NCBI RefSeq assembly: GCF_000003815.2
Contig: NW_023365773.1
Span: forward strand, 256,882 to 320,881
Direction of reading: 5' to 3'
DNA: 64,000 bases
Origin: Branchiostoma floridae
Lineage: Eukaryota; Chordata; Leptocardii; Amphioxiformes; Branchiostomatidae
Positions 1 to 64,000 of this stretch are shown piece by piece. The translations under genes were made by a program, and so were the position numbers. The notes under the pieces were generated by a model, which ran no database searches, was not told the origin of the DNA, and saw only the letters and a program-made list of their open reading frames with translations. Position 1 is the first letter of the stretch, and every line of letters starts with the position of its first letter.

Positions 1-98
1 ACATCAAACATTTGCCAGGCAAAGACAAAAATGCTCTCTGCTGTCTTTTGTTGATGAGGACATTTCTTGTCCAATCAAAAGGCTTGCTGCCTTAACCT

Positions 99-416
99 CA
101 TTAACATAATATATGCACATCTGCAAAATCTGTTTCAAACCAAGCTAATTGGTTCACTATTAAAGAATATAGGTAGTGAAAATACATTTGGTGTAACAAC
201 AGGTGTTTCCCTATCATAATACAAACTTCAAATCAAATGTCAAATTTACAATATAGATTGAAGACTCTTACCAGCCACAAGAATTTGATAAGTAACAAAT
301 TGTATTAAGGGATTCGTCACACTTTGAAAGTTGTCTAAGCATATCATTCTATATTCAATTTTTGAGCACCCTTTGGGCACGTATTGCTGCTTTAGTTGTC
401 AGCTGTCCACTGGGTG
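99..416 (+). repeat. Array unit 1
   Basis: Block A at 99-115 (AATATATG variant). CCAGCCACAA at the expected spacing (~271). Degenerate block B: CACCC 367-371 pairs GGGTG 412-416, inner GCTG 386-389 pairs CAGC 400-403. Confidence 0.7.
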
Positions 417-792
417 GTTATAACAAAGAAAAAGGAGTCAAGGTTGTCTTCGAAATGGAAATAAAAAGAAGTTTAGGTTGTCTTGGAGATGGGAATAATT
501 TGTGGACATAGCAATCAGGAAAAGGAAGCCCCTACAGCCTTCATTGGAAAATCCACTTCCATGTGAAAATTTGTGCACAGATAAAGTTATTCTGAACATG
601 TGTCATTATAGGTATGGTCCAGAGGGTTCACATGGGGGTTACTGAATCAGGACCAACCCTGTGCCAAAGGGTATCAGGGTTCAGCGAACTGTAGATCCTT
701 GCCTTTGGATCAAATTTAATGGTCATGGAAGCCAGAGGTTGCCTAACACGAGGTCTGTGCTTGGGCATGCCTGTTAATAACCCACTATATAC

Positions 793-1066
793 TAGCCTCC
801 ATAGCAGGCTTTCTGGGGCCTTTTTTGGCTCATATAGTCATAATACACATTTGCTGGCCATTTCTATTTGTACTCGGTCGCTGATTGCTGGCATTTTCTG
901 ATTGCCGGCCTCCGAAAGCCTGCACCTAAACGGCGCATGAAAGTGATATTTTGGAGGCCGGCAATCAGAAAACGCCAGCAATCAGCGACCGAGTACGAAT
1001 AGAAATGGCCAGTAAATGTGTATTATGAGCCAAAAAAAGGCACCAGAAAGCCTGCTATGGAGGCTA
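793..1066. mobile_element. Foldback hAT-like MITE
   Basis: Almost the whole 274 bp is one long inverted repeat (ends TAGCCTCCATAGCAGGC and its complement), flanked by the exact 8-bp direct repeat CTATATAC at 785-792 and 1067-1074. Eight-bp duplications are typical of hAT elements. Non-coding. Confidence 0.88.
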
Positions 1067-1167
1067 CTATATACGGATATACTGATATACACTGATAGTA
1101 CTTGTTAACTAGGTTACAGCAAGGAGGAAAACTTTCCCTGTGCACTGCTTAAATACTTAGCTCTCCT

Positions 1168-1477
1168 CATTAACATAATTTATGCACTTCTGCAAACTTT
1201 GCTTTGTATTCATTTATGCAAAAGTAAAGCATCTTCAAATCTTGTGCCAATGCTACAAAACTGGAGGCATTACTAACTGTTCTTGCTTGTAGTTACTTAA
1301 ACAGTGATGAAACAAATATAGACAATGTTCCAAAACAATTGAACCACAAACATTGTGTGTCAAGTTCTCTTTATACATATTACACATTGTAATGCCCATA
1401 GGACGGCCGCTTCTTGTGGTCTTGTCGGAAAGATTGATTTTTTGGACACCCCAAGCTCGCTAGGAGATTATAAGGTG
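1168..1477 (+). repeat. Array unit 2
   Basis: Block A 1168-1184; GAACCACA at 1341 (+173). Block B is weak: CACC 1447-1450 and GGTG 1474-1477 after TTTTTTGGA. A second B-like stem (CACCTAG/CTGGGTG) lies near 1634-1665. Confidence 0.6.
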
Positions 1478-1829
1478 TGTGTTATAAGCTCCTGTACAAA
1501 GCAGCTCTGGGGTAATGAGAAATGAAAGAAAATGTAGTAATTAGAAGTTAACCTCAATTAGAAGTTAGTTGGCTTTATTTAATTTAGTACATATGCTCTG
1601 TGTTTCCTATTATAAAATTGCATTTTTCGGACACCTAGACAAATCTTACGACTTACCCTGGGTGAAAAATCAATCCAAGAGCAGTTGCTAAATAGTACAA
1701 GTGGCAAGACGCTTGGGTTGACAAATTGAATTTAACATTTTTTTCTGCTTTTTTCTTCTTTTGATTTTAATTTTACATGAATAAAATTACAATCAAGACA
1801 GTGTTGACAAACAAAATATGAAATTTTCG

Positions 1830-2110
1830 TCCCTCGGATAGGACGTTAAATGGAGGTCCCGTGTCTGGGGAGAGCCATACCCCGGGCACGTTAAAGAACC
1901 CGCCACATGTGCGATGGTGCGGTGTGAGTGGTACAAAACCTACAGTACCTTGGCCGCACCTGGGGCAATTACTGTCGTATTGAGGTCACCTGAGTGGCGC
2001 CGAATGGCAGCTCGCTCCAGACCCTTGCGATTTAGCCCCACCTATTGTAAACTCCTCGCAATTCAGCCCCTGGCTGCAAAGAGTGAGTAGTCGGCCCACC
2101 CCAATAACAA
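1830..2110. repeat. GC-richer dispersed-repeat-like segment
   Basis: The stretch with ggataggacgttaaatgg, ggtcccgtgtctgggg and gttaaagaacccgccac resembles a high-copy sequence seen in many invertebrate genomes (from memory, not searched). It contrasts with the AT-rich surroundings. Class (SINE or LINE tail) not determined. Confidence 0.5.
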
Positions 2111-2256
2111 TACCCAAATTCTTGTTGCCCTACCTTATATTGAATAATTTGTAACATATTTGTGTTGTCAGTAATGTTAACCCACCTGTATACTTATAGG
2201 ACTTCAATGGTGTATAATAACCATACATATTGTACAGACTAGGGCTGGGTACCGGT

Positions 2257-3602
2257 GTGACAGCGATCTCGCCCCCCCAGCGATCTCGCCCCCCCCGGGG
2301 GGGAGATCACTAGCGTTTTCGCCGCCCTTTAGCGTTTTTGCCCCCCCCCCCCCGAACATTACTAGTATTCCTCGGAGGGGTCTTAAGAGCAGCTGGTTAC
2401 TACATATTAGGTGCGCTACCTGGTACTATACTGCACCTGGGAGTAACATAGTTGGTGTGTTACCTGGTACCTATATGGCACCTTATTACCGTAAGATGTC
2501 ATACCTTGTTCGGTGCAAACACTACATTGAAAGGACATTTTTTGCAGCTGACATGGCAGAGGTGGCATAGAAAACAATGCTATTGTGAACGTATGAATCA
2601 ACACCGTCTATGGCACGGAATACGTCAGCTATATCTTTTCAATTTGTCACAGTATTTTCTTTCTTGTGCAGAAAACATTTCCAAAGCACTAAGAAAAACA
2701 CAATTGAATAATAGTTTCTCATTATAAACACTATCTACGCACAAGTTCATATACCTGTTGCTAAATGCTACAAAAAACTGGTAAAGTACCAGTCTTAAGA
2801 AACACGGGTAAAACACCAGTTCCAAAATACTAGAAAAACAGTCATATTGGAGGTGAAGATATCCATAGGGTAGGTGCATATAACGTACCAGTTTCTAAAT
2901 ACTAGAAAAACAGTCATATTGGAGGTGAAGATATCCATAGGGTAGGTGCATATAACGTACCAGTTTCTAAATACTAGAAAAACAGTCATATTGGAGGTGA
3001 AGATATCCATAGGGTAGGTGCATATAACGTACCAGTTTCTAAATACTAGAAAAACAGTCATATTGAAGGCGAAGATACCCCTTGGCCAGGTGCATACACC
3101 AAAATGTGCATTATTCTAATGAATACCTTATTTGCATAATCAATAAAGACATGACATAGTTCTTTTGTGGTCAATTCATAATAGAGGCTTCATATTGGAG
3201 ATATATAGGTTGCTTGAGGACAGGTGAATACAATGAAATATATCTCATGTCGAGACTCAGGTACATGCAATAAAGGGAATACAAGGGACCCAACCCTCCT
3301 TGTCTTATTGCCATGTACTTACGTTAATATTAATACTATGGATGGAGTTATGTATCAAACTCGTGTACTTATATCATTCTGAAACTGCATTGTGTGATTT
3401 ATACCAATCAACTTCTAAAATATCATGTAAACCCGTTTTTTTTTGGGGGGGGGGCAAAATCGCTAAAGGGGGGCGAGGTAGGGGGGCGAGATCACTAACC
3501 GGGGAGGGCGAGATCGCTAGTGATTTCGCCCCGGGGGGGCGAGATCGCTAGTGATTTCGCCCCCGGGGGGGCGAGATCACGGGGGGGCGAGAACGCTGTC
3601 AC
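2257..3602. mobile_element. Element nested inside the hAT-like element
   Basis: Terminal GTGACAGCG/CGCTGTCAC inverted repeats continue inward as C-rich (left) and G-rich (right) CGAGATC-containing tracts. ACCGGT flanks both ends (2251-2256, 3603-3608), restoring the host hAT sequence when removed. Contains a 72-bp tandem repeat (2841-3060). Family unknown. Confidence 0.6.
2769..3062. repeat. 72-bp tandem repeat, four copies
   Basis: The motif gtcatattgg recurs at 2841, 2913, 2985 and 3057 within units containing ccagtttctaaatactag and gatatccatagggtagg. Seventy-two is a multiple of three, so it creates a repetitive open frame on the minus strand that I do not regard as a gene. Confidence 0.9.
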
Positions 3603-4040
3603 ACCGGTACAGAAAATTCAGGTCCAGGTCCGGTTCAGGTCCAAAGGATCAGGTCCAGGTCCGGACCTGAACCTGGACCTGATTCAGTATGACTCATACC
3701 AATGGTTCATTTCACTACAAAGAAATCTGTTTGGTGGAGTATTAGACTTACACTGGCGTTTTAAAACCCTACAACGCTAACTGCACCTGTACCATTGACT
3801 GTAAAACTTGGTAGAAATTATTATAAACTCTACTCTGCTTCACTCTTGTCATTTTCTTCCACCTGCAAGCGCCAAACGTGTGAATGCTTGATAAAATAAT
3901 CTGTTAATTTTCTAATCGGTCCAACATCCGGTCCATCTAATTTTTTCAGACCCGTTTTTTTCTGGACCGGTCCAATAAGAAAAACCGGTTTTGTACCGGT
4001 ACGCTGTACTGATACCCAGCCCTAGTACAGACACATACCT

Positions 4041-4338
4041 CATTAACATAATACATGTAAACATTCCCCAAACAGCTAAATATAGCTGACAACACTGCAA
4101 AATCTGTAAACCTCATCTTATGTTAATAAACAGTGTTCCAAGATGACTGTAAGCATGAAAATTGATACCTTTACATCACCCCACGTGATTAGGCTTGGGT
4201 CTTCGGGTATACAAAACTGTACAGTATATATGACCAGATTTTTATGTGGTTGGATTTAACCCTTATAACTGTATATCCAACACAAAATATTGGGCTTACC
4301 CAATTAGTTTTTGGGCACCCAGGCAAACAACTTGGGTG
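4041..4338 (+). repeat. Array unit 3
   Basis: Block A 4041-4057 (AATACATG variant), immediately right of a hAT-like insertion. Block B is a compact 8-bp stem, CACCCAGG 4316-4323 with CTTGGGTG 4331-4338 (one G:U on the plus strand); the inner hairpin is lost. The ACCACA box is not preserved. Confidence 0.75.
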
Positions 4339-4815
4339 TAAAAGTAATGAAAAATCAGATCCACAGTTTTCTAATATCATTCTGTCATATTGGTGAACAT
4401 GGCACTCTTTTTCTAGCTTTTACACATTTAATTAATGTTTTTACACATCTTGATTCAAATTTTCAGGTCTATGATTTTAGAATGTCAAAAACAATTGGCT
4501 GGTAAAACATCATGAAACCAAAGCCGGAGGACCAGCTTGAGTGCACTCACTTATTTTATGGAGTGAATATAGTCATCTTCTGAAGAAAATTTTCTTCCCT
4601 GCCCTCTGCTTGCATGATGCCTTTACACCTCTTTATCCATAGTGCTTTGCAACCAAAGGTCGGACACATGTAGAGGCACAAACAAAGAATAAATTGACGA
4701 AAAGAAAGATACACCACTGGCTGAATGAAGTGACAGTCAAAGCTACCAGAAACCACTCCCTACTGTACCAAAACTATGTACATTTTGTAGGAACAGGCTA
4801 CTAGTATTTATACCT

Positions 4816-5156
4816 CATTAACATAATTTATGCCACATTGGAAACATTCCAAATTTTGCCATTTTAAAAGATGCAATTCTGACAAACAAACTCATATTAC
4901 ACTAGACTAATTTTTACAAATAATATGTAACAAAAAAGTTACATTTAGTACTTGAGTTGTCTACCAAAGTGTCTGGGTTGATTCTGCAAAACCACACATA
5001 AAGAATTCACGAAGTAAATAATGTCCACTCATTGCCAGAGTATTATGACTCGATTGCAGTGTATTAGACTCGGTTGCGATGTAACGATCGTAATTTAATA
5101 ATTTTTGCACCCCACTTCTTTGCTGTGACGCGCATTGTCATAGTGGAGAGTGGGTG
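4816..5156 (+). repeat. Array unit 4
   Basis: Block A 4816-4832; AAAACCACA 4988-4996 (+172). Block B 5108-5156 has outer CACCC/GGGTG or CCCACT/AGTGGG and an inner 7-bp stem CTGTGAC with GTCATAG around a GCGCATT loop. Confidence 0.85.
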
Positions 5157-5541
5157 ATAAACAACTAAAGGGAATACAAGAGGGTACACATGGGGGGATC
5201 CTGGCAGCAGACGGAAGATATGAGAATCAAGGCATGGAAGGCTTGGCATTGGCACCGCTGAGGGTAGAAAAGAGCTAAAGAATATATAAGAGGCTCTGTA
5301 TGGGGGATTCTGGGGGAGGGTCAACAAATAGCTTGACTTATTTGTGAAAAAAGGTTTTGGAAATGAGTTTTTTTGACTTTTGGCCACTACTCCCTTAGTC
5401 TGCGAAGGAGGCTATGCCATTGAAGTCAAGTGAAGCAAAAAAGGGAACTGAAAACCCAACATGAAATCACCTGTTGATAGAAACTCCTTGCTTCTACTGT
5501 GTCATGCCTTGTACAAGGGCAGAAGCAAGCTATTTATACCT

Positions 5542-5866
5542 CATTAACATAATTTATGCCACGTTGGAAGCCTTCCAAATTTTGGCAATTCAAAATAATG
5601 TAATTGTATCAAACATGCTGATATCACAGTAGTTTTTTAAACTGATAATATGCAACAAGAAAGCTAACATTAGCTACTTGAGTTGTGATCCAGAGAGTTT
5701 AGGCTGAATCTATACAACCACATTCATTGTTTTCAGAGAACAAGACCTGATCTTGTACTATACTAAATTGCGGCGTCCATAAACGGCAAAAATGTCGCAA
5801 TTTTAATCTGCAATTTTTGTATCCCACATCTTCACTCTGACGCGCATTGTCACTGTGGAGAGTGGG
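5542..5866 (+). repeat. Array unit 5
   Basis: Block A 5542-5558; ACAACCACA 5714-5722 (+172). Block B 5823-5866: CCCAC/GTGGG outside, TGAC/GTCA inside around GCGCATT. Its 3' arm continues into the 71-bp minisatellite that follows. Confidence 0.85.
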
Positions 5867-6275
5867 TGGTGAACTATAAAGAAGAAATAAGAGGCTCTGT
5901 ATGGGGGGATCCTGGCATTGTCACTGTGGAGAGTGGGTGGTGAACTATAAAGAAGAAATAAGAGGCTCTGTATGGGGGGATCCTGGCATTGTCACTGTGG
6001 AGAGTGGGTGGTGAACTATAAGGAAGAAACAAGAGGCTCTGTATGAGGGGATCCTGGCACTTTCATTGACAAGAGTGGGTGGTGAACTACTAAACAAGAG
6101 GGTCTGTATGGGGGATCCTTGCATTGTCACTGTGGAGAGTGGGTGGTGAACTATAAAGAAGGAATAAGAGGCTCTGTATGGGGGGATCCTGGCATTTTCA
6201 TTGAGGAGAGTGGGTGGTTAACAACTAATGAAGTAATGAGAGGCTGTGTATGGGGGGATCCTGGCATTGTCAGTA
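5836..6275. repeat. 71-bp minisatellite grown from a block-B arm
   Basis: About six units of roughly 71 bp (tcactgtgga at 5850, 5921, 5992, then later copies) containing cattgtcactgtggagag, tgggtggtgaac, gaggctctgtatgg and ggggatcctggc. The first unit overlaps the 3' arm of array unit 5's stem-loop. A single related copy follows unit 4 (5136-5215). Confidence 0.88.
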
Positions 6276-6327
6276 TGGTACTCAAACTACAACCTTACTA
6301 GCACAGGCAAAGTTTGATAGTCTAGCT

Positions 6328-6644
6328 CATTAACATAATATATGTAACCAGGAACAAATACAAAATGTAGAGTTAAAAACTTACCCTAAAGTTAAGAATG
6401 TACAGTTAATTAGAGGGCTTTGACGAGTATAAAAGTAGACAAAAGAAATTCTACAGTTTTTAATCTGTTTAAGATCCTCTCTGACATGAACAATGATTTA
6501 CACCCACAATCATTGTATGGAAAACAGAATGATAAGAAGTGTTTGTCTCCCCATAAATATCACCCGACGCGTCCAAGCCCGTCTAATAATTTTCAATTTT
6601 TGAATCTCACATCTGCTCGACGCGCTTTAGTCAGCAGAGGTGGG
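6328..6644 (+). repeat. Array unit 6
   Basis: Block A 6328-6344 (AATATATG); ACACCCACA ~6500 (+172). Block B 6606-6644: CTCAC/GTGGG outside; inner CTGCT 6613-6617 and GAC 6619-6621 pair AGCAG 6633-6637 and GTC 6630-6632 with one bulged C. Inner sequence differs from other units but pairing is kept. Confidence 0.85.
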
Positions 6645-6907
6645 AGAAATAGACAAAAGCAAAGTTAGTAATTATCAATTTATCACATCTGTCCGCTATT
6701 CCCCATAATTATATGACACCAAACATTTCTCATAAATGAAGAGAATTTTCTTTGATTTGTTGTCTTTCAATTAATACTTTATACTTTAACTTCTTGAATC
6801 ATATCAATTATCGAAATCAAAGGTCACACAAGTCCAATGTTGGTCATTGAACAATTAATTATTCAGTGATCACTGTTCAGTTTTTGTATTGGTTGTCAGC
6901 ATATCCT

Positions 6908-7219
6908 CATTAACATAATTTATGCACTCTGCTCCAATATGATAGAAGAAAGCAGGTAACTATTGGCAACTGTGATGATTTTTCCCTGAATGTACCTACA
7001 AGATATTTAAGTTTTTTTCCCAACCAAGAGTATATGGTTATGTTGTAGGTTACACTTTTTTTACTACTGTGTATGTGGTGAGAAAAACCACAGCAGAAAG
7101 AGTATGTCAATAGGATATGATTACAAATGTACTGTGAATCTTTGTAATTCTTCCTATTGAAAACAATGAATTTTTGCCCACCCTGCACTGGCACAAGTGT
7201 CAGCAGCAACACATGGGTG
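6908..7219 (+). repeat. Array unit 7
   Basis: Block A 6908-6924; AAAACCACA 7084-7092 (+176); block B 7179-7219 with CACCC/GGGTG and inner CTGGCAC/GTGTCAG. Near-copy of unit 8. Confidence 0.9.
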
Positions 7220-7570
7220 CACATGAAAAATACATAATAATTTACAAATACACAGATGTTACATGATGAAGATTAGACATCCAGGTAATAAGATATGCCA
7301 AAAAGCAGTAACTCAAGCAACCGGATATGATTTCAGTGATATGATTTTGGTATTTTTTTTTTATATGATTTTGTTGATATGATTTTTCTTGTGTGATCTG
7401 ATATCTTCTGATTGATACTTGAACTTCTTGAATAAAAAAACAAAACAAAAAAACTTCTTAAATCATACCAATTATGAAATCAAAGATCACACAAGTCCAG
7501 TGTTGGTCATTGAACAATTAATTACTCAGCAATCACAGTTCAGTGTTTGTATGGAATTCCAGCATATCCT

Positions 7571-7880
7571 CATTAACATAATTTATGCACTACAATATGA
7601 TAGAACAAAAGCAGGTAACTATTGGCAACTGTGATAATTTTTTTCCTGTATGTTCCCACTTAATATTTAATTTTTTCCCAATCTAGAGTATACTGTCATG
7701 TTGTAGGTTATACTGGTATTACTACTGACCAGCCTGACTGGCGGGCAAAACCACTGCAGAAAGAGTCCATCAATATAACATGAGATTAGAAATGTACTTA
7801 GGGTCTTTCAGAGCTATACGCAAATATTCAATTTTTGATCACCCTGCACTGCCACAAGTGTCAGCAGCAACAAATGGGTG
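7571..7880 (+). repeat. Array unit 8
   Basis: Block A 7571-7587; AAAACCACT 7747-7755 (+176); block B 7840-7880, inner stem with one mismatch (CTGCCAC/GTGTCAG). Confidence 0.9.
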
Positions 7881-7902
7881 TACATGGAAAATAAGTAAAT
7901 CA

Positions 7903-8283
7903 GGCCTAGGAAAAAAAATGTTGTGTTTCCTGTTTCAGTCAAAAATTAGGGTCGGTAGGTAGGGGATATCTTGTTTTTTTTTGTAATTTTTTTAGCCAAA
8001 AATCTACTGATACATATTACAATACAGTTGAACAAAGGAAACTGAAATGTATGAGGACACTTGTCTTTCAATGTCAAACTTTGATTTTGTGCACAATAGA
8101 TACATTAATCTTTCATTAGATAGGACAAGCAGACTGTTTTTACTTCAATAGGAAGCAGGCTGAATAAAAATTCTAACTGGAAGCTATGTGACTCCACTGC
8201 CCACCCAAAAAAAAGTCTAGGGTCGGCAGGTTTTTCTAGGGAAGGTAGGGAAACAGGAAACACAACTTTTTTTTTCCTAGGCC
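7903..8283. mobile_element. Harbinger-like MITE
   Basis: Long terminal inverted repeats (GGCCTAGGAAAAAAAA and complement, then ttgtgtttcctgtttc / gaaacaggaaacacaa) flanked by TCA at 7900-7902 and 8284-8286. A 3-bp duplication and GG-starting ends suggest PIF/Harbinger. Non-coding. Confidence 0.7.
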
Positions 8284-8600
8284 TCACATATACATTTGTC
8301 TGCTACACTGTCTGCATTGTGAACAGACATGAACTTAATCTATACAAGGGAAAGTAATGTTGCTAGTTTGAGGCCTTTGGAAAGAGTGACTTGGCTAGAA
8401 AGTCTTGACTTTGCTAGACTAGAGGAAGAAAATAAGAAAATCTTGCTTGTTCAGGCCTTTGTACAAGCTTATATTGTCAAAAGGCTGGAAAATCTTTAAC
8501 CACTACAGATGTACAACATGTAGAGAACACAATAGTGACAATACTCTACTTTCATGTCCCACTACATATAAGGCTTACTGGTGACTCTATACATAGACCT

Positions 8601-8901
8601 TATTAACATAATTTATGTCACACTTCAATAGATGGCTAAATCTTGATATAAAAGCGCTAGATTTGACCTATATATGCATCACGTATTAATACTTCTTTAA
8701 CAAGACCACGAAGGAAAACCCTCTTACCCACAATCCATCCTAAAAGGATGTTATCTTTTCATATCTATACCAGCACCAGACACAGAAAGCACAGTGAGTA
8801 ATTACATATATCAATAACAGCCCAACTTGGATTCACTTTAATGATAGACCTTTATTGTACAAAATATTTTTGGACACCTACCTTGGTTGCCTTGGTAGGT
8901 G
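8601..8901 (+). repeat. Array unit 9
   Basis: Block A variant TATTAACATAATTTATG 8601-8617. Block B is a perfect 8-bp stem, CACCTACC 8875-8882 with GGTAGGTG 8894-8901, a compensatory variant of the usual arms without the inner hairpin. Confidence 0.8.
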
Positions 8902-9300
8902 TAAAAATAACGAAAAACATTGACAAATATTACACCTAATACCACATAGCTGAAAGGTGGTTGCAGTTTGGTTAATGTTATGTATCATGTGACATTAGTG
9001 TGGTAGACTGGTATCACTTACCAAGTTGGAAACTACACTCATGACTTCCATATTGGTGCCACTCTTACAGATATCCTGCAAAATCCACTACTAGTGTGAA
9101 TTGTAGACATAATTATCAGGTTACAACACAACCTATTTACCCATTGTGGTCTATCTGACCATCCCTGAAGAAGAAGAAAATTCTTGTTTTTTTCTAAAAT
9201 CAGGCAAAAATTAATGGGTGTACTTGCTGTGGCCTAAACTGCAAATACATAGATCGTCATACTTGATGCCTAGCTGTCTGCATTTTGCAGTTGTGAACCT

Positions 9301-9613
9301 CATTAACATAATTTATGTAAGGAGGTTAAAAACTCAGATATCACTACTGTTTGTTGTTGTCTTTACTTTATTTTGTAACTAAATGTTTGTGCTACAACTT
9401 AGTATCCGAGATAGTTACTAAGTAACACTTTCATTAATACTGTAAAGATGATAAATTAACGATTTAATAAAGAAACCCACAAACTTGAACCGCTTATAGT
9501 AAAAACCATGCCCCCCACCCAAACATTATCAACATTCACTGATGAATAAATGAATAATTTTTTAACATGCCCACAACAGGCACTGGCACAAGATGTCAGC
9601 AGCCTACAGTGGG
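9301..9613 (+). repeat. Array unit 10
   Basis: Block A 9301-9317; GAAACCCACA ~9472 (+172); block B 9570-9613, CCCAC/GTGGG with inner CTGGCA/TGTCAG. Confidence 0.85.
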
Positions 9614-9844
9614 TTATTAAAGATTGAAAGGAAATCTGGAAAAGAGCCAAAACTCATGTATTGAACATAATTCATTGGAAATTGGAAAAGGCGGGATTTC
9701 TTGTCTTACATTTTTCTGTTCTACACGATTTATCTCCCCGTCATGTTACCTGATATTAGGCACTGTGAAAGAATTGTAACATTATACTGACAAATAAGCA
9801 ACTCTATCTCCATTACATCATCATGCTAGGGTTCAGTAGCACCT

Positions 9845-10155
9845 CATTAACATAATTTATGCCTTTTCTGACATGATAGTTAAAAGTAAGCAGCTCTAGG
9901 CAAATGATGGCTTTTCCAGTGTTCGATATTACATGTTTTATACCATAGGATACACATTAAAACTATTATCTACATTTGTAAGCTGTAGATGTTTAAATAC
10001 TGACCATGTGACAGACAAGACCAGGGTATAAAGTCTTTCTATGTCATTCATTACAATATCCTTTATAATGAAAATTAAACCAGAACAAACAAAACTTAAG
10101 AATTTTTGCACACCTATGCACGCACTGGCCAAGTGTCAGCAGCAGGACATGGGTG
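9845..10155 (+). repeat. Array unit 11
   Basis: Block A 9845-9861; block B 10111-10155, outer CACCTAT with ATGGGTG (one U:G on the plus strand), inner CTGGC/GTCAG. The ACCACA box is degenerate. Confidence 0.85.
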
Positions 10156-10610
10156 TACGTACGAAACAACAATCATTTCCTGTCAGCTTAGGCCACGCCA
10201 CTTTTAGTTGTTGTTTCCTCGGATTTCCCAACCCTATTTTTTCCCGATTTGAAAACAAATAAATTTCAAATTGATGGCCACACCTCGTGTTGATAAAGTT
10301 TGAAGACTTTGACTATGGATTTGATTTTGAAAATGGACTATCATGAATATGTGCAAAGAAATTAGCAGATATGTAAAAAAGAGGAACCGAATTTTACCCA
10401 ACTTTACCTGTACAACTTAGACAAAGTAAGAGACACGAACAAACAATAAATAGTTATTCAGGCTTCAGATATCTTTTGCAGAGATGGGACTGACTTTAAT
10501 GCCAATTCAAATATATTCTTTTTTTTTCAGTACTTGATTTTATTTCTTTATTTATTCTTAAATCTTTGTGGTAGGAATAACATGCCTTTACTAGTTTTAG
10601 TAAAAGAATA

Positions 10611-10820
10611 CTGTAAATGCATTTAAGTTCGCGGGGATTTAATTTCGCGGGAGCGGAAAAAGGGACTTTTCGTGGTGGATTTAAGTTCGCGGTAACACCA
10701 TAGACTGCAGTCTAATACCATTACAGAAAAAAATGTTCGCGGTGGTTTTCAATTCGCGGTGAAGTGGTCACCGCGAAAACCGCGAACATTAATCCACCGC
10801 GAACATTTCTGCATTTACAG
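10611..10820. mobile_element. TA-flanked palindromic MITE (CTGTAAATG family)
   Basis: Ends CTGTAAATGCA/TGCATTTACAG, interior rich in TTCGCGG/CCGCGAA inverted repeats, flanked by TA. Other copies: 13436-13649, ~14289-14501, 16861-~17073, 60314-60495. Confidence 0.85.
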
Positions 10821-11102
10821 TAAATCAAAACATTTCAGACTTGGGTGTAGGTCTACTCAGGTATACAGTAATAGGATGAATGATATCCGGTAGTTTGTAC
10901 CAAAATGAATTTCACAGTATTGTAACCAGTACTCAGTACCCTGTACCAGTACACATCCCTAGTAGATAATATTAGTAAGACATAGCCTACTGTAACTTAT
11001 ATCACTTAGACATCTTTCTTTGTTGCAAATAGGATTATGTTACTTCATGGTATTTGCTCCAATGGCAGAATTTACATATATGGATTACAATTCTACTGAG
11101 CT

Positions 11103-11439
11103 CATTAACATAATTTATGTCAAAAAACTAAAACTGGACATTGCAAGTTATACTGTTTAACCTAATGCCAGGATTTAGTAGTTTTCAGCATTGATAAATA
11201 AACAAATATATATATAAACATAAAAGAATGTAAAAAGGCATTAGGAAATAAAAAGGATTTAGCCATACTAGATAATCATATCTTAAAAACCACAAATAGT
11301 TACTGCGTCTTTATATATATGTGATAAGAGGCTTCCTGAACCAAGCGCAACTTTGTTTGAACTAACATTTAACAGTGAAACGAAATACGATTAACCCACC
11401 AATAAAGCACTGGCACAAGTGTCAGCAGCCAACGGTGGG
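11103..11439 (+). repeat. Array unit 12
   Basis: Block A 11103-11119; AAAACCACA 11286-11294 (+183); block B 11395-11439, CCCACC/GGTGGG with inner CTGGCAC/GTGTCAG. Confidence 0.92.
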
Positions 11440-11888
11440 AGTAAAGAAAGAAGAAAGAAGGGTTTTGAAAATAGGTAGTCATTATAATTATATTGGTCAA
11501 ATGTACAAAGTTAACTCAAGATGTCATAGATAATGTAATCTTACCTTTCATCTTATCTTTGTGGCAGGAATAACATGCTTTTAGTAAAAGAATAAGTCAA
11601 AATAGTTTCATACTTGGGTGTGAATTTACTCGGGTATACAGAAATAGCTGCATTGATATTCAGTACTTTGGACCTGTACCTGAATGATTTTGACGGTATT
11701 GTAACCAGTACCCAGTACCAGTATACATCCCTAGTATATTTCACCATATATGTATTGATATTAGTAACACATAGCCTTTCTTTGTTGTTATTAAATAGTA
11801 AATAGGAAAAGTAAACAGGACTAGATGACTTCGTGGTATTTGTTACTACTTGATGGCAGAAATTGTGCCTGCTCTAGCCTTGTGAGCT

Positions 11889-12199
11889 CATTAACATAAT
11901 TTATGCCTACATACTAAAATTGGACATAGCAGGTTACATTAATGCCAGGATTTAGTATTTGTCAAACCGATAAATAAACTAGCATACACAGAAACATAAA
12001 ATAATGTAAAAAGGCAGTAATAAATAAAAATGATTTAACTATACTAGATAATCATATCTAAAAAACCACAAAAAGTTACAACAGCTTTCTTTCTATAGAC
12101 AAAGAGCCTACTTTAAACTAGCAGATAATATAAGATAAATCACAATTTTTGTATCCCACCAATAAAGCACTGGCACAAGTGTCAGCAGCCAAAGGTGGG
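11889..12199 (+). repeat. Array unit 13
   Basis: Block A 11889-11905; AAAACCACA 12062-12070 (+173); block B 12155-12199. First of the highly similar units that extend to 21 kb. Confidence 0.92.
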
Positions 12200-12670
12200 A
12201 GTAAAAAAGAAGGAAGAAGGGTTTGGAAAATGGGTAGCCATTATAATACTATTGGTCAAATGACTCATCCTACAATGTACAAAGTTAACTCAAGATGTCA
12301 TAAATAATGTAACTTTTCATCTTATTGTTGTGGTAGGAATAACATGCTTTTAGTAAAAGAATAAGTCAAAATAGTTTCATACTTGGGTGTAAGTCTACTC
12401 GGGTATACAGTAATTGTACATTGGTATCCAGAAGTTTGGACCTGTACCTAAATGATCTGACGGAATTAAAAACCAGCTGAATACCCTGTACCAGTATACA
12501 TCCCTAGTATATTTAACCATATTATGTATAGTTATTAGTAACACATAGCCTTGCCTACTCCAACTTTCTTTGTTGTTATCAAATAGTGAAAAGTAAGTAG
12601 GACTAGATGACTTCGTGGTATTTGTTACTACTTGATGGCAGAAATTGTGCCTGCTCTTGCTTTGTGAGCT

Positions 12671-12977
12671 CATTAACATAATTTATGCCTACATACTAAA
12701 ATTGGACATAGCAAGTTACATTAATGCCAGGATTTAGTATTTGTCAAACCAATAAATAAACTAGCATACACAGAAACATAAAAGAATGTTAAAGGCAGCA
12801 ATAAATAAAAATGATTTAACTATACTAGATAATCATATCTTACAAACCACAAAAAGTTACAACAGCTTTCTTTCTATACACAAAGAGCCTACTTTAAACT
12901 AGCAGATAATATAAGATAAATCACAATTTTTGTATCCCACTCATGGCACTGGCCAAGTGTCAGCAGCCCAAGGTGGG
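12671..12977 (+). repeat. Array unit 14
   Basis: Block A 12671-12687; AAACCACA ~12844 (+173); block B 12936-12977 of the shortened type CTGGC-CAAGT-GTCAG. Confidence 0.92.
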
Positions 12978-13071
12978 AGTAAAAAAGAAGAAAGAAGGGT
13001 TTGGAAAATGGTGGCCATTATAATATTATTGGTCAAATGATGGTCCTACCATGTACAAAGTCAACTCAAGA

Positions 13072-13377
13072 CCCGTTTTTAAAGGGGGTATAACAAAATC
13101 AAAAAAGAAAGAAAACTAGACAAGAGGGACAAGACGTTTTTTCACTGTTTTCAATTTTTTTTTTTTTTTTACATCATTTCAAAGAACATACAAGAGAAGA
13201 AGGAAAGAAAAAGGGATGTGTCAAGCTACCCACAACAGGTTACTTGTCCACCGAGCTCCCACCAACCCACTCCTGCCAACTTGACACATCCAAATAAAAA
13301 AGACATACAAAACGTACAAGACAGACAGTTCATACAAGTAGACTCAATACGACAACAGGGAAGCAGGGAATTAAAAG
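13072..13377 (-). mobile_element. 3'-end fragment of the Tx1-clade LINE
   Basis: Reverse complement of the tail of the LINE at 17535-19774: the last codon, TAA, and 3'UTR to the terminal ATACCCCC...AAAAACGGG. It interrupts an array unit between ctcaaga and cctgtacc; sister units show the joined site and no duplicated bases. Confidence 0.88.
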
Positions 13378-13435
13378 CCTGTACCTAAATGATTTTGATG
13401 GTATTGTAACCTGCTGAGTACCCAGTACCAGTATA

Positions 13436-13649
13436 CTGTAAATGCAGAAATGTTTGTGGTGGATTAATGTTCACGGTTTTTGCGGTGACCACTTCACCGC
13501 GACCGCGAACTTAAAACCACCGCGAACATTCTTCTATTATGGTATTAGACTGCAGTCTATGGTGTTACCGCGAACTTAAAACCACCGCAAAAAGTCCTTT
13601 TTCCTGCTACCGTGAAATTAAATCCCCGCGAACTTAAATGCATTTACAG
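13436..13649. mobile_element. CTGTAAATG MITE, copy in array
   Basis: Flanked by TA (13434-13435, 13650-13651); the empty site (ccagtatacatccc) is seen in units near 11.7 and 12.5 kb. The same insertion point is occupied in the next copies, so it was duplicated with the array. Confidence 0.88.
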
Positions 13650-13831
13650 TACATCATCAATATACATCCCTAGTATATTTCACCATGTATGTATTGTATA
13701 GTAACACATAGCCTACTCTAACTTTCTTTGTTGTTATCAAATAGTGAAAAGTAAGTAGGAATAGATGACTTTGTGGTACATGTATTTGTTAGTTGATGGT
13801 AGAATTTGTGCCTGCTCTAGCCTTGTGAGCT

Positions 13832-14139
13832 CATTAACATAATTTATGCCCACACACTAAAATTGGACATAGCAGGTTACATTAATGCCAGGATTTAGTA
13901 TTTGTCAAACCGATAAATAAACTAGCATACACAGAAACATAAAAGAATGTAAAAAGGCAGTAAGAAATAAAAACGATTTAACTATACTAGATAATCATAT
14001 CTTAAAAACCACAAAAAGTTACAACAGCTTTCTTTCTATAGACAAAGAGCCTACTTTAAACTAGCAGATAATATAAGATAAATCACAATTTTTGTATCCC
14101 ACTCATGGCACTGGCCAAGTGTCAGCAGCCCAAGGTGGG
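13832..14139 (+). repeat. Array unit 15
   Basis: Block A 13832-13848; AAAACCACA 14005-14013 (+173); block B 14098-14139. Confidence 0.92.
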
Positions 14140-14288
14140 AGTAAAAAAGAAGAAAGAAGTGTCTGGAAAATGGGTGGCCGTTATGATATTATTGGTCAAA
14201 TGATGGTCCTACCATGTACAAAGTTAACTCAAGACCTGTAACTAAATGATTTTGATGGTATTGTAATCTGCTGAGTACCCAGTATACC

Positions 14289-14501
14289 AGTAAATGCAGA
14301 AATGTTTGTGGTGGATTAATGTTTGCGGATTTCGCGGTAACCACTTCACCGCGACCACGAACTTAAAACCACCGCGCACATTCTTCTATTATGGTATTAG
14401 ACTGCAGTCTATGGTGTTACTGCGAACTTAAAACCACCGCAAAAAGTCCTTTTTCCTGCTACCGTGAAATTAAATCCCCGTGAACTTAAATGCATTTACA
14501 G
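14289..14501. mobile_element. CTGTAAATG MITE, duplicated copy
   Basis: Same position within its unit as 13436-13649; left end lacks the first bases (gtaaatgcag). Confidence 0.85.
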
Positions 14502-14686
14502 TACATCATCAATATACATCCCTAGTATATTTCACCATGTATGTATTGTATAGTAACACATAGCCTACTCTAACTTTCTTTGTTGTTATTAAATAGTAAA
14601 TAGGAAAAGTAAACAGGACTAGATGACTTCGTGGTATTTGTTACTACTTGATGGCAGAAATTGTGCCTGCTCTAGCCTTATGAGCT

Positions 14687-14994
14687 CATTAACATAATTT
14701 ATGCCTACATACTAAAATTGGACATAGCAAGTTACATTAATGCCAGGATTTAGTATTTGTCAAACCGATAAATAAACTAGCATACACAGAAACATAAAAG
14801 AATGTAAAAAGGCAGTAATAAATAAAAATGATTTAACTATACTAGATAATCATATCTTAAAAACCACAAAAAGTTACAACAGCTTTCTTTCTATAGACAA
14901 AGAGCCTACTTTAAACTAGCAGATAATATAAGATAAATCACAATTTTTGTATCCCACTCATGGCACTGGCCAAGTGTCAGCAGCCCAAGGTGGG
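14687..14994 (+). repeat. Array unit 16
   Basis: Block A 14687-14703; block B 14953-14994. Its right flank carries the mariner insertion at 15046. Confidence 0.92.
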
Positions 14995-15184
14995 AGTAAA
15001 AAAGGAAGACAGAAGGATTTGGAAAATGGTGGCCATGCTGTCATACGAGGGGCGTGCAATAAGTAATGGTCCTGACCCACTTCCAGTTGTCTGATCTAAA
15101 TGAAATTTTGTATGTGTAATAATTCATATCTCTATGGGTTATGTTGCAAAAGACAGCTCTGAACTAATTGTGGTTTCTGATTTA

Positions 15185-15553
15185 GGCCACACCAATTTAA
15201 TTTCTTGGTTCACGGATTTTTTCATAAAAAATATGGAGCGAGAGGGCGAAATAAAAATAAAAATAAAAATTGTAAAATGGTTGGTGTAAAGGTAACGGCT
15301 AATCCAAAACATAAAGAAAAAAAGGTTTTCAGCTTGAATAAAGTACAAAAACACTATTTTTGTACAGTAACAGCACCTGTACCCACACTTTAAGGAGCTT
15401 ATAATATAAAGGCCAATTTGCTACACCAGAAAGTTGGTGAATGGTTTCATTAATGGTAAAAATTTGCTGAGTAGTAATTTTTATTTTTATTTTTTTTCTC
15501 CAAAAAATTGGAGCGAGCGAATCCGTGAACCAAGAAATTAAATCGGTGTGGCC
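15185..15553. mobile_element. MITE nested in the mariner element
   Basis: Inverted ends GGCCACACCAATTTAATTTC and complement with ggttcacggatt inside, flanked by TTA (15182-15184, 15554-15556), consistent with a Harbinger-type 3-bp duplication. A related one-sided fragment starts at 10191. Confidence 0.8.
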
Positions 15554-15600
15554 TTACTGGTGTTTGAACTTAGTCAGGTGCGAAATGGACCAGGTGTGAA

Positions 15601-15900
15601 ATGGAACCAGTTGAGTGTCGCGCAGTGATCCGGTTTTTGTATTTGAAAGGACGCACACCAAAGAAGACTTTTGATGAAATAAATGAAACTTATGGTGATG
15701 ATGCCCCATCATATGACCTTGTAAAACGCTGGCATCCTGAATTCAAACGTGGCTGGAAGTCTGTGGAAACAGCTCCCAGACCTGGTCGTCCCTCTTGTGC
15801 CATTGATGAGGCATCAGTTGGAGGACCAACCTGGGGTGTCCTACAAAATCGGTGTCCAGAGCTGCATCAAACGATGGGAGAAATGCATAACTCTGGGTGA
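15601..15900 (+). pseudogene. Mariner transposase remnant
   Basis: The frame from 15601 (MEPVECRAVIRFLYLKGRTP... DDAPSYDLVKRW, APRPGRPS) is the N-terminal DNA-binding part of a mariner/SETMAR-like transposase. The catalytic DD34D core is absent. In another frame, SCIKRWEKCITLGDSYEE (about 15858-15917) is the family's C-terminus, so an internal deletion with frameshift joined the ends. Not functional. Confidence 0.9.
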
Positions 15901-16399
15901 TTCCTATGAAGAGAAAGACTAATAACTGTGCCAAGTTTCATTAATCTCCTGCTATGGGAAATGGGTCAGGACCATTACTAATTGCACGCCCCTCGTATGG
16001 TCAAGGGACATTACGTTGGTCAAATAACCCATCCTACCTTGTACCAAGTTAACTTTTGACAAGATGTCATTTGTTTATTCTTTATTTCCTATTTTCTATC
16101 CTTGTGGTAGTTTCATACTTGGATGTAAGTCTACACAGGTATACAGTAATAGGTGCATTGATATTCAGAAGTTTGGACCTGTACCTAAATGATCTGATGG
16201 TATTGTTACCTCCTGAGTACCCAGTACCAGTATTCATCCCTACTAGTATATTTCCCCATATGTGTATTGATATTAGTAACACATAGACTACTCTAACTTT
16301 CTTTGACGTTATTGAATAGTGAAAAGTAAACCAGACTAGATAACTTCATGGAATTTGGGCCTGCTCTATATAACTCAAGTGCCACATGCCTTGGGAGCT

Positions 16400-16706
16400 C
16401 ATTAACATAATTTATGCCTACACACTAAAATCGGACATAGCAGGTTACAATAATGGCATGATTTAGTATTTGTCAAACCGATAAATAAACTAGCATACAC
16501 AGAAACATAAAAGAATGTAAAAAGGCAGTAATAAATAAAAATGATTTAACTATACTAGATAATCATATCTTAAAAACCACAAAAAGTTACAACAGCTTTC
16601 TTTCTATACACAAAGAGCCTACTTAAACTATCAGACAAAATACGATTAATAACAATTTTTGTATCCTACTCATGGCACTGGCCAAGTGTCAGCAGCCCAA
16701 GGTGGG
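16400..16706 (+). repeat. Array unit 17
   Basis: Block A 16400-16416; AAAACCACA 16573-16581 (+173); block B 16665-16706 with CCTAC/GTGGG, a U:G pair on the plus strand where sisters have C:G. Confidence 0.92.
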
Positions 16707-16860
16707 AGTAAAAAAAGAAGAAAGAAGGGTCTGGAAAATGGGTGGCCATTATAATATTATTGGTCAAATGATGGTCCTACCATGTACAAAGTCAACTCAA
16801 GACCTGTACCTAAATGATTTTGATGGTATTGTAACCTGCTGAGTACCCAGTACCAGTATA

Positions 16861-17073
16861 CTGTAAATGCAGAAATGTTTGTGGTGGATTAATGTTTGCG
16901 GTTTTTGCGGTGACCACTTCACCGCGACTGCGAACTTAAAACCACCGCGACCATTCTTCTATTATGGTATTAGACTGCAGTCTATGGTGTTACCGCGAAC
17001 TTAAAACCACCGCAAAAAGTCCTTTTTCCTGCTACCGTGAAATTAAATCCCCGCGAACTTAAAATGCATTTAA
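16861..17073. mobile_element. CTGTAAATG MITE, third copy in array
   Basis: Same unit position as 13436-13649; right end eroded (tgcatttaatatac). Confidence 0.85.
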
Positions 17074-17534
17074 TATACATCCCTAGTATATTTCACCATG
17101 TATGTATTGTATAGTAACACATAGCCTACTCTAACTTTCTTTGTTGTTATCAAATAGTGAAAAGTAAGTAGGACTAGATGACTTTGTGGTATTTGTTAGT
17201 TGATGGCAGAATTTGTGCCTGCTCTAGCCTTGTGAGCTCATTAACATAATTTATGCCTACATACTAAAATTGGACATAGCAAGTTACATTAATGCCAGGA
17301 TTTAGTATTTGTCAAACCGATAAATAAACTAGCATACACAGAAACATAAAAGCATGTAAAAAGGCAGTAATAAATAAAAATGATTTAACTATACTAGATA
17401 ATCATATCTTCAAAACCACAAAAAGTTACAACAGCTTTCTTTCTATAGACAAAGAGCCTACTTGACCTATCAGACAAAATACGATTAATAACAATTTTTG
17501 TATCCCACTCATGGCACTGGCCAAGTGTCAGCAG

Positions 17535-19481
17535 ACACTGTTGCCAAAGAAGGGAGACGAATTGGACCCCAAGAACAGGAGACCAATCTCCCTCCTAAAC
17601 ACCGACTACAAAATTTTGACTAAAGTTCTTAATAACCGCCTTCAGTCTGTAATAGCGTCGGTGTTGCACCCGGACCAAACCTGTGGTGTACCAGGAAGGT
17701 CGATCCAGTGCAACCTCCGACTCACACGAGACATAGTTGTTTACGCAAATAACAATAACATCGAATGTGCTATTGTCTCCCTTGATCAAGCAAAAGCCTT
17801 TGACCGTGTCAACATCTCCTTTCTACAACAGACTCTCGCACGAATGGGATTTGGACCTTCCTTTCGGAAGTGGGTTTCAATACTTTACAACGACATCTCC
17901 AGTTCCGTTTTGGTGAATGGCTCCCTGTCGTCTCCCTTCGCCCTAACAAGGGGAGTGCGGCAGGGATGCCCACTTTCGCCACTGTTGTATGCAATCTCTC
18001 TTGAGCCGTTTGCGGCGACAGTCCGCAAAGACTCTGAGGTGCATGGAGTAAAACTCCCAGGCGGCTACGAAGCCAAAATGTCTCTGTATGCAGATGATAA
18101 CTCTGTCTTCCTGACATCAGACGACTCTATCGTCAGGCTGTTTGACCTTGTCGGGCTGTACAACAGAGGCTCAGGCTCAATGTTGAACCTAGACAAATGT
18201 GAGGGGTTATGGCTGGGGAAATGGAGAAATAGACCAGACACCCCTGTACAAATAAAATGGACATCTGGGTCCATCCGTCTGCTTGGTGGGGTCTTTGGCA
18301 ACATTGACATGCCCCTAACCAACTGGAAGGAAGGTAAACGCAAATTTGTTGAAACCTTACAAGGATGGGGAGCCAGATCCCTCTCCTTTACAGGCAAAGT
18401 GACAGTGGCAAACTCTCTAGCCACCGCCAAACTGTGGTACCTGGCGTCGGTGTTCACCCCTCCTGATTCGGTCATGAAGGAAATCAATACCGCACTGTTC
18501 GCCTTTTTCTGGGACAAAAAGCGTGAGATGATCAGCCGAAATACCATCTACCTTCCTCCTGAGAAGGGCGGCTGGGGCCTAATCGACATAGCAAAGAAGG
18601 CAAAATGTCTGTACAGTCGGCCTTTCTCGGACATCATGTCCCAGGAAGACTTACCTTGGGTGCAGCTCGCCAGGTACTGGCTCGGTATTTTCATTAGACG
18701 TTTCGACCCGTCAACATGGTCCAATAACATGCCCCACTCCCCGAATGCCCCTCCCCACTACAAAGCTCACAAGCTACTACAGTCCCTGGTATCTGAACTC
18801 GTAGAGGCATCCCCCTCTAAAAAGTGGGACCCCGGGTGCACTACGCGGTCTCTATACGACAGCCTTCTAAAGAAGGATGCTCACATTCCAAGCGTCTGTC
18901 TTAACAAGCGTTCTGTTCCCTGGCCATTAACCTTCCAATCTGTTCAACACCCACTCCTGGAGAACAGACTGAAGGATACTGCATGGCTGGTTGCACACCA
19001 CGCCCTCAAAACGAATGCCCTGCTCTGTTCGAACTGGGGTTACATTCGCTCGGGAACTTGTCCAAGGCAGAATTGTAAAGGCCACGAAACTGTAGAGCAC
19101 GCCATGTGGTACTGCAGCGAAGTGCTGCTAACATGGACTTGGGTGGAGGGTTTTCTCAGGAGGTGGGTCATGTCAGACTTCCGAATAAATAAACAGATGG
19201 TTATCTATGGCATCCTGCCACCCTCATGGAAAAAATGCAAGATAGATGCTATCACCTACACCCTGGCCGTCGCGAGGAAACGCATATGGTCCTCACCTTG
19301 TGAAGCACTCTTTGACAAGACCTTTTCGACTCATGTCGAGATGGTCCCATACATCAAGGAGTGCCTCCGCTCAAGAATAAAGCTTGACTTTGTACGTCTG
19401 AACGAAACAACGTTTATGTCTCTGTGGTGCTCAGTGCAGTGGGCGAGGGTCGACGGGGGAAAACTGCGACTACGCTTTTAA
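17535..19481 (+). CDS. LINE ORF2 C-terminal part: reverse transcriptase and zf-RVT-like region
   Basis: The open frame can be read from an ATG at 17511, but the first eight residues (MALAKCQQ) come from the array's stem-loop, not the LINE. LINE sequence starts with TLLPKKGD. Counting from 17511 (656 residues): RT motif A SLDQAKAFDRV (D92), motif B GVRQGCPLSPLLY (148-160), motif C YADD (193-196), thumb, then a Cys/His-rich zf-RVT-like segment (CPRQNCKGHETVEHAMWYC, about 515-535). TAA at 19479. The KKGD...RPISLLN and HPDQTCGVPGRSI wording fits the L1-like Tx1 clade. No internal stops, so the insertion is fairly young, but truncation makes it non-autonomous. Confidence 0.92.
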   Translation, partial: TLLPKKGDELDPKNRRPISLLNTDYKILTKVLNNRLQSVIASVLHPDQTCGVPGRSIQCNLRLTRDIVVYANNNNIECAIVSLDQAKAFDRVNISFLQQTLARMGFGPSFRKWVSILYNDISSSVLVNGSLSSPFALTRGVRQGCPLSPLLYAISLEPFAATVRKDSEVHGVKLPGGYEAKMSLYADDNSVFLTSDDSIVRLFDLVGLYNRGSGSMLNLDKCEGLWLGKWRNRPDTPVQIKWTSGSIRLLGGVFGNIDMPLTNWKEGKRKFVETLQGWGARSLSFTGKVTVANSLATAKLWYLASVFTPPDSVMKEINTALFAFFWDKKREMISRNTIYLPPEKGGWGLIDIAKKAKCLYSRPFSDIMSQEDLPWVQLARYWLGIFIRRFDPSTWSNNMPHSPNAPPHYKAHKLLQSLVSELVEASPSKKWDPGCTTRSLYDSLLKKDAHIPSVCLNKRSVPWPLTFQSVQHPLLENRLKDTAWLVAHHALKTNALLCSNWGYIRSGTCPRQNCKGHETVEHAMWYCSEVLLTWTWVEGFLRRWVMSDFRINKQMVIYGILPPSWKKCKIDAITYTLAVARKRIWSSPCEALFDKTFSTHVEMVPYIKECLRSRIKLDFVRLNETTFMSLWCSVQWARVDGGKLRLRF

Positions 19482-19774
19482 TCCCCTGCTTCCCCCCTGT
19501 AGTCGTATCAGTCTGGTATGAACTGTCTGTCTTGTACGTTTCGTATGTCTTTTTTATTTGGATGTGTCAAGTTGGCAGGAGTGGGTTGGTGGGAGCTCGG
19601 CGGACAAGTAACCTGTTGTGGGTAGCTTGACACATCCCTTTTTCTTTCCTTCTTCTCTTGTATGTTCTTTGAAATGATGTAAAAAAAAAAAATGAAAACA
19701 GTGAAAAAACGTCTTGTCTCTCTTGTCTAGTTTTCTTTCTTTTTTGATTTTGTTATACCCCCATTAAAAACGGG
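17535..19774 (+). mobile_element. 5'-truncated Tx1-clade LINE in array unit 18
   Basis: 2240 bp from mid reverse transcriptase to the 3' end (ATACCCCC...AAAAACGGG, no poly-A). The empty site in sisters (gtcagcag|cccaagg) shows no target duplication and no lost bases. The endonuclease and the start of ORF2 are missing. Confidence 0.93.
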
Positions 19775-20091
19775 CCCAAGGTGGGAGTAAAAAAGGAAGA
19801 CAGAAGGGTTTGGAAAATGGTGGCCATGCTGTCATATGGTCAAGGGACATTACGTTGGTCAAACAACCCATCCTACCTTGTACCAAGTTAACTTTTGACA
19901 AGATGTCATTTGTTTATTCATTTATTTCCTATTTTCTATCCTTGTGGTAGTTTCATACTTGGATGCAAGTCTACACAGGTATACAGTAATAGGTGCATTG
20001 ATATTCAGACCTGTACCTAAATGATTTGATGGTATTGTTACCTCCTGAGTACCCAGTACCAGTATACATCCCTAGTATATTTCCCCATATG

Positions 20092-20423
20092 CAGGGTTCT
20101 AGCCAGTGCATTTTAGCGTAGTGGGCCCCTACGCTCAAATTTGTGACCACTACGCTAAAATAACGGCCACTACGCTAATTTTTAACTAGTGTAGTGGTGT
20201 TTTGGTATCATTTGCTTGTTCAACAAAGTCTAATCAATGTCTGCACAATGAAAAATGGTGATATGACCCTTAAAACTGACCAGAAAACCCTACAATTTAC
20301 ATGTGATGTTAACAAAGTGCCAACTTTTAACTCTACATTTTCAAAGTCTCACCATGGAAGGGCCAAGACCCCCCTTCCACACCATTCCCACTACGCTAAA
20401 ATGAAATCCTGGCTAGAACCCTG
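20092..20423. mobile_element. hAT-like MITE with 5-bp target duplication
   Basis: Ends CAGGGTTCTAGCCAG and CTGGCTAGAACCCTG, flanked by ATATG (20087-20091, 20424-20428). The empty site ccccatatgtgtattg is in the sister unit near 16252. Interior has repeated ctacgcta motifs; no coding. Confidence 0.88.
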
Positions 20424-20567
20424 ATATGTGTATTGATATTAGTAACACATAGCCTACTCTAACTTTCTTTGACGTTATTGAATAGTGAAAAGTAAATTAG
20501 ACTATAGATAACTTCATGGAATTTGGGCCTGCTCTATATAACTCAAGTGCCACATGCCTTGGGAGCT

Positions 20568-20880
20568 CATTAACATAATTTATGCCTACACACTAAAATC
20601 GGACATAGCAGGTTACAATAATGGCATGATTTAGTATTTGTCAAACTGATGAATAAAGTAGCAAATAAATAAACATAAAAGAATGTAAAAAGTCGTTAAG
20701 AAATAAAAATGATTTAACTATACTAGATAATCATATCTTGAAACCCACAAGTTACTGCAGCTTTCTATACATACACAAAGAGCCTACTTTGCACCACCAG
20801 ACAAATACGATTTAATACTAGTAACAATTTATGTATCCCACCAATAAAGCACTGGCACAAGTGTCAGCAGCAAAGGTGGG
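20568..20880 (+). repeat. Array unit 19
   Basis: Block A 20568-20584; AAACCCACA about +175; block B 20837-20880, CCCACC/GGTGGG with inner CTGGCAC/GTGTCAG. Confidence 0.92.
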
Positions 20881-21059
20881 AGTATTGAAAGAGCAAAGAA
20901 GGGATTGGAAAATTTGACATGACTTACATGTACAAACTAAACTCAAGATGTCATAATTCATGTAATCTTACCATTTTTTTTGTAAATCTTACTAATTGCT
21001 CTTGAGCTAGAAAGCTTCCTTTATCAATAAAACTAAAGCAACAATACTTGGTAACTTTT

Positions 21060-21143
21060 AGCCTGGATACCATACCCCAACCTCAAAAATATCTTTGCAC
21101 AATAGATACTTTAGATCGGGCTGGGGTTTGGTAACCAGGCTAG
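21060..21143. mobile_element. Short foldback element
   Basis: AGCCTGGATACCATACCCC pairs imperfectly with GGGGTTTGGTAACCAGGCT, giving an ~80-bp hairpin, probably TA-flanked. A partial copy lies at the duplication junction near 21911. Confidence 0.65.
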
Positions 21144-21194
21144 GTAACTTTGTGGTACTGGTATTTGTTGATTACTGGACACCTAGCTCCATTC

Positions 21195-21581
21195 GAGATG
21201 AACTGCTACCGAAGACTACTTCGTGTCCACTGGTCAACTCACACTTCTAACAGAGAAGTCATGCAGCGTGTTAAGTCCCTAGTAGGCCCGCGTCCAAGTT
21301 TCCTGTCACTAGTGAACAAGAAGAAACTACAGTGGTTTGGCCATGCTACAAGAGCAAAGGGTACTTTGACCCACACCATACTCCAAGGAAGGGCGGAGGG
21401 TGCAAGACCTAGGGGTCGTCCACGACGGACTTGGACTAGTGATTTGAAAGACTGGTCAGGACAAACAGTCAACCATCTTGCAACCTTGGCTGAGGACAGA
21501 AAAGGGTGGAAAACTTATGTTGATGGATGTGCTGCCCCTACGGCCGGTGAGGCTATGGGACCGGTGAGGTGAGGTGAGGTG
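21195..21581 (+). mobile_element. LINE 3' fragment with C-terminal ORF
   Basis: Flanked by AGCTCCATTC (21185-21194, 21582-21591). Encodes MNCYRRLLRVHWSTHTSNRE ... QWFGHATRAKGTLTHTILQG ... RPRRTWTSDLKDW, a typical non-LTR retrotransposon ORF2 C-terminus, and ends in a (GGTGA)n tail. The neighbouring duplicated unit shows the empty site. Confidence 0.85.
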
Positions 21582-21641
21582 AGCTCCATTCTTACTCATT
21601 AGTTCATGCCAGCTCCCATACCTGTATACTGGTGATGACCT

Positions 21642-21910
21642 CATTAACATAATTTATGCCAGCATATTATAACTCAGACGCACTTTCTGACCTTCTTATA
21701 AATTGGAATGTTTGGTTTTATCAGCTAGAAAATAATGGGATTTATTCTAATCAAGAATTACTTCTCTTATCATAACATTAAGAAACTCTTGAAGTACCAC
21801 TTTGAGAGAAAAAGTTACAAATAATTAAGTCATCTGCACTTATGAGTAACTTTGCAATTCAACTTGAACATAAATAAAATTTTTGATGACCAACATGGCA
21901 CTGGCACAAG
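21642..21910 (+). repeat. Array unit 20, block B truncated
   Basis: Block A 21642-21658; block B stops inside its loop at ctggcacaag (21910), where a tandem-duplication junction joins sequence equivalent to 21114 onward. Confidence 0.85.
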
Positions 21911-22040
21911 ATCGGGCTGGGGTTTGGTAACCAGGCTAGGTAACTTTGTGGTACTGGTATTTGTTGATTACTGGCCACCTAGCTCCATTCTTACACATTA
22001 GTTAAGGCCAGCTCCCATACCTGTATACTGGTGATAACCT

Positions 22041-22527
22041 CATTAACATAATTTATGCCTGCATATTATAACTCAGATGATATGCATTTTCTGACCTTCT
22101 AAGTTGGACTCGCTGCATTTATGAGCTAGAAAAGAATGGGATTTATTTCAGTTGATCTAACCAAAGATAAGAATTACTTCGCTCATCATAACATTAACTA
22201 ACTCTTGGAACTGACAACTTTAGGAGAAAAGCCACAAGTAATTAACTTAAAGAGTCATCTGCACTTATGAGTAACTTTGCAATTCAACTTGAAAATAAAT
22301 AAAATTTCTGATGACCAATATGGCACTGCCACAAGTGCCTATATACAGTAGAAGCCAGTTAATTGCACATTTCATTTTTTCGCACACGGAATCCCCAAAT
22401 CCCAAACAGGTGCGGTCCACCTAGATAGCTTCGCATTATTGCACCATACGGATATTGCAGGAAATTTACTGGCAAAATAGGCCAGTGCAAGTAAGCGGCA
22501 CAAGTTGTCAGCAGCTGACAAAGTGGG
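22041..22527 (+). repeat. Array unit 21, block B split by a MITE
   Basis: Block A 22041-22057. Block B starts near 22318 (tggcactgccacaagtg), is interrupted by a pogo/Tigger-like fragment (~22340-22500), and resumes as gttgtcagcagc with GTGGG at 22523-22527. Confidence 0.8.
22340..22500. mobile_element. pogo/Tigger-like MITE fragment
   Basis: Starts tacagtagaagccagttaat and ends with a rough complement; resembles 29734-29879. It splits block B of array unit 21. Confidence 0.6.
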
Positions 22528-22539
22528 TGAAAACAAAGT

Positions 22540-23505
22540 AAAGAAGCTTTGTGCTATATTTGTTTTTATTTCATACATGTACAATTATTTGATCTTAGAA
22601 CATAGCCACTACCCCTCAGCCAATCAGAGCACTTCAATTACTGTGTTTATATCCCTTTATGTTGTGAATTTGTGTGGTTTGGGAGAAAACTAAATGCTGA
22701 TGTTAAGAAAAAGTTTTGTCTGTTTGCCTCATTGACCTCATTTTAGATCTATCATGGTTGCCACTTGCCAGGTGAGAAAGGTGTGTAAACTTCAGGGGGT
22801 GGTGCCTGTCTCATTAACATAATTTATGTCACAATACTATGAGTCAGGCAATATGTGTTTTCTTACCTTTTGCTAAATTGGACTGACTTCTTTTTAAGAG
22901 CTGAATATATATAGAATTGATTACTGATTATTAAATAATAATAAAAATCAAATCTTTAATTACTATAAAGTCTTGGGGCTGAGGAATACCACTAAACCTA
23001 AATTTATCTGCACCTATATCAAATTTTACGATGAGACAAATCTTTAACAAGAACATTTAAGAATTAAAATTTTTCGAACCCACAAATACTGGCGCTGCAA
23101 ATGTCGGCAGCCTAACTAGTGGGTGTTACCAAACACAAGGAAGGACATCAACTAGTACATAAACTAACAGTCTACCACCAAACAAAAGACTGTCCATCAT
23201 AAATAGCAGTTCAACAAATGATAACGTGGCAATTAGGAAAGCGACCATTAAGAAAGAGAAGGGCTGCATGTCCGTCAAATATTTGCATTATATTTTATTT
23301 TGCATCTCTTAAGGGACTAGGATCAGTCTACACCATTCTAAATTGCTACATATTTCGATATTTACTATTTGATCTTAACATAATTGTGAAAACTTGTGTG
23401 GTTTGGGGGAAAACTAAATGGGACCTGATTTTAGAAACAAGTTTTGTCTGTTTGCCTCACTGACATCATCTTCAATCTATCATGGCTGTCGCGTGAGAAA
23501 GGTGA
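22540..23505. repeat. Two relics of the TACACCTTTCTCAC MITE
   Basis: Segments at about 22664-22795 and 23388-23505 share gtgtggtttggg, aaaactaaatg, ttttgtctgtttgcctca and gtgagaaaggtg with the intact element at 59517-59913. Confidence 0.7.
22812..23123 (+). repeat. Array unit 22
   Basis: Block A 22812-22828; AATACCACT ~22985 (+173); block B 23079-23123, CCCAC/GTGGG with a diverged inner part (ctggcgctgc...gtcggcag). Confidence 0.85.
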
Positions 23506-23530
23506 ATAAATTCAGGGAAGATGCCAACCT

Positions 23531-23846
23531 CATTAACATAATTTATGTCACAATACGATTACTGAGATAATGCCTGTTTTCTTCCCTTTTACTAAATTAG
23601 ACTGACTGATTTTCAAAAGCGAAAAACATACAAAATTTACGACAGATAATCTCATAATAATGAAAACCATGTCTCCCATTACAAATAACTCTGGAAGCTG
23701 ACTGAAAACCACAAATGCTAATTTCTGCTGCATGGGGCACTAATATTGCAATCTACTAATTGGCATACCTTTCTTACTTCAAGAACTAAATTTCCAATTT
23801 TTGATGACCCACGAGCACTGGCACAAGTGTCAGCAGCTTAAGTGGG
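23531..23846 (+). repeat. Array unit 23
   Basis: Block A 23531-23547; AAAACCACA 23705-23713 (+174); block B 23808-23846. Confidence 0.9.
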
Positions 23847-23897
23847 CATAAAGACTAATAATCAGGAGGGAAGGAAGGAACAAATTTTGCATGTGAT

Positions 23898-24231
23898 TAG
23901 GGATGGGTGACTGTAAAAACTTATTACCCAAAACAATGGTCCATTTTGCTACAAAGGATATTCGATCTTCATGTAAACAACACCATCTGCCTCTGTTTTA
24001 GACCAAGTTTGACCATAGAATCTTGGCAAAAAATGTCTATCAACTCCCTCTACTTAGCTCTTGTTCTTTTCTTGTACCTGCAAGCCCCAAAACACATGAA
24101 TGCCTGCCGATATACAAGTAATCTGTTCATTTTCTACTTGGTTCAACATCCGGTCCACTGATTTTCGGGTCCGTTTTTTTATGGACCGGCCCAAAAAGAA
24201 AGAAACAGTTTTGTACAGGTACCCACCGCTA
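23898..24231. mobile_element. hAT-like element, related to 2240-4024
   Basis: TAGGGATGGGT...ACCCACCGCTA ends, imperfect 8-bp duplication (catgtgat / catacgat), and an interior matching the right part of 2240-4024 (cctgcaag, caacatccggtcca, ggaccgg). Confidence 0.7.
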
Positions 24232-24680
24232 CATACGATCATTACATGTTCAACCATTTTTTCTAAAGATGTACTTGTATTGAATTGTTTCTGCCAGTCC
24301 ATTCTAGTGACCCTGAAGAATAGTGATGGATGTCATATCATGTCACTCGAAATCTCCGGACGAAGTAAATCTCCATTTTCATTCAGTTGTACAGACTGAA
24401 TTGTATTTGAATATTTGAATATTGTTTACCTGGATGTCTAACCTTCATAAACATATGAAGCATATACATGTACATGTACATGTATCCTAATATAAGAATG
24501 TTTATTGCAAGTTCATGCCTGAAGGCTAATTGCAAGTACAAACAACACGTATGATAAAGAAAAGGTGCTATGACAATGGTGCTAAGAACTATATAAGTAG
24601 CACAGAGCCCACTCTGACGTTATGCTAGTTTATGCCAGCTCCCATACTTCTACCAATCAATTGGGGGAAGACGCAAGTCT

Positions 24681-25017
24681 CATAAACATAATTTATGACA
24701 AAATACCACAACCTAGATGATATTTCTTTTCTGAAACTTTTGTATAGATTAGACTGCTTTTCGTGAACTAAAAATACCAAATTTATGAGGAAGATGATAC
24801 AATGACAATGCAAATCACATCTCTCATTAATATAAACTCTTGGAGCTGAATGAAAACCACAAACAAATAGGTCACCTGCAAATATGTGAGTTATGCAATT
24901 TCCGTTTCTCCTTATTCTTGTTAGGAACAAGAATAGCTGTTTCAACAAAGTCTCAAAGTAGTATCAATTTTTGGAACCCACAGGGCACTGGCTTAAGTGT
25001 CAGCAGCCTGGAGTGGG
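24681..25017 (+). repeat. Array unit 24 (last clear unit)
   Basis: Block A variant CATAAACATAATTTATG 24681-24697; AAAACCACA 24853-24861 (+172); block B 24977-25017, inner CTGGC/GTCAG. A further A-like relic near 25538 has no block B. Confidence 0.85.
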
Positions 25018-25060
25018 TGTATAACAAAATATAAGGCAGGAAAGAAGCATATATACGAAC

Positions 25061-25472
25061 TAGGGGTGGTTACCGGTACAAAACCATTTTCCTGTTGGAC
25101 TGGCCTGAAAAAAATGTACCTGAAAAAAATCAGTACCGGATTTTGGACAGACTAGAAAATAAACAGGTTATACTGGCAGGCATTCACACATTTTGGGGAT
25201 CACCGGCCCAAGAAAATAACAAGAGCGAAGTACAAATATAGTCAAAGTTAGTCTTGGTTAACAGAGGAATCAGTATGGAAGATAGAATTTTAAAACACCA
25301 GTAGAAGAACTCCATCAAACAGATTCCTTTGCAGCGTAAAATGGATCATTGTTTTGAGTAATATCGCCAATTCACAAACAATCAGGTCCAGGTTCAGGTC
25401 CGGACCTGGACCTGATCCTCTGAACCTGGACCGTACCTGGACCTGAATTTTCTGTACTGGTAGCAAACCCTA
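25061..25472. mobile_element. hAT-like element, related to 2240-4024
   Basis: TAGGGGTGGTTACCGGTAC ... GCAAACCCTA ends, 8-bp duplication with one mismatch (atacgaac / atactaac), and inverted CAGGTCC/GGACCTG repeats as in 3619-3680. Confidence 0.75.
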
Positions 25473-25554
25473 ATACTAACTGTAGCATATAGCTCATTCT
25501 GACTTTATGTTAGTCAAAATCAGCTCCAATAATGGTTCATGTATGTAATTTATG

Positions 25555-25745
25555 TCAAGGTACGGACAACATAAGGGAAGACATACACTTCCTCAACCTA
25601 CACAGTGCCAACCCAAGTGACAGAGGACGCTGGCGAGCTGCCATCAAGCCCCCTCATCAATGTGCAAGCACGTCTAACCCCCACAGACAGGTTGGGGAAC
25701 AACAGACGTTAAACCAGATAGTGAGTGAGTGTGTGTGAGTGTACT
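25555..25745 (+). mobile_element. LINE 3' tail fragment
   Basis: Contains cacttcctcaacctacacag, a degenerate end of a retrotransposon ORF, and a (GTGA)n tail matching the end of 27001-27355. Badly decayed. Confidence 0.55.
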
Positions 25746-26096
25746 ACAACTCAGGCTAAACTGAATCTAGGCAAAGTTCTGAAATAACAACTTAATAACC
25801 AGTTTCACATCCCACCAGGCACCTTTGCACTTATTTCCTCACTCGACTCAGGTGAAACGAACACTTAAGTCAGGCTATGAACAATATCTCAGATGGGATG
25901 AAAAGCCCAAGTCCTCATGTTTGAGGAGAGCCAAAAGTTAAGCAAATTCAATTAATTCAAAGATCCCAGCACACTTATTGGCGTCCTTCCCAGTGTGAGA
26001 GGATCAAACCTTACAGTCTTACACAGCATATAATACAAACCTGGTGTCTAATGCCCAGAATAAAAACAGTTTACTAGTAGTAGTAGTACTAGTAGT

Positions 26097-26330
26097 ATCC
26101 AGTACAGTAGAACCTGGTCTACCACTTGCACAAGATGACCATCATCTCAAGACGACCACTTTTTGACGGTCCTGAAACTTCCCCCAATAGACACAAGCAT
26201 TAAGCGATTTGCCGAAGTCAAACACTTGCGTATTGTGATAGCAACAAGCCCTAAAATTTGAAGACACAATAATACTCCTGCGATCCCTGACACAGGGGTA
26301 GGCAGCAGTCGGCTAGTCTTCACATCTTCT
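26097..26330. mobile_element. Possible pogo/Tc1-like transposon end
   Basis: tacagtagaacctggtctac resembles Tigger-type termini. No right end was identified, so boundaries are tentative. Confidence 0.35.
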
Positions 26331-26605
26331 TCACAGCTTTCCAGCAGGTTCACCCTAACTAGACAGCACTGGTTATGCAAAGCTAAGCTTAAGTTGCCCG
26401 TACATCAGAACAAGGGGGTCAACCTCCCTGATCAGAAGATGCATCAAGCCCAGCAGCCATCTCTGCTTCAAAACCCTTGGCCACACATAGGTGCAAGCAC
26501 TACAGCAAAGAGCTAGTCCACTGGTAGTGTAGTGTGTTTAGCTTCCATACTCTTCCTCTTAGCAGAAAAACAAGTATGTACTATTTTGAGAGTCTTTGGT
26601 ATGAC

Positions 26606-26722
26606 CCAGCTACAGTATTCAGTCTTTCTTGGTGGTCTCCCATCCAAATATTGACTCAACTGCACGTTGCTTAACTTTGTTGTATCAACTAAGGCGCAAT
26701 CTAGACACAGTCTTTCCTGGCA
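26606..26722 (-). pseudogene. 5S-rRNA-like sequence (5S pseudogene or 5S-derived SINE)
   Basis: On the minus strand gttaagcaacgtgcag, then atttggatgggagaccacc and gaatactgtag follow the order and spacing of the 5S rRNA internal promoter and 3' half (A box, C box). The 5' half is divergent and pairing of the ends looks broken, so not a functional 5S gene. A 5S-headed SINE is equally possible. Confidence 0.6.
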
Positions 26723-27000
26723 TCTGCGACATGATATTTTCATCTTTAAAAACATGTGAGTGAAATACAGAGAACATCATCTAGATATGGAGTATTTGTT
26801 TCATTTTGTGCACATGAAGGCAACAGATGGTCATCAAAACGTTTTACTGAAGAATTAAAGGAAGGCTGTGTAACAAAGAAGACTTTGTTCACTTGTTGGT
26901 CTCCTATTGACCTGATGAAACTATTTACGGATCATCAGATTTCTGATATGTTGTGAGCAGAAATGCTGACGTTTCTGCCGCCATTTTGAAAAGCGCGCAA

Positions 27001-27355
27001 TGTGTTTTGATTGCAATCCAAGCACCACGGGTGTCTCGCACTATATCCCGTCAATGGCAGAAAGAGTGCCTACACCCAAGCTGAACAGCCACGTGCAAAG
27101 AATGACCCACGACAACTGGCTAAGAAAGGTCCTGAACCTGTCTGTAGTGGGCTAGAACTCAAGTGGGCGCCTCAGGAGGAGATGGGTAGACAGTGTCAAG
27201 GAACATCTTAGAAAACTGGACCTGCAAAAAGCCAACCCCTTGACAGAAACGGATGGAGGGCAGCAAATAGACCAAAACGACTTGACAATACGTGCAACCT
27301 CTGCAAGACAGGGAAGAACGGACGCTAAACCGGATAGTGAGTGAGTGAGTGTGCT
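27001..27355 (+). mobile_element. LINE ORF2 C-terminal relic with GTGA tail
   Basis: Frame fragments NSHVQRMTHDNWLRKVLNL, GRLRRRWVDSVKEHLRKLDL and NPLDRNGWRAANRP are typical of a non-LTR retrotransposon C-terminus, with a stop between them, ending in (GTGA)n. Same family as 45590-46080. Confidence 0.7.
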
Positions 27356-27422
27356 CCCTACATCTTTGCAGATGTCAGGAACAACTGTGTCTAGATTTGG
27401 CCTAAGAAAGAACAGCCCTTAC

Positions 27423-27545
27423 CTGGCTTGGGTAGAAGACTTGCCCTCTCAGGTACCCTTCCCTCTCCGACAGGGCCATGAACTGGCTACAGCCGGTGTG
27501 GATACACAGGGTCAGGGGGAGACATCCATACATGCCCGAATACTC
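27423..27545 (-). CDS. FBXO3: FBXO3 coding exon 6
   Basis: Acceptor cctttccattgcag above 27545, donor GTAAGG below 27423. Exactly 41 codons, phase 0 on both sides: EYSGMYGCLPLTLCIHTGCS then QFMALSEREGYLRGQVFY, colinear with vertebrate FBXO3 (CLPLTFCIHTGLSQYIAV, EVFYQCPDQ). It is the last FBXO3 exon found; the next should begin the ApaG domain. Confidence 0.93.
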
Positions 27546-30500
27546 CTGCAATGGAAAGGCACAGTAACAAGACTTATTTTCACTGACATTTTGGTGACCG
27601 CCTGTCACCTTCCACAGGGCAATTCTGACTGATTGACATTGTACTTCAGCTATGGAAGTATAGGTGTCAATGCTTACAGATGTGGTCTCTTTTATGAAGA
27701 ATCAAAATGAACCATTTTTCAAGTTTTGCTCTTTTTACTTATGACCTATGGAATGACAGAGACTGTTAGCTTATTAAAGATAGAGTATCTCTTCTTTGCA
27801 AAGAATAGTGTCATGCAAATATTATTGCACTCCAAAATAAAATGGAAATTTGGAACTTTTAGACTCTTCATTTGAGTAAACCATCCCTCTGTGCCAGGAG
27901 GATCATCACTTGTGTATCTACAATATATATCAAGTAACAACCCAGGTATCTCCAGCTTTACCGGTATATGTTCTTTTGTCCCACTCATTGTTTGGGAGCT
28001 CATGAGTTCATTTTAGTTGTTAAACCTGGCATTTTAAGCTTATGAAAACATACTTTCATCTATGTCATGAAGTTAAGATTTTTGGGATGGAAAGGGTAAC
28101 TTTTTTGTCAGTCCCAACAAGTAAATTGACAGAGGGACGGGTCCTGGAGAGAGCCCAGTTATACACACAAGTGGCATGTGAGGATGAGGTAAACAGGTGC
28201 TGTGCCTCACCTGGAAGCAGTCGGATGCTGTCTGCAGGTCCAACAGGTACTCCGACCTCATGTGGTTGGAGATGGACATACAGCCCATCAGTCTGTGGGA
28301 GGGGGGCGGGGAGGTCAGAAACATGTCACATGTAACATCAGAGTAAGGTTAGAGATGGACATACAGCCCATCAGTCTGTGGGAGGGGGGCGGGGAGGTCA
28401 GAAACATGTCACATGTAACATCAGAGTAAGGTTAGAGATGGACATACAGCCCATCAGTCTGTGGGAGGGGGGCGGGGAGGTCAGAAACATGTCACATGTA
28501 ACATCAGAGTAAGGTTAGAGATGGACATACAGCCCATCAGTCTGTGGGAGGGGGGCGGGGAGGTCAGAAACATGTCACATTGCTAATAGAATAATTCTTC
28601 AATCATGTGACTCTTGAAAACACATAAAACACGTACCTACAAATTTTCAGTGTATGCTCAGTACACCATAACCTGGAATCCAGTCTACTGCTGGCTGAGC
28701 TGGCGGGCAAATTAACTCCCTGGCAAATTAACTCCCACTGGGCTAAGTCTAACCCCGTGAAAATTCTACCGGGTGTGGCCGGTTACCTAAGCGGCTGGGA
28801 GCTTCCCTGGCCCCGTACAAAGCCTGCACTAAGTACGGTAGGCCCAGCCAGCAGTAGACTGGATTCCAGGTTAAGTACACCATGGTCACAGTATGGTATA
28901 GTCCCACAAGATCACTAGCCAGAGACTTGCTTTGGAGGTACGTGATTTATGTATCTAACATGTTTTCAAGAGTCACTGATTGAAGACTAATTCTATTAAC
29001 TTACTCATATGTGACTGATGAACCTCTTCAATGATGTAACATTGCATCATCAATCTAACATTTGAAAGTCCACTACAAATTACACATCAGTTACTAGTAA
29101 TGTGAATTAGCATGAAAGCTCATCTGTGTTGGTGTAATCCATTTATTGACGTTTTTAACTGTCATTCAACAAAACAAGTTCGAGGTGAGCAATTTTTTGT
29201 TGTTGAATGACAGTTATAAACTTCAATAAAATTTATGTAAATGATGAATGTTTTGAAACAGAAATGGAAGTTGTATTTGCAATTTTTTTTTCATTCCTGA
29301 CACCGTGGCCAGTAATTGTTATTATCATGCACGTTTCTGTGGCCCAATTTTTTGGAACAAAATTTCAAGATCTATAAAAGTTCTCACAAAAAGAAAGACA
29401 CCATAATACTGAAGTGTGCTTTTTTGTTACAAAATTTATAACTGCTACCTTACACACTCGTAAGTGACTACCATCACATAATAGCTCCCCCTAGCACCAG
29501 ACAACAGAAGTGCACCTACCCTGGCCCGACCAGCTTCTGCCCATTGTGCATCCTGTAGGAGCACCTGACATCGTTAGGAAGCGGGTAACGAATTTTCACC
29601 TCAATCTCATCCAACTCTCGCTCTGTGGCTCCAGCTGTAAGAAAGAAGGTTAGAATTAGGGCATGTGCAATGAAAGTATAACATTGCCTCTCCATTATGA
29701 TATTATTATTATTATTATAAAGGTAGTACAGTAGAAGCCGTTTAATTGCACGGCCTATTTGCCAGCGTATTTTGTTGCGAAGTTATCTAGCTGGACCACA
29801 CCGGTTTGGGATTTTGGGATTCCATGCAGTTAAAAGAAGTGAGCGGTAATCCACTGTGCAATGAACTGGCCTCTACTGAAGGTTTGTGTTTTATTTGAAC
29901 CACTGTTACACTGGGCAGTAATTTATGCTGTATGTAACATTTAGTACCACAGGATGCCTCTTTCTAATCACAAAGTACTAGCAAAGTCTACTCCTAAATG
30001 TAAGAAACACCAACTCATGCAGAGAAAAAAAAGTTCACTTGTCATACATTCCTAAAGGTCTGCTGCTATATCTTATCTGGTCACTAGGGGGCATGACTAA
30101 ACAGCTTGCTGCCTTGTAAGTAAATTCACTAAACTGCAGGTTTGTGACTTGTTCCAAGGAGCTTTTGCTGTATGAAACACTGATCATCTGCATGAAAAAT
30201 GAAGATATTGTATTGGGTATGCCTGTGTGTGTGTGTGTGTGTGTGTCTGTTTGAGTTTTCAAATTTTGTACTGCAGCAGAACTTCTATCTTTTTTGTATC
30301 TTTTGACCTGGACATGCCTTGATTTTTGGTGACAGATAGTTTGTGATGTATGGAAGAAGTGATTATGTTTGGGTCCCCTAGCAGCTTGCTCTGTAACTGC
30401 AGAGCATTTTTGTAAGTAGATGTAAATAAACACATCTCACCCTTGATGGAAGTGAGAAGTCTGGGGCAGTGTTCAGCCAGAAAGGCCTCCAGTCGAGCCC

Positions 30501-33500
30501 AAGTCCTGTACAAGACTCCGTAAGACTTGATGTACCTTCCAAGATTCTTAAACTGTTCCTTAAAATGTCTCCTCCAAGTAGAGCTGGAACAGCTGTGAAT
30601 AGAAACAACGACCACATGGCTAAGCAGGGCTGGAAATACCACCTGTATATGCAGGTTAGTGCAGGTAAAATTGCAGCTGTGCAGGTATTTCTGGTGTCTA
30701 CCTGCACCTAACCTGCACTGGTTCATGTACTGGTTTTTATACATAAATGTCCTATGATGTAGGTGTATATGGATTGTTATTAGCTACATTGGCCATCAAT
30801 AAAGTATAAAAGAAAAAATAGCAATAGTTCCTGAACAATTTCTAGTGTGCTCCACACTTTCTGGTGCAGGTAAAATTTGTCTGGTGCAGGTAATTTTCAA
30901 TGATACCTGTACTAGCGCAGGTATGCAGAAAAAAGTATTTCGAGCCCTGCTAAGGGACCATACAACTGGATCACGTGACCTTACTGACATGTGATGTCAG
31001 CAATTGGTAATAAGGCCATGTTGATTTGATTATATACTGGTGTATGACATCTGCGTGTGCATCTAATTTCATCTGTTTCTAAAAATAAACAAAAGGTTTC
31101 GACCTTGCTTTAAATTGTACAAATCAGCTGTAAAATGAGCACATATATGCTGTAAATTGAAAATAAATATTGGAAAACCGATACCAATGTCATAAAATGC
31201 CAAAAGATGTGAAAGAATAAAAATGATAACTCTATTTTTCCACATACTGCATTCTGTGCGTTAAGTTATTTGTTAACCTTTCTGACCACTTAGATTTCAT
31301 AATGAGGGCAACTTTTTTTCTTGCTAAACTTTTTTCCATTTGCACGCTTGCATCAGTTTTGGGGTTCTCAGAGGATGTCATCTATACAACCAACAAGGCC
31401 TAAGGGACAAGTCTGAATTCTGAGGAAGACTGCAGTAGGACAGTATTTTTTGTGTTGGAGCAAAGTTTTAAATCTGTTCTACAAAGTACAGCAACAACAG
31501 ATTGTTAAAATTTTGGACGTAGAGCCAGACTTTTTCGTTAGAGGGATCAAGGAAGCCATCTATAACAGAGACGGTGGGCGCCATAGACTTCTTGCAACCT
31601 ACGATCCACTGCTTACTGAGTCACGTGTTCTGTCTGCATAACGTGACGTCACGGCAGCAGTGGATTGTTCATTCCTTGACAAAGACTGGAGCTGTTCAGT
31701 CGAAAATTTGGGCGAGTTCAATTTTTGTGTTGGATATTACAATTTAACTATTTCAATAATTGCAGACTGTACGTAAGGACCCAGCCCAGCCCGTACCTTG
31801 TTGACAGCCACCAGATGGAGCTCTGTCTCTTCCACAGCTCATCTTCTCCTGCTAACTCCTTCAGTCTCTTACAGGTGCAACGGCATCTGAGGGGAACAGA
31901 AATACAAGTAGAATTATCAACTTTCACGGAAAAATATCTCTTTAGCCTCTTACTTGGTCTTACAAGTACAGTGATGTCTGAGGGGAAACAGAAATACTGT
32001 AAGTTGTAGTAAATGTACCATCAACTTTCACTCAAAAATATCCCTTCAGTCTTTGACGGGTACAGCGACATGAGAGGAAAGAGGGGGGGCATAGGATTTT
32101 CAGTTTGTAGGATAAAGATAATGTCAAAGCAAGAAGCTATGTTGCCTGGGTCCTGTCCTCTGTAGTAACTGCTGGCTCACTCTTTTTACTCCCATGGTTA
32201 GCAAGCAAAAAGATTGAATCATAGGTTACTATGAAGGATGGCACCAAGACTAGGATAAACTTGATTAAGACTAGAGTAAAGAAGCTGAGTGTTTCCTGTT
32301 GAAGAAATCCTGCTAAAGTTGTGAAAAACTAGAGATTGTTGGACACCTACTTATCTAGGAACTTTAAGATAAAGACTGTAAGGATACAGGTTTTGAAAGC
32401 AAGGATTCAAAAGGACCTATCTGCTAGCAGTATGCACAATTGAAATACTTGAGAGAAATGAACCTTTAATAGCCTTGCAAAAAGAGTTCCTGGTCAAGGG
32501 ACTGAGTACCGTAGTACAGGGCTGATTTTCAACACTTGCACCTGTCAAAAATACCTGTCATACCTGTAGTCTGAATACATCATTGTTCTTTAAGTGCCTA
32601 CCATCACAATGCACAGGTGCTTTAGAACCTACTTATAATGTCACGGTTACTGACAGGAGTGTAAAGAAGTTCTGTAGGTCATGGTTGCTTGGGTTTGAAA
32701 GGTAGCTTGACTGGAGGGCATAGCAGATGTGCAAGTAGCACAACAGTGGAACTTTCAGTAATTGGAACCATAGGTTATGTAGGTCAGAATGTCTGTTTGT
32801 GTTTACTTAGTTTCTTATTGGCTGATTTCTTTGTTTTCCTCTATAACTACAAAATTTCTTGTTTGTAACCTTCTCCAAAGAACCGAGGTCAAAAATATTT
32901 TCAGTTCAGGAAAAGTGGGAACCGATTCTTTTTCAAGTCTTTTTACAGCATTTCCCAATGAAATTTCCTGGATTATGAAAGTTCCCAAGGAAATGCATGT
33001 ACTTGATGATTTACTCCATAATAAATTTCATTTAGAACTGACATGAACTTTGATTATGTCCCAATCGCCAAGTTGGAGTGAAATACCATTTGACAAGTGA
33101 GTGTGCGATACATATGTGCTGTGGTTCCCAGTCTGAGTAGACAGAAGAGACAGGTCAGACCTGTTGACATCCCACTCCAAGGTCCCTGACCTCTAAGCAT
33201 TACGTAATGACGTCTGGAATGTGAACTCGAATGTGTCAAGAAGGGATGATGTAGGCTTTGAACTATGAATACTGAACGGGTGTCTATTTATAGGCGGATA
33301 AAAATCGGTCAACGTTTGCCAGTGAACTCTCGAATTTTAACAGCTTTCTACGCAATGACAGTTCAAAATTGAGATGTTTCGTGGTTCTCTAGTCCCTCTA
33401 CATCACAATGGAACACTTGTTCTCCAGATTTTCACATGAGTTTGACAGCCTTTTGGATCCCCGTGTCGTCAGCTGTTCGGCAAGTATTTTCCCATGGACG

Positions 33501-33709
33501 ACTCCGCCCCTCCCCTCGCCACATACGGACCATGTCGCCCCTTTTTTGCAATGTTTGGTGGCGACTTCGTGCTTCCTTTCTGTTCCTAAAATTGCAGCAA
33601 CGTTTCGCGTGTCTTACCTGCATAAATCATCGTAGTTGAGGTACGATAAAACGTGCAGAAGTGGATCTGAAGGCAGACTACAAATATTCAGGGACATGGG
33701 GGTCGCCAT
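27423..33709 (-). CDS. FBXO3: F-box only protein 3 (FBXO3), N-terminal and middle exons, partial gene
   Basis: Six minus-strand exons with GT/AG borders join in frame into about 218 residues. Order: F-box (residues ~9-45, LPSDPLLHVLSYLNYDDL), a helical linker (LGRYIKSYGVLYRTWARL), then an SMI1/KNR4-like region with RCSYRMHNGQKLVGPG and CLPLTLCIHTG. These match vertebrate FBXO3 colinearly. FBXO3 is the substrate-receptor subunit of an SCF (SKP1-CUL1-F-box) ubiquitin ligase. Vertebrate FBXO3 is about 470 residues and ends in an ApaG/DUF525 domain and an acidic tail. Neither was found between position 1 and 27423, so the gene continues off the window, is interrupted, or I missed short exons. The start ATG lies in an AAGATGGCG context. 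Identity is firm; completeness is not. Confidence 0.93.
28211..28292 (-). CDS. FBXO3: FBXO3 coding exon 5
   Basis: Acceptor cctcccacag above 28292, donor GTGAGG below 28211. 27 codons after a shared glycine: LMGCMSISNHMRSEYLLDLQ and a short tail, matching LLGSMALSNHYRSEDLLDV of vertebrate FBXO3. The acceptor and the first ~23 exon bases are repeated three more times upstream (28353-28580) as part of an 83-bp tandem repeat. Confidence 0.93.
28270..28580. repeat. 83-bp tandem repeat carrying the FBXO3 exon-5 splice acceptor
   Basis: Near-identical 83-bp units start at 28270, 28353, 28436 and 28519. Each contains, on the minus strand, a cytosine-rich tract, cctcccacag and the first ~23 bases of exon 5. 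The unit nearest the exon body is the functional one; the other three are acceptor copies without the rest of the exon. Confidence 0.92.
28671..28871. mobile_element. TA-flanked MITE in FBXO3 intron
   Basis: ACCTGGAATCCAGTCTACTG and its complement form ~25-bp perfect inverted ends, flanked by TA (28669-28670, 28872-28873). Confidence 0.85.
29160..29228. other. Short inverted repeat (hairpin) in FBXO3 intron
   Basis: aactgtcattcaacaaaa pairs with ttgttgttgaatgacagtt around a ~20-nt loop. It may be a tiny MITE; nothing else marks it as a microRNA precursor. Confidence 0.5.
29520..29634 (-). CDS. FBXO3: FBXO3 coding exon 4 (SMI1/KNR4-like region)
   Basis: Acceptor ttcttacag above 29634, donor GTAGGT below 29520. 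Encodes GATERELDEIEVKIRYPLPN followed by DVRCSYRMHNGQKLVGPG, nearly identical in its second half to the vertebrate protein (DYRCSYRIHNGQKLVVPG). Phase 1 in, phase 2 out. Confidence 0.94.
29734..29879. mobile_element. pogo/Tigger-like MITE
   Basis: CAGTAGAAGCCGTTTAATTG ... AATGAACTGGCCTCTACTG inverted ends, related to 22340-22500. Lies in an FBXO3 intron. Confidence 0.65.
30225..30248. repeat. GT microsatellite
   Basis: A run of about twelve GT dinucleotides in the FBXO3 intron. Confidence 0.85.
30441..30592 (-). CDS. FBXO3: FBXO3 coding exon 3 (linker)
   Basis: Acceptor ttctattcacag above 30592, donor GTGAGA below 30441. Fifty full codons with WRRHFKEQFKNLGRYIKSYG and HCPRLLTSIKG, colinear with the vertebrate FBXO3 segment between F-box and SMI1/KNR4-like region (DVGRYI, CPRMVLSLKEG). 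A small transposon (30625-30949) sits only 33 bp upstream of this exon in the intron. Confidence 0.92.
30625..30949. mobile_element. CAGGGCTCG-type MITE with 5-bp duplication, copy 1
   Basis: CAGGGCTGGAAATAC ... GTATTTCGAGCCCTG ends, flanked by CTAAG (30620-30624, 30950-30954). Interior holds repeated gtgcaggta/tacctgca motifs. Confidence 0.9.
31797..31886 (-). CDS. FBXO3: FBXO3 coding exon 2 (rest of F-box)
   Basis: Acceptor ccctcag just above 31886, donor GTACGG below 31797; phase 2 on both sides (codon AG|A). Encodes CRCTCKRLKELAGEDELW and a tryptophan-rich end, colinear with the second half of the vertebrate FBXO3 F-box (cysteine/arginine-rich, then the conserved LW). Confidence 0.9.
33618..33709 (-). 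CDS. FBXO3: FBXO3 coding exon 1 (F-box start)
   Basis: ATG at 33709-33707, 30 codons plus two bases, donor GTAAGAC at 33617-33611. It encodes the conserved F-box helix LPSDPLLHVLSYLNYDDL, which contacts SKP1 in this family. A second ATG four codons downstream could also serve as start. Upstream sequence has a GC-box-like gggggcgg at about 33733. Confidence 0.92.
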
Positions 33710-35600
33710 CTTGGTTCCGAGTCCGACCGAAAGGGGGCGGAGATTGCCGAAGAAAGGACCGTTGTTCACTTAGACATTTATGTGCCGTCCCTTCCACCCC
33801 GTGTGTCTGTTTGGTCAGACTTGATGTGTCTTATTGTGAGACACTTTCTTCTCAACTGTCTTAACTTTTACTCTTACTTTATAAATGTCGGGAAAGTTCG
33901 GAGACGAACGTTTAGAAAACTAGACCATCACATTAAAATTCTGGGGGTGGTTGTAGAATAAGGTCAAATAAAAATTCTACCTGTTGTACAATCATCAACT
34001 GATAAATGAAAATAAAATATCTATAACATTAAAATTTTATCAAATATAAAATGAAAGGAATTCTTTGAAAATCGAGTACAATGTCTTTAATTTTTCAGGT
34101 AAAATTATTTTATTTACCTCCCTATAAATTCAGTGCCAGTGGCGCACACGTGCAGCAATCCCAAGGTCCGCCATTTTGTTTGTGGTTATTTTTGTGTGAC
34201 TTTGGACAGAAGGTGGGTGGCTTTTCTACAGTATATTCCGTTCTCCGGGTCGGTCCTGGTGGCCCTCGTACTGCACACCATATGTAGACATGATGTACCA
34301 GGCACTTCACGAAATTTACAGGTGACTTTTAGCGCTGAAGTCCTGGGAATAACGCTGAAGGTTTTCAGGCGAAGTGGGTTTTTTTTCTGCGAGCACATCT
34401 GGTTCGTGTCATGCAGCGCTCGGATAAGAACACATCGTAAACTGTCGCGGTTTTGCATATTTTTGCTGTTTCCCACTAAACCCTAGGAATTCCTGCATTA
34501 TGTATTCCCTGATTAGCATTATCCGTATTCCCTGGGGTGTTTACACATAAGGTAAATTGTCGGGAAAGGAAAGTTTATTTCGTCACTAGAAGTCACAGGG
34601 GGCCGTGGCCATTGGTTCTTCCGGTTGCACGAACCTAATACGGCGGGCGCACTTCACCATATGGTAGACTCCTTCTAGTCTGAAATCTTAGACATTTCGG
34701 CTGTCTTGGGGGCTCTGTGTGCTGACAGGAACTGTTCCAGCTTGCCTCGTACTTGGTCACGTAGATTTTCCCCGGTTTTCAGACGTGTCTTTCGGACCCC
34801 AGCCTGCACATGGGAACGATGTCGGTCGCCACTACTATCACCAGTATGGAGTGAGTATGAAACTATCCGGCAAACAACGCCAGCTTTTCTACATTTCTGT
34901 CATAGTATATTCACAAACAACCTAACCGTTAGGCAGGCCGTCCATCTTGGGAAATTCTGGCAGCATTTCGGGGCAATTTTCGGGTTGGTTTCGGCCTTTT
35001 TCCAGGGCTTATCTCCAGCCGACTTCGGCAGGCATACCACTTCCAACCCTGCGTCAGAGAAAAACCCTTTCCCCTTGGCAAGGGCGTAGAGAAGACATCG
35101 AAAACAACAATTTCTGGCTGTCCTATTTTCAGGATAATGTATCAGAAATCTCGTGTGATATCTATCCTGACGTCAGTGTTATCAGGGGGAAGCATACGGC
35201 AGGGTTTCTGTGCCTGTATCCTGTTCCTGGCACCCTGGTGTTACTGCACATCCTGGCTGGCTTCCCTGTCACTATTGTGTGATTATGTACTGTATACAGC
35301 ACTGTTGTACTAAATATGATATGAATGAACAGTATATAGATATGGGGGATATTCAGTATCATGGCACCCGGGGCCAGCTGTAGGAGACGCAATGTCTGAC
35401 GCTCCCATTCACGCCAGAAACCGAGCTGCGTATGCCGTTACGTCCGCCCTTGTTTTCCATCCCCGAATATGAAATTTGTCAGCTTGTATTTGATTTTCTG
35501 CGAATGGCTTTCAGGGACTATTAGATTTGCATCGCCCGCAGATCCGGAGATAGGCGCAAATTTGCATCGCTGAGTGGCGGGATCGGAATGGGAGGAAAAA
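33710..35600. promoter_or_regulatory. CpG-containing unique region upstream of FBXO3, probable divergent promoter area
   Basis: This stretch is richer in CpG than its surroundings and free of recognised transposons. It begins at the FBXO3 start codon (minus strand), contains a GC box near 33733 and the candidate CELF first exon (34810-34850). Several open frames here are mutually overlapping and show no family motif, so I read it as promoter/5'UTR sequence. Inference only. Confidence 0.5.
34810..34850 (+). CDS. Candidate alternative first coding exon of the CELF gene
   Basis: An ATG at 34810 opens 13 codons (MGTMSVATTITSM) plus two bases, followed by a strong donor GTGAGT at 34851. Spliced to 48623 the phase fits exactly: GA|C, then AAG ATG AAC, giving ...SMDKMN, reminiscent of the ANKMN and SKKMN junctions of vertebrate CELF isoforms. 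The frame has a stop upstream at 34762, as expected for a first exon, and lies in CpG-containing sequence. No transcript evidence; a 13-codon frame plus donor can occur by chance. Confidence 0.35.
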
Positions 35601-38600
35601 GTGGGGAGAAATTATTTTGCAGGGCCACATTTGGAAGAATAATCAGTCCGCCTGCCCACCACAGCTGCTAGTGGAAGGTGACTTTTATCTGCTCTGTCCC
35701 TGTGGACTAGACAGGGGTCACTTTAACTAGACTGGTAAAAAATGCAGCTCTCACAGCTCAGTTTATTTTGTTTGATACAGGAGTCTGTTTAGATGAATGG
35801 GAGAACCACTAACTCCAGGTTCTGGGTGACTTAACAGCTTTCTACCCAAGCCAGGGAAAGTATTCGTGCTAATTCCCTCCCCTAAGGCAGTCTAATTTGG
35901 CAGTGGTAGGCCTGACCATTTCTAGTCTGTGGGTATCACCTGTTGCATCCAACCATTTAGAGTAACCACCTTTTTTGGGGGAACCCCTTTCCTTTTGTTT
36001 CGCTCTGTATTCAATTCCTGGTATAACACGTCCCTAGAAAAGCTTGAGATGTCATAGTTCATTGCCGGGTACCGCTACAAGAGGTTACAATAGGCTTCAT
36101 CCATTGTGGTTGTTTACATTTTACGGGTATTCCGGATTTTTCAAGGTCGCTGCACCTGAAAGGGTACGGGCCATTGAGCAGTATTGTCGGTGTGTTATTG
36201 GTAATGCCTGGAAGCAATTGTGTTATAGACCACCGCCGGTCCCCCGTTGTTCACCCCATTTATTAGCTGTGTTTAAATGGAACATTATTGCTCATATTGA
36301 TTTATTATTTCCAATGGGAAACCCAATTTTTCTTGCCATTAATTCGGTCTGAGGTGGGAGGTAGCCAGTATAACTGCTCTAGGTACCCAGTTAGGCAAGT
36401 CCTTAGGTATAATTTTATTGCATACATATCAGCTAATTTTTCATCAGATCAATTTTAGACCTTCGTGCATGGCATACATGTAATTTTTACCTTCAAATAA
36501 ACTCTGGTTAAATTGTCTGCTCCCTTCAGGCAATCCCAAATATTTTGTTGACGGATTCATTATTTATCCTTTTTCCTTTGTCCCAACACGAAAGATCCTG
36601 TTTCTTTGTCCTGTATATGGAAATTTCAAAGTCTAGCCTCGCTTAATTTGAAAATACACAGCTGTCCCTTTTGAGGGTTTCGTAGTGTGCCCTTATGTTA
36701 TGAATATCCATATGCTTATATGTGACGCAGGCTGCCCTTTTATATCTGCCTGAATTGTGCTCAGTCGGTGTGCGAATGCGATGCCATTTTTCCTCCAGTA
36801 TCACAGGAAATCGCAACATGTCTACCACGAGTCCCAGCAACAGGTCTGTGTGTTTTCTTCTGCGTGTAACGTGAGGTGTAAGATGTCTCAGGCTTGTCTG
36901 AAGGAGGGAGGAGGATTCTTGTTTATTCTAAGACGTCGGGGAAGGAATTGAGCGTTATCTGTACCTAGTAATCTGTGTCTGTGTAGTTGTTAAATATTCC
37001 ATGATTTTGGGTTGAATAATTGAATTACATCAGAAGCACTGGCCCTAACTAGTCCTCATGTTTAGTTTATAAAACATAAGTGTGGTTAGGTAAGACAGGG
37101 CCTGTGGGACCGGTATAATTTAGATAAGGAGGGCTAATGTAGTCATGTGCGTCAAAACCCGACGTGACAGGCGGCTATTTGTGAGGAGGTGTTTTGCTCT
37201 TCATGCGTAGCTGTGAGTTGAAGAGTGGCTATTGCTGGTACTGAGGGTTTGTCAAGTCTCTATATGAAACGTCAGGTGCGATTTTCCCTAGTGAAATGCG
37301 CTTCTTCTAGAATATCAATTGTCCAAACTGTTGCAAATGTTTTGCCAGGGTTTGTCAAGCAGAGTATTTTTGTATATTTTTCTTTTTTTATGTTGGAGGA
37401 ATATATTGGCCTATTATATTACCATCTATTGAACTAGTACAGAGCTGCTGACATTTTGTTGTTGCTTTCCTTAACTAGAATAGTGCAAGTACTCCTCTCC
37501 CTCAAAAATGTCAGTTTTGTGCCTTGGGAATAAGGTGCAATGTAAGGTAGAATTTTTACTCTATATGATTTGATGGGGCTGGATATACTGGGTGGATGTG
37601 CCCTTTTGTGTATCCAAATTGGAGCTGTGCACATAATTTTTGACTCTTGGTACAAATGTATACGGAATGAGCTGTTGATTTTTATCAACCTAGATATTTA
37701 TAGGGATATGTATGTAAAGGCCTTATTTTATACCAGTGTACAGCATATTCTTTATTTTTGGAAATAACATAAAATTTTTGGATTCAGTCTTTTAAGAAAG
37801 GCAGCAATGTTTGTAATACAATTTTTATACCCTTTTACAATTTTTAATTTCTCATTGTGCACCCAATTTTTATTCTGTGCACCCAAATTTCTAGCACCTC
37901 TCCCCACAGACATGTATTCCCAGTCCTGTATTGAATGTTGCCATTACTACCTGTCTGTTCAGCAGTCCCCAGGGCCTGACATGGATTTCTGAGTCTTGAT
38001 TAATTCAACATGTCACCTGAACGCCTCCAGGTGGCTCCTGCGCAGATCTGTTACCATGGAAACTGCTGGGTGTTTGTTAATTTGTCTCCCCCAGGGTTAG
38101 ATAAGGTGGATGATATTACAAATCTCAGCTGTGCATATCTAATATTAGATATTTATTTCATCAGGTCACCATCTCTCGATTTCAATAAAAGGTTTCTGTG
38201 AAAAAAACAGACAAAATGTGATTTTAGATTATTACTAATATTAGATGGGCTGATAGTTACAAGCACAGAAATTGTATGGGCATTATTGCTATATCTGGGA
38301 CTTTGATACATTTTTCATTTTTCCTTCTTTTGAGCCAAAAGTCAATTACAAATTTTGGATTTTTGAGCAACATTTTTGAACCAGACAGTGTATGAACCAG
38401 ACAAGAATAAAAAATGATTGTTGACCTGTCATTGTTTCTAATTGCTAAAATGTGTATTCTTCGATAAGTTTGATAAAGATTAAGATATATGTAAATTAAT
38501 TTATTTTTGTGGGGAATAATTTGCAGGAAGAAGGGGAAAGGAAGTTTTTTAGCGTTTGAGGCTCACGGTTGAAACAATTCTGTAGTCTAGTAGAAATACT

Positions 38601-41600
38601 GCCAAAAGCTTGAAATACAAAACTGCCACAAACATTTTAAGATCCACAGTATCAGGGTTGAAAACAAAGCCTTCCTGCTGACAAATGTTACAGATCTAGA
38701 AGGAAACCTGCAGCCAGGAAACTGTTCTTATCTGTAGCTACAGCTGTGGTGGTAGAACAATGGGTTTCAGTGGTCAGGGGTTCCAGTCCCGACCTAAACC
38801 TTCAGGTTCAGATCCCCGGTTTGCACGCAACTGGTACAAGTTGAAGTTCTCCAGGGAGATAGCCTGGATGCCAGACTGTAGGCAGGGCCTATACACTAAT
38901 ACAGACCAGCTCCTCAAGAAAATTTTACCATGGGCCTTAGAGTATCTAACTAAAAGTGGTAAAATTTTCTTGTATGTTGGCCCTATAGCCAAGAAGGTAG
39001 CTTGTGTTGTGTAGGCCCTGGAAAGTCTAGCATCCAGGGTATTAGATTCAGAGGGTCGTTTTTGAGTTGTTGGCTCTATACTTGAGGAGACCCATACCTC
39101 GAGCATGATAAAGAAGCCAGCTTATTTTCCCTGAAAAAAATAGTTTTACTCCATATCATTTCTTGGGTGAATTGACAGTTCTTTACAGCTTGTTTGTATG
39201 AAAATGAGTTGTTCAGCAGACTAAATATCTTGCAAAAAAAAACAACACACCTATCAAAAAGAGACGGGGTGACTAGTTTGCTTTACTAGCTTACGATTTG
39301 ACTGGGGTGGACCAGAAAGAAGGAAGATATGTTTATTTCCTTATCTGATTTTGAAGGAAAGAGTGGAGTTAGATAGTTAGGATGAAATGTGTCAGCAGTT
39401 GAAGATTTCACAACCGCCAAGTAGTCAGCTTACAAGTAATCAGCATGTTGAAGGGGGTTAGAAGAAAGGAAATGTTTATAAACACTGCTCTGTGTCAGTC
39501 TTTAGCGGTTTCCTATTGTTGGTATGTCTAAGTCAAAGGCACTGCAGACAAAGGAAAGGTGTGTTAGAGAACCCAGGTACAGGTGAACAGGTCAGGGCAG
39601 GTGAATTACACACAGGTGAGCACAGGTGGAAATGTGATACCACAATTTCACTTTCTAATGTTGTCCTTGGATTGTGGCTAAATCATTAGATTAGTTGAAT
39701 GCATTGTTTCAAACATCAAAAAACACAAAGGAGAAGTCTGTATAGTTGTGTATTTTGTAAAACAAATATATTCACATTTACAGGTATTGAGACAAAAGAT
39801 GAAACAGTAAATTGAAACACTCAAAAATGCCTAAAATGCTATTGTCTTGAAGAGGTCCATACAAAAGACAAAACCCTTAGAAATGTCTCAAAGTGTGAAA
39901 TTGTTCTTGTCTTTGCTAGTTTAGCCCATTTGAGTGTTAATTTTACCAAATGTTTCCCATTTGTTATGAAAAGAAGTTGTTTGTTCAGTGCCAGCAGGAC
40001 CATTGTTCCAGTCAGACCCACATAATAAAGACAAATCATGGCACAGAGGCAGCATGGTTAGATCGGTCACAGCCCATTTGGTGTATTGACATCAGATTGA
40101 ACCCTTATAAATTTCCTTCTACTCGATTTGACAGGTAGCACAGGCTTTGCTGTGAAGTTATAGATTTACCTTCTTTTATCTACTGAAAAATTAAGTAAAA
40201 TTAAATAAAAAAATAAGTAGAAATATAGCAAGTTTTATTGACACTACAAATAGTACAGTGACTCTTGTATGGTCAAGTATAAACTACAAAACAAAGGTGA
40301 ATACAGAATAAATCTTAAAACTCTACTAACTAAACAATTTCAATTTAGGATACGAAGAAAACCTCTATACAATCAGGGCATTAGATCACATGTTTCATTC
40401 TTGTTGGTAATACTTGAATGGCTTAAAACGAAGAACAGTAAGAAATCAGTGAAAAGACTAAATGTTGAAAGTTATGTATTTAGCACAGATGGTGTCCTGC
40501 TAGTTAACAGTTGACATTGTTTGTGTAGTTTATCTTCTGCATAGGTGACCTCAATAACCCCCTAATGGGGCCTCGAAAAGTTGGACATGGAAGAAGTTCA
40601 GCTGTTTTCTTGGGCCTTCTACTAGCAACTGGGCCATTCATCGCTAGATTTGAGGTTGATATTTTGTTCAGCTAGCTAATGCCTTTATGATTTTATCAAC
40701 GTCTTAAATGCCGTTTTATTGTTTGATATATCGGTAAGTACAAAGTAATATTAATATTGGATCAATAAGCGTTAGATCCGGAGAACATACCTGTTACCTG
40801 TCCACCTGTAAACACACCTGTCCACTTCAGGTGTGCAGGCCTTTGATGTGTACTGGAGCAGGTGAGATGGTTTACCTGACGTCACCTGCGGCTGAAGGTT
40901 TGTTGACAAAGTAAATACTGCAGCGTTTTGTTCAACCTCTGATAATATTGATCTAAGGTAGCTGTTTGGAAAAGTGTAGCCAACTGGATTGCTACTTTAT
41001 ATAAATTGTAACAATGTACAAAGGTATTTTTTTAGAATGACACTAACAAAGTATATTTGTCCATATATCAAGGAGAGGAGTTTGATAAAACTAAATGAAC
41101 AGAATTCTGGAGTAGTCTTGATTAAATCTTATTAGATAATCAATTGTAGCTTATGGTTTGAACTAAAAATAGCAACATTTCAAATTAGATTCAAACAAGG
41201 AGTTGTTCCTCTTTTCAATCTCCTTGATTCAAACAAGGAAGTTACGAGAATTGTTGAGGTCAGGGAAAAATACATTTTTAACATTGCAGTGATATTTTTT
41301 TTAACGCAAAACCCCTTTCATTCGTCCCAAAGTCTCCCTGTACTGTACCGATTTTGCTGAGATCAGCACTTTGTTTAGGGGGGGGGGGGGGCGTCTTCGT
41401 TTAGACTGGAGCTTCCCTATCTAATCTGCCACCCTCCCCTGCCCTGGACTATCTCATTGTGCCTGGAATGTTCCCCACCGCTGCACTGTGTATTTATAGA
41501 GTACAAGAATGTACACAAACCTACAGGAGGGACCAGCACCAGATTGCAGCCTGGAATAGTGAAGTGGAAATTCATTTTGGGGGATAGATGTACTGGTAAA

Positions 41601-42304
41601 CCTATGCGCAAACTACAGGAGAAGGATGTAACGTACTTGTTAAAGTCCGCAACACCTTAGAAACAAAACTTACAGCCAGCCTTTCTTCAGAACTTGAATT
41701 CTATACCTAACTTGAAAATTTCAAACAAGAACTGGGTAATACAAAAAAGTTTTTATGATTGTATTATTTCTTGTTTATGCTTGGATGTGAAGAAGACTAT
41801 ACTATGTACACACATTATCAAGTGTAATACATTATTCTAAATTACATATTAAAAAGCAAATACTGCACTTGAGGATTGAGTTTGGACAGTCTTGTGTTAT
41901 CGTCTTCTGTTAAAAGGATTTTGGGATTGAAGATTTCCTCAAGGATTTTGTTTATACCAACTAAATTTCTGCCCTGTCAATTGTACCTGTCTTTAATGTC
42001 GTGGGTCCCTTTAAAAGTATCACATGTCAATCTTGAAGATTTAAATAAGATATCATTTTGATGGAAGAAATATACACAGATAAATAAACACTGTCAAAAA
42101 AGTGATTCTTGTGCAATTTCCATCCCAACGGAATCTACCAATAACATTAGTTCATGTCAGATAGCAAGTTTAAGGAAAACAACAGCTGGGCCATGTCTTA
42201 GCTCTGGATCTTGGCTCCATTCCTTTAAGTCTCCTGACAATACTTGTATATTTCTGGCAACCACCTCAGATATTTGCTAAGCTGTTATCTGGAAAGCAGC
42301 CATG
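35601..42304. other. Intronic/intergenic DNA, no gene recognised
   Basis: AT-rich unique sequence with scattered short open frames lacking family motifs. Contains an inverted-repeat element near 38870-39065 (cctggatgccagact / agtctagcatccagg), a poly-G run near 41378 and an X-box-like site at 38050. If the candidate first exon at 34810 is right, this is CELF intron. Confidence 0.7.
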
Positions 42305-42640
42305 CATTTGTGGGTTGGTTAGAGTATTATGTATACTGTACTACATGTAGGCACACATTTGTGGGTTGGTTATAGTATATATATATACTGTACTACATGT
42401 AGGCACACATTTGCGGGTTGGTTAGAGTATTATGTATACTGTACTACATGTAGGCACACATTTGCGGGTTGGTTAGAGTATTATGTATACTGTACTACAT
42501 GTAGGCACACATTTGTGGGTCGGTTAGAGTATTATGTATACTGTACTACATGTAGGCACACATTTGTGGGTTGGTTAGAGTATTATATATACTGTACTAC
42601 ATGTAGGCACACATTTGTGGGTTGGATATAGTAATATATA
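42305..42640. repeat. 51-bp minisatellite, about six copies
   Basis: Units with gtatactgtactacatgtag and gcacacatttgtgggttggt. The 51-bp period keeps frame, giving a spurious repetitive open frame. Confidence 0.92.
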
Positions 42641-45231
42641 TACTATATGCAGACAGACATTTGACGGATCAACTCAGACATTCAGAAACTATTTCATAAT
42701 GGAAAGACTGAAAGATGGGAAGATTGCAGTGATATAACTCGATGCGGCCTCGGTATTCGAATAAGAATCATAGCTTTGGAGATTGAATGTTTCCAAGTAG
42801 CTTGAAAGAAGCTCTCAATATATTTTCCTTGGTTGCTCTTTGCATAGACGTCAAAACTTTTGTCTGGGGTATTTCTGTTGGTTATTTTATTGACCGACTG
42901 TTGTTAAGAGCACTTGAAGTATGTGTGGTTTGGATCTCTGCATGCTTGCAAGGAGGGTGTGTTACACTGAAGGGTGGCTATACTTGAGGTAGGGTGGGCA
43001 CAGGTTTAGGCATTTCCACTGTATAAAAGGATAAATGTTATAAACATTTTATAAAATGTTTTAATCTGTTTTGCTTCTTCAGAATTGTGTCTTCTTCGCT
43101 CGTTATTTGTCCCAGGGACACCATTCCACCTGAAGTTTGTCAGCGATGCTGTGTAAAACACTTGTGTATACTGAGATTCTGGCAGTGACGTTTTCAGGAC
43201 ACACAGAACCAAACAGTCGCAGTTGACGTAAACACAGCACCCCTTCTGATAACACGATGGGACAGACGCACTAAACAACTGGAGCTAAGATATAGAGTCT
43301 TTAATAACATAAACAAGACTTGAAGTTTTCTTGAAGGAAAGTAGAGAGTGATAAGACGAGACAACTTGTCCAAGACAAGAGCAGTGGTTCTACCAGGCAG
43401 TAGCTTTAGCTCAGCTGCAGTTTATTGCCTGAAAATATGTTTATCACAAACATGAGTGTTTTAGTTGACTGTTCGTGTGCAGGGTGGTCTGTATAAAGCC
43501 ATAGGTAGCTCGAGCCTTGATCTTGGGCATCTGCAGCTGAAATCATAGATTTGGAGGCTCAATAAGATTAAATAGTTAGGGGGATGTTTCACAATGTATT
43601 GTCATATTAGTCATCATTCTTGTGAAAATTAGATCATAATCATGTGATAATTTGCATGGCATCAATTATTGTTAGAGATTTTATGGAAAAAAGAAATGGA
43701 CAGGGCTGGAACAAAATGTGTGCAAGAAAGCGAAGAAAAACAAAAACTACTCCCGGCCCCCCAAAAATCAGATAATAATAAATAAAACCTTGTCCCTCTT
43801 TTCCCCCTACCTTTCCTGCTTTGTACTGGAAGAATGCTAAACATGGCAGGTGTATTATAAACTACACCTGTACTGTTACACCTGTGCTGATGTGTGCTTG
43901 TGTACCTGTGTATTGTCTCTGTGACGTTGGTCGTGTTTCAGGTATGTCTGATGTGTGTTTAGGTGTGCTACATTACAGGTGAATAGACATGAACGGCAAT
44001 GCTTACACTGGGACTAGGGCAAGGGTAGAAATACACCTTGCATTTACATTGGGCAAGGGGAGGGGTAGAAATGCACCTTCAGCCTTGTATTACATTGGAC
44101 AGTAGCCGTACGGCACTGTTTCCTCTTAGTTTTATAAAGTCAGTGTGTTTTATAAAGTCTTGTCAGTATCTGTATCTATGTAACCGGTATAACTGCCCTT
44201 AGCATAACATACCAGCTTCTGTATCTGTGTTATAAAGTAGTAAAACTGCCCTTTAGTGCAATAAACCAGCTTTGAAGGCAAGTAGCGCAGCAGCTAGTTA
44301 TATTCCACTGAACACCCTGTCACACCTAACTCTACCACATCTAACTGTTAGCACTGAAACCACGAGGATGCTGCTACAGTACTTTGTGGCAAAGAGTTTC
44401 GCTAAATGGTGCAATGTAGTTCCGAAAAGTTTTTGAATACCTCGATTCTAGTTTGGTAGGTTGAAGGCATGACTCTTGTACTTTTCTTAGCTGGTATTAG
44501 GAATTAAGACGGTACGTCCACTAGTTGTCATTTTGTACATCATGCGTAGTCTGGTCATCGTAATTCGTATTGTCCAATATTCCCTCCCATAGATCTGATG
44601 TCCCCAAATGCCCTTTTGTCTCCCTGTGTTGATGTTGAATCAATTTGATGGGAGGATTTATTTGCGCAGAAAAGCAGCGTGCAGAATCGAGTTAAGGAGA
44701 CAGAAGGGTGACCAGAAATGGGATTTCACAGCCGTGCAAGGCTGCTACCGTGAGTGAGCGATGGAAAATGTAATGTACAAGACTGGAAAATGTCTTAGAC
44801 TTAGTTATGGTGACTAGATATTACTTCATAAAGAAATTACTGTGGTGATTCATATTTGTTAATCAAAACCCGTGCAGTGTGACAACCCAATGTACGTGAA
44901 GAATTTGGTCATAATAGACAGATATAGTCACTACAGACAGAATATGGGGAAAATTATCTAAGACAGCATCCATCCACTACTAAGTACACAAGTTTGACTG
45001 TATGTTTTGTCCTTCATAGTTAAGAAACCATGAAAAGATATTAAAGGTTGACAGGGCTGCTGTCAATATGAAAATTAGTGGAAACGCACGTAGTTAATTT
45101 TATTATGTGTGCCATTTATAATGCAGTCAGTCCTGATTAGTGCACTGTGGAATTTACAGTCATGTTCAATAAATCATTGATCAACATAAAAATTGACATC
45201 TCATATTTAATGGGGCTTGTATGTTATTGAA
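42641..45231. other. Non-coding stretch
   Basis: Low-complexity duplications (for example ccagctt/ctgtatctg repeats near 44170-44270) and no recognisable gene or transposon. Confidence 0.65.
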
Positions 45232-45589
45232 AATGATTAGCCTTGACTTGTGTATCAGAATAATGGCTTTTAATCAATAGCCATAACTCTTACTGTGTGT
45301 GTGGGGGGGGGGGGGGATTTAGTAAAGACAAAGCTAGGAAGGTTGGCAATTTTACCATGTTTGCTCTAAAATTGTTACGAAAACAATTGGTTGTGTAGAC
45401 GCCTCACACAGAGAATTCAAGTTTATGTTAATTAAGAGGTTATTATATCGATCACTGGAGTTTATGTCTTTCTTAGAGAGGACAGAATACAATTTTTCCT
45501 GATCACCCACACATGTGAAAGTCAAACTGTAATTTCCAAGGCAATCCACCCAAATTTTTTATTAATCAACTCCAGTATTTGTCAAGAAA

Positions 45590-46080
45590 TGGAGAATCCA
45601 TATGAACTTTCAAGTCTGATTGCTGATCTCCAGCTGTCTCTGTCAAGGGAGTTGGCCTTTGCAGATTCAGCTTGTAAATACAGGGCTCGAAATACCACCT
45701 GCATATGCAGGTTAGTGCAGGTAAAATTGGAGATGTACAAGTATTTCTGGTGTCTACCTGCACCTAACCTGCACTGGTCCATGTACTGGGTTTTACACAT
45801 AAATGTCCTATGATTTAGGTGTATATGGATTGTTATTAGCTGCATTGACTATTTCTACCTATAGAGTATAAAAGAAGAAATAATATCAATTGTATTCCGA
45901 CCAGTTTTAGTATGATCCATACTTCCTAAATTCAGAGTGGTGCAGGTAAAATTTGTCTGGTGCAGGTAATTTTCAATGTTACCTGCACCAGTATTTCGAG
46001 CCCTTAAATATCTGTCCTTGACATTGTCTAGTACCCATCTCCTCCTGGGGCGACCATGTGGGTTCTGGCCCTCTACAGAC
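45590..46080 (-). mobile_element. LINE C-terminal relic split by a MITE
   Basis: Minus-strand pieces GRPRRRWVLDNVKD (~46010-46075) and SAKANSLDRDSWRSAIRL (~45610-45670) are adjacent parts of the ORF family seen at 27001-27355, separated by the MITE at 45681-46005. Confidence 0.65.
45681..46005. mobile_element. CAGGGCTCG-type MITE, copy 2
   Basis: CAGGGCTCGAAATAC ... GTATTTCGAGCCCTT, flanked by AAATA (45676-45680, 46006-46010). Interior closely matches copy 1. Confidence 0.9.
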
Positions 46081-46962
46081 AAGGTCAACACATCTGAATA
46101 AAGTCTAACTATAATTTAAAACTTATCCAAATTTTTACTGATCAACTCCAGTCTTTGTCAAGGAATGGATAGTCCACTTAACACATCAGGTGCCACAAGC
46201 AAGACAATCAGTCAAACCTGCACTAGAGTCAAGAGTATGGCTCAAGGGATGGATAAAATCTGGCTATGTGGACAGGTGGTCACTATAGACAGGGTTCTTA
46301 ATGCTCCTGTCAATAAGGACAATGGGACCAGATGGTCTTTATACAGAGGTGACCACTGTTTAGCTAAGAGTTAGATTTGTCTTCCTCAAACAACTACCTG
46401 TTGTGTGTCACTGACAAAAGGTGGTAGATTCTACCTGAAAGGTCTAACAATTTCCAAAATCATATCCAGTTGCTTGACTAATTGCTATTTCGCATACATG
46501 TCACATGGTATGAAAGATTGTTTCATGCTGGAGAAACAACTTTTCAACCAAGACATCTGGCGAAGTCAGGAACAGGTCAAGAAGTTAGGACCTCCACTGT
46601 CTCAAGACATCATAAATCTCTTAAAGGTAGTCTTACCTAAAGTTCAGGCTGGCTGATGAAACACATCTGCTCAGGAAGATGTCTTGAAGTTTTACTCTTG
46701 CTGTAAATCTTCCATCTTATCCTTGTGGGCTTATTTTCGCAGCATGAATCCCACCATGAACTCATTACAATGCAAATATGTGTTTCCAATGTATTACTGT
46801 ATTGCAGAAGGTTTTTAGCTGCAAATTTATAATCCTACAAAAGTCACGTAGTATATATATGCTTTGTCTTTACTAAATCCCCCCCCCCCCCCCCCCACAC
46901 ACACAATAAGGGTTATGGCTATTGATTAAAAGCCGTTATTCAGATACACAAGTCAAGGATAA

Positions 46963-48280
46963 TTGAATTCATGGTATTGGTAGGGAAAGTGTGAGGTTGA
47001 TGACTTCTGCTTTGGTTTCCTGTGTTGGTATTGTTTAATTTTGAAGGTGTTTGATATTGTGAGTACTGTCAAACCCAGTCATACAACCACCTGGCACTGG
47101 CAACCACCATCAGTCACAAGCCATATTAATACAGTCCTGTTCATTTTTACATAGATAACCTCACTCTTCAGTCAGCAACCATTCTACCTTGGTCCCTGTA
47201 GTAGTCGTTGAGTCAAGGTTTGGCTGTATGATACTAAAGATATGTCACACTTCTTCTTTTCCCATCCCCAATTTAGCTCAAGTATGATGCTTTTTGGAGT
47301 AGCCATTAATGTTATGTGTCCTTGCTATGGCTAGCGTTCTTAGCCAAACACTCTCCTATACTCATGAATTTTTGGAGCAGTATCTAAAACCTTCTTCAGT
47401 TAGGCTGACCCTGACTCAAGTTCTTTGATCATGTGATCTTGTGCATAAGTGACAAAGAAAATGGTGGAGGGTGCTTTGATTTCTGTACCCACTTTCTATT
47501 TTTCCAAGTAATTTTGAATTTTGTAGCAAAAAAAGGTAAGAATGGGTGTGCAACAATGATCAAGTACGATTGCAGTACCAGTAGAAAGCAGTGTTTGTTC
47601 CTGTTTCTGTCTCTCCTGTTTAAGCAGGCTGCTGAACTCCCCGGTGATGTGTTCATTCCCTGTTCCTGTGAGATGAGGGCAGAGATAGCTCCTACTGAAG
47701 GCAGCGATAGCTCCTTCTGAAGTAGTGCGGCTGTCAGAATCTCGCCGTGTCCTCATTTTTCACCCCCCCTGTAATGTGGCCATATCTGGGGAGTACAGCT
47801 CACAGCCCCGTACATTAACTCTATCTCTCTGTATATTTATGTCACGCTCGCGACGCTACGCAGCGCTCAACTGCAAATCAGAAGCGGCGTGGGCTCGATT
47901 AGCGCAGGAATATTTTACTCGTTTCTACGGGGAGCTTTTCTGAGTTAATGACTATAATCGTTGGTGGGACCTTCTTAGAACTAATTACTCAAATGCTGAA
48001 ATGGTAAACGAGGCAGTGATGGGTTTGTCATTAGTATAAATGCTTCTAGATATTTTTTGGTTTTTGCATTTCAGGACGTGCTTGTTAGTATGACACGGGA
48101 GCTCATTTGGAATCCTTGGATTTAGAATGTTAAGAAATATTATGATGGATTTCTAAAATCGTTAATTTTCTTTGTCATTTACTAGAATAATGTGCCTACA
48201 CCAACCAAACGCCTGGAATTATTTCTTCAATACCTGGAGATTTGTATGGAGAGTTTCTTTTGTAGCGATGATCAAAACTA
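46963..48280. other. Sequence upstream of the CELF exon
   Basis: Mostly unremarkable. A CpG-richer patch at about 47720-47950 could be an exon or regulatory element, but no frame matches CELF N-termini. Confidence 0.55.
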
Positions 48281-48389
48281 GCCAGAGTTCCAGTTCCGTA
48301 GTGACCGCAGGCTCAATCCTTTTGCTAACGACGGATTAGCAAGCGAATGTATTGAGCCAGTGGTCACTATGGAGGCTGGAACTTCAGGC
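48281..48389. mobile_element. Small TA-flanked inverted-repeat element upstream of the CELF exon
   Basis: gccagagttccag...gtagtgacc...ggctcaat pairs with attgagcc...ggtcactat...ctggaacttcaggc. TA at both ends. About 230 bp before the exon. Confidence 0.65.
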
Positions 48390-48453
48390 TAGATAAAAAC
48401 TGGGCCAGTCAAAATGTGTGTTAATGTATAATATTTGCGATTTTTTAAATATC

Positions 48454-48622
48454 ATGTCTAACAAGGTTTTTTCTTTGTGTTTGCATTTGAGATTGGAAAG
48501 AAAGTTTCCTTTATGATCAAATCTGTGTTGTGCAAAATATTTGTGTTATTAATATATATAGTATTTACTTTGTTTTTATGATTGTTCAAATGTCTAACAA
48601 GGTTTCTTCTTTGCGTTCGCAG
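48454..48622 (+). promoter_or_regulatory. CELF exon 3' splice-site region with an upstream duplicate
   Basis: The functional tract atgtctaacaaggtttcttc / tttgcgttcgcag (48590-48622) has a near copy at 48454-48485 (atgtctaacaaggttttttc / tttgtgtttgca). Both include tctaac, a good branch-point match, but the upstream copy lacks the AG directly after the tract. Confidence 0.75.
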
Positions 48623-48792
48623 CAAGATGAACACAACTGCGCCAACCGAACCGGACACGGACACGATAAAGATGTTCGTTGGGCAGATCCCACGCTCAAT
48701 GGACGAGAAGGATCTGAGACAGATGTTCGAGGAGTTCGGACCGGTCTACCAGCTTAACGTGCTACGGGACAGAGCCACGGGACAGAGCAGAG
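48623..48792 (+). CDS. CELF1/2-type (Bruno-like) RNA-binding protein, first RRM exon
   Basis: A plus-strand exon with acceptor ttctttgcgttcgcag before 48623 and donor GTACGC after 48792. From the ATG at 48627 it reads [20 protein letters not shown] then [18 protein letters not shown] and [23 protein letters not shown] is RNP2 of RRM1; RNP1 (GCCFVTF in the family) would start in the next exon, and the phase-1 ending supplies the G of that glycine. VLRD and the IPRS/EKDL pattern favour CELF1/2/Bruno over CELF3-6. CELF proteins bind GU-rich RNA and control splicing, translation and decay. The in-frame c-AAG-ATG-AAC at the exon start parallels vertebrate CELF1/2, where alternative first exons splice in just before KMN. 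No downstream exon was found up to 64 kb. Confidence 0.93.
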
Positions 48793-51700
48793 GTACGCTA
48801 GCACACCCCCGTATCTATAATGGTACAGGCCATTCTCATGGACCGTGCCAAGATTCTTGTCTTGTGACTTTTTATAAAACAGAATTGCCAGATTATTTGT
48901 CTGGTAATTTTTATCACCCCTATTTTCACAAATGGCATGGTCCAATCCTTGATAGCATCTAGAGATTGTAAGGGAGATTGGCTAATGTCCATTCTCAATA
49001 AGGGGTGATTGTATGTTATTGTGCAGAAAGAAAGCCTTACAGGCAATGTGTCATGGTAAGGGAGGTTATGTGAAGTTCGACATGCCATTGGTAGGGCATG
49101 CCGTCCTACAACAAGCTTGTCTGTCATAGGAAATTTTAAGCTGTCAGTTTAACAAAGTCAAGTGTTTGCCAACTTTTACTTGTGGCTCAAGGTAGGGGTT
49201 TATCTCAGTGTGTGGTGACTGAAATATTAGGGACATGATAGACACTGGACATATGCCTCCTCTCCCACAATATGGTATGCTATGTAGTCCACAAATTAGG
49301 AGGCAGGGACAGGAATGGTCTGATCTCTCTGCATTTTCGGAAGTTCCTTGTCAGAGTGAGCAGCTGGTTTGTGCAGTTTAAGGTTGGAAGTGAAACTTAA
49401 CGATCGTGGGAGAGGGATCAGGAATTCTGCCGACCCTCCGTCCCTGTCACTGGTCCGTCCTTTTCTGAACAAAATCTTCCATATGGAGAACACTGCATGC
49501 TGGGAATGGTGTAGAGAGGGCAAAGGTCATGTGCCCTTATTTGGAGGTATCCAGGTTCAGCTTAGTCCTAGAATTTTGCCTGTACCATTTCTGCTAGAAA
49601 TTCCTTTTTTGGCTGTTTTGATGGAAATTTGTCATAAATGATAGAGGTTTGAATTTTTTTGTCCGCCAAATTGTATGTTTTGCTGCATCTTCAATTATTT
49701 CTTTTGCATATTGTATATTTAAGTTGCGTATTTACTAAGTCAGTTACTAAGTCAGTCCCTTTCTAAGTCAGTGTGTTATGTATGATTATGAGATAAACGG
49801 TTGGGGAATGTCTTTATTCCATTTCCAGCATAAACTATTTGAACATTCTTACAAATAGGCTGATTGAGTGCTTATGCCATAAAAGCACTCAATCAGAATG
49901 TTCCTTATCTGTGAACTCTTAAGAAAAGCTCCTTCCTTCTTGGTTCCCCAAAGAAAGATTTTGAGAAGTTAGGAGAACATTCTCTCATATAAAAGCTGCC
50001 TCATAACTTGTATACTTCAAGGATATGTTGTTACTGGTCTATGTACTTTGTCAGTTCTAACACACTTTCAAGATGTTACGACTGAGTTTAAAGTTACAAA
50101 CTCATAGCTCAAGTCATGACACTAACAGATCTTAGTACATGAAATTGAAAGTGCATCTTAAGGAAAGTATCATCTATGTCTTCAGGTATAAAGAAATCCC
50201 CTTTAAAAGTGAAACATACCTTCCTGTCCATCAGTATGGTTTGCATGTAAAAGCTAAAAGGCCCCCGGCTGAAAGTTAACGAAAATTTATGTCTAACATT
50301 CAGGGTATCTCTCCCCCTACCCATTAAAGTTGCGTCTGGTAGGGACGATACCATACATCGCTGTAACATAAAAGCAGAGGGCCGTGGGCTAGGCACTTTA
50401 TATAGATACAGTTTATGACATGTTGGATGGAAATGCGGGTGCATTTGTTGACCTAATTTTTGACTGTGGCTGCACTGGTAGCTGAGATATTTGTGTGTAC
50501 ATAGGCACTACTATATTCAGCATGTTCTTGGTATTTCTGTGTTGGAAAAATGGTATGAATATAATGTAATGATAATATAATGTCAATCAATCAATCGTTC
50601 GCTTTAGTTGATGTGTGGTGGCTACAGACAGTTCAGAGTCTTGTTCAACACATTGAAGTTAGCAGCAAAATTTCATATGTAAGCTCTTAAGAGTGTCAGT
50701 AAAATTTACATGTACATTTACATTTACAGTGTCCATATTTCATCCAGGTGCTGAAGTTACTATTACCTTGCGTATCGTATTACCTGAAAGTCCAATCTTC
50801 ATCGACATAAATTTTGCTGACATTATCTTTAGACTTTTTTATCAAGGAGTTTGAGTTTATCCGTATAAACTTACTGCTGAAAAAGTTTAACTGTTCAACT
50901 GTATAAAGTTGTTGCATAAGGGACATAGAAGGTATGTTAAGATGCATTAAGAGGAACGTTATCTATGCTCCTGAACCCTTACATCACGTTTATCTCCTGT
51001 TCTATGGACGAAGGAAGACTCGTATCTCCCTGTTGGAGACAGATAACATTATCTCACGGCTTGTACTAGTCAGAGATGTCAGCCGGCCACGTGTAATGAA
51101 CAGGTTCTGAACTCCGAGTCACGTCAGCGCGCTTTCAAGTTCTGACTAAGATGGAACGGAGCCTCGCGGGCGTAGCTGGCGGATTTGAAGCTGGACGATT
51201 TTATCGTCTGAACAACGTCAGATGAATCGTTTGTGAGATAGATTTGATATAGATCGGAGTAAATTATCTAAAGAATCTTTCCTAGAAAGAGAACATTGAT
51301 GGAGAAGGTACTAAAAGGAGCTCGAGCAGTTTCTTTGACAGTGAAAGAAGATTTAGTGATAAAAAGTGATGAAAACTCACAAGAAAATACCTCATTGACG
51401 TACATTGACCATTGATAGCCTCAAACTGCAAATTCATATAATTTGGTTGTAGTTTTGTTTGGTGGTAGAAAAAAAGGGAGTTTCTTTGTAGTGTTTTAGT
51501 TTCGCAATTAATGAGTTGTATATAAGGTAGACATATGCACAGTGTTATGAAGAGGTATCTGCAAATACAGAAGCAAAGCGAAAGTTTAACAATTTACAGT
51601 ATGATGTCACCCCTGGTCTTAGGCTGTAATTTTTATGGGGGAGGGAAATGCAGAAATAGATTTTGAATTATTCATGTAATTACAGAATTGAATGGCATTA

Positions 51701-52001
51701 CTTTTTAATTACATGGACTTAATTATCGTAACAATCCCATTTGTCCCCCTGTAAAAGTGATCTGGTTACACAGAAGCCACCTGTTGAGTCTGTACGTTAC
51801 TTGTCTGCCAAAAAGTATACTATATTCAATTTTAGGTCCCTGTTAGAAAATTATTTATGGTGTATGAAAATTTAAGAAAAAAAACAGTGCGTATTTATAT
51901 ATGATTCTTGATATATAATAGTATCAATGCTTATTTGTGAAGGAATCTGTTAATTTTTATGGTTTTTTTATTGTTGAATTATTGCAAAATATGTAAAATA
52001 G

Positions 52002-52165
52002 TCATAAATTCCTGCAACTAAAGTTAGGTATATTCAGATCTAGTTCATCTGCTTTAATTGTTGAAGCTATGAGTGTTGAACATATTATGGAAAGATTTTA
52101 CTTGTCATAAATTCCTGCAACTGAAGTCTGGTGTTTTCAGCTCTAGTGCCTCTGGTATAATCGTT
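52002..52165. repeat. Imperfect ~102-bp tandem duplication
   Basis: gtcataaattcctgcaact at 52002 recurs at ~52104 with similar following sequence (cagctctag / cagatctag). Confidence 0.7.
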
Positions 52166-52422
52166 TGTAATGTAATGTATGGTTTTGCACCAGTTGTTAG
52201 CACACGAGTACATCCGTGTTTGTCCCACGCTCAAATTTGTACAGCAGGGAAAGTCAACATGATAACCTCACATCTGGCAGGTATGGGCTTGTTCCCAATA
52301 GTAATGGATTGGTTTTATTTGGACTTGAACCTGGTAGGGCAAATGTAACAGCTGAGTAGTAGTATCCATTTATGGGAATAACTTTAAAAAAGGACATAAT
52401 CTGGATTTTCAACATGTTGCTG

Positions 52423-52710
52423 AACCCTATAGTTTATAAACAATACAAATTTGGTGTGAAATTGTTTGGTTTTAGTGGGCTAAATTCAATTTTCTCGAAA
52501 AATGAAATATGAAGATGTACGTCAGGAAATATACCCAAGCTGTACCTAATTTAGAACATTTTGTGTGCTTTGTTGTCTTTCGTATCAAAATACCAAACCC
52601 TATAATTTATAAACAATACAAATTTTAGTGGGCTGAATTCACTATTTTTGAAAAATGAAATATGAAGATGTACGTGTGCTTTGTTGTCTTTCGTATCAAA
52701 ATTTTCATTC
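52423..52710. repeat. Imperfect tandem duplication
   Basis: aaccctatagtttataaac, gaaatatgaagatgtacgt and gctttgttgtctttcgtatc each occur twice in the same order, the second copy with a deletion. Confidence 0.8.
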
Positions 52711-55700
52711 CTGCAAACGCCTGGCCAAACGCTAGTTTGGAAACATGTTTCCAGAAAAGGTTTTAGAGTAGAGAAAGGACATTATCAACTTCACATGTAT
52801 GTCTTGTGCCGTTGGTTTGATGTTTTCTGAGATATATTCCAAGTGCTTCACCAATTTCCTTACTTGCAAGCTAAAATGGACAGCCTAAAAGCTTCAACGT
52901 CTAAAAGGATTTTTGGAAACCCTCCCAGAGTTGTTAACGCTGCCCCTGATAGAACGCAGGGACGTCAGGGTTGTCAGAAAGTGTCACTGTTTCCGCCCGG
53001 ACTGACGCTGGTGGGAGACCCATACACGGTCCTCCTGTGTGTGTGGAAATGTCAGACGTCGGGATGTGCTATAGATAGCAGGAGCACTTCAAACCCATGG
53101 TTGTGGTTATAAAAGTCCAATGCCGCAAGAATGTAGCTTTTTGGTTCGCCGATCTGTGAAAAAGAAAATGCAGCTGAACTGGAAAAACCCTGGACCTTGT
53201 TGGTACATACAGGGGGTGGATGTAGATACAAGTATCCATGGTCAATTTTCTTCTTGGGCTTTTGCTGAATCTTTACTTTGAAATTAAAGAGAAATAGGGT
53301 GACGTTAGCCTACTCCTTGGTTATACCTTACCTATTAGTAACCAAGACAAATTTTGTGCTAGAAACCTGGGCCAAGCTAGGCAGCTTTTGGGAATGTATG
53401 ATATAAAAGACACCAAACTAGACAAGAAGTAAAGAGAATACTTGACAAAATTGGTGTATATTTTTATGCATGCATTTTTATTTTTCGTTTCTACAAACAG
53501 CCTTGCCGGTCCCCAGTTTGGAATTGTGACATTTATAGTCTTCAGGTTAAAACCCTGTCTGTAGGCTCTCAGGACACCTGGCGTGCCTGACATGTCCACC
53601 TGTTGGTCCTGTCTTTGTCAGGGTTGGCTTTGATGTAATTACCATGTCATGTAAGGGGAACAGCTGGGGCACAGGGATTAACCATTCACCTGCTGAGGGG
53701 GCCTTTTGGGTCAGAATTTGTCCTGGTTAGGAAGTGGACAAAGGGTTAAAATTGGACTGAAGATGAACAAAGTGGACTTTTTCAAAATGCCATTTTCATG
53801 ATTTTGTGGAAGACTTAGACTTAGACTTTATTCAAATCCACAATCACATTGTTGTAGCTTGACAATAAACAAGTACATTGCAGCTACTCTTTCCATGGTC
53901 CTTTGTTGTTGGCAGCAAACATGATGGTACAAAACCTTGACACACAGGAACACATAGACTATGACACCAGAATGAATGTGATGATATGAGCAACAAGTTG
54001 AATGTAGAATGGAAAATGCCATCTCCACAAACAAAGGAATTTTTTCAACAAAATAAACTATCGTAATAATAAATGCCAAGAAATAGAATGTAGTCCTTGA
54101 TGGCCAGATAAAAAAAAAATCTCCAGTAGGCCTCCTTGATATACAAATTCTTAGTTAAAACTGTTTGGAAAGATTCCAGCCTGGTACAAATGTAATGAAT
54201 AGATTAGCCTCAAATGGGTTTGCCATTTGAGCATTCAGCACTGATTTTGAGTCGGTTAAATAAATATTAAACCCCAATTTGCTCCATGGTTAGAGTCATA
54301 TAGTCAGTTGTAACAAGCCATGATGACTTCAGGGTGACCTTGGTGGCAGGATTCCCCCCAAGGTCGGGGTGTTGACCCGTGAGCGAGCTCGTTACACACC
54401 TGGGTGCACAGGTGATGGGTTCTATTGTGTTCTGGGTGTAATTTGGCCACGTGCCCCCCTGGGGCAATCGGTCTACAAATCACATTGGAGGGGAATTCCC
54501 TGTTGGCTAGGGGCTTATACCTACAGTATAGAGGCAATGTCATAGCAACAGTCAATCTAGTATTACAGGGTTAAATGAAAACCCTAGGTAAAATGGTTAG
54601 AAATCTATAAACCAATCATTTCCAGCACTATTTGCTGATGTTTTGTTACCATATGAGTAAAAGTCACACAGATTTTAGGGTGCACAAAAATCAAGCTACC
54701 ATTATCGTGAAAAGCTGATGTTGCAAGTGTGAAAAATACAGAAAGTTTGCTGAGAAAAGAGAAACAAATACATGCTTTGTTTTGAACACCTTTAGCGAAG
54801 CTAATTGCATTGAATGGGACTTTTTGGCCTGATGTACAAGCTACAACTTGTTGCAACTGGAATACAAACAAAAATGCATATTTATGTCCATGACAGGGTT
54901 ATCATATTTATTGCTACGCATGTCTCGTCATCACAGTGGGAAAGTGCTCGTTACCGAGCCAATCAGATTAATTAGCATTACTAATCTGGTACTTACTATT
55001 CTGATTGTGCAGTTTTCTATGTTAACGAAGGCGGGGGCAGCAGATGCAGGTCTGTGGGCTCCCTGGTGTTTAATTAGCGAGATATGATTGATGCGTTACG
55101 CATCAGAGAGCATCCTCTGCCCTAGGACAGACAAGGGCACATGATTCAGCCACGCCGTCTGAAATTGTTGGGTCTATAATTTTTGGAAAGCAGTAAATAA
55201 TAGTGCCCATAATACGTGCCAAGAACATGAAATATCAAAACTGGAAGTTCAGCTGTGGAACTAAGGAGAGCTGCTTAGAGGACAAATAGATTAATAACTA
55301 GAATCTTGTCTTCCTTTCAGTTTGCCAACCCAAACATCATAAAGATATATCCACAACTTCTCTAGTTATATTGATAATATAATCTCTCTCGCACATGCAC
55401 AAAACACACACAAATATTTCCTTTATTAAAGCAAATGCAACTTATCAATAAATCAAAATTACAGATCATATTAATACCTTTTTATTGTTGGTTTTATTCT
55501 ATTTGTTTAATGCGCTCTAGGAGAGGCCTATAATAAGAATCAATCACCCAAACCTTGTTATTGCTTATTAATTTGAGACAACTTGTTAGAATTACAATTT
55601 AACAAGCCCAGGTTCGATCAGGTTAGACCAAGGCCAGCGTACCGATAGATTTATCCAATCAATTCTCTAACCAAACAGCTTCGGTACGTTTCTCTCTCCC

Positions 55701-57059
55701 CAGCTGTAACCGTCAGGACGGTAAAACGATCGGCCAATGACTCAGAAAATTGACGAACACTTCAACTCGTTTCACGCCACGGCGCCGTCAGGAGTGGCTC
55801 GATGCCTTCCAACGAGGGATTTTACGTCCAAAGTTATCATCATCGAATAACCCGTGATGGTATTATTCACGCAGTACTAGAAAGACATGAGCCGGCCCGT
55901 AAAATGGTAACGGCTGTTTTATTCCGTCATAGATTATACTATGTTGGTAAATCTTTGCTGACAGTGTAGACGTCATAATCTTTTACTCGTGAAGTAAAGC
56001 CTAATGATGGCTTTGTCATCGCCTGAAACTCACAGTATTCTTCCCTTCCCTTGTCAGACTACAAGGGATGCTCAAGCTCTTTGATACACCACAAGGAGCA
56101 CATTTTATGTACACGTTACTGAAGACCCTGTGCTCCTGGCACTTCTTGTTGCCTGTGATATATTGCTTCATATGACTGGCTTCATGTAGCTTGTCAGATA
56201 TATTTGGGTCGGCTACTCAACTCAGTTTGTGTGGACGGCATCTGCTTTAGACTTTAGACACTGAATGTGGTGTGAGAGTGAAAAAATATAGTTTGCTTAA
56301 TTTTCGACAGAACAAACTTACCGTGTGTTACACGACAGATAATTGTACATCTTCTGTAAAATGTTCAGATGTTAGCTTAGCTAGGAAAGTTGTTGGTGTC
56401 CTTCAGAGGGGCTCATCACTGATCCACAGGGACCGATTCTCAGTCCCAATGGACACTAACGAATCCAGGTAATTAGTGGTTAATTAGGGCTGATTATGAC
56501 ACGCCTCAGTCCCTCTCGATCCTTGGTTTCCCATGCAGAAAGCTGCAGGTTTGGGAAAGGTGACTTCACATGAAAGTCACAGATGTGTCTCCAATTCAAA
56601 AGCTGCATATACTGATATAGCAAATTCATTGATTTGTAGGACTGGATTTCTTGGTATGAAGAAAAAGGAGGTTTTTGCAGCAAAAAGTATAAAAAAACAA
56701 TAATAACAAACAGTAACTGTTTCACTTTTTTCAATCACCTACATTTGATTACGTTGCGAGGAAAAAGTGTATTGAAAATTGAGGGTTAAAAGTTTGGATA
56801 ATTTCAAAATGAGTGTAGCAAATTAAGACTGACAGCATGAATTATTTTTTGTAAGTACAGTGATTTCTATAACTGCCTTCGACATATTTAATCAACAAAA
56901 TTGCTAAATTCAATTACAAGAGCCTTGAAAAGAAATATGAAGTTTGATTACAGTTTCCCTTATTAGCATTACAAAGCAGGGAGGATAGATTATAAATTCT
57001 TAATTCGCAAAGAGACACTCATAATTGATATCATAGCCCTTACATGAGATTTCCCTTCA

Positions 57060-57846
57060 GGGTATTACTGAGTAGAAGAGACCACCAAGGGTAGTACAGA
57101 AGACAGAGTACCCTGTAGACAGCACCAAGGGTAGCACAGAAGACTGAGTACCCTTTAGACAGCACCAAGGGTAGCACAGAAGACTGAGTACCCTGTAGAC
57201 AGCACCAATGGTAGCACAGAAGACTGAGTACCCTGTAGACAGCACCAAGGGTAGCACAGAAGACTGAGTACCCTTTAGACAGCACCAAGGGTAGCACAGA
57301 AGACTGAGTACCCTTTAGACAGCACCAAGGGTAGCACAGAAGACTGAGTACCCTTTAGACAGCACCAATGGTAACACAGAAGACTGAGTACCCTGTAGAC
57401 AGCACCAAGGGTAGCACAGAAGACTGAGTACCCTGTAGACAGCACCAAGGGTAGTACAGAAGACTGAGTACCCTGTAGACAGCACCAAGGGTAGTACAGA
57501 AGACTGAGTACCCTTTAGACAGCACCAATGGTAGCACAGAAGACTGAGTACCCTGTAGACAGCACCAAGGGTAGTACAGAAGACTGAGTACCCTGTAGAC
57601 AGCACCAAGGGTAGTACAGAAGACTGAGTACCCTTTAGACAGCACCAATGGTAGCACAGAAGACTGAGTACCCTGTAGACAGCACCAAGGGTAGTACAGA
57701 AGACTGAGTACCCTGTAGACAGCACCAAGGGTAGTACAGAAGACTGAGTACCCTGTAGACAGCACCAAGGGTAGCACAGAAGACTGAGTACCCTGTAGAC
57801 AGCACCAAGGATAGCACAGAAGACTTGAGTACCCTGTAGACAGCAT
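57060..57846. repeat. 40-bp minisatellite, about 19 copies
   Basis: Unit agcaccaagg gtagcacaga agactgagta ccctgtagac with recurrent variants (caatgg, gtagta, cccttt). The 120-bp blocks 57481-57600 and 57601-57720 are identical, so three-unit higher-order repeats exist. All minus frames stay open because 40 is not a multiple of 3 and no unit contains a stop in any phase; not a gene. Confidence 0.95.
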
Positions 57847-58022
57847 AGCTTAGTGGGGACTCTTCACATTTCCATATCAAACCTGGCTGTCTCGCTGGGA
57901 TTGGACATGTCAGATCCAGGCCTGGAGGATCAGGGCAACAATCACATCAAAAACACTCCTGGCACCTCGGGGAGGGCTTCCTTAATTAGTCTGGAGCATT
58001 AGCATTGCAAATCATGGGGACA

Positions 58023-58229
58023 AAGGCATTAGAAGGTGGTTATGTTTGCTGGTACGTTACATTAGAAGGTGGTTATGTATGCTGGTACGTTACATTAGAA
58101 GGTGGTTATGTATGCTGGTACGTTACATTAGAACGTGGTTATGTATGCTGGTACCTTACATTAGAACACGGTTATGTATGCTGGTGCGTTACATTACAGG
58201 GTGGTTATGTATGCTGGTACGTTACATTT
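58023..58229. repeat. 33-bp minisatellite, about six copies
   Basis: Units attagaaggtggttatg tatgctggtacgttac with small variants; the 33-bp period produces repetitive open frames without other support. Confidence 0.9.
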
Positions 58230-58776
58230 TTTTATTTTTCTTGATTTATAGAGAAACTGTACATTCAAACCTGTACGAGTAACCACTCTCCCTCTAAGTA
58301 ATACAACCTGGCCATTTTAACCAAAATATTATCAACTAGATATATGAACATATGAAATAAATAAAATAATGAAAGAGCATTGCCTTGCTTTGTTATATAC
58401 GTATGAAATGAATTACATTCTGTGGGTTATCCAACAAAAATTAGACAAAAATTTCACATGAAATTCACAATATGAACCCCAGACCATTACAGAGCCAATG
58501 CATTTTTTTGTTAGATATCACATGCTATGTTTTCCATTGTAATAAGTTTTATTTAAATATTTAAGGAAGTGAAGGTCATATGTACAGAGGTCAAGCAGTA
58601 ATGTCCTCCTTCTCTTAAGGCTCCTTCTGCTCTTTATGTCTTACTTAAAGAAGAGGTCGTGCCCTAATGAATCAAACCTCCGCAAAACTGACAGCCATGG
58701 GCCCTGGTCATGTGCTGAATTACCCTGGACAACACGGGGGCATTATGGGGATTGCGGGGACTTACGGAACTAGGTT

Positions 58777-58790
58777 GTTACCATGGCAAC
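58777..58790. promoter_or_regulatory. RFX-type X-box match
   Basis: GTTACCATGGCAAC fits the palindromic X-box consensus (GTTRCCATGGYAAC). Near matches: GTTACCATGGAAAC at 38050 and GTTGCCATGGTAAA at 62525. Function inferred only from the motif. Confidence 0.5.
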
Positions 58791-58924
58791 GGATACCTGC
58801 GGATCTGGGACGTCAGGGGTCGTTAGGGAAACGACATGTCGGGTTGTCCCTGTGAGAGGGTTTGGGAGGAGGAGACCTCCAGGAAGGTTTAGATGAGGGT
58901 ACCTGGAGATATGTCTTTCTTTTT

Positions 58925-59271
58925 CAGGGCTCAAAATTCATTTTTGGGATTAGGTGCACTGGTGCACCCAGCTTAAAAAAATGGGTGCACCCAAAACGTT
59001 TTGGGTGCACCACTTGAATTTAAGTACTAGTTATAACCTAATAATAAAACTAAGTTACAAGCTATCAAATTCTGAAACAAGTACCATGACAGACATTTTG
59101 ATTATCTTTCTAACACTTAGATGTCAAGAAGATGATGTATACTAGTATACTTTGATATCTTTACATACATAAACCTAAGAACATATCAGGTGCACCCTGT
59201 GCACCCACAGAAAGTAATTGGGTGCACATCTCCAATTTTGGGTGCACCTGCACCCAGTATTTCGGGGCCTG
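58925..59271. mobile_element. CAGGGCTCG-type MITE, copy 3
   Basis: CAGGGCTCAAAATTCA ... GTATTTCGGGGCCTG, flanked by TTTTT on both sides. Interior has gtgcaccca/tgggtgcac repeats, shared with copy 4. Confidence 0.85.
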
Positions 59272-59516
59272 TTTTTGGTTTTGGTGATATGTTGCTTTTT
59301 GCCCTGTAACATGGTCATTTTGTGTTGTAGAGATTAATTTGTTCATGAGGGTTAGGAAGAGATGTCCAAAATTTAACACAGAATGGCTTGTGTCACGTTG
59401 ACATAATATTGGTTTATCAAGTTTGAGTTACTTTTCTACCACCACTTAAGGAAAAACTGGTAACGCAATGAAATTTTCATTTACATTTCAAACTTCTAGT
59501 TTTTTTGCAATGGCTA

Positions 59517-59913
59517 TACACCTTTCTCACGCGGCGGCCATGATAGATCCAAGAAGAGGTCAATGAGGCAAACAGACAAAACTTATTTCTAAAATCAGGT
59601 CCCATTTAGTTTTCCCCCAAACCACACACATTTTCATGATATAAGATGGAATAATAAATATTACAAGAAGTGTTATGCACCGAAAAATGTAGCAATTTAG
59701 AGTAGTGTAGACTGACCCCATAGTCCATTAAGAGATGCAAAATAAAAACATAATAATGCAAATTTTTAACGAATTTGCAGCGATTCACTTAATGGTCCAT
59801 TTTCTAATTGGCAGGCTACCATTGGTCGAACTGCAAATTATGATGGACAGCCTTCTGTTTGCCACATTGAACTCGTTTAAGATCTATCATGGCCGCCGCG
59901 TGAGAAAGGTGTA
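59517..59913. mobile_element. TA-flanked MITE with perfect 33-bp ends
   Basis: TACACCTTTCTCACGCGGCG and its exact complement at the right end, TA at 59515-59516 and 59914-59915. Tc1/mariner-type by duplication. Decayed relatives sit in the array at 22.7 and 23.4 kb. Confidence 0.88.
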
Positions 59914-60113
59914 TAACCCATAGTTGTGTTGAACAGGCCCAGAGATATAGGGTGCCTACAGTAGCTAGTCATGCCAGCTTTGAAGTCTGATGGGTAATTA
60001 CAGTAGGTATGCAAAAACTGTTTACAGAATATGCATTTGGAAACTAGAAAGTCAGTCCAGACCAAAAACTAAAAGAGCTGTGACAGTCGTTTTCTTTATT
60101 CCTGTTCTATGTA

Positions 60114-60267
60114 ATCTCCAAGCAGATCCTACAATGGCATAAGATAGTACCAAACTGGCCAAGGAGTATAGTTAGCCAAGAGGTAGCAAAACTCACTCCT
60201 AAGCCGGCTTCACTCCTCTGCCAGCTTTTGATACTATCTTATGCTACCATAGGATCTGCTTGGAGAT
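60114..60267. mobile_element. TA-flanked palindromic MITE
   Basis: ATCTCCAAGCAGATCCTA and complement, then ggcataagatagta / tactatcttatgc, flanked by TA. Confidence 0.85.
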
Positions 60268-60313
60268 TAGTTCTATGTCCCATTGGCTGTGATAAAGTAC
60301 CCAAGAAAAGATA

Positions 60314-60495
60314 CTGTAAATGAATTTAAGTTGGCGGGGATTTAATTTCGCGGTAGCGGGAAAAATGACTTTTTGCGGTGGATTTAAGTTCGCGGTAACA
60401 CCATAGACTGCAATCTAATATCATAATAGAAAAATGTTCGCGGTGGTTTTAAATTCGCGAATATTAATCCACCGCGAACATTTCTGCATTTACAG
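60314..60495. mobile_element. CTGTAAATG MITE outside the array
   Basis: Same family as 10611-10820, TA at 60312-60313 and 60496-60497, CGCGAA inverted interior. Confidence 0.88.
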
Positions 60496-60499
60496 TACT

Positions 60500-63400
60500 T
60501 TGTGAGCACCGTTGTTTGTCATGAAAACTTTGTTGCCAGCCCCATGCTGCGGAATAGATTACCAAGTGTGATTCATCATCGAGAAATCTGTGTGAATGTC
60601 ACATTCCCCAGCAGAGCCTGTATCTATCTGTACCTCCTGCTTCGCTTGTCATGTTGGTTGTCATGTTTCACAGGGAAGGGACTGATAAATCAGGCCTGTG
60701 TACCGCAGGGGAGTCTCATGATGCCGTTCTTTCTCCAGGGTGGAAATTCTGGATGTACACGCACTTTGCTGCATCCAAGTATGAAGCTTCGTATTTTATA
60801 TTTATAACTAGATATTTCTGTGGGGTTATGTCAACTAGGTAAAGGTACTTTTGTACACTGATATGTACAGTATATTTTTTTTCATCTAAGTGTGAAGAAA
60901 AATTAAGGAAACCTTTGTTTGACTTGTTAAAAAATTCTGAAGTTTGGTATGGAATTTCAGATTCAAGAGGGGGATAGGAAGGTTTTTTTATTTTAGATTT
61001 TTTCTGACATTCTACTTATAATATATTTCTCTGTTGTGCGTCTGTTTCTGAAACTGAATTTCGCACCCTGCCATTACCTGCTATCTCCCATACTAGCAAG
61101 TTGCACGTCTTGAAAGTTGCACAATCTTAGCACTACAGCCTTGCTTCTTACACAGACTAGGAGAGTACCATAATCCCAAGTAACCCCACATCTTAATCAT
61201 AATGTCTTAAGATTCTTATTTCTTACTCGTCTACTTCTCAGAGTCTGCAGTCTTGAAAAATGTAAGCAGCAAAGAAAGACGACAGTCTGTGTATCAATCA
61301 AGCGGCAGTGTCTGGTTTGCAGTAGATTAGTCTTGTTGAATTTGTCTTGCATTTTCTCAGGCAGTGAACTGAAAATATAGTGTTGTATCTTTGAACTTTC
61401 TATCCTTGTTTGGGTATAGTACATTGGCCTATAGCAACATGATTAATTTATTTATTTCATTCAAAACAGTGGGGTTGCCTGCGAACTTGATTGCCAAGAT
61501 GTTTATAAAAGAAAAAAAGACAAACAAGCAATGTAAATATTTTTGGCTTTCGCTCAGACAGAAGTGAGCTACAAGCGTAAGCATGAATTGACAACAGCTC
61601 AAAATCTGACTTTATTCTAAAACTTTTGCTCTGTTGAATGAATAATGATAGAGATAAGCCATCAATCAAACTGTAAGGTGCATTTTTGTCTTGAAGATGA
61701 AAACTCGAATTATTCCTCTTTCTTCCCAGCCCAGTAGAGACCTAATTAAGGAGTCCCAAATGTCTGAAGTTTGCCGGAAGTCCTTCAGAATTCCACCATC
61801 TTAAAGTTGTTCTTAATTCCCATAACGTCCATCCATCATCTTAAGACATGTTTTACTTCCTTAAGATGGATCCTTGGCTTATTCCCATCACTTTTGAGCA
61901 CAGCAGGAGCCCAATTAGACATCTTAAGAGAATCCAGTTTTCTTGAAGAGTTGACTGAGTCTGTAGTTGTTTCCTTCACTTGGAAAGAAGTTCTACCATT
62001 TACAAGGTCCCAAGGCAGGCAACGGTCCTAAGATGCACAGGCGGAAACATTGCAGGGTAGTACTAGTAGTATTGCATATAAATCAAACTGCACATCTTTC
62101 GTCTTGCAACAGTTCATACCTAGATACTGTTCATATCTTTAATGTTTACTTCCTTCATATGAGATGCCACATACATGATAATTTGAGCTAAGAAAATAAA
62201 AAATTCATTCATAGTATCATAAATTGTCACTTGTTTACAAAACACTCAACTATTGTGCGTCTTTTGCTTTGGGTTAAAGTTTTATCTCTTTTGAATGCTT
62301 GACTTCCTTTGTGTGCTACTGACTGAGAAAAACATACTGTTGCTTCTTTGTTCTGTCTGGTAAAATGCCAACAAGATTCCCTACACTGAACTGGATCATA
62401 GGTCATGTCAGGTCACCTGTACCCCAGTCCCCGATGGACTGCTAAGCACCAAGGGCACCACCCAAGACTGAGGTAATTGGGGCCCAAATGGTTCAAAATC
62501 TGGGTTTGGAGTTTTATTTGGCAGGTTGCCATGGTAAAATGGTTGATTTTACCTGTATCCTGCTGTTCTAGGGCTGGAATTTGCAACACCTTTGTTTGCA
62601 AAGGGACAGTGCACTGTATACTACAGATAGGGGTCGCTGTAATGAGGGGAGAGTACATTTGTCATCATGGGGGACACTGCAGTATAAAAGAACTGACGAT
62701 CCAAATAAAATAAATCTTTTGGTGTCATTACATTTTGCATGTAACAGCATAACAAACACAAATGATAGTGATGATGATGATGATGAAGGTGAAAACCTTA
62801 GTTATGTGCAACCTTAGAAAACTGTTTCCTTCTCCAATTGAAAGAAAATTGAACATTCAAAATTCATAGCTTGTTTCTGTTATTCACAGTCACTATCTAG
62901 TTTTGTTAGTAGCAACAACTACGAAAAATATACACGGTAGACTAGTATCCAGTATTTGATAATATTGCTGCGTTGGTCCGTGACACGGGTGGGTAGCAGT
63001 TAGCTAGTCTGTACACCATGCTTTAAACCTTCTCTAACATGTATATTTTTTATGCTAGCTCAGTAGTACCAGGGCTCGAAATTCATTTTGGGGATTAGGT
63101 GCACTGGTGCACCCAGCTTGAAAAATTGGGTGCGCAAAATATTTTTGGGTGCACCACTTAGATTTAAGTAATAACCTAATAATAAAACTTTGTTACAAGC
63201 TATCAAGTTCTTAAACAAGTACTATGACAGACATCTTATTACCTTTCTAACACTTAGATGTCAAGAATATGATGTATACTAGTAGACTTTGATATCTTTA
63301 CATACATAAACCTAAGAAAATAATTGGGTGCACAGCTCCAATTTTGGGTGCACCTGGGTGCACATACACCCAGTATTTCGAGCCCTGAGTACCCTTGCTT

Positions 63401-64000
63401 TTGTCCCCTTATTGCATATTCCTGTGATCTAGCCTTCATGTCTGCATGTTTCTAATGATTAATGTTTGTTCCAGGACCTCTGAAACGCCGTCCTTAGACA
63501 GAAACATCCCTCCTGAGTTGCCCCTTCGTTAAAGTAGCACTCTAGCTTTTTGAAGTTCTGCAGGAATATTCCTGCCTTCTTAATTGTGCGTGAATGTCTT
63601 GACCTTGTGGCTTGTGCATGTGACCTTGAGATGAGGGAAGATTCCCTGAAGAAGGTTGGGAATCCCTTCTTGCTCGGCAGGACTGTCTTGGGGTTTTCTT
63701 GGCTGTTGAAAGGTCTGAAGTCTTGTACTTTGTGTTCTTGAGGGGAAAATGCTTCGGTCTGCTGTGTGACTTGACATTTCTGGTTGGGGAGGGGGGCGTT
63801 TCTGATAACAGATCTTGGATCTTGCGACGTTAGACTTTACAATACTCCTTAAACATAAATTACTTTAAGCTTTCGAAAGAGTATACTTTTTTTTTTTACT
63901 TGAACTTCTGTTCTAGGGAGTATAGACTATAGAACTTTTGCAACAGGCAAGCAATAAGCTTTTAGCAGTAAGTAAGCTTTTCAGGAAAGTTGCCATTTTT
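60500..64000. other. Right-end non-coding sequence
   Basis: Apart from the MITE at 63070 I see only short chance frames and a GAT-rich patch at 62770; no gene recognised. Confidence 0.65.
63070..63387. mobile_element. CAGGGCTCG-type MITE, copy 4
   Basis: CAGGGCTCGAAATTCA ... GTATTTCGAGCCCTG, flanked by AGTAC (63065-63069, 63388-63392). Confidence 0.9.

What the first reader, a model, noticed from the sequence alone, without database searches (positions are those of the whole stretch)
99..25017. Undescribed three-block repeat array with fixed internal spacing
Twenty-four units keep block A, an ACCACA box and a stem-loop B in the same order, while the sequence between blocks is not shared among distant units. 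Block A and the A-to-B distance (265-296 bp) survive even in the oldest copies. Constraint on short blocks plus spacing is unlike a decaying satellite or transposon and suggests a clustered ncRNA gene family or repeated regulatory module. I know no matching family.
Basis: partly seen in the sequence, partly recalled or inferred. Interest (0 to 1): 0.93.

Follow-up and report, generated by a model that had tools for sequence, protein, structure and literature searches.

The report
Tandem genes for unknown small nuclear RNAs
In what looks like an amphioxus genome, a row of 24 short repeats (more lie elsewhere) looks like a family of small nuclear RNA genes with the same kind of promoter as splicing RNAs, a shared protein-docking tail and a different front end in many copies, which would be a new RNA family if it is transcribed.

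Summary
In detail: 24 copies of CTCATTAACATAATTTATG, all on the + strand, most followed at near-fixed distances by a CCACA box and a T-run plus stem-loop. What the blocks are changes the picture. Block A sits where a distal sequence element (DSE) sits; reversed near-copies lie at about -265 in 4 of 6 U1 promoter types of the same genome. The ACCACA box is the core of the proximal sequence element (PSE): CCA[CT] lies at -57 (+-1) in 6 of 10 U1/U2 promoter types, more than at any other offset. 'B' is a consensus Sm site (AAUUUUUG) plus a 3' stem-loop whose arms covary. So each unit reads as a Pol II snRNA-type gene for a predicted 58-105 nt Sm-class RNA starting about 58 bp after the box. Independent support for that start: CpG observed/expected steps from 0.25 to 1.29 there, and is high in the leader in all four cluster groups. 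The composite pattern occurs 48 times in 513 Mb, 0 in either control. No Rfam family matched the window. Between related copies the leader usually diverges more than promoter or tail, so a U7-like adaptor with variable guide is my best functional guess, not shown. No RNA data were available.

The parts
97..419 (+). unit 1: DSE/block A 97-115, PSE core 274, predicted RNA start ~332, Sm site 357-364, stem-loop to ~416
   Evidence: unit ends are set at about Sm+62 throughout
1166..1499 (+). unit 2: A 1166-1184, PSE 1343, start ~1401, Sm 1437
4039..4368 (+). unit 3: A 4039-4057 (2 mismatches), no PSE box found, Sm-like AGTTTTTG 4306, stem-loop CACCCA..TGGGTG
4814..5162 (+). unit 4: A 4814-4832, PSE 4991, start ~5049, Sm 5100
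5540..5874 (+). unit 5: A 5540-5558, PSE 5717, start ~5775, Sm 5812; its 3' end lies in a 71-bp tandem repeat 5844-6272
6326..6657 (+). unit 6: A 6326-6344, PSE 6503, start ~6561, Sm 6595
6906..7231 (+). unit 7: A 6906-6924, PSE 7087, start ~7145, Sm 7169
7569..7892 (+). unit 8: A 7569-7587, relaxed PSE 7750, start ~7808, Sm 7830
8599..8927 (+). unit 9: A 8599-8617, no PSE box by pattern, Sm-like TATTTTTG 8865, 9-bp stem
9299..9618 (+). unit 10: A 9299-9317, PSE 9476, start ~9534, Sm-like AATTTTTT 9556
9843..10163 (+). unit 11: A 9843-9861, no PSE box by pattern, Sm 10101, 9-bp stem
11101..11441 (+). unit 12: A 11101-11119, PSE 11289, stem-loop but no Sm site (perhaps dead)
11887..12206 (+). 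unit 13: A 11887-11905, PSE 12065, start ~12123, leader 12123-12143, Sm 12144-12151, stem-loop 12154-12200
12669..12987 (+). unit 14: A 12669-12687, PSE 12846, start ~12904, Sm 12925
13830..14149 (+). unit 15: A 13830-13848, PSE 14008, start ~14066, Sm 14087
14685..15004 (+). unit 16: A 14685-14703, PSE 14863, start ~14921, Sm 14942
16398..16716 (+). unit 17: A 16398-16416, PSE 16576, start ~16634, Sm 16654; leader 71% identical to those of units 13-16 while the spacer is 94-97% identical
17237..17540 (+). unit 18: A 17237-17255, PSE 17415, start ~17473, Sm 17493; stem-loop interrupted by inserted DNA with a reverse-transcriptase reading frame; a stretch like the 3' part of unit 16 lies at 19774-19836
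20566..20888 (+). unit 19: A 20566-20584, PSE 20744, start ~20802, Sm-like AATTTATG 20826
21640..21940 (+). unit 20: A 21640-21658, no PSE at the right place, Sm 21878, stem-loop lost
22039..22365 (+). unit 21: A 22039-22057, PSE 22231 (displaced), Sm-like AATTTCTG 22303, stem-loop lost
22810..23130 (+). unit 22: A 22810-22828, relaxed PSE 22988, start ~23046, Sm-like AATTTTTC 23068
23529..23858 (+). unit 23: A 23529-23547, PSE 23708, start ~23766, Sm 23796
24679..25028 (+). unit 24: A 24679-24697, PSE 24856, start ~24914, Sm 24966, stem-loop to ~25018

Best explanation
The array is a cluster of Pol II snRNA-type genes. A full unit has a DSE (block A, about -235), a PSE (the CCACA box, about -58), a predicted start, a variable leader (14-53 nt in 59 of 60 measured units), a consensus Sm site AAUUUUUG, a 3' stem-loop and then, weakly, a 3' box. 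The 160 bp between DSE and PSE would be wrapped on a nucleosome, as in human snRNA genes, which explains fixed length without fixed sequence. The product would be a 58-105 nt RNA that binds the Sm ring. Working mechanism (inferred): a U7- or SmY-like adaptor snRNP with a constant Sm/stem-loop tail and a copy-specific leader that contacts RNA or protein. Shown here: the sequence elements, their register with U1/U2/U6 promoters, the stem covariation and the CpG step at the start. Inferred: transcription, Sm binding, nucleosome, function.
For: (1) PSE: CCA[CT] lies within 1 base of -57 in 6 of 10 distinct U1/U2 promoter types; no other offset from -198 to -6 outside this peak exceeds 2 (mean 0.14). 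CCACG lies at -63/-64 in the 3 of 5 U6 matches placed. (2) No Pol III mark: TATA-like words at -36..-18 in 4 of 40 units, 0, 0 and 3 of 40 in three other windows; two of the three U6 genes have TATATA there. (3) DSE: reversed A with 3-4 mismatches at -264..-266 in 4 of 6 U1 types, 2 mismatches at -317 of one U2 gene, 0 of 300 shuffles each. (4) Composite pattern 48 matches, reversed-letter control 0; composite with A turned round 0. (5) The stretch after the Sm site is the only one that folds: mean z -2.03 on +, -1.32 on -, n=56; own-arm pairing 9.84 against 8.36 (sd 0.24) for swapped arms, 0 of 2000, n=46. (6) CpG O/E 1.29 at 0..+20 and 0.25 at -20..0 of the predicted start, n=40; leader 1.31, 1.08, 1.64, 1.52 in four cluster groups of 22, 10, 4 and 4 units. 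(7) Leader identity below spacer identity in 13 of 17 pairs, p=0.0003.
Against: No transcript data. 4 of 10 U1/U2 types lack CCA[CT] at -57 (they have CC). U6, the C11 U2 array, U2 L059 and L060 and U1 L076 have no A-like DSE, U1 L081 only a weak one. A-like words are common in dispersed repeats. The 3' box score is only weakly raised (p=0.01 against shuffles). 16 of 76 collected units lack a recognised box or Sm site. Leaders are CpG-undepleted rather than enriched: 25 of 40 hold a CpG, 22.3 expected from composition. Leader divergence is no greater than that of the upstream flank (0.65 against 0.61), so it need not mean diversifying selection. No complementarity of leaders to U1, U2 or U6 beyond shuffles.
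Confidence: 0.82

Rival explanations
1. Dead or dying relics: the units were once snRNA-type genes, spread by duplication, now mostly untranscribed; conservation reflects recent copying and gene conversion.
For: Several units are clearly broken (12, 18, 20, 21); promoter-spacer identity among paralogs is high, as gene conversion would give; CpG is low outside the leader.
Against: Arms of the stem covary across old copies; A, box and Sm site stay fixed where the rest is unalignable; CpG is retained in the leader in all four cluster groups.
Confidence: 0.12
2. Transposable element whose ends are near A and the stem-loop.
For: Upstream of A paralogs of moderate identity fall to about 0.5; composite matches lie on seven contigs; larger dispersed repeats carry A and an ACCACA box at +177.
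Against: The window's units are all on one strand; the composite has only 48 matches, most in clusters; a covarying stem and a promoter in the register of U1/U2 are not transposon traits. Target-site duplications were not tested.
Confidence: 0.03
3. Repeated enhancer module (A, RUNX-like ACCACA, MAF-like TCAGCA; likenesses recalled) regulating a neighbour gene.
For: A and the box resemble transcription-factor sites (recalled); orientation of A is fixed.
Against: Strand-biased folding and stem covariation point to RNA; the elements match U1/U2/U6 promoter registers; clusters occur on several contigs.
Confidence: 0.03

Closest known systems
U1/U2 Pol II snRNA genes (same genome)
   Same: PSE core at the same distance from the start, DSE-like element in some U1 genes; Sm site and 3' stem-loop (recalled for U1/U2); clusters
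   Different: Rfam finds no U1, U2, U5, U6 or U11 in the window; DSE is turned the other way; dozens of strongly diverged copies
SmY RNAs of nematodes (PMC11229312, passages read)
   Same: small multicopy Sm-class RNA genes, Sm site with 3' stem-loop, some leaders with a possible 5' hairpin
   Different: SmY has a conserved first stem-loop, here the leader is not conserved; SmY acts with spliced-leader trans-splicing, for which the rows showed me no amphioxus report
U7 snRNA (recalled)
   Same: short leader, Sm site, 3' stem-loop
   Different: U7 has a non-canonical Sm site and a histone-pairing leader; here canonical AAUUUUUG and variable leaders

Membership tests
Pol II snRNA gene | PSE in the register of U1/U2 of the same species | tested here: met
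   (6 of 10 U1/U2 types carry CCA[CT] at -57 +-1); box in 18 of 24 window units strict, 20 of 24 relaxed. The start of the units is inferred from it, not observed
Pol II snRNA gene | DSE about 200-270 bp upstream | tested here: met
   the same element, reversed, in 4 of 6 U1 types; position and sequence only, no binding data
Pol II snRNA gene | no TATA box near -30 (Pol III mark) | tested here: met
   4 of 40 TATA-like, about background
Pol II snRNA gene | 3' box downstream | tested here: inconclusive
   weak enrichment
Pol II snRNA gene | transcript with TMG cap bound by Sm proteins | not testable with these tools
   no RNA data
Sm-class RNA | consensus Sm site followed by stem-loop | tested here: met
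   consensus recalled; binding not tested
SmY RNA | conserved first stem-loop before the Sm site | tested here: not met
   the 22 leaders of 28 nt or more fold weakly (z -0.81) and share no sequence; the other 18 of 40 are shorter
U7 snRNA | non-canonical U7 Sm site (recalled) | tested here: not met
   AATTTTTG type; the RF00066 search found nothing but its controls were silent too
Spliced leader RNA | shared 5' exon with splice donor | tested here: not met
   donor-like word in 1 of 40 leaders; leaders unlike
U11 snRNA | match to RF00548 | tested here: not met
   one match in the genome, on C9; none in the window
Transposable element | target-site duplications at the unit ends | not tested
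   no call

The most novel reading that the evidence does not exclude
A large, multi-cluster family of snRNPs with a constant Sm/stem-loop tail and a copy-specific, fast-turning leader that acts as a guide: a U7-like adaptor system diversified to many targets in a chordate.
Probability: 0.25. Interest if true: 0.92.

Novelty: new variant of a known kind. Interest (0 to 1): 0.74.

Why it matters
Apart from the spliceosomal RNAs, U7, SmY and spliced leaders, few animal Sm-class RNAs are known (recalled). A chordate with dozens of them, with differing leaders, would make it testable whether the Sm scaffold has been reused as a multi-target adaptor. The work also gives a reading of snRNA promoter elements (PSE core, DSE) in this genome.

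Tried and rejected
First idea: A is the PSE and the RNA starts 60 bp after it; dropped because the U2, U1 and U6 upstream regions read have no A at -60 and A+40..A+250 shows no folding signal. H/ACA snoRNA: the best Rfam match inside a unit that I considered (SNORA63) had E=1.3; dropped. The first arm-swap test was circular, because arms had been picked by their pairing; replaced. Leader pairing to U1/U2/U6: none. A 14-mer antisense search of leaders in held DNA gave 165 hits; the 20 printed were all one minus-strand unit matching its own DNA, so it tells nothing. A genome search for a target of one leader did not complete. U4 was not obtained (unanswered, not repeated). Rows dropped before counts: 13 name groups judged repeats, broken or overlapping, leaving 76 units; 56 after a similarity filter; 60 of 76 have box and Sm, 40 of the 56. 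On checking, one search replaced a hand count of the box spacing by 42 of 60 units at offset 176-178.
Full report
The window is C215:256882-320881 of a 513-Mb genome in 431 contigs.

Observation. Block A, CTCATTAACATAATTTATG, has 24 sites on + and none on -, 19 exact, all within 2 mismatches. The box [ACG]CCACA lies 178-193 bases after the start of A in 18 of 24 units (20 of 24 relaxed), and a T-run of Sm type or a near variant at 241-290 in 23 of 24 (20 of 24 strict). The segment that follows was folded for each unit. Rfam gives no match in the window at gathering score and, in 1-26 kb, 11 chance-level ones up to E=10, best E 0.46.

The family is larger than the window. Exact A sites, 80 by my count of the listing, form further groups at C215:236-245 kb, C5, C15 and C19, and the DNA there shows the same unit. 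After dropping repeats and broken rows 76 units were kept; 56 passed a similarity filter. Over those 56, read without gaps from -100 to +200, only the stretch 0-20 (A), 29-32, two columns at 40 and 42, and the box at 179-183 reach 0.35 bits. The composite A-N{148,176}-CCAYA-N{66,96}-TTTTTG has 48 matches in the genome (39 + 9) and none for the reversed-letter control. By my count of the listing 25 are on C215, 9 and 3 in two groups on C19, 4 on C5, 2 in the C15:17.37-Mb group, 2 on C143, 1 on C17, and two are single (C2, C15:2.54 Mb); one C19 unit is counted twice. With A turned round the pattern has 0 matches. The spacers of the C17 and C143 copies are 95-96% identical to that of a C15 unit; they may be copies or haplotypes.

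What the blocks are. I first took A for a PSE. The U2, U6 and U1 genes of the same genome that I fetched (12 of 30 U2 matches, 5 of 5 U6, 10 of 23 U1) do not have A at -60 where read. They have another shared core there. Grouped into 10 promoter types, U1 and U2 carry CCA[CT] within one base of -57 in 6 types; outside this peak no offset between -198 and -6 exceeds 2, and the mean is 0.14. The other four types (U1 L077-L079, U2 L060) have CC there but not CCA[CT]. Three U6 genes have CCACGG at -63/-64; the other two U6 matches look degraded and were not placed. The array's box has this core. Upstream, four of six U1 types carry A in reverse at -264..-266 with 3 or 4 mismatches, and one U2 gene at -317 with 2; in each case 0 of 300 shuffles did as well. 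The other U2 rows, U6 and U1 L076 have none; U1 L081 has a weak one (6 mismatches, 6.7% of shuffles). Three of the four U1 types are related to one another, and A-like words are frequent in this genome. So A behaves as a DSE and the box as a PSE. In human genes the DSE is an enhancer, the PSE the core promoter, a TATA box marks Pol III, and there is evidence for a nucleosome between DSE and PSE that brings them together (PMC5493778, passages read). That would account for a constant A-to-box distance (42 of 60 units at offset 176-178) over sequence that is neither shared between distant units nor structured. TATA-like words at -36..-18 are in 4 of 40 units, about background; two of three U6 genes have TATATA there.

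The RNA. With a start at box+58 the leader is 14-53 nt in 59 of 60 units (7 in one), and the RNA, to the end of the best outer helix, 58-105 nt in the 39 units where both could be set. Only the segment after the Sm site folds better than shuffles: mean z -2.03 on + against -1.32 on -, n=56; windows that do not reach it lie between -0.32 and +0.05 on +. Its arms pair better with their own partner than with partners from other units: 9.84 against 8.36, sd 0.24, 0 of 2000 permutations, n=46; units without CACCC give 9.72 against 8.01, n=29; a control region shows nothing. Long leaders fold slightly (z -0.81, n=22, against -0.26 and +0.11 in controls). A 3'-box score built from U1 and U2 flanks is weakly raised (p=0.01 against shuffles, 0.001 against DNA further down).

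An independent sign of the start. CpG observed/expected is 0.05-0.36 in every 20-base bin from -260 to 0, 1.29 in 0..20, 0.56 and 0.47 in the next two bins, and 1.31 over the exact leaders, at similar G+C content (n=40). It holds in each cluster group: 1.31 (22 units), 1.08 (10), 1.64 (4) and 1.52 (4). The start had been set from U1/U2 spacing before CpG was looked at. The leaders are not richer in CpG than their composition gives: 25 of 40 hold one, 22.3 expected; the signal is that CpG has not decayed there as it has upstream. I cannot say whether this is selection on the RNA, young leaders or lack of methylation.

Leaders. In 17 paralog pairs, each unit used once, mean identity is 0.83 for the DSE-PSE spacer, 0.75 for PSE to start, 0.65 for the leader and 0.82 for Sm site plus stem-loop (p=0.0003 leader below spacer); in 4 of 17 the leader is as high or higher. 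Units 16 and 18: spacer 0.98, leader 0.71. Pairs within one cluster are related, so the p value is somewhat too small. The upstream flank (0.61) is no better than the leader, so the leader is unconstrained or diversified; selection is not proven.

Function. Spliced leader RNA is unlikely: 1 of 40 leaders has a donor-like word. U11 is one match on C9. The U7 model found nothing, but its controls were silent too. [quoted passage not shown] no such first stem-loop is conserved here. I commit to an adaptor snRNP with variable leader as the most likely working mode, at about one in four.

Literature. Ten searches of open-access full text, some on amphioxus and some on the RNA or promoter type, showed no paper on such a family in the rows listed; searches had more matches than rows, and subscription papers were not searched. 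PMC4122922 was seen only in two passages, which say nothing on amphioxus trans-splicing.

Noticed in passing
window 17466-19481: Reverse-transcriptase reading frame (Pfam RVT_1, E 2.3e-33) in DNA inserted in the stem-loop of unit 18.
   Followed up: partly
L009, L015, L027, L030, L031, L050, L055: Dispersed element, 95% or more identical over 1.5-2.8 kb of the 3 kb held (L009 against L015, L027, L030, L031), carrying two tandem copies of A with an ACCACA box (at +177 in L050 and L055) and a GTCAGCAG region: perhaps a mobile element that uses the same promoter.
   Followed up: partly
L010, L013, L014: A second dispersed repeat, about 1 kb, 97% identical, that contains the A word after 'CCATCTTG(G)' with no unit seen around it.
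   Followed up: no
window 48582-48962: Reading frame with an RRM (Pfam RRM_1, E 9.2e-10), from memory CELF-like, on the same strand downstream of the array.
   Followed up: no
window 10609-10822, 13434-13651, 14290-14503, 16859-17063: Repeat rich in CCGCGAAC words, inverted relative to each other in places, between units; a like stretch lies inside a C5 unit (L043 from 7525).
   Followed up: no
C11:1160564-1241827: U2 snRNA matches in both orientations, many about 1 kb apart, several of them weak or partial.
   Followed up: no
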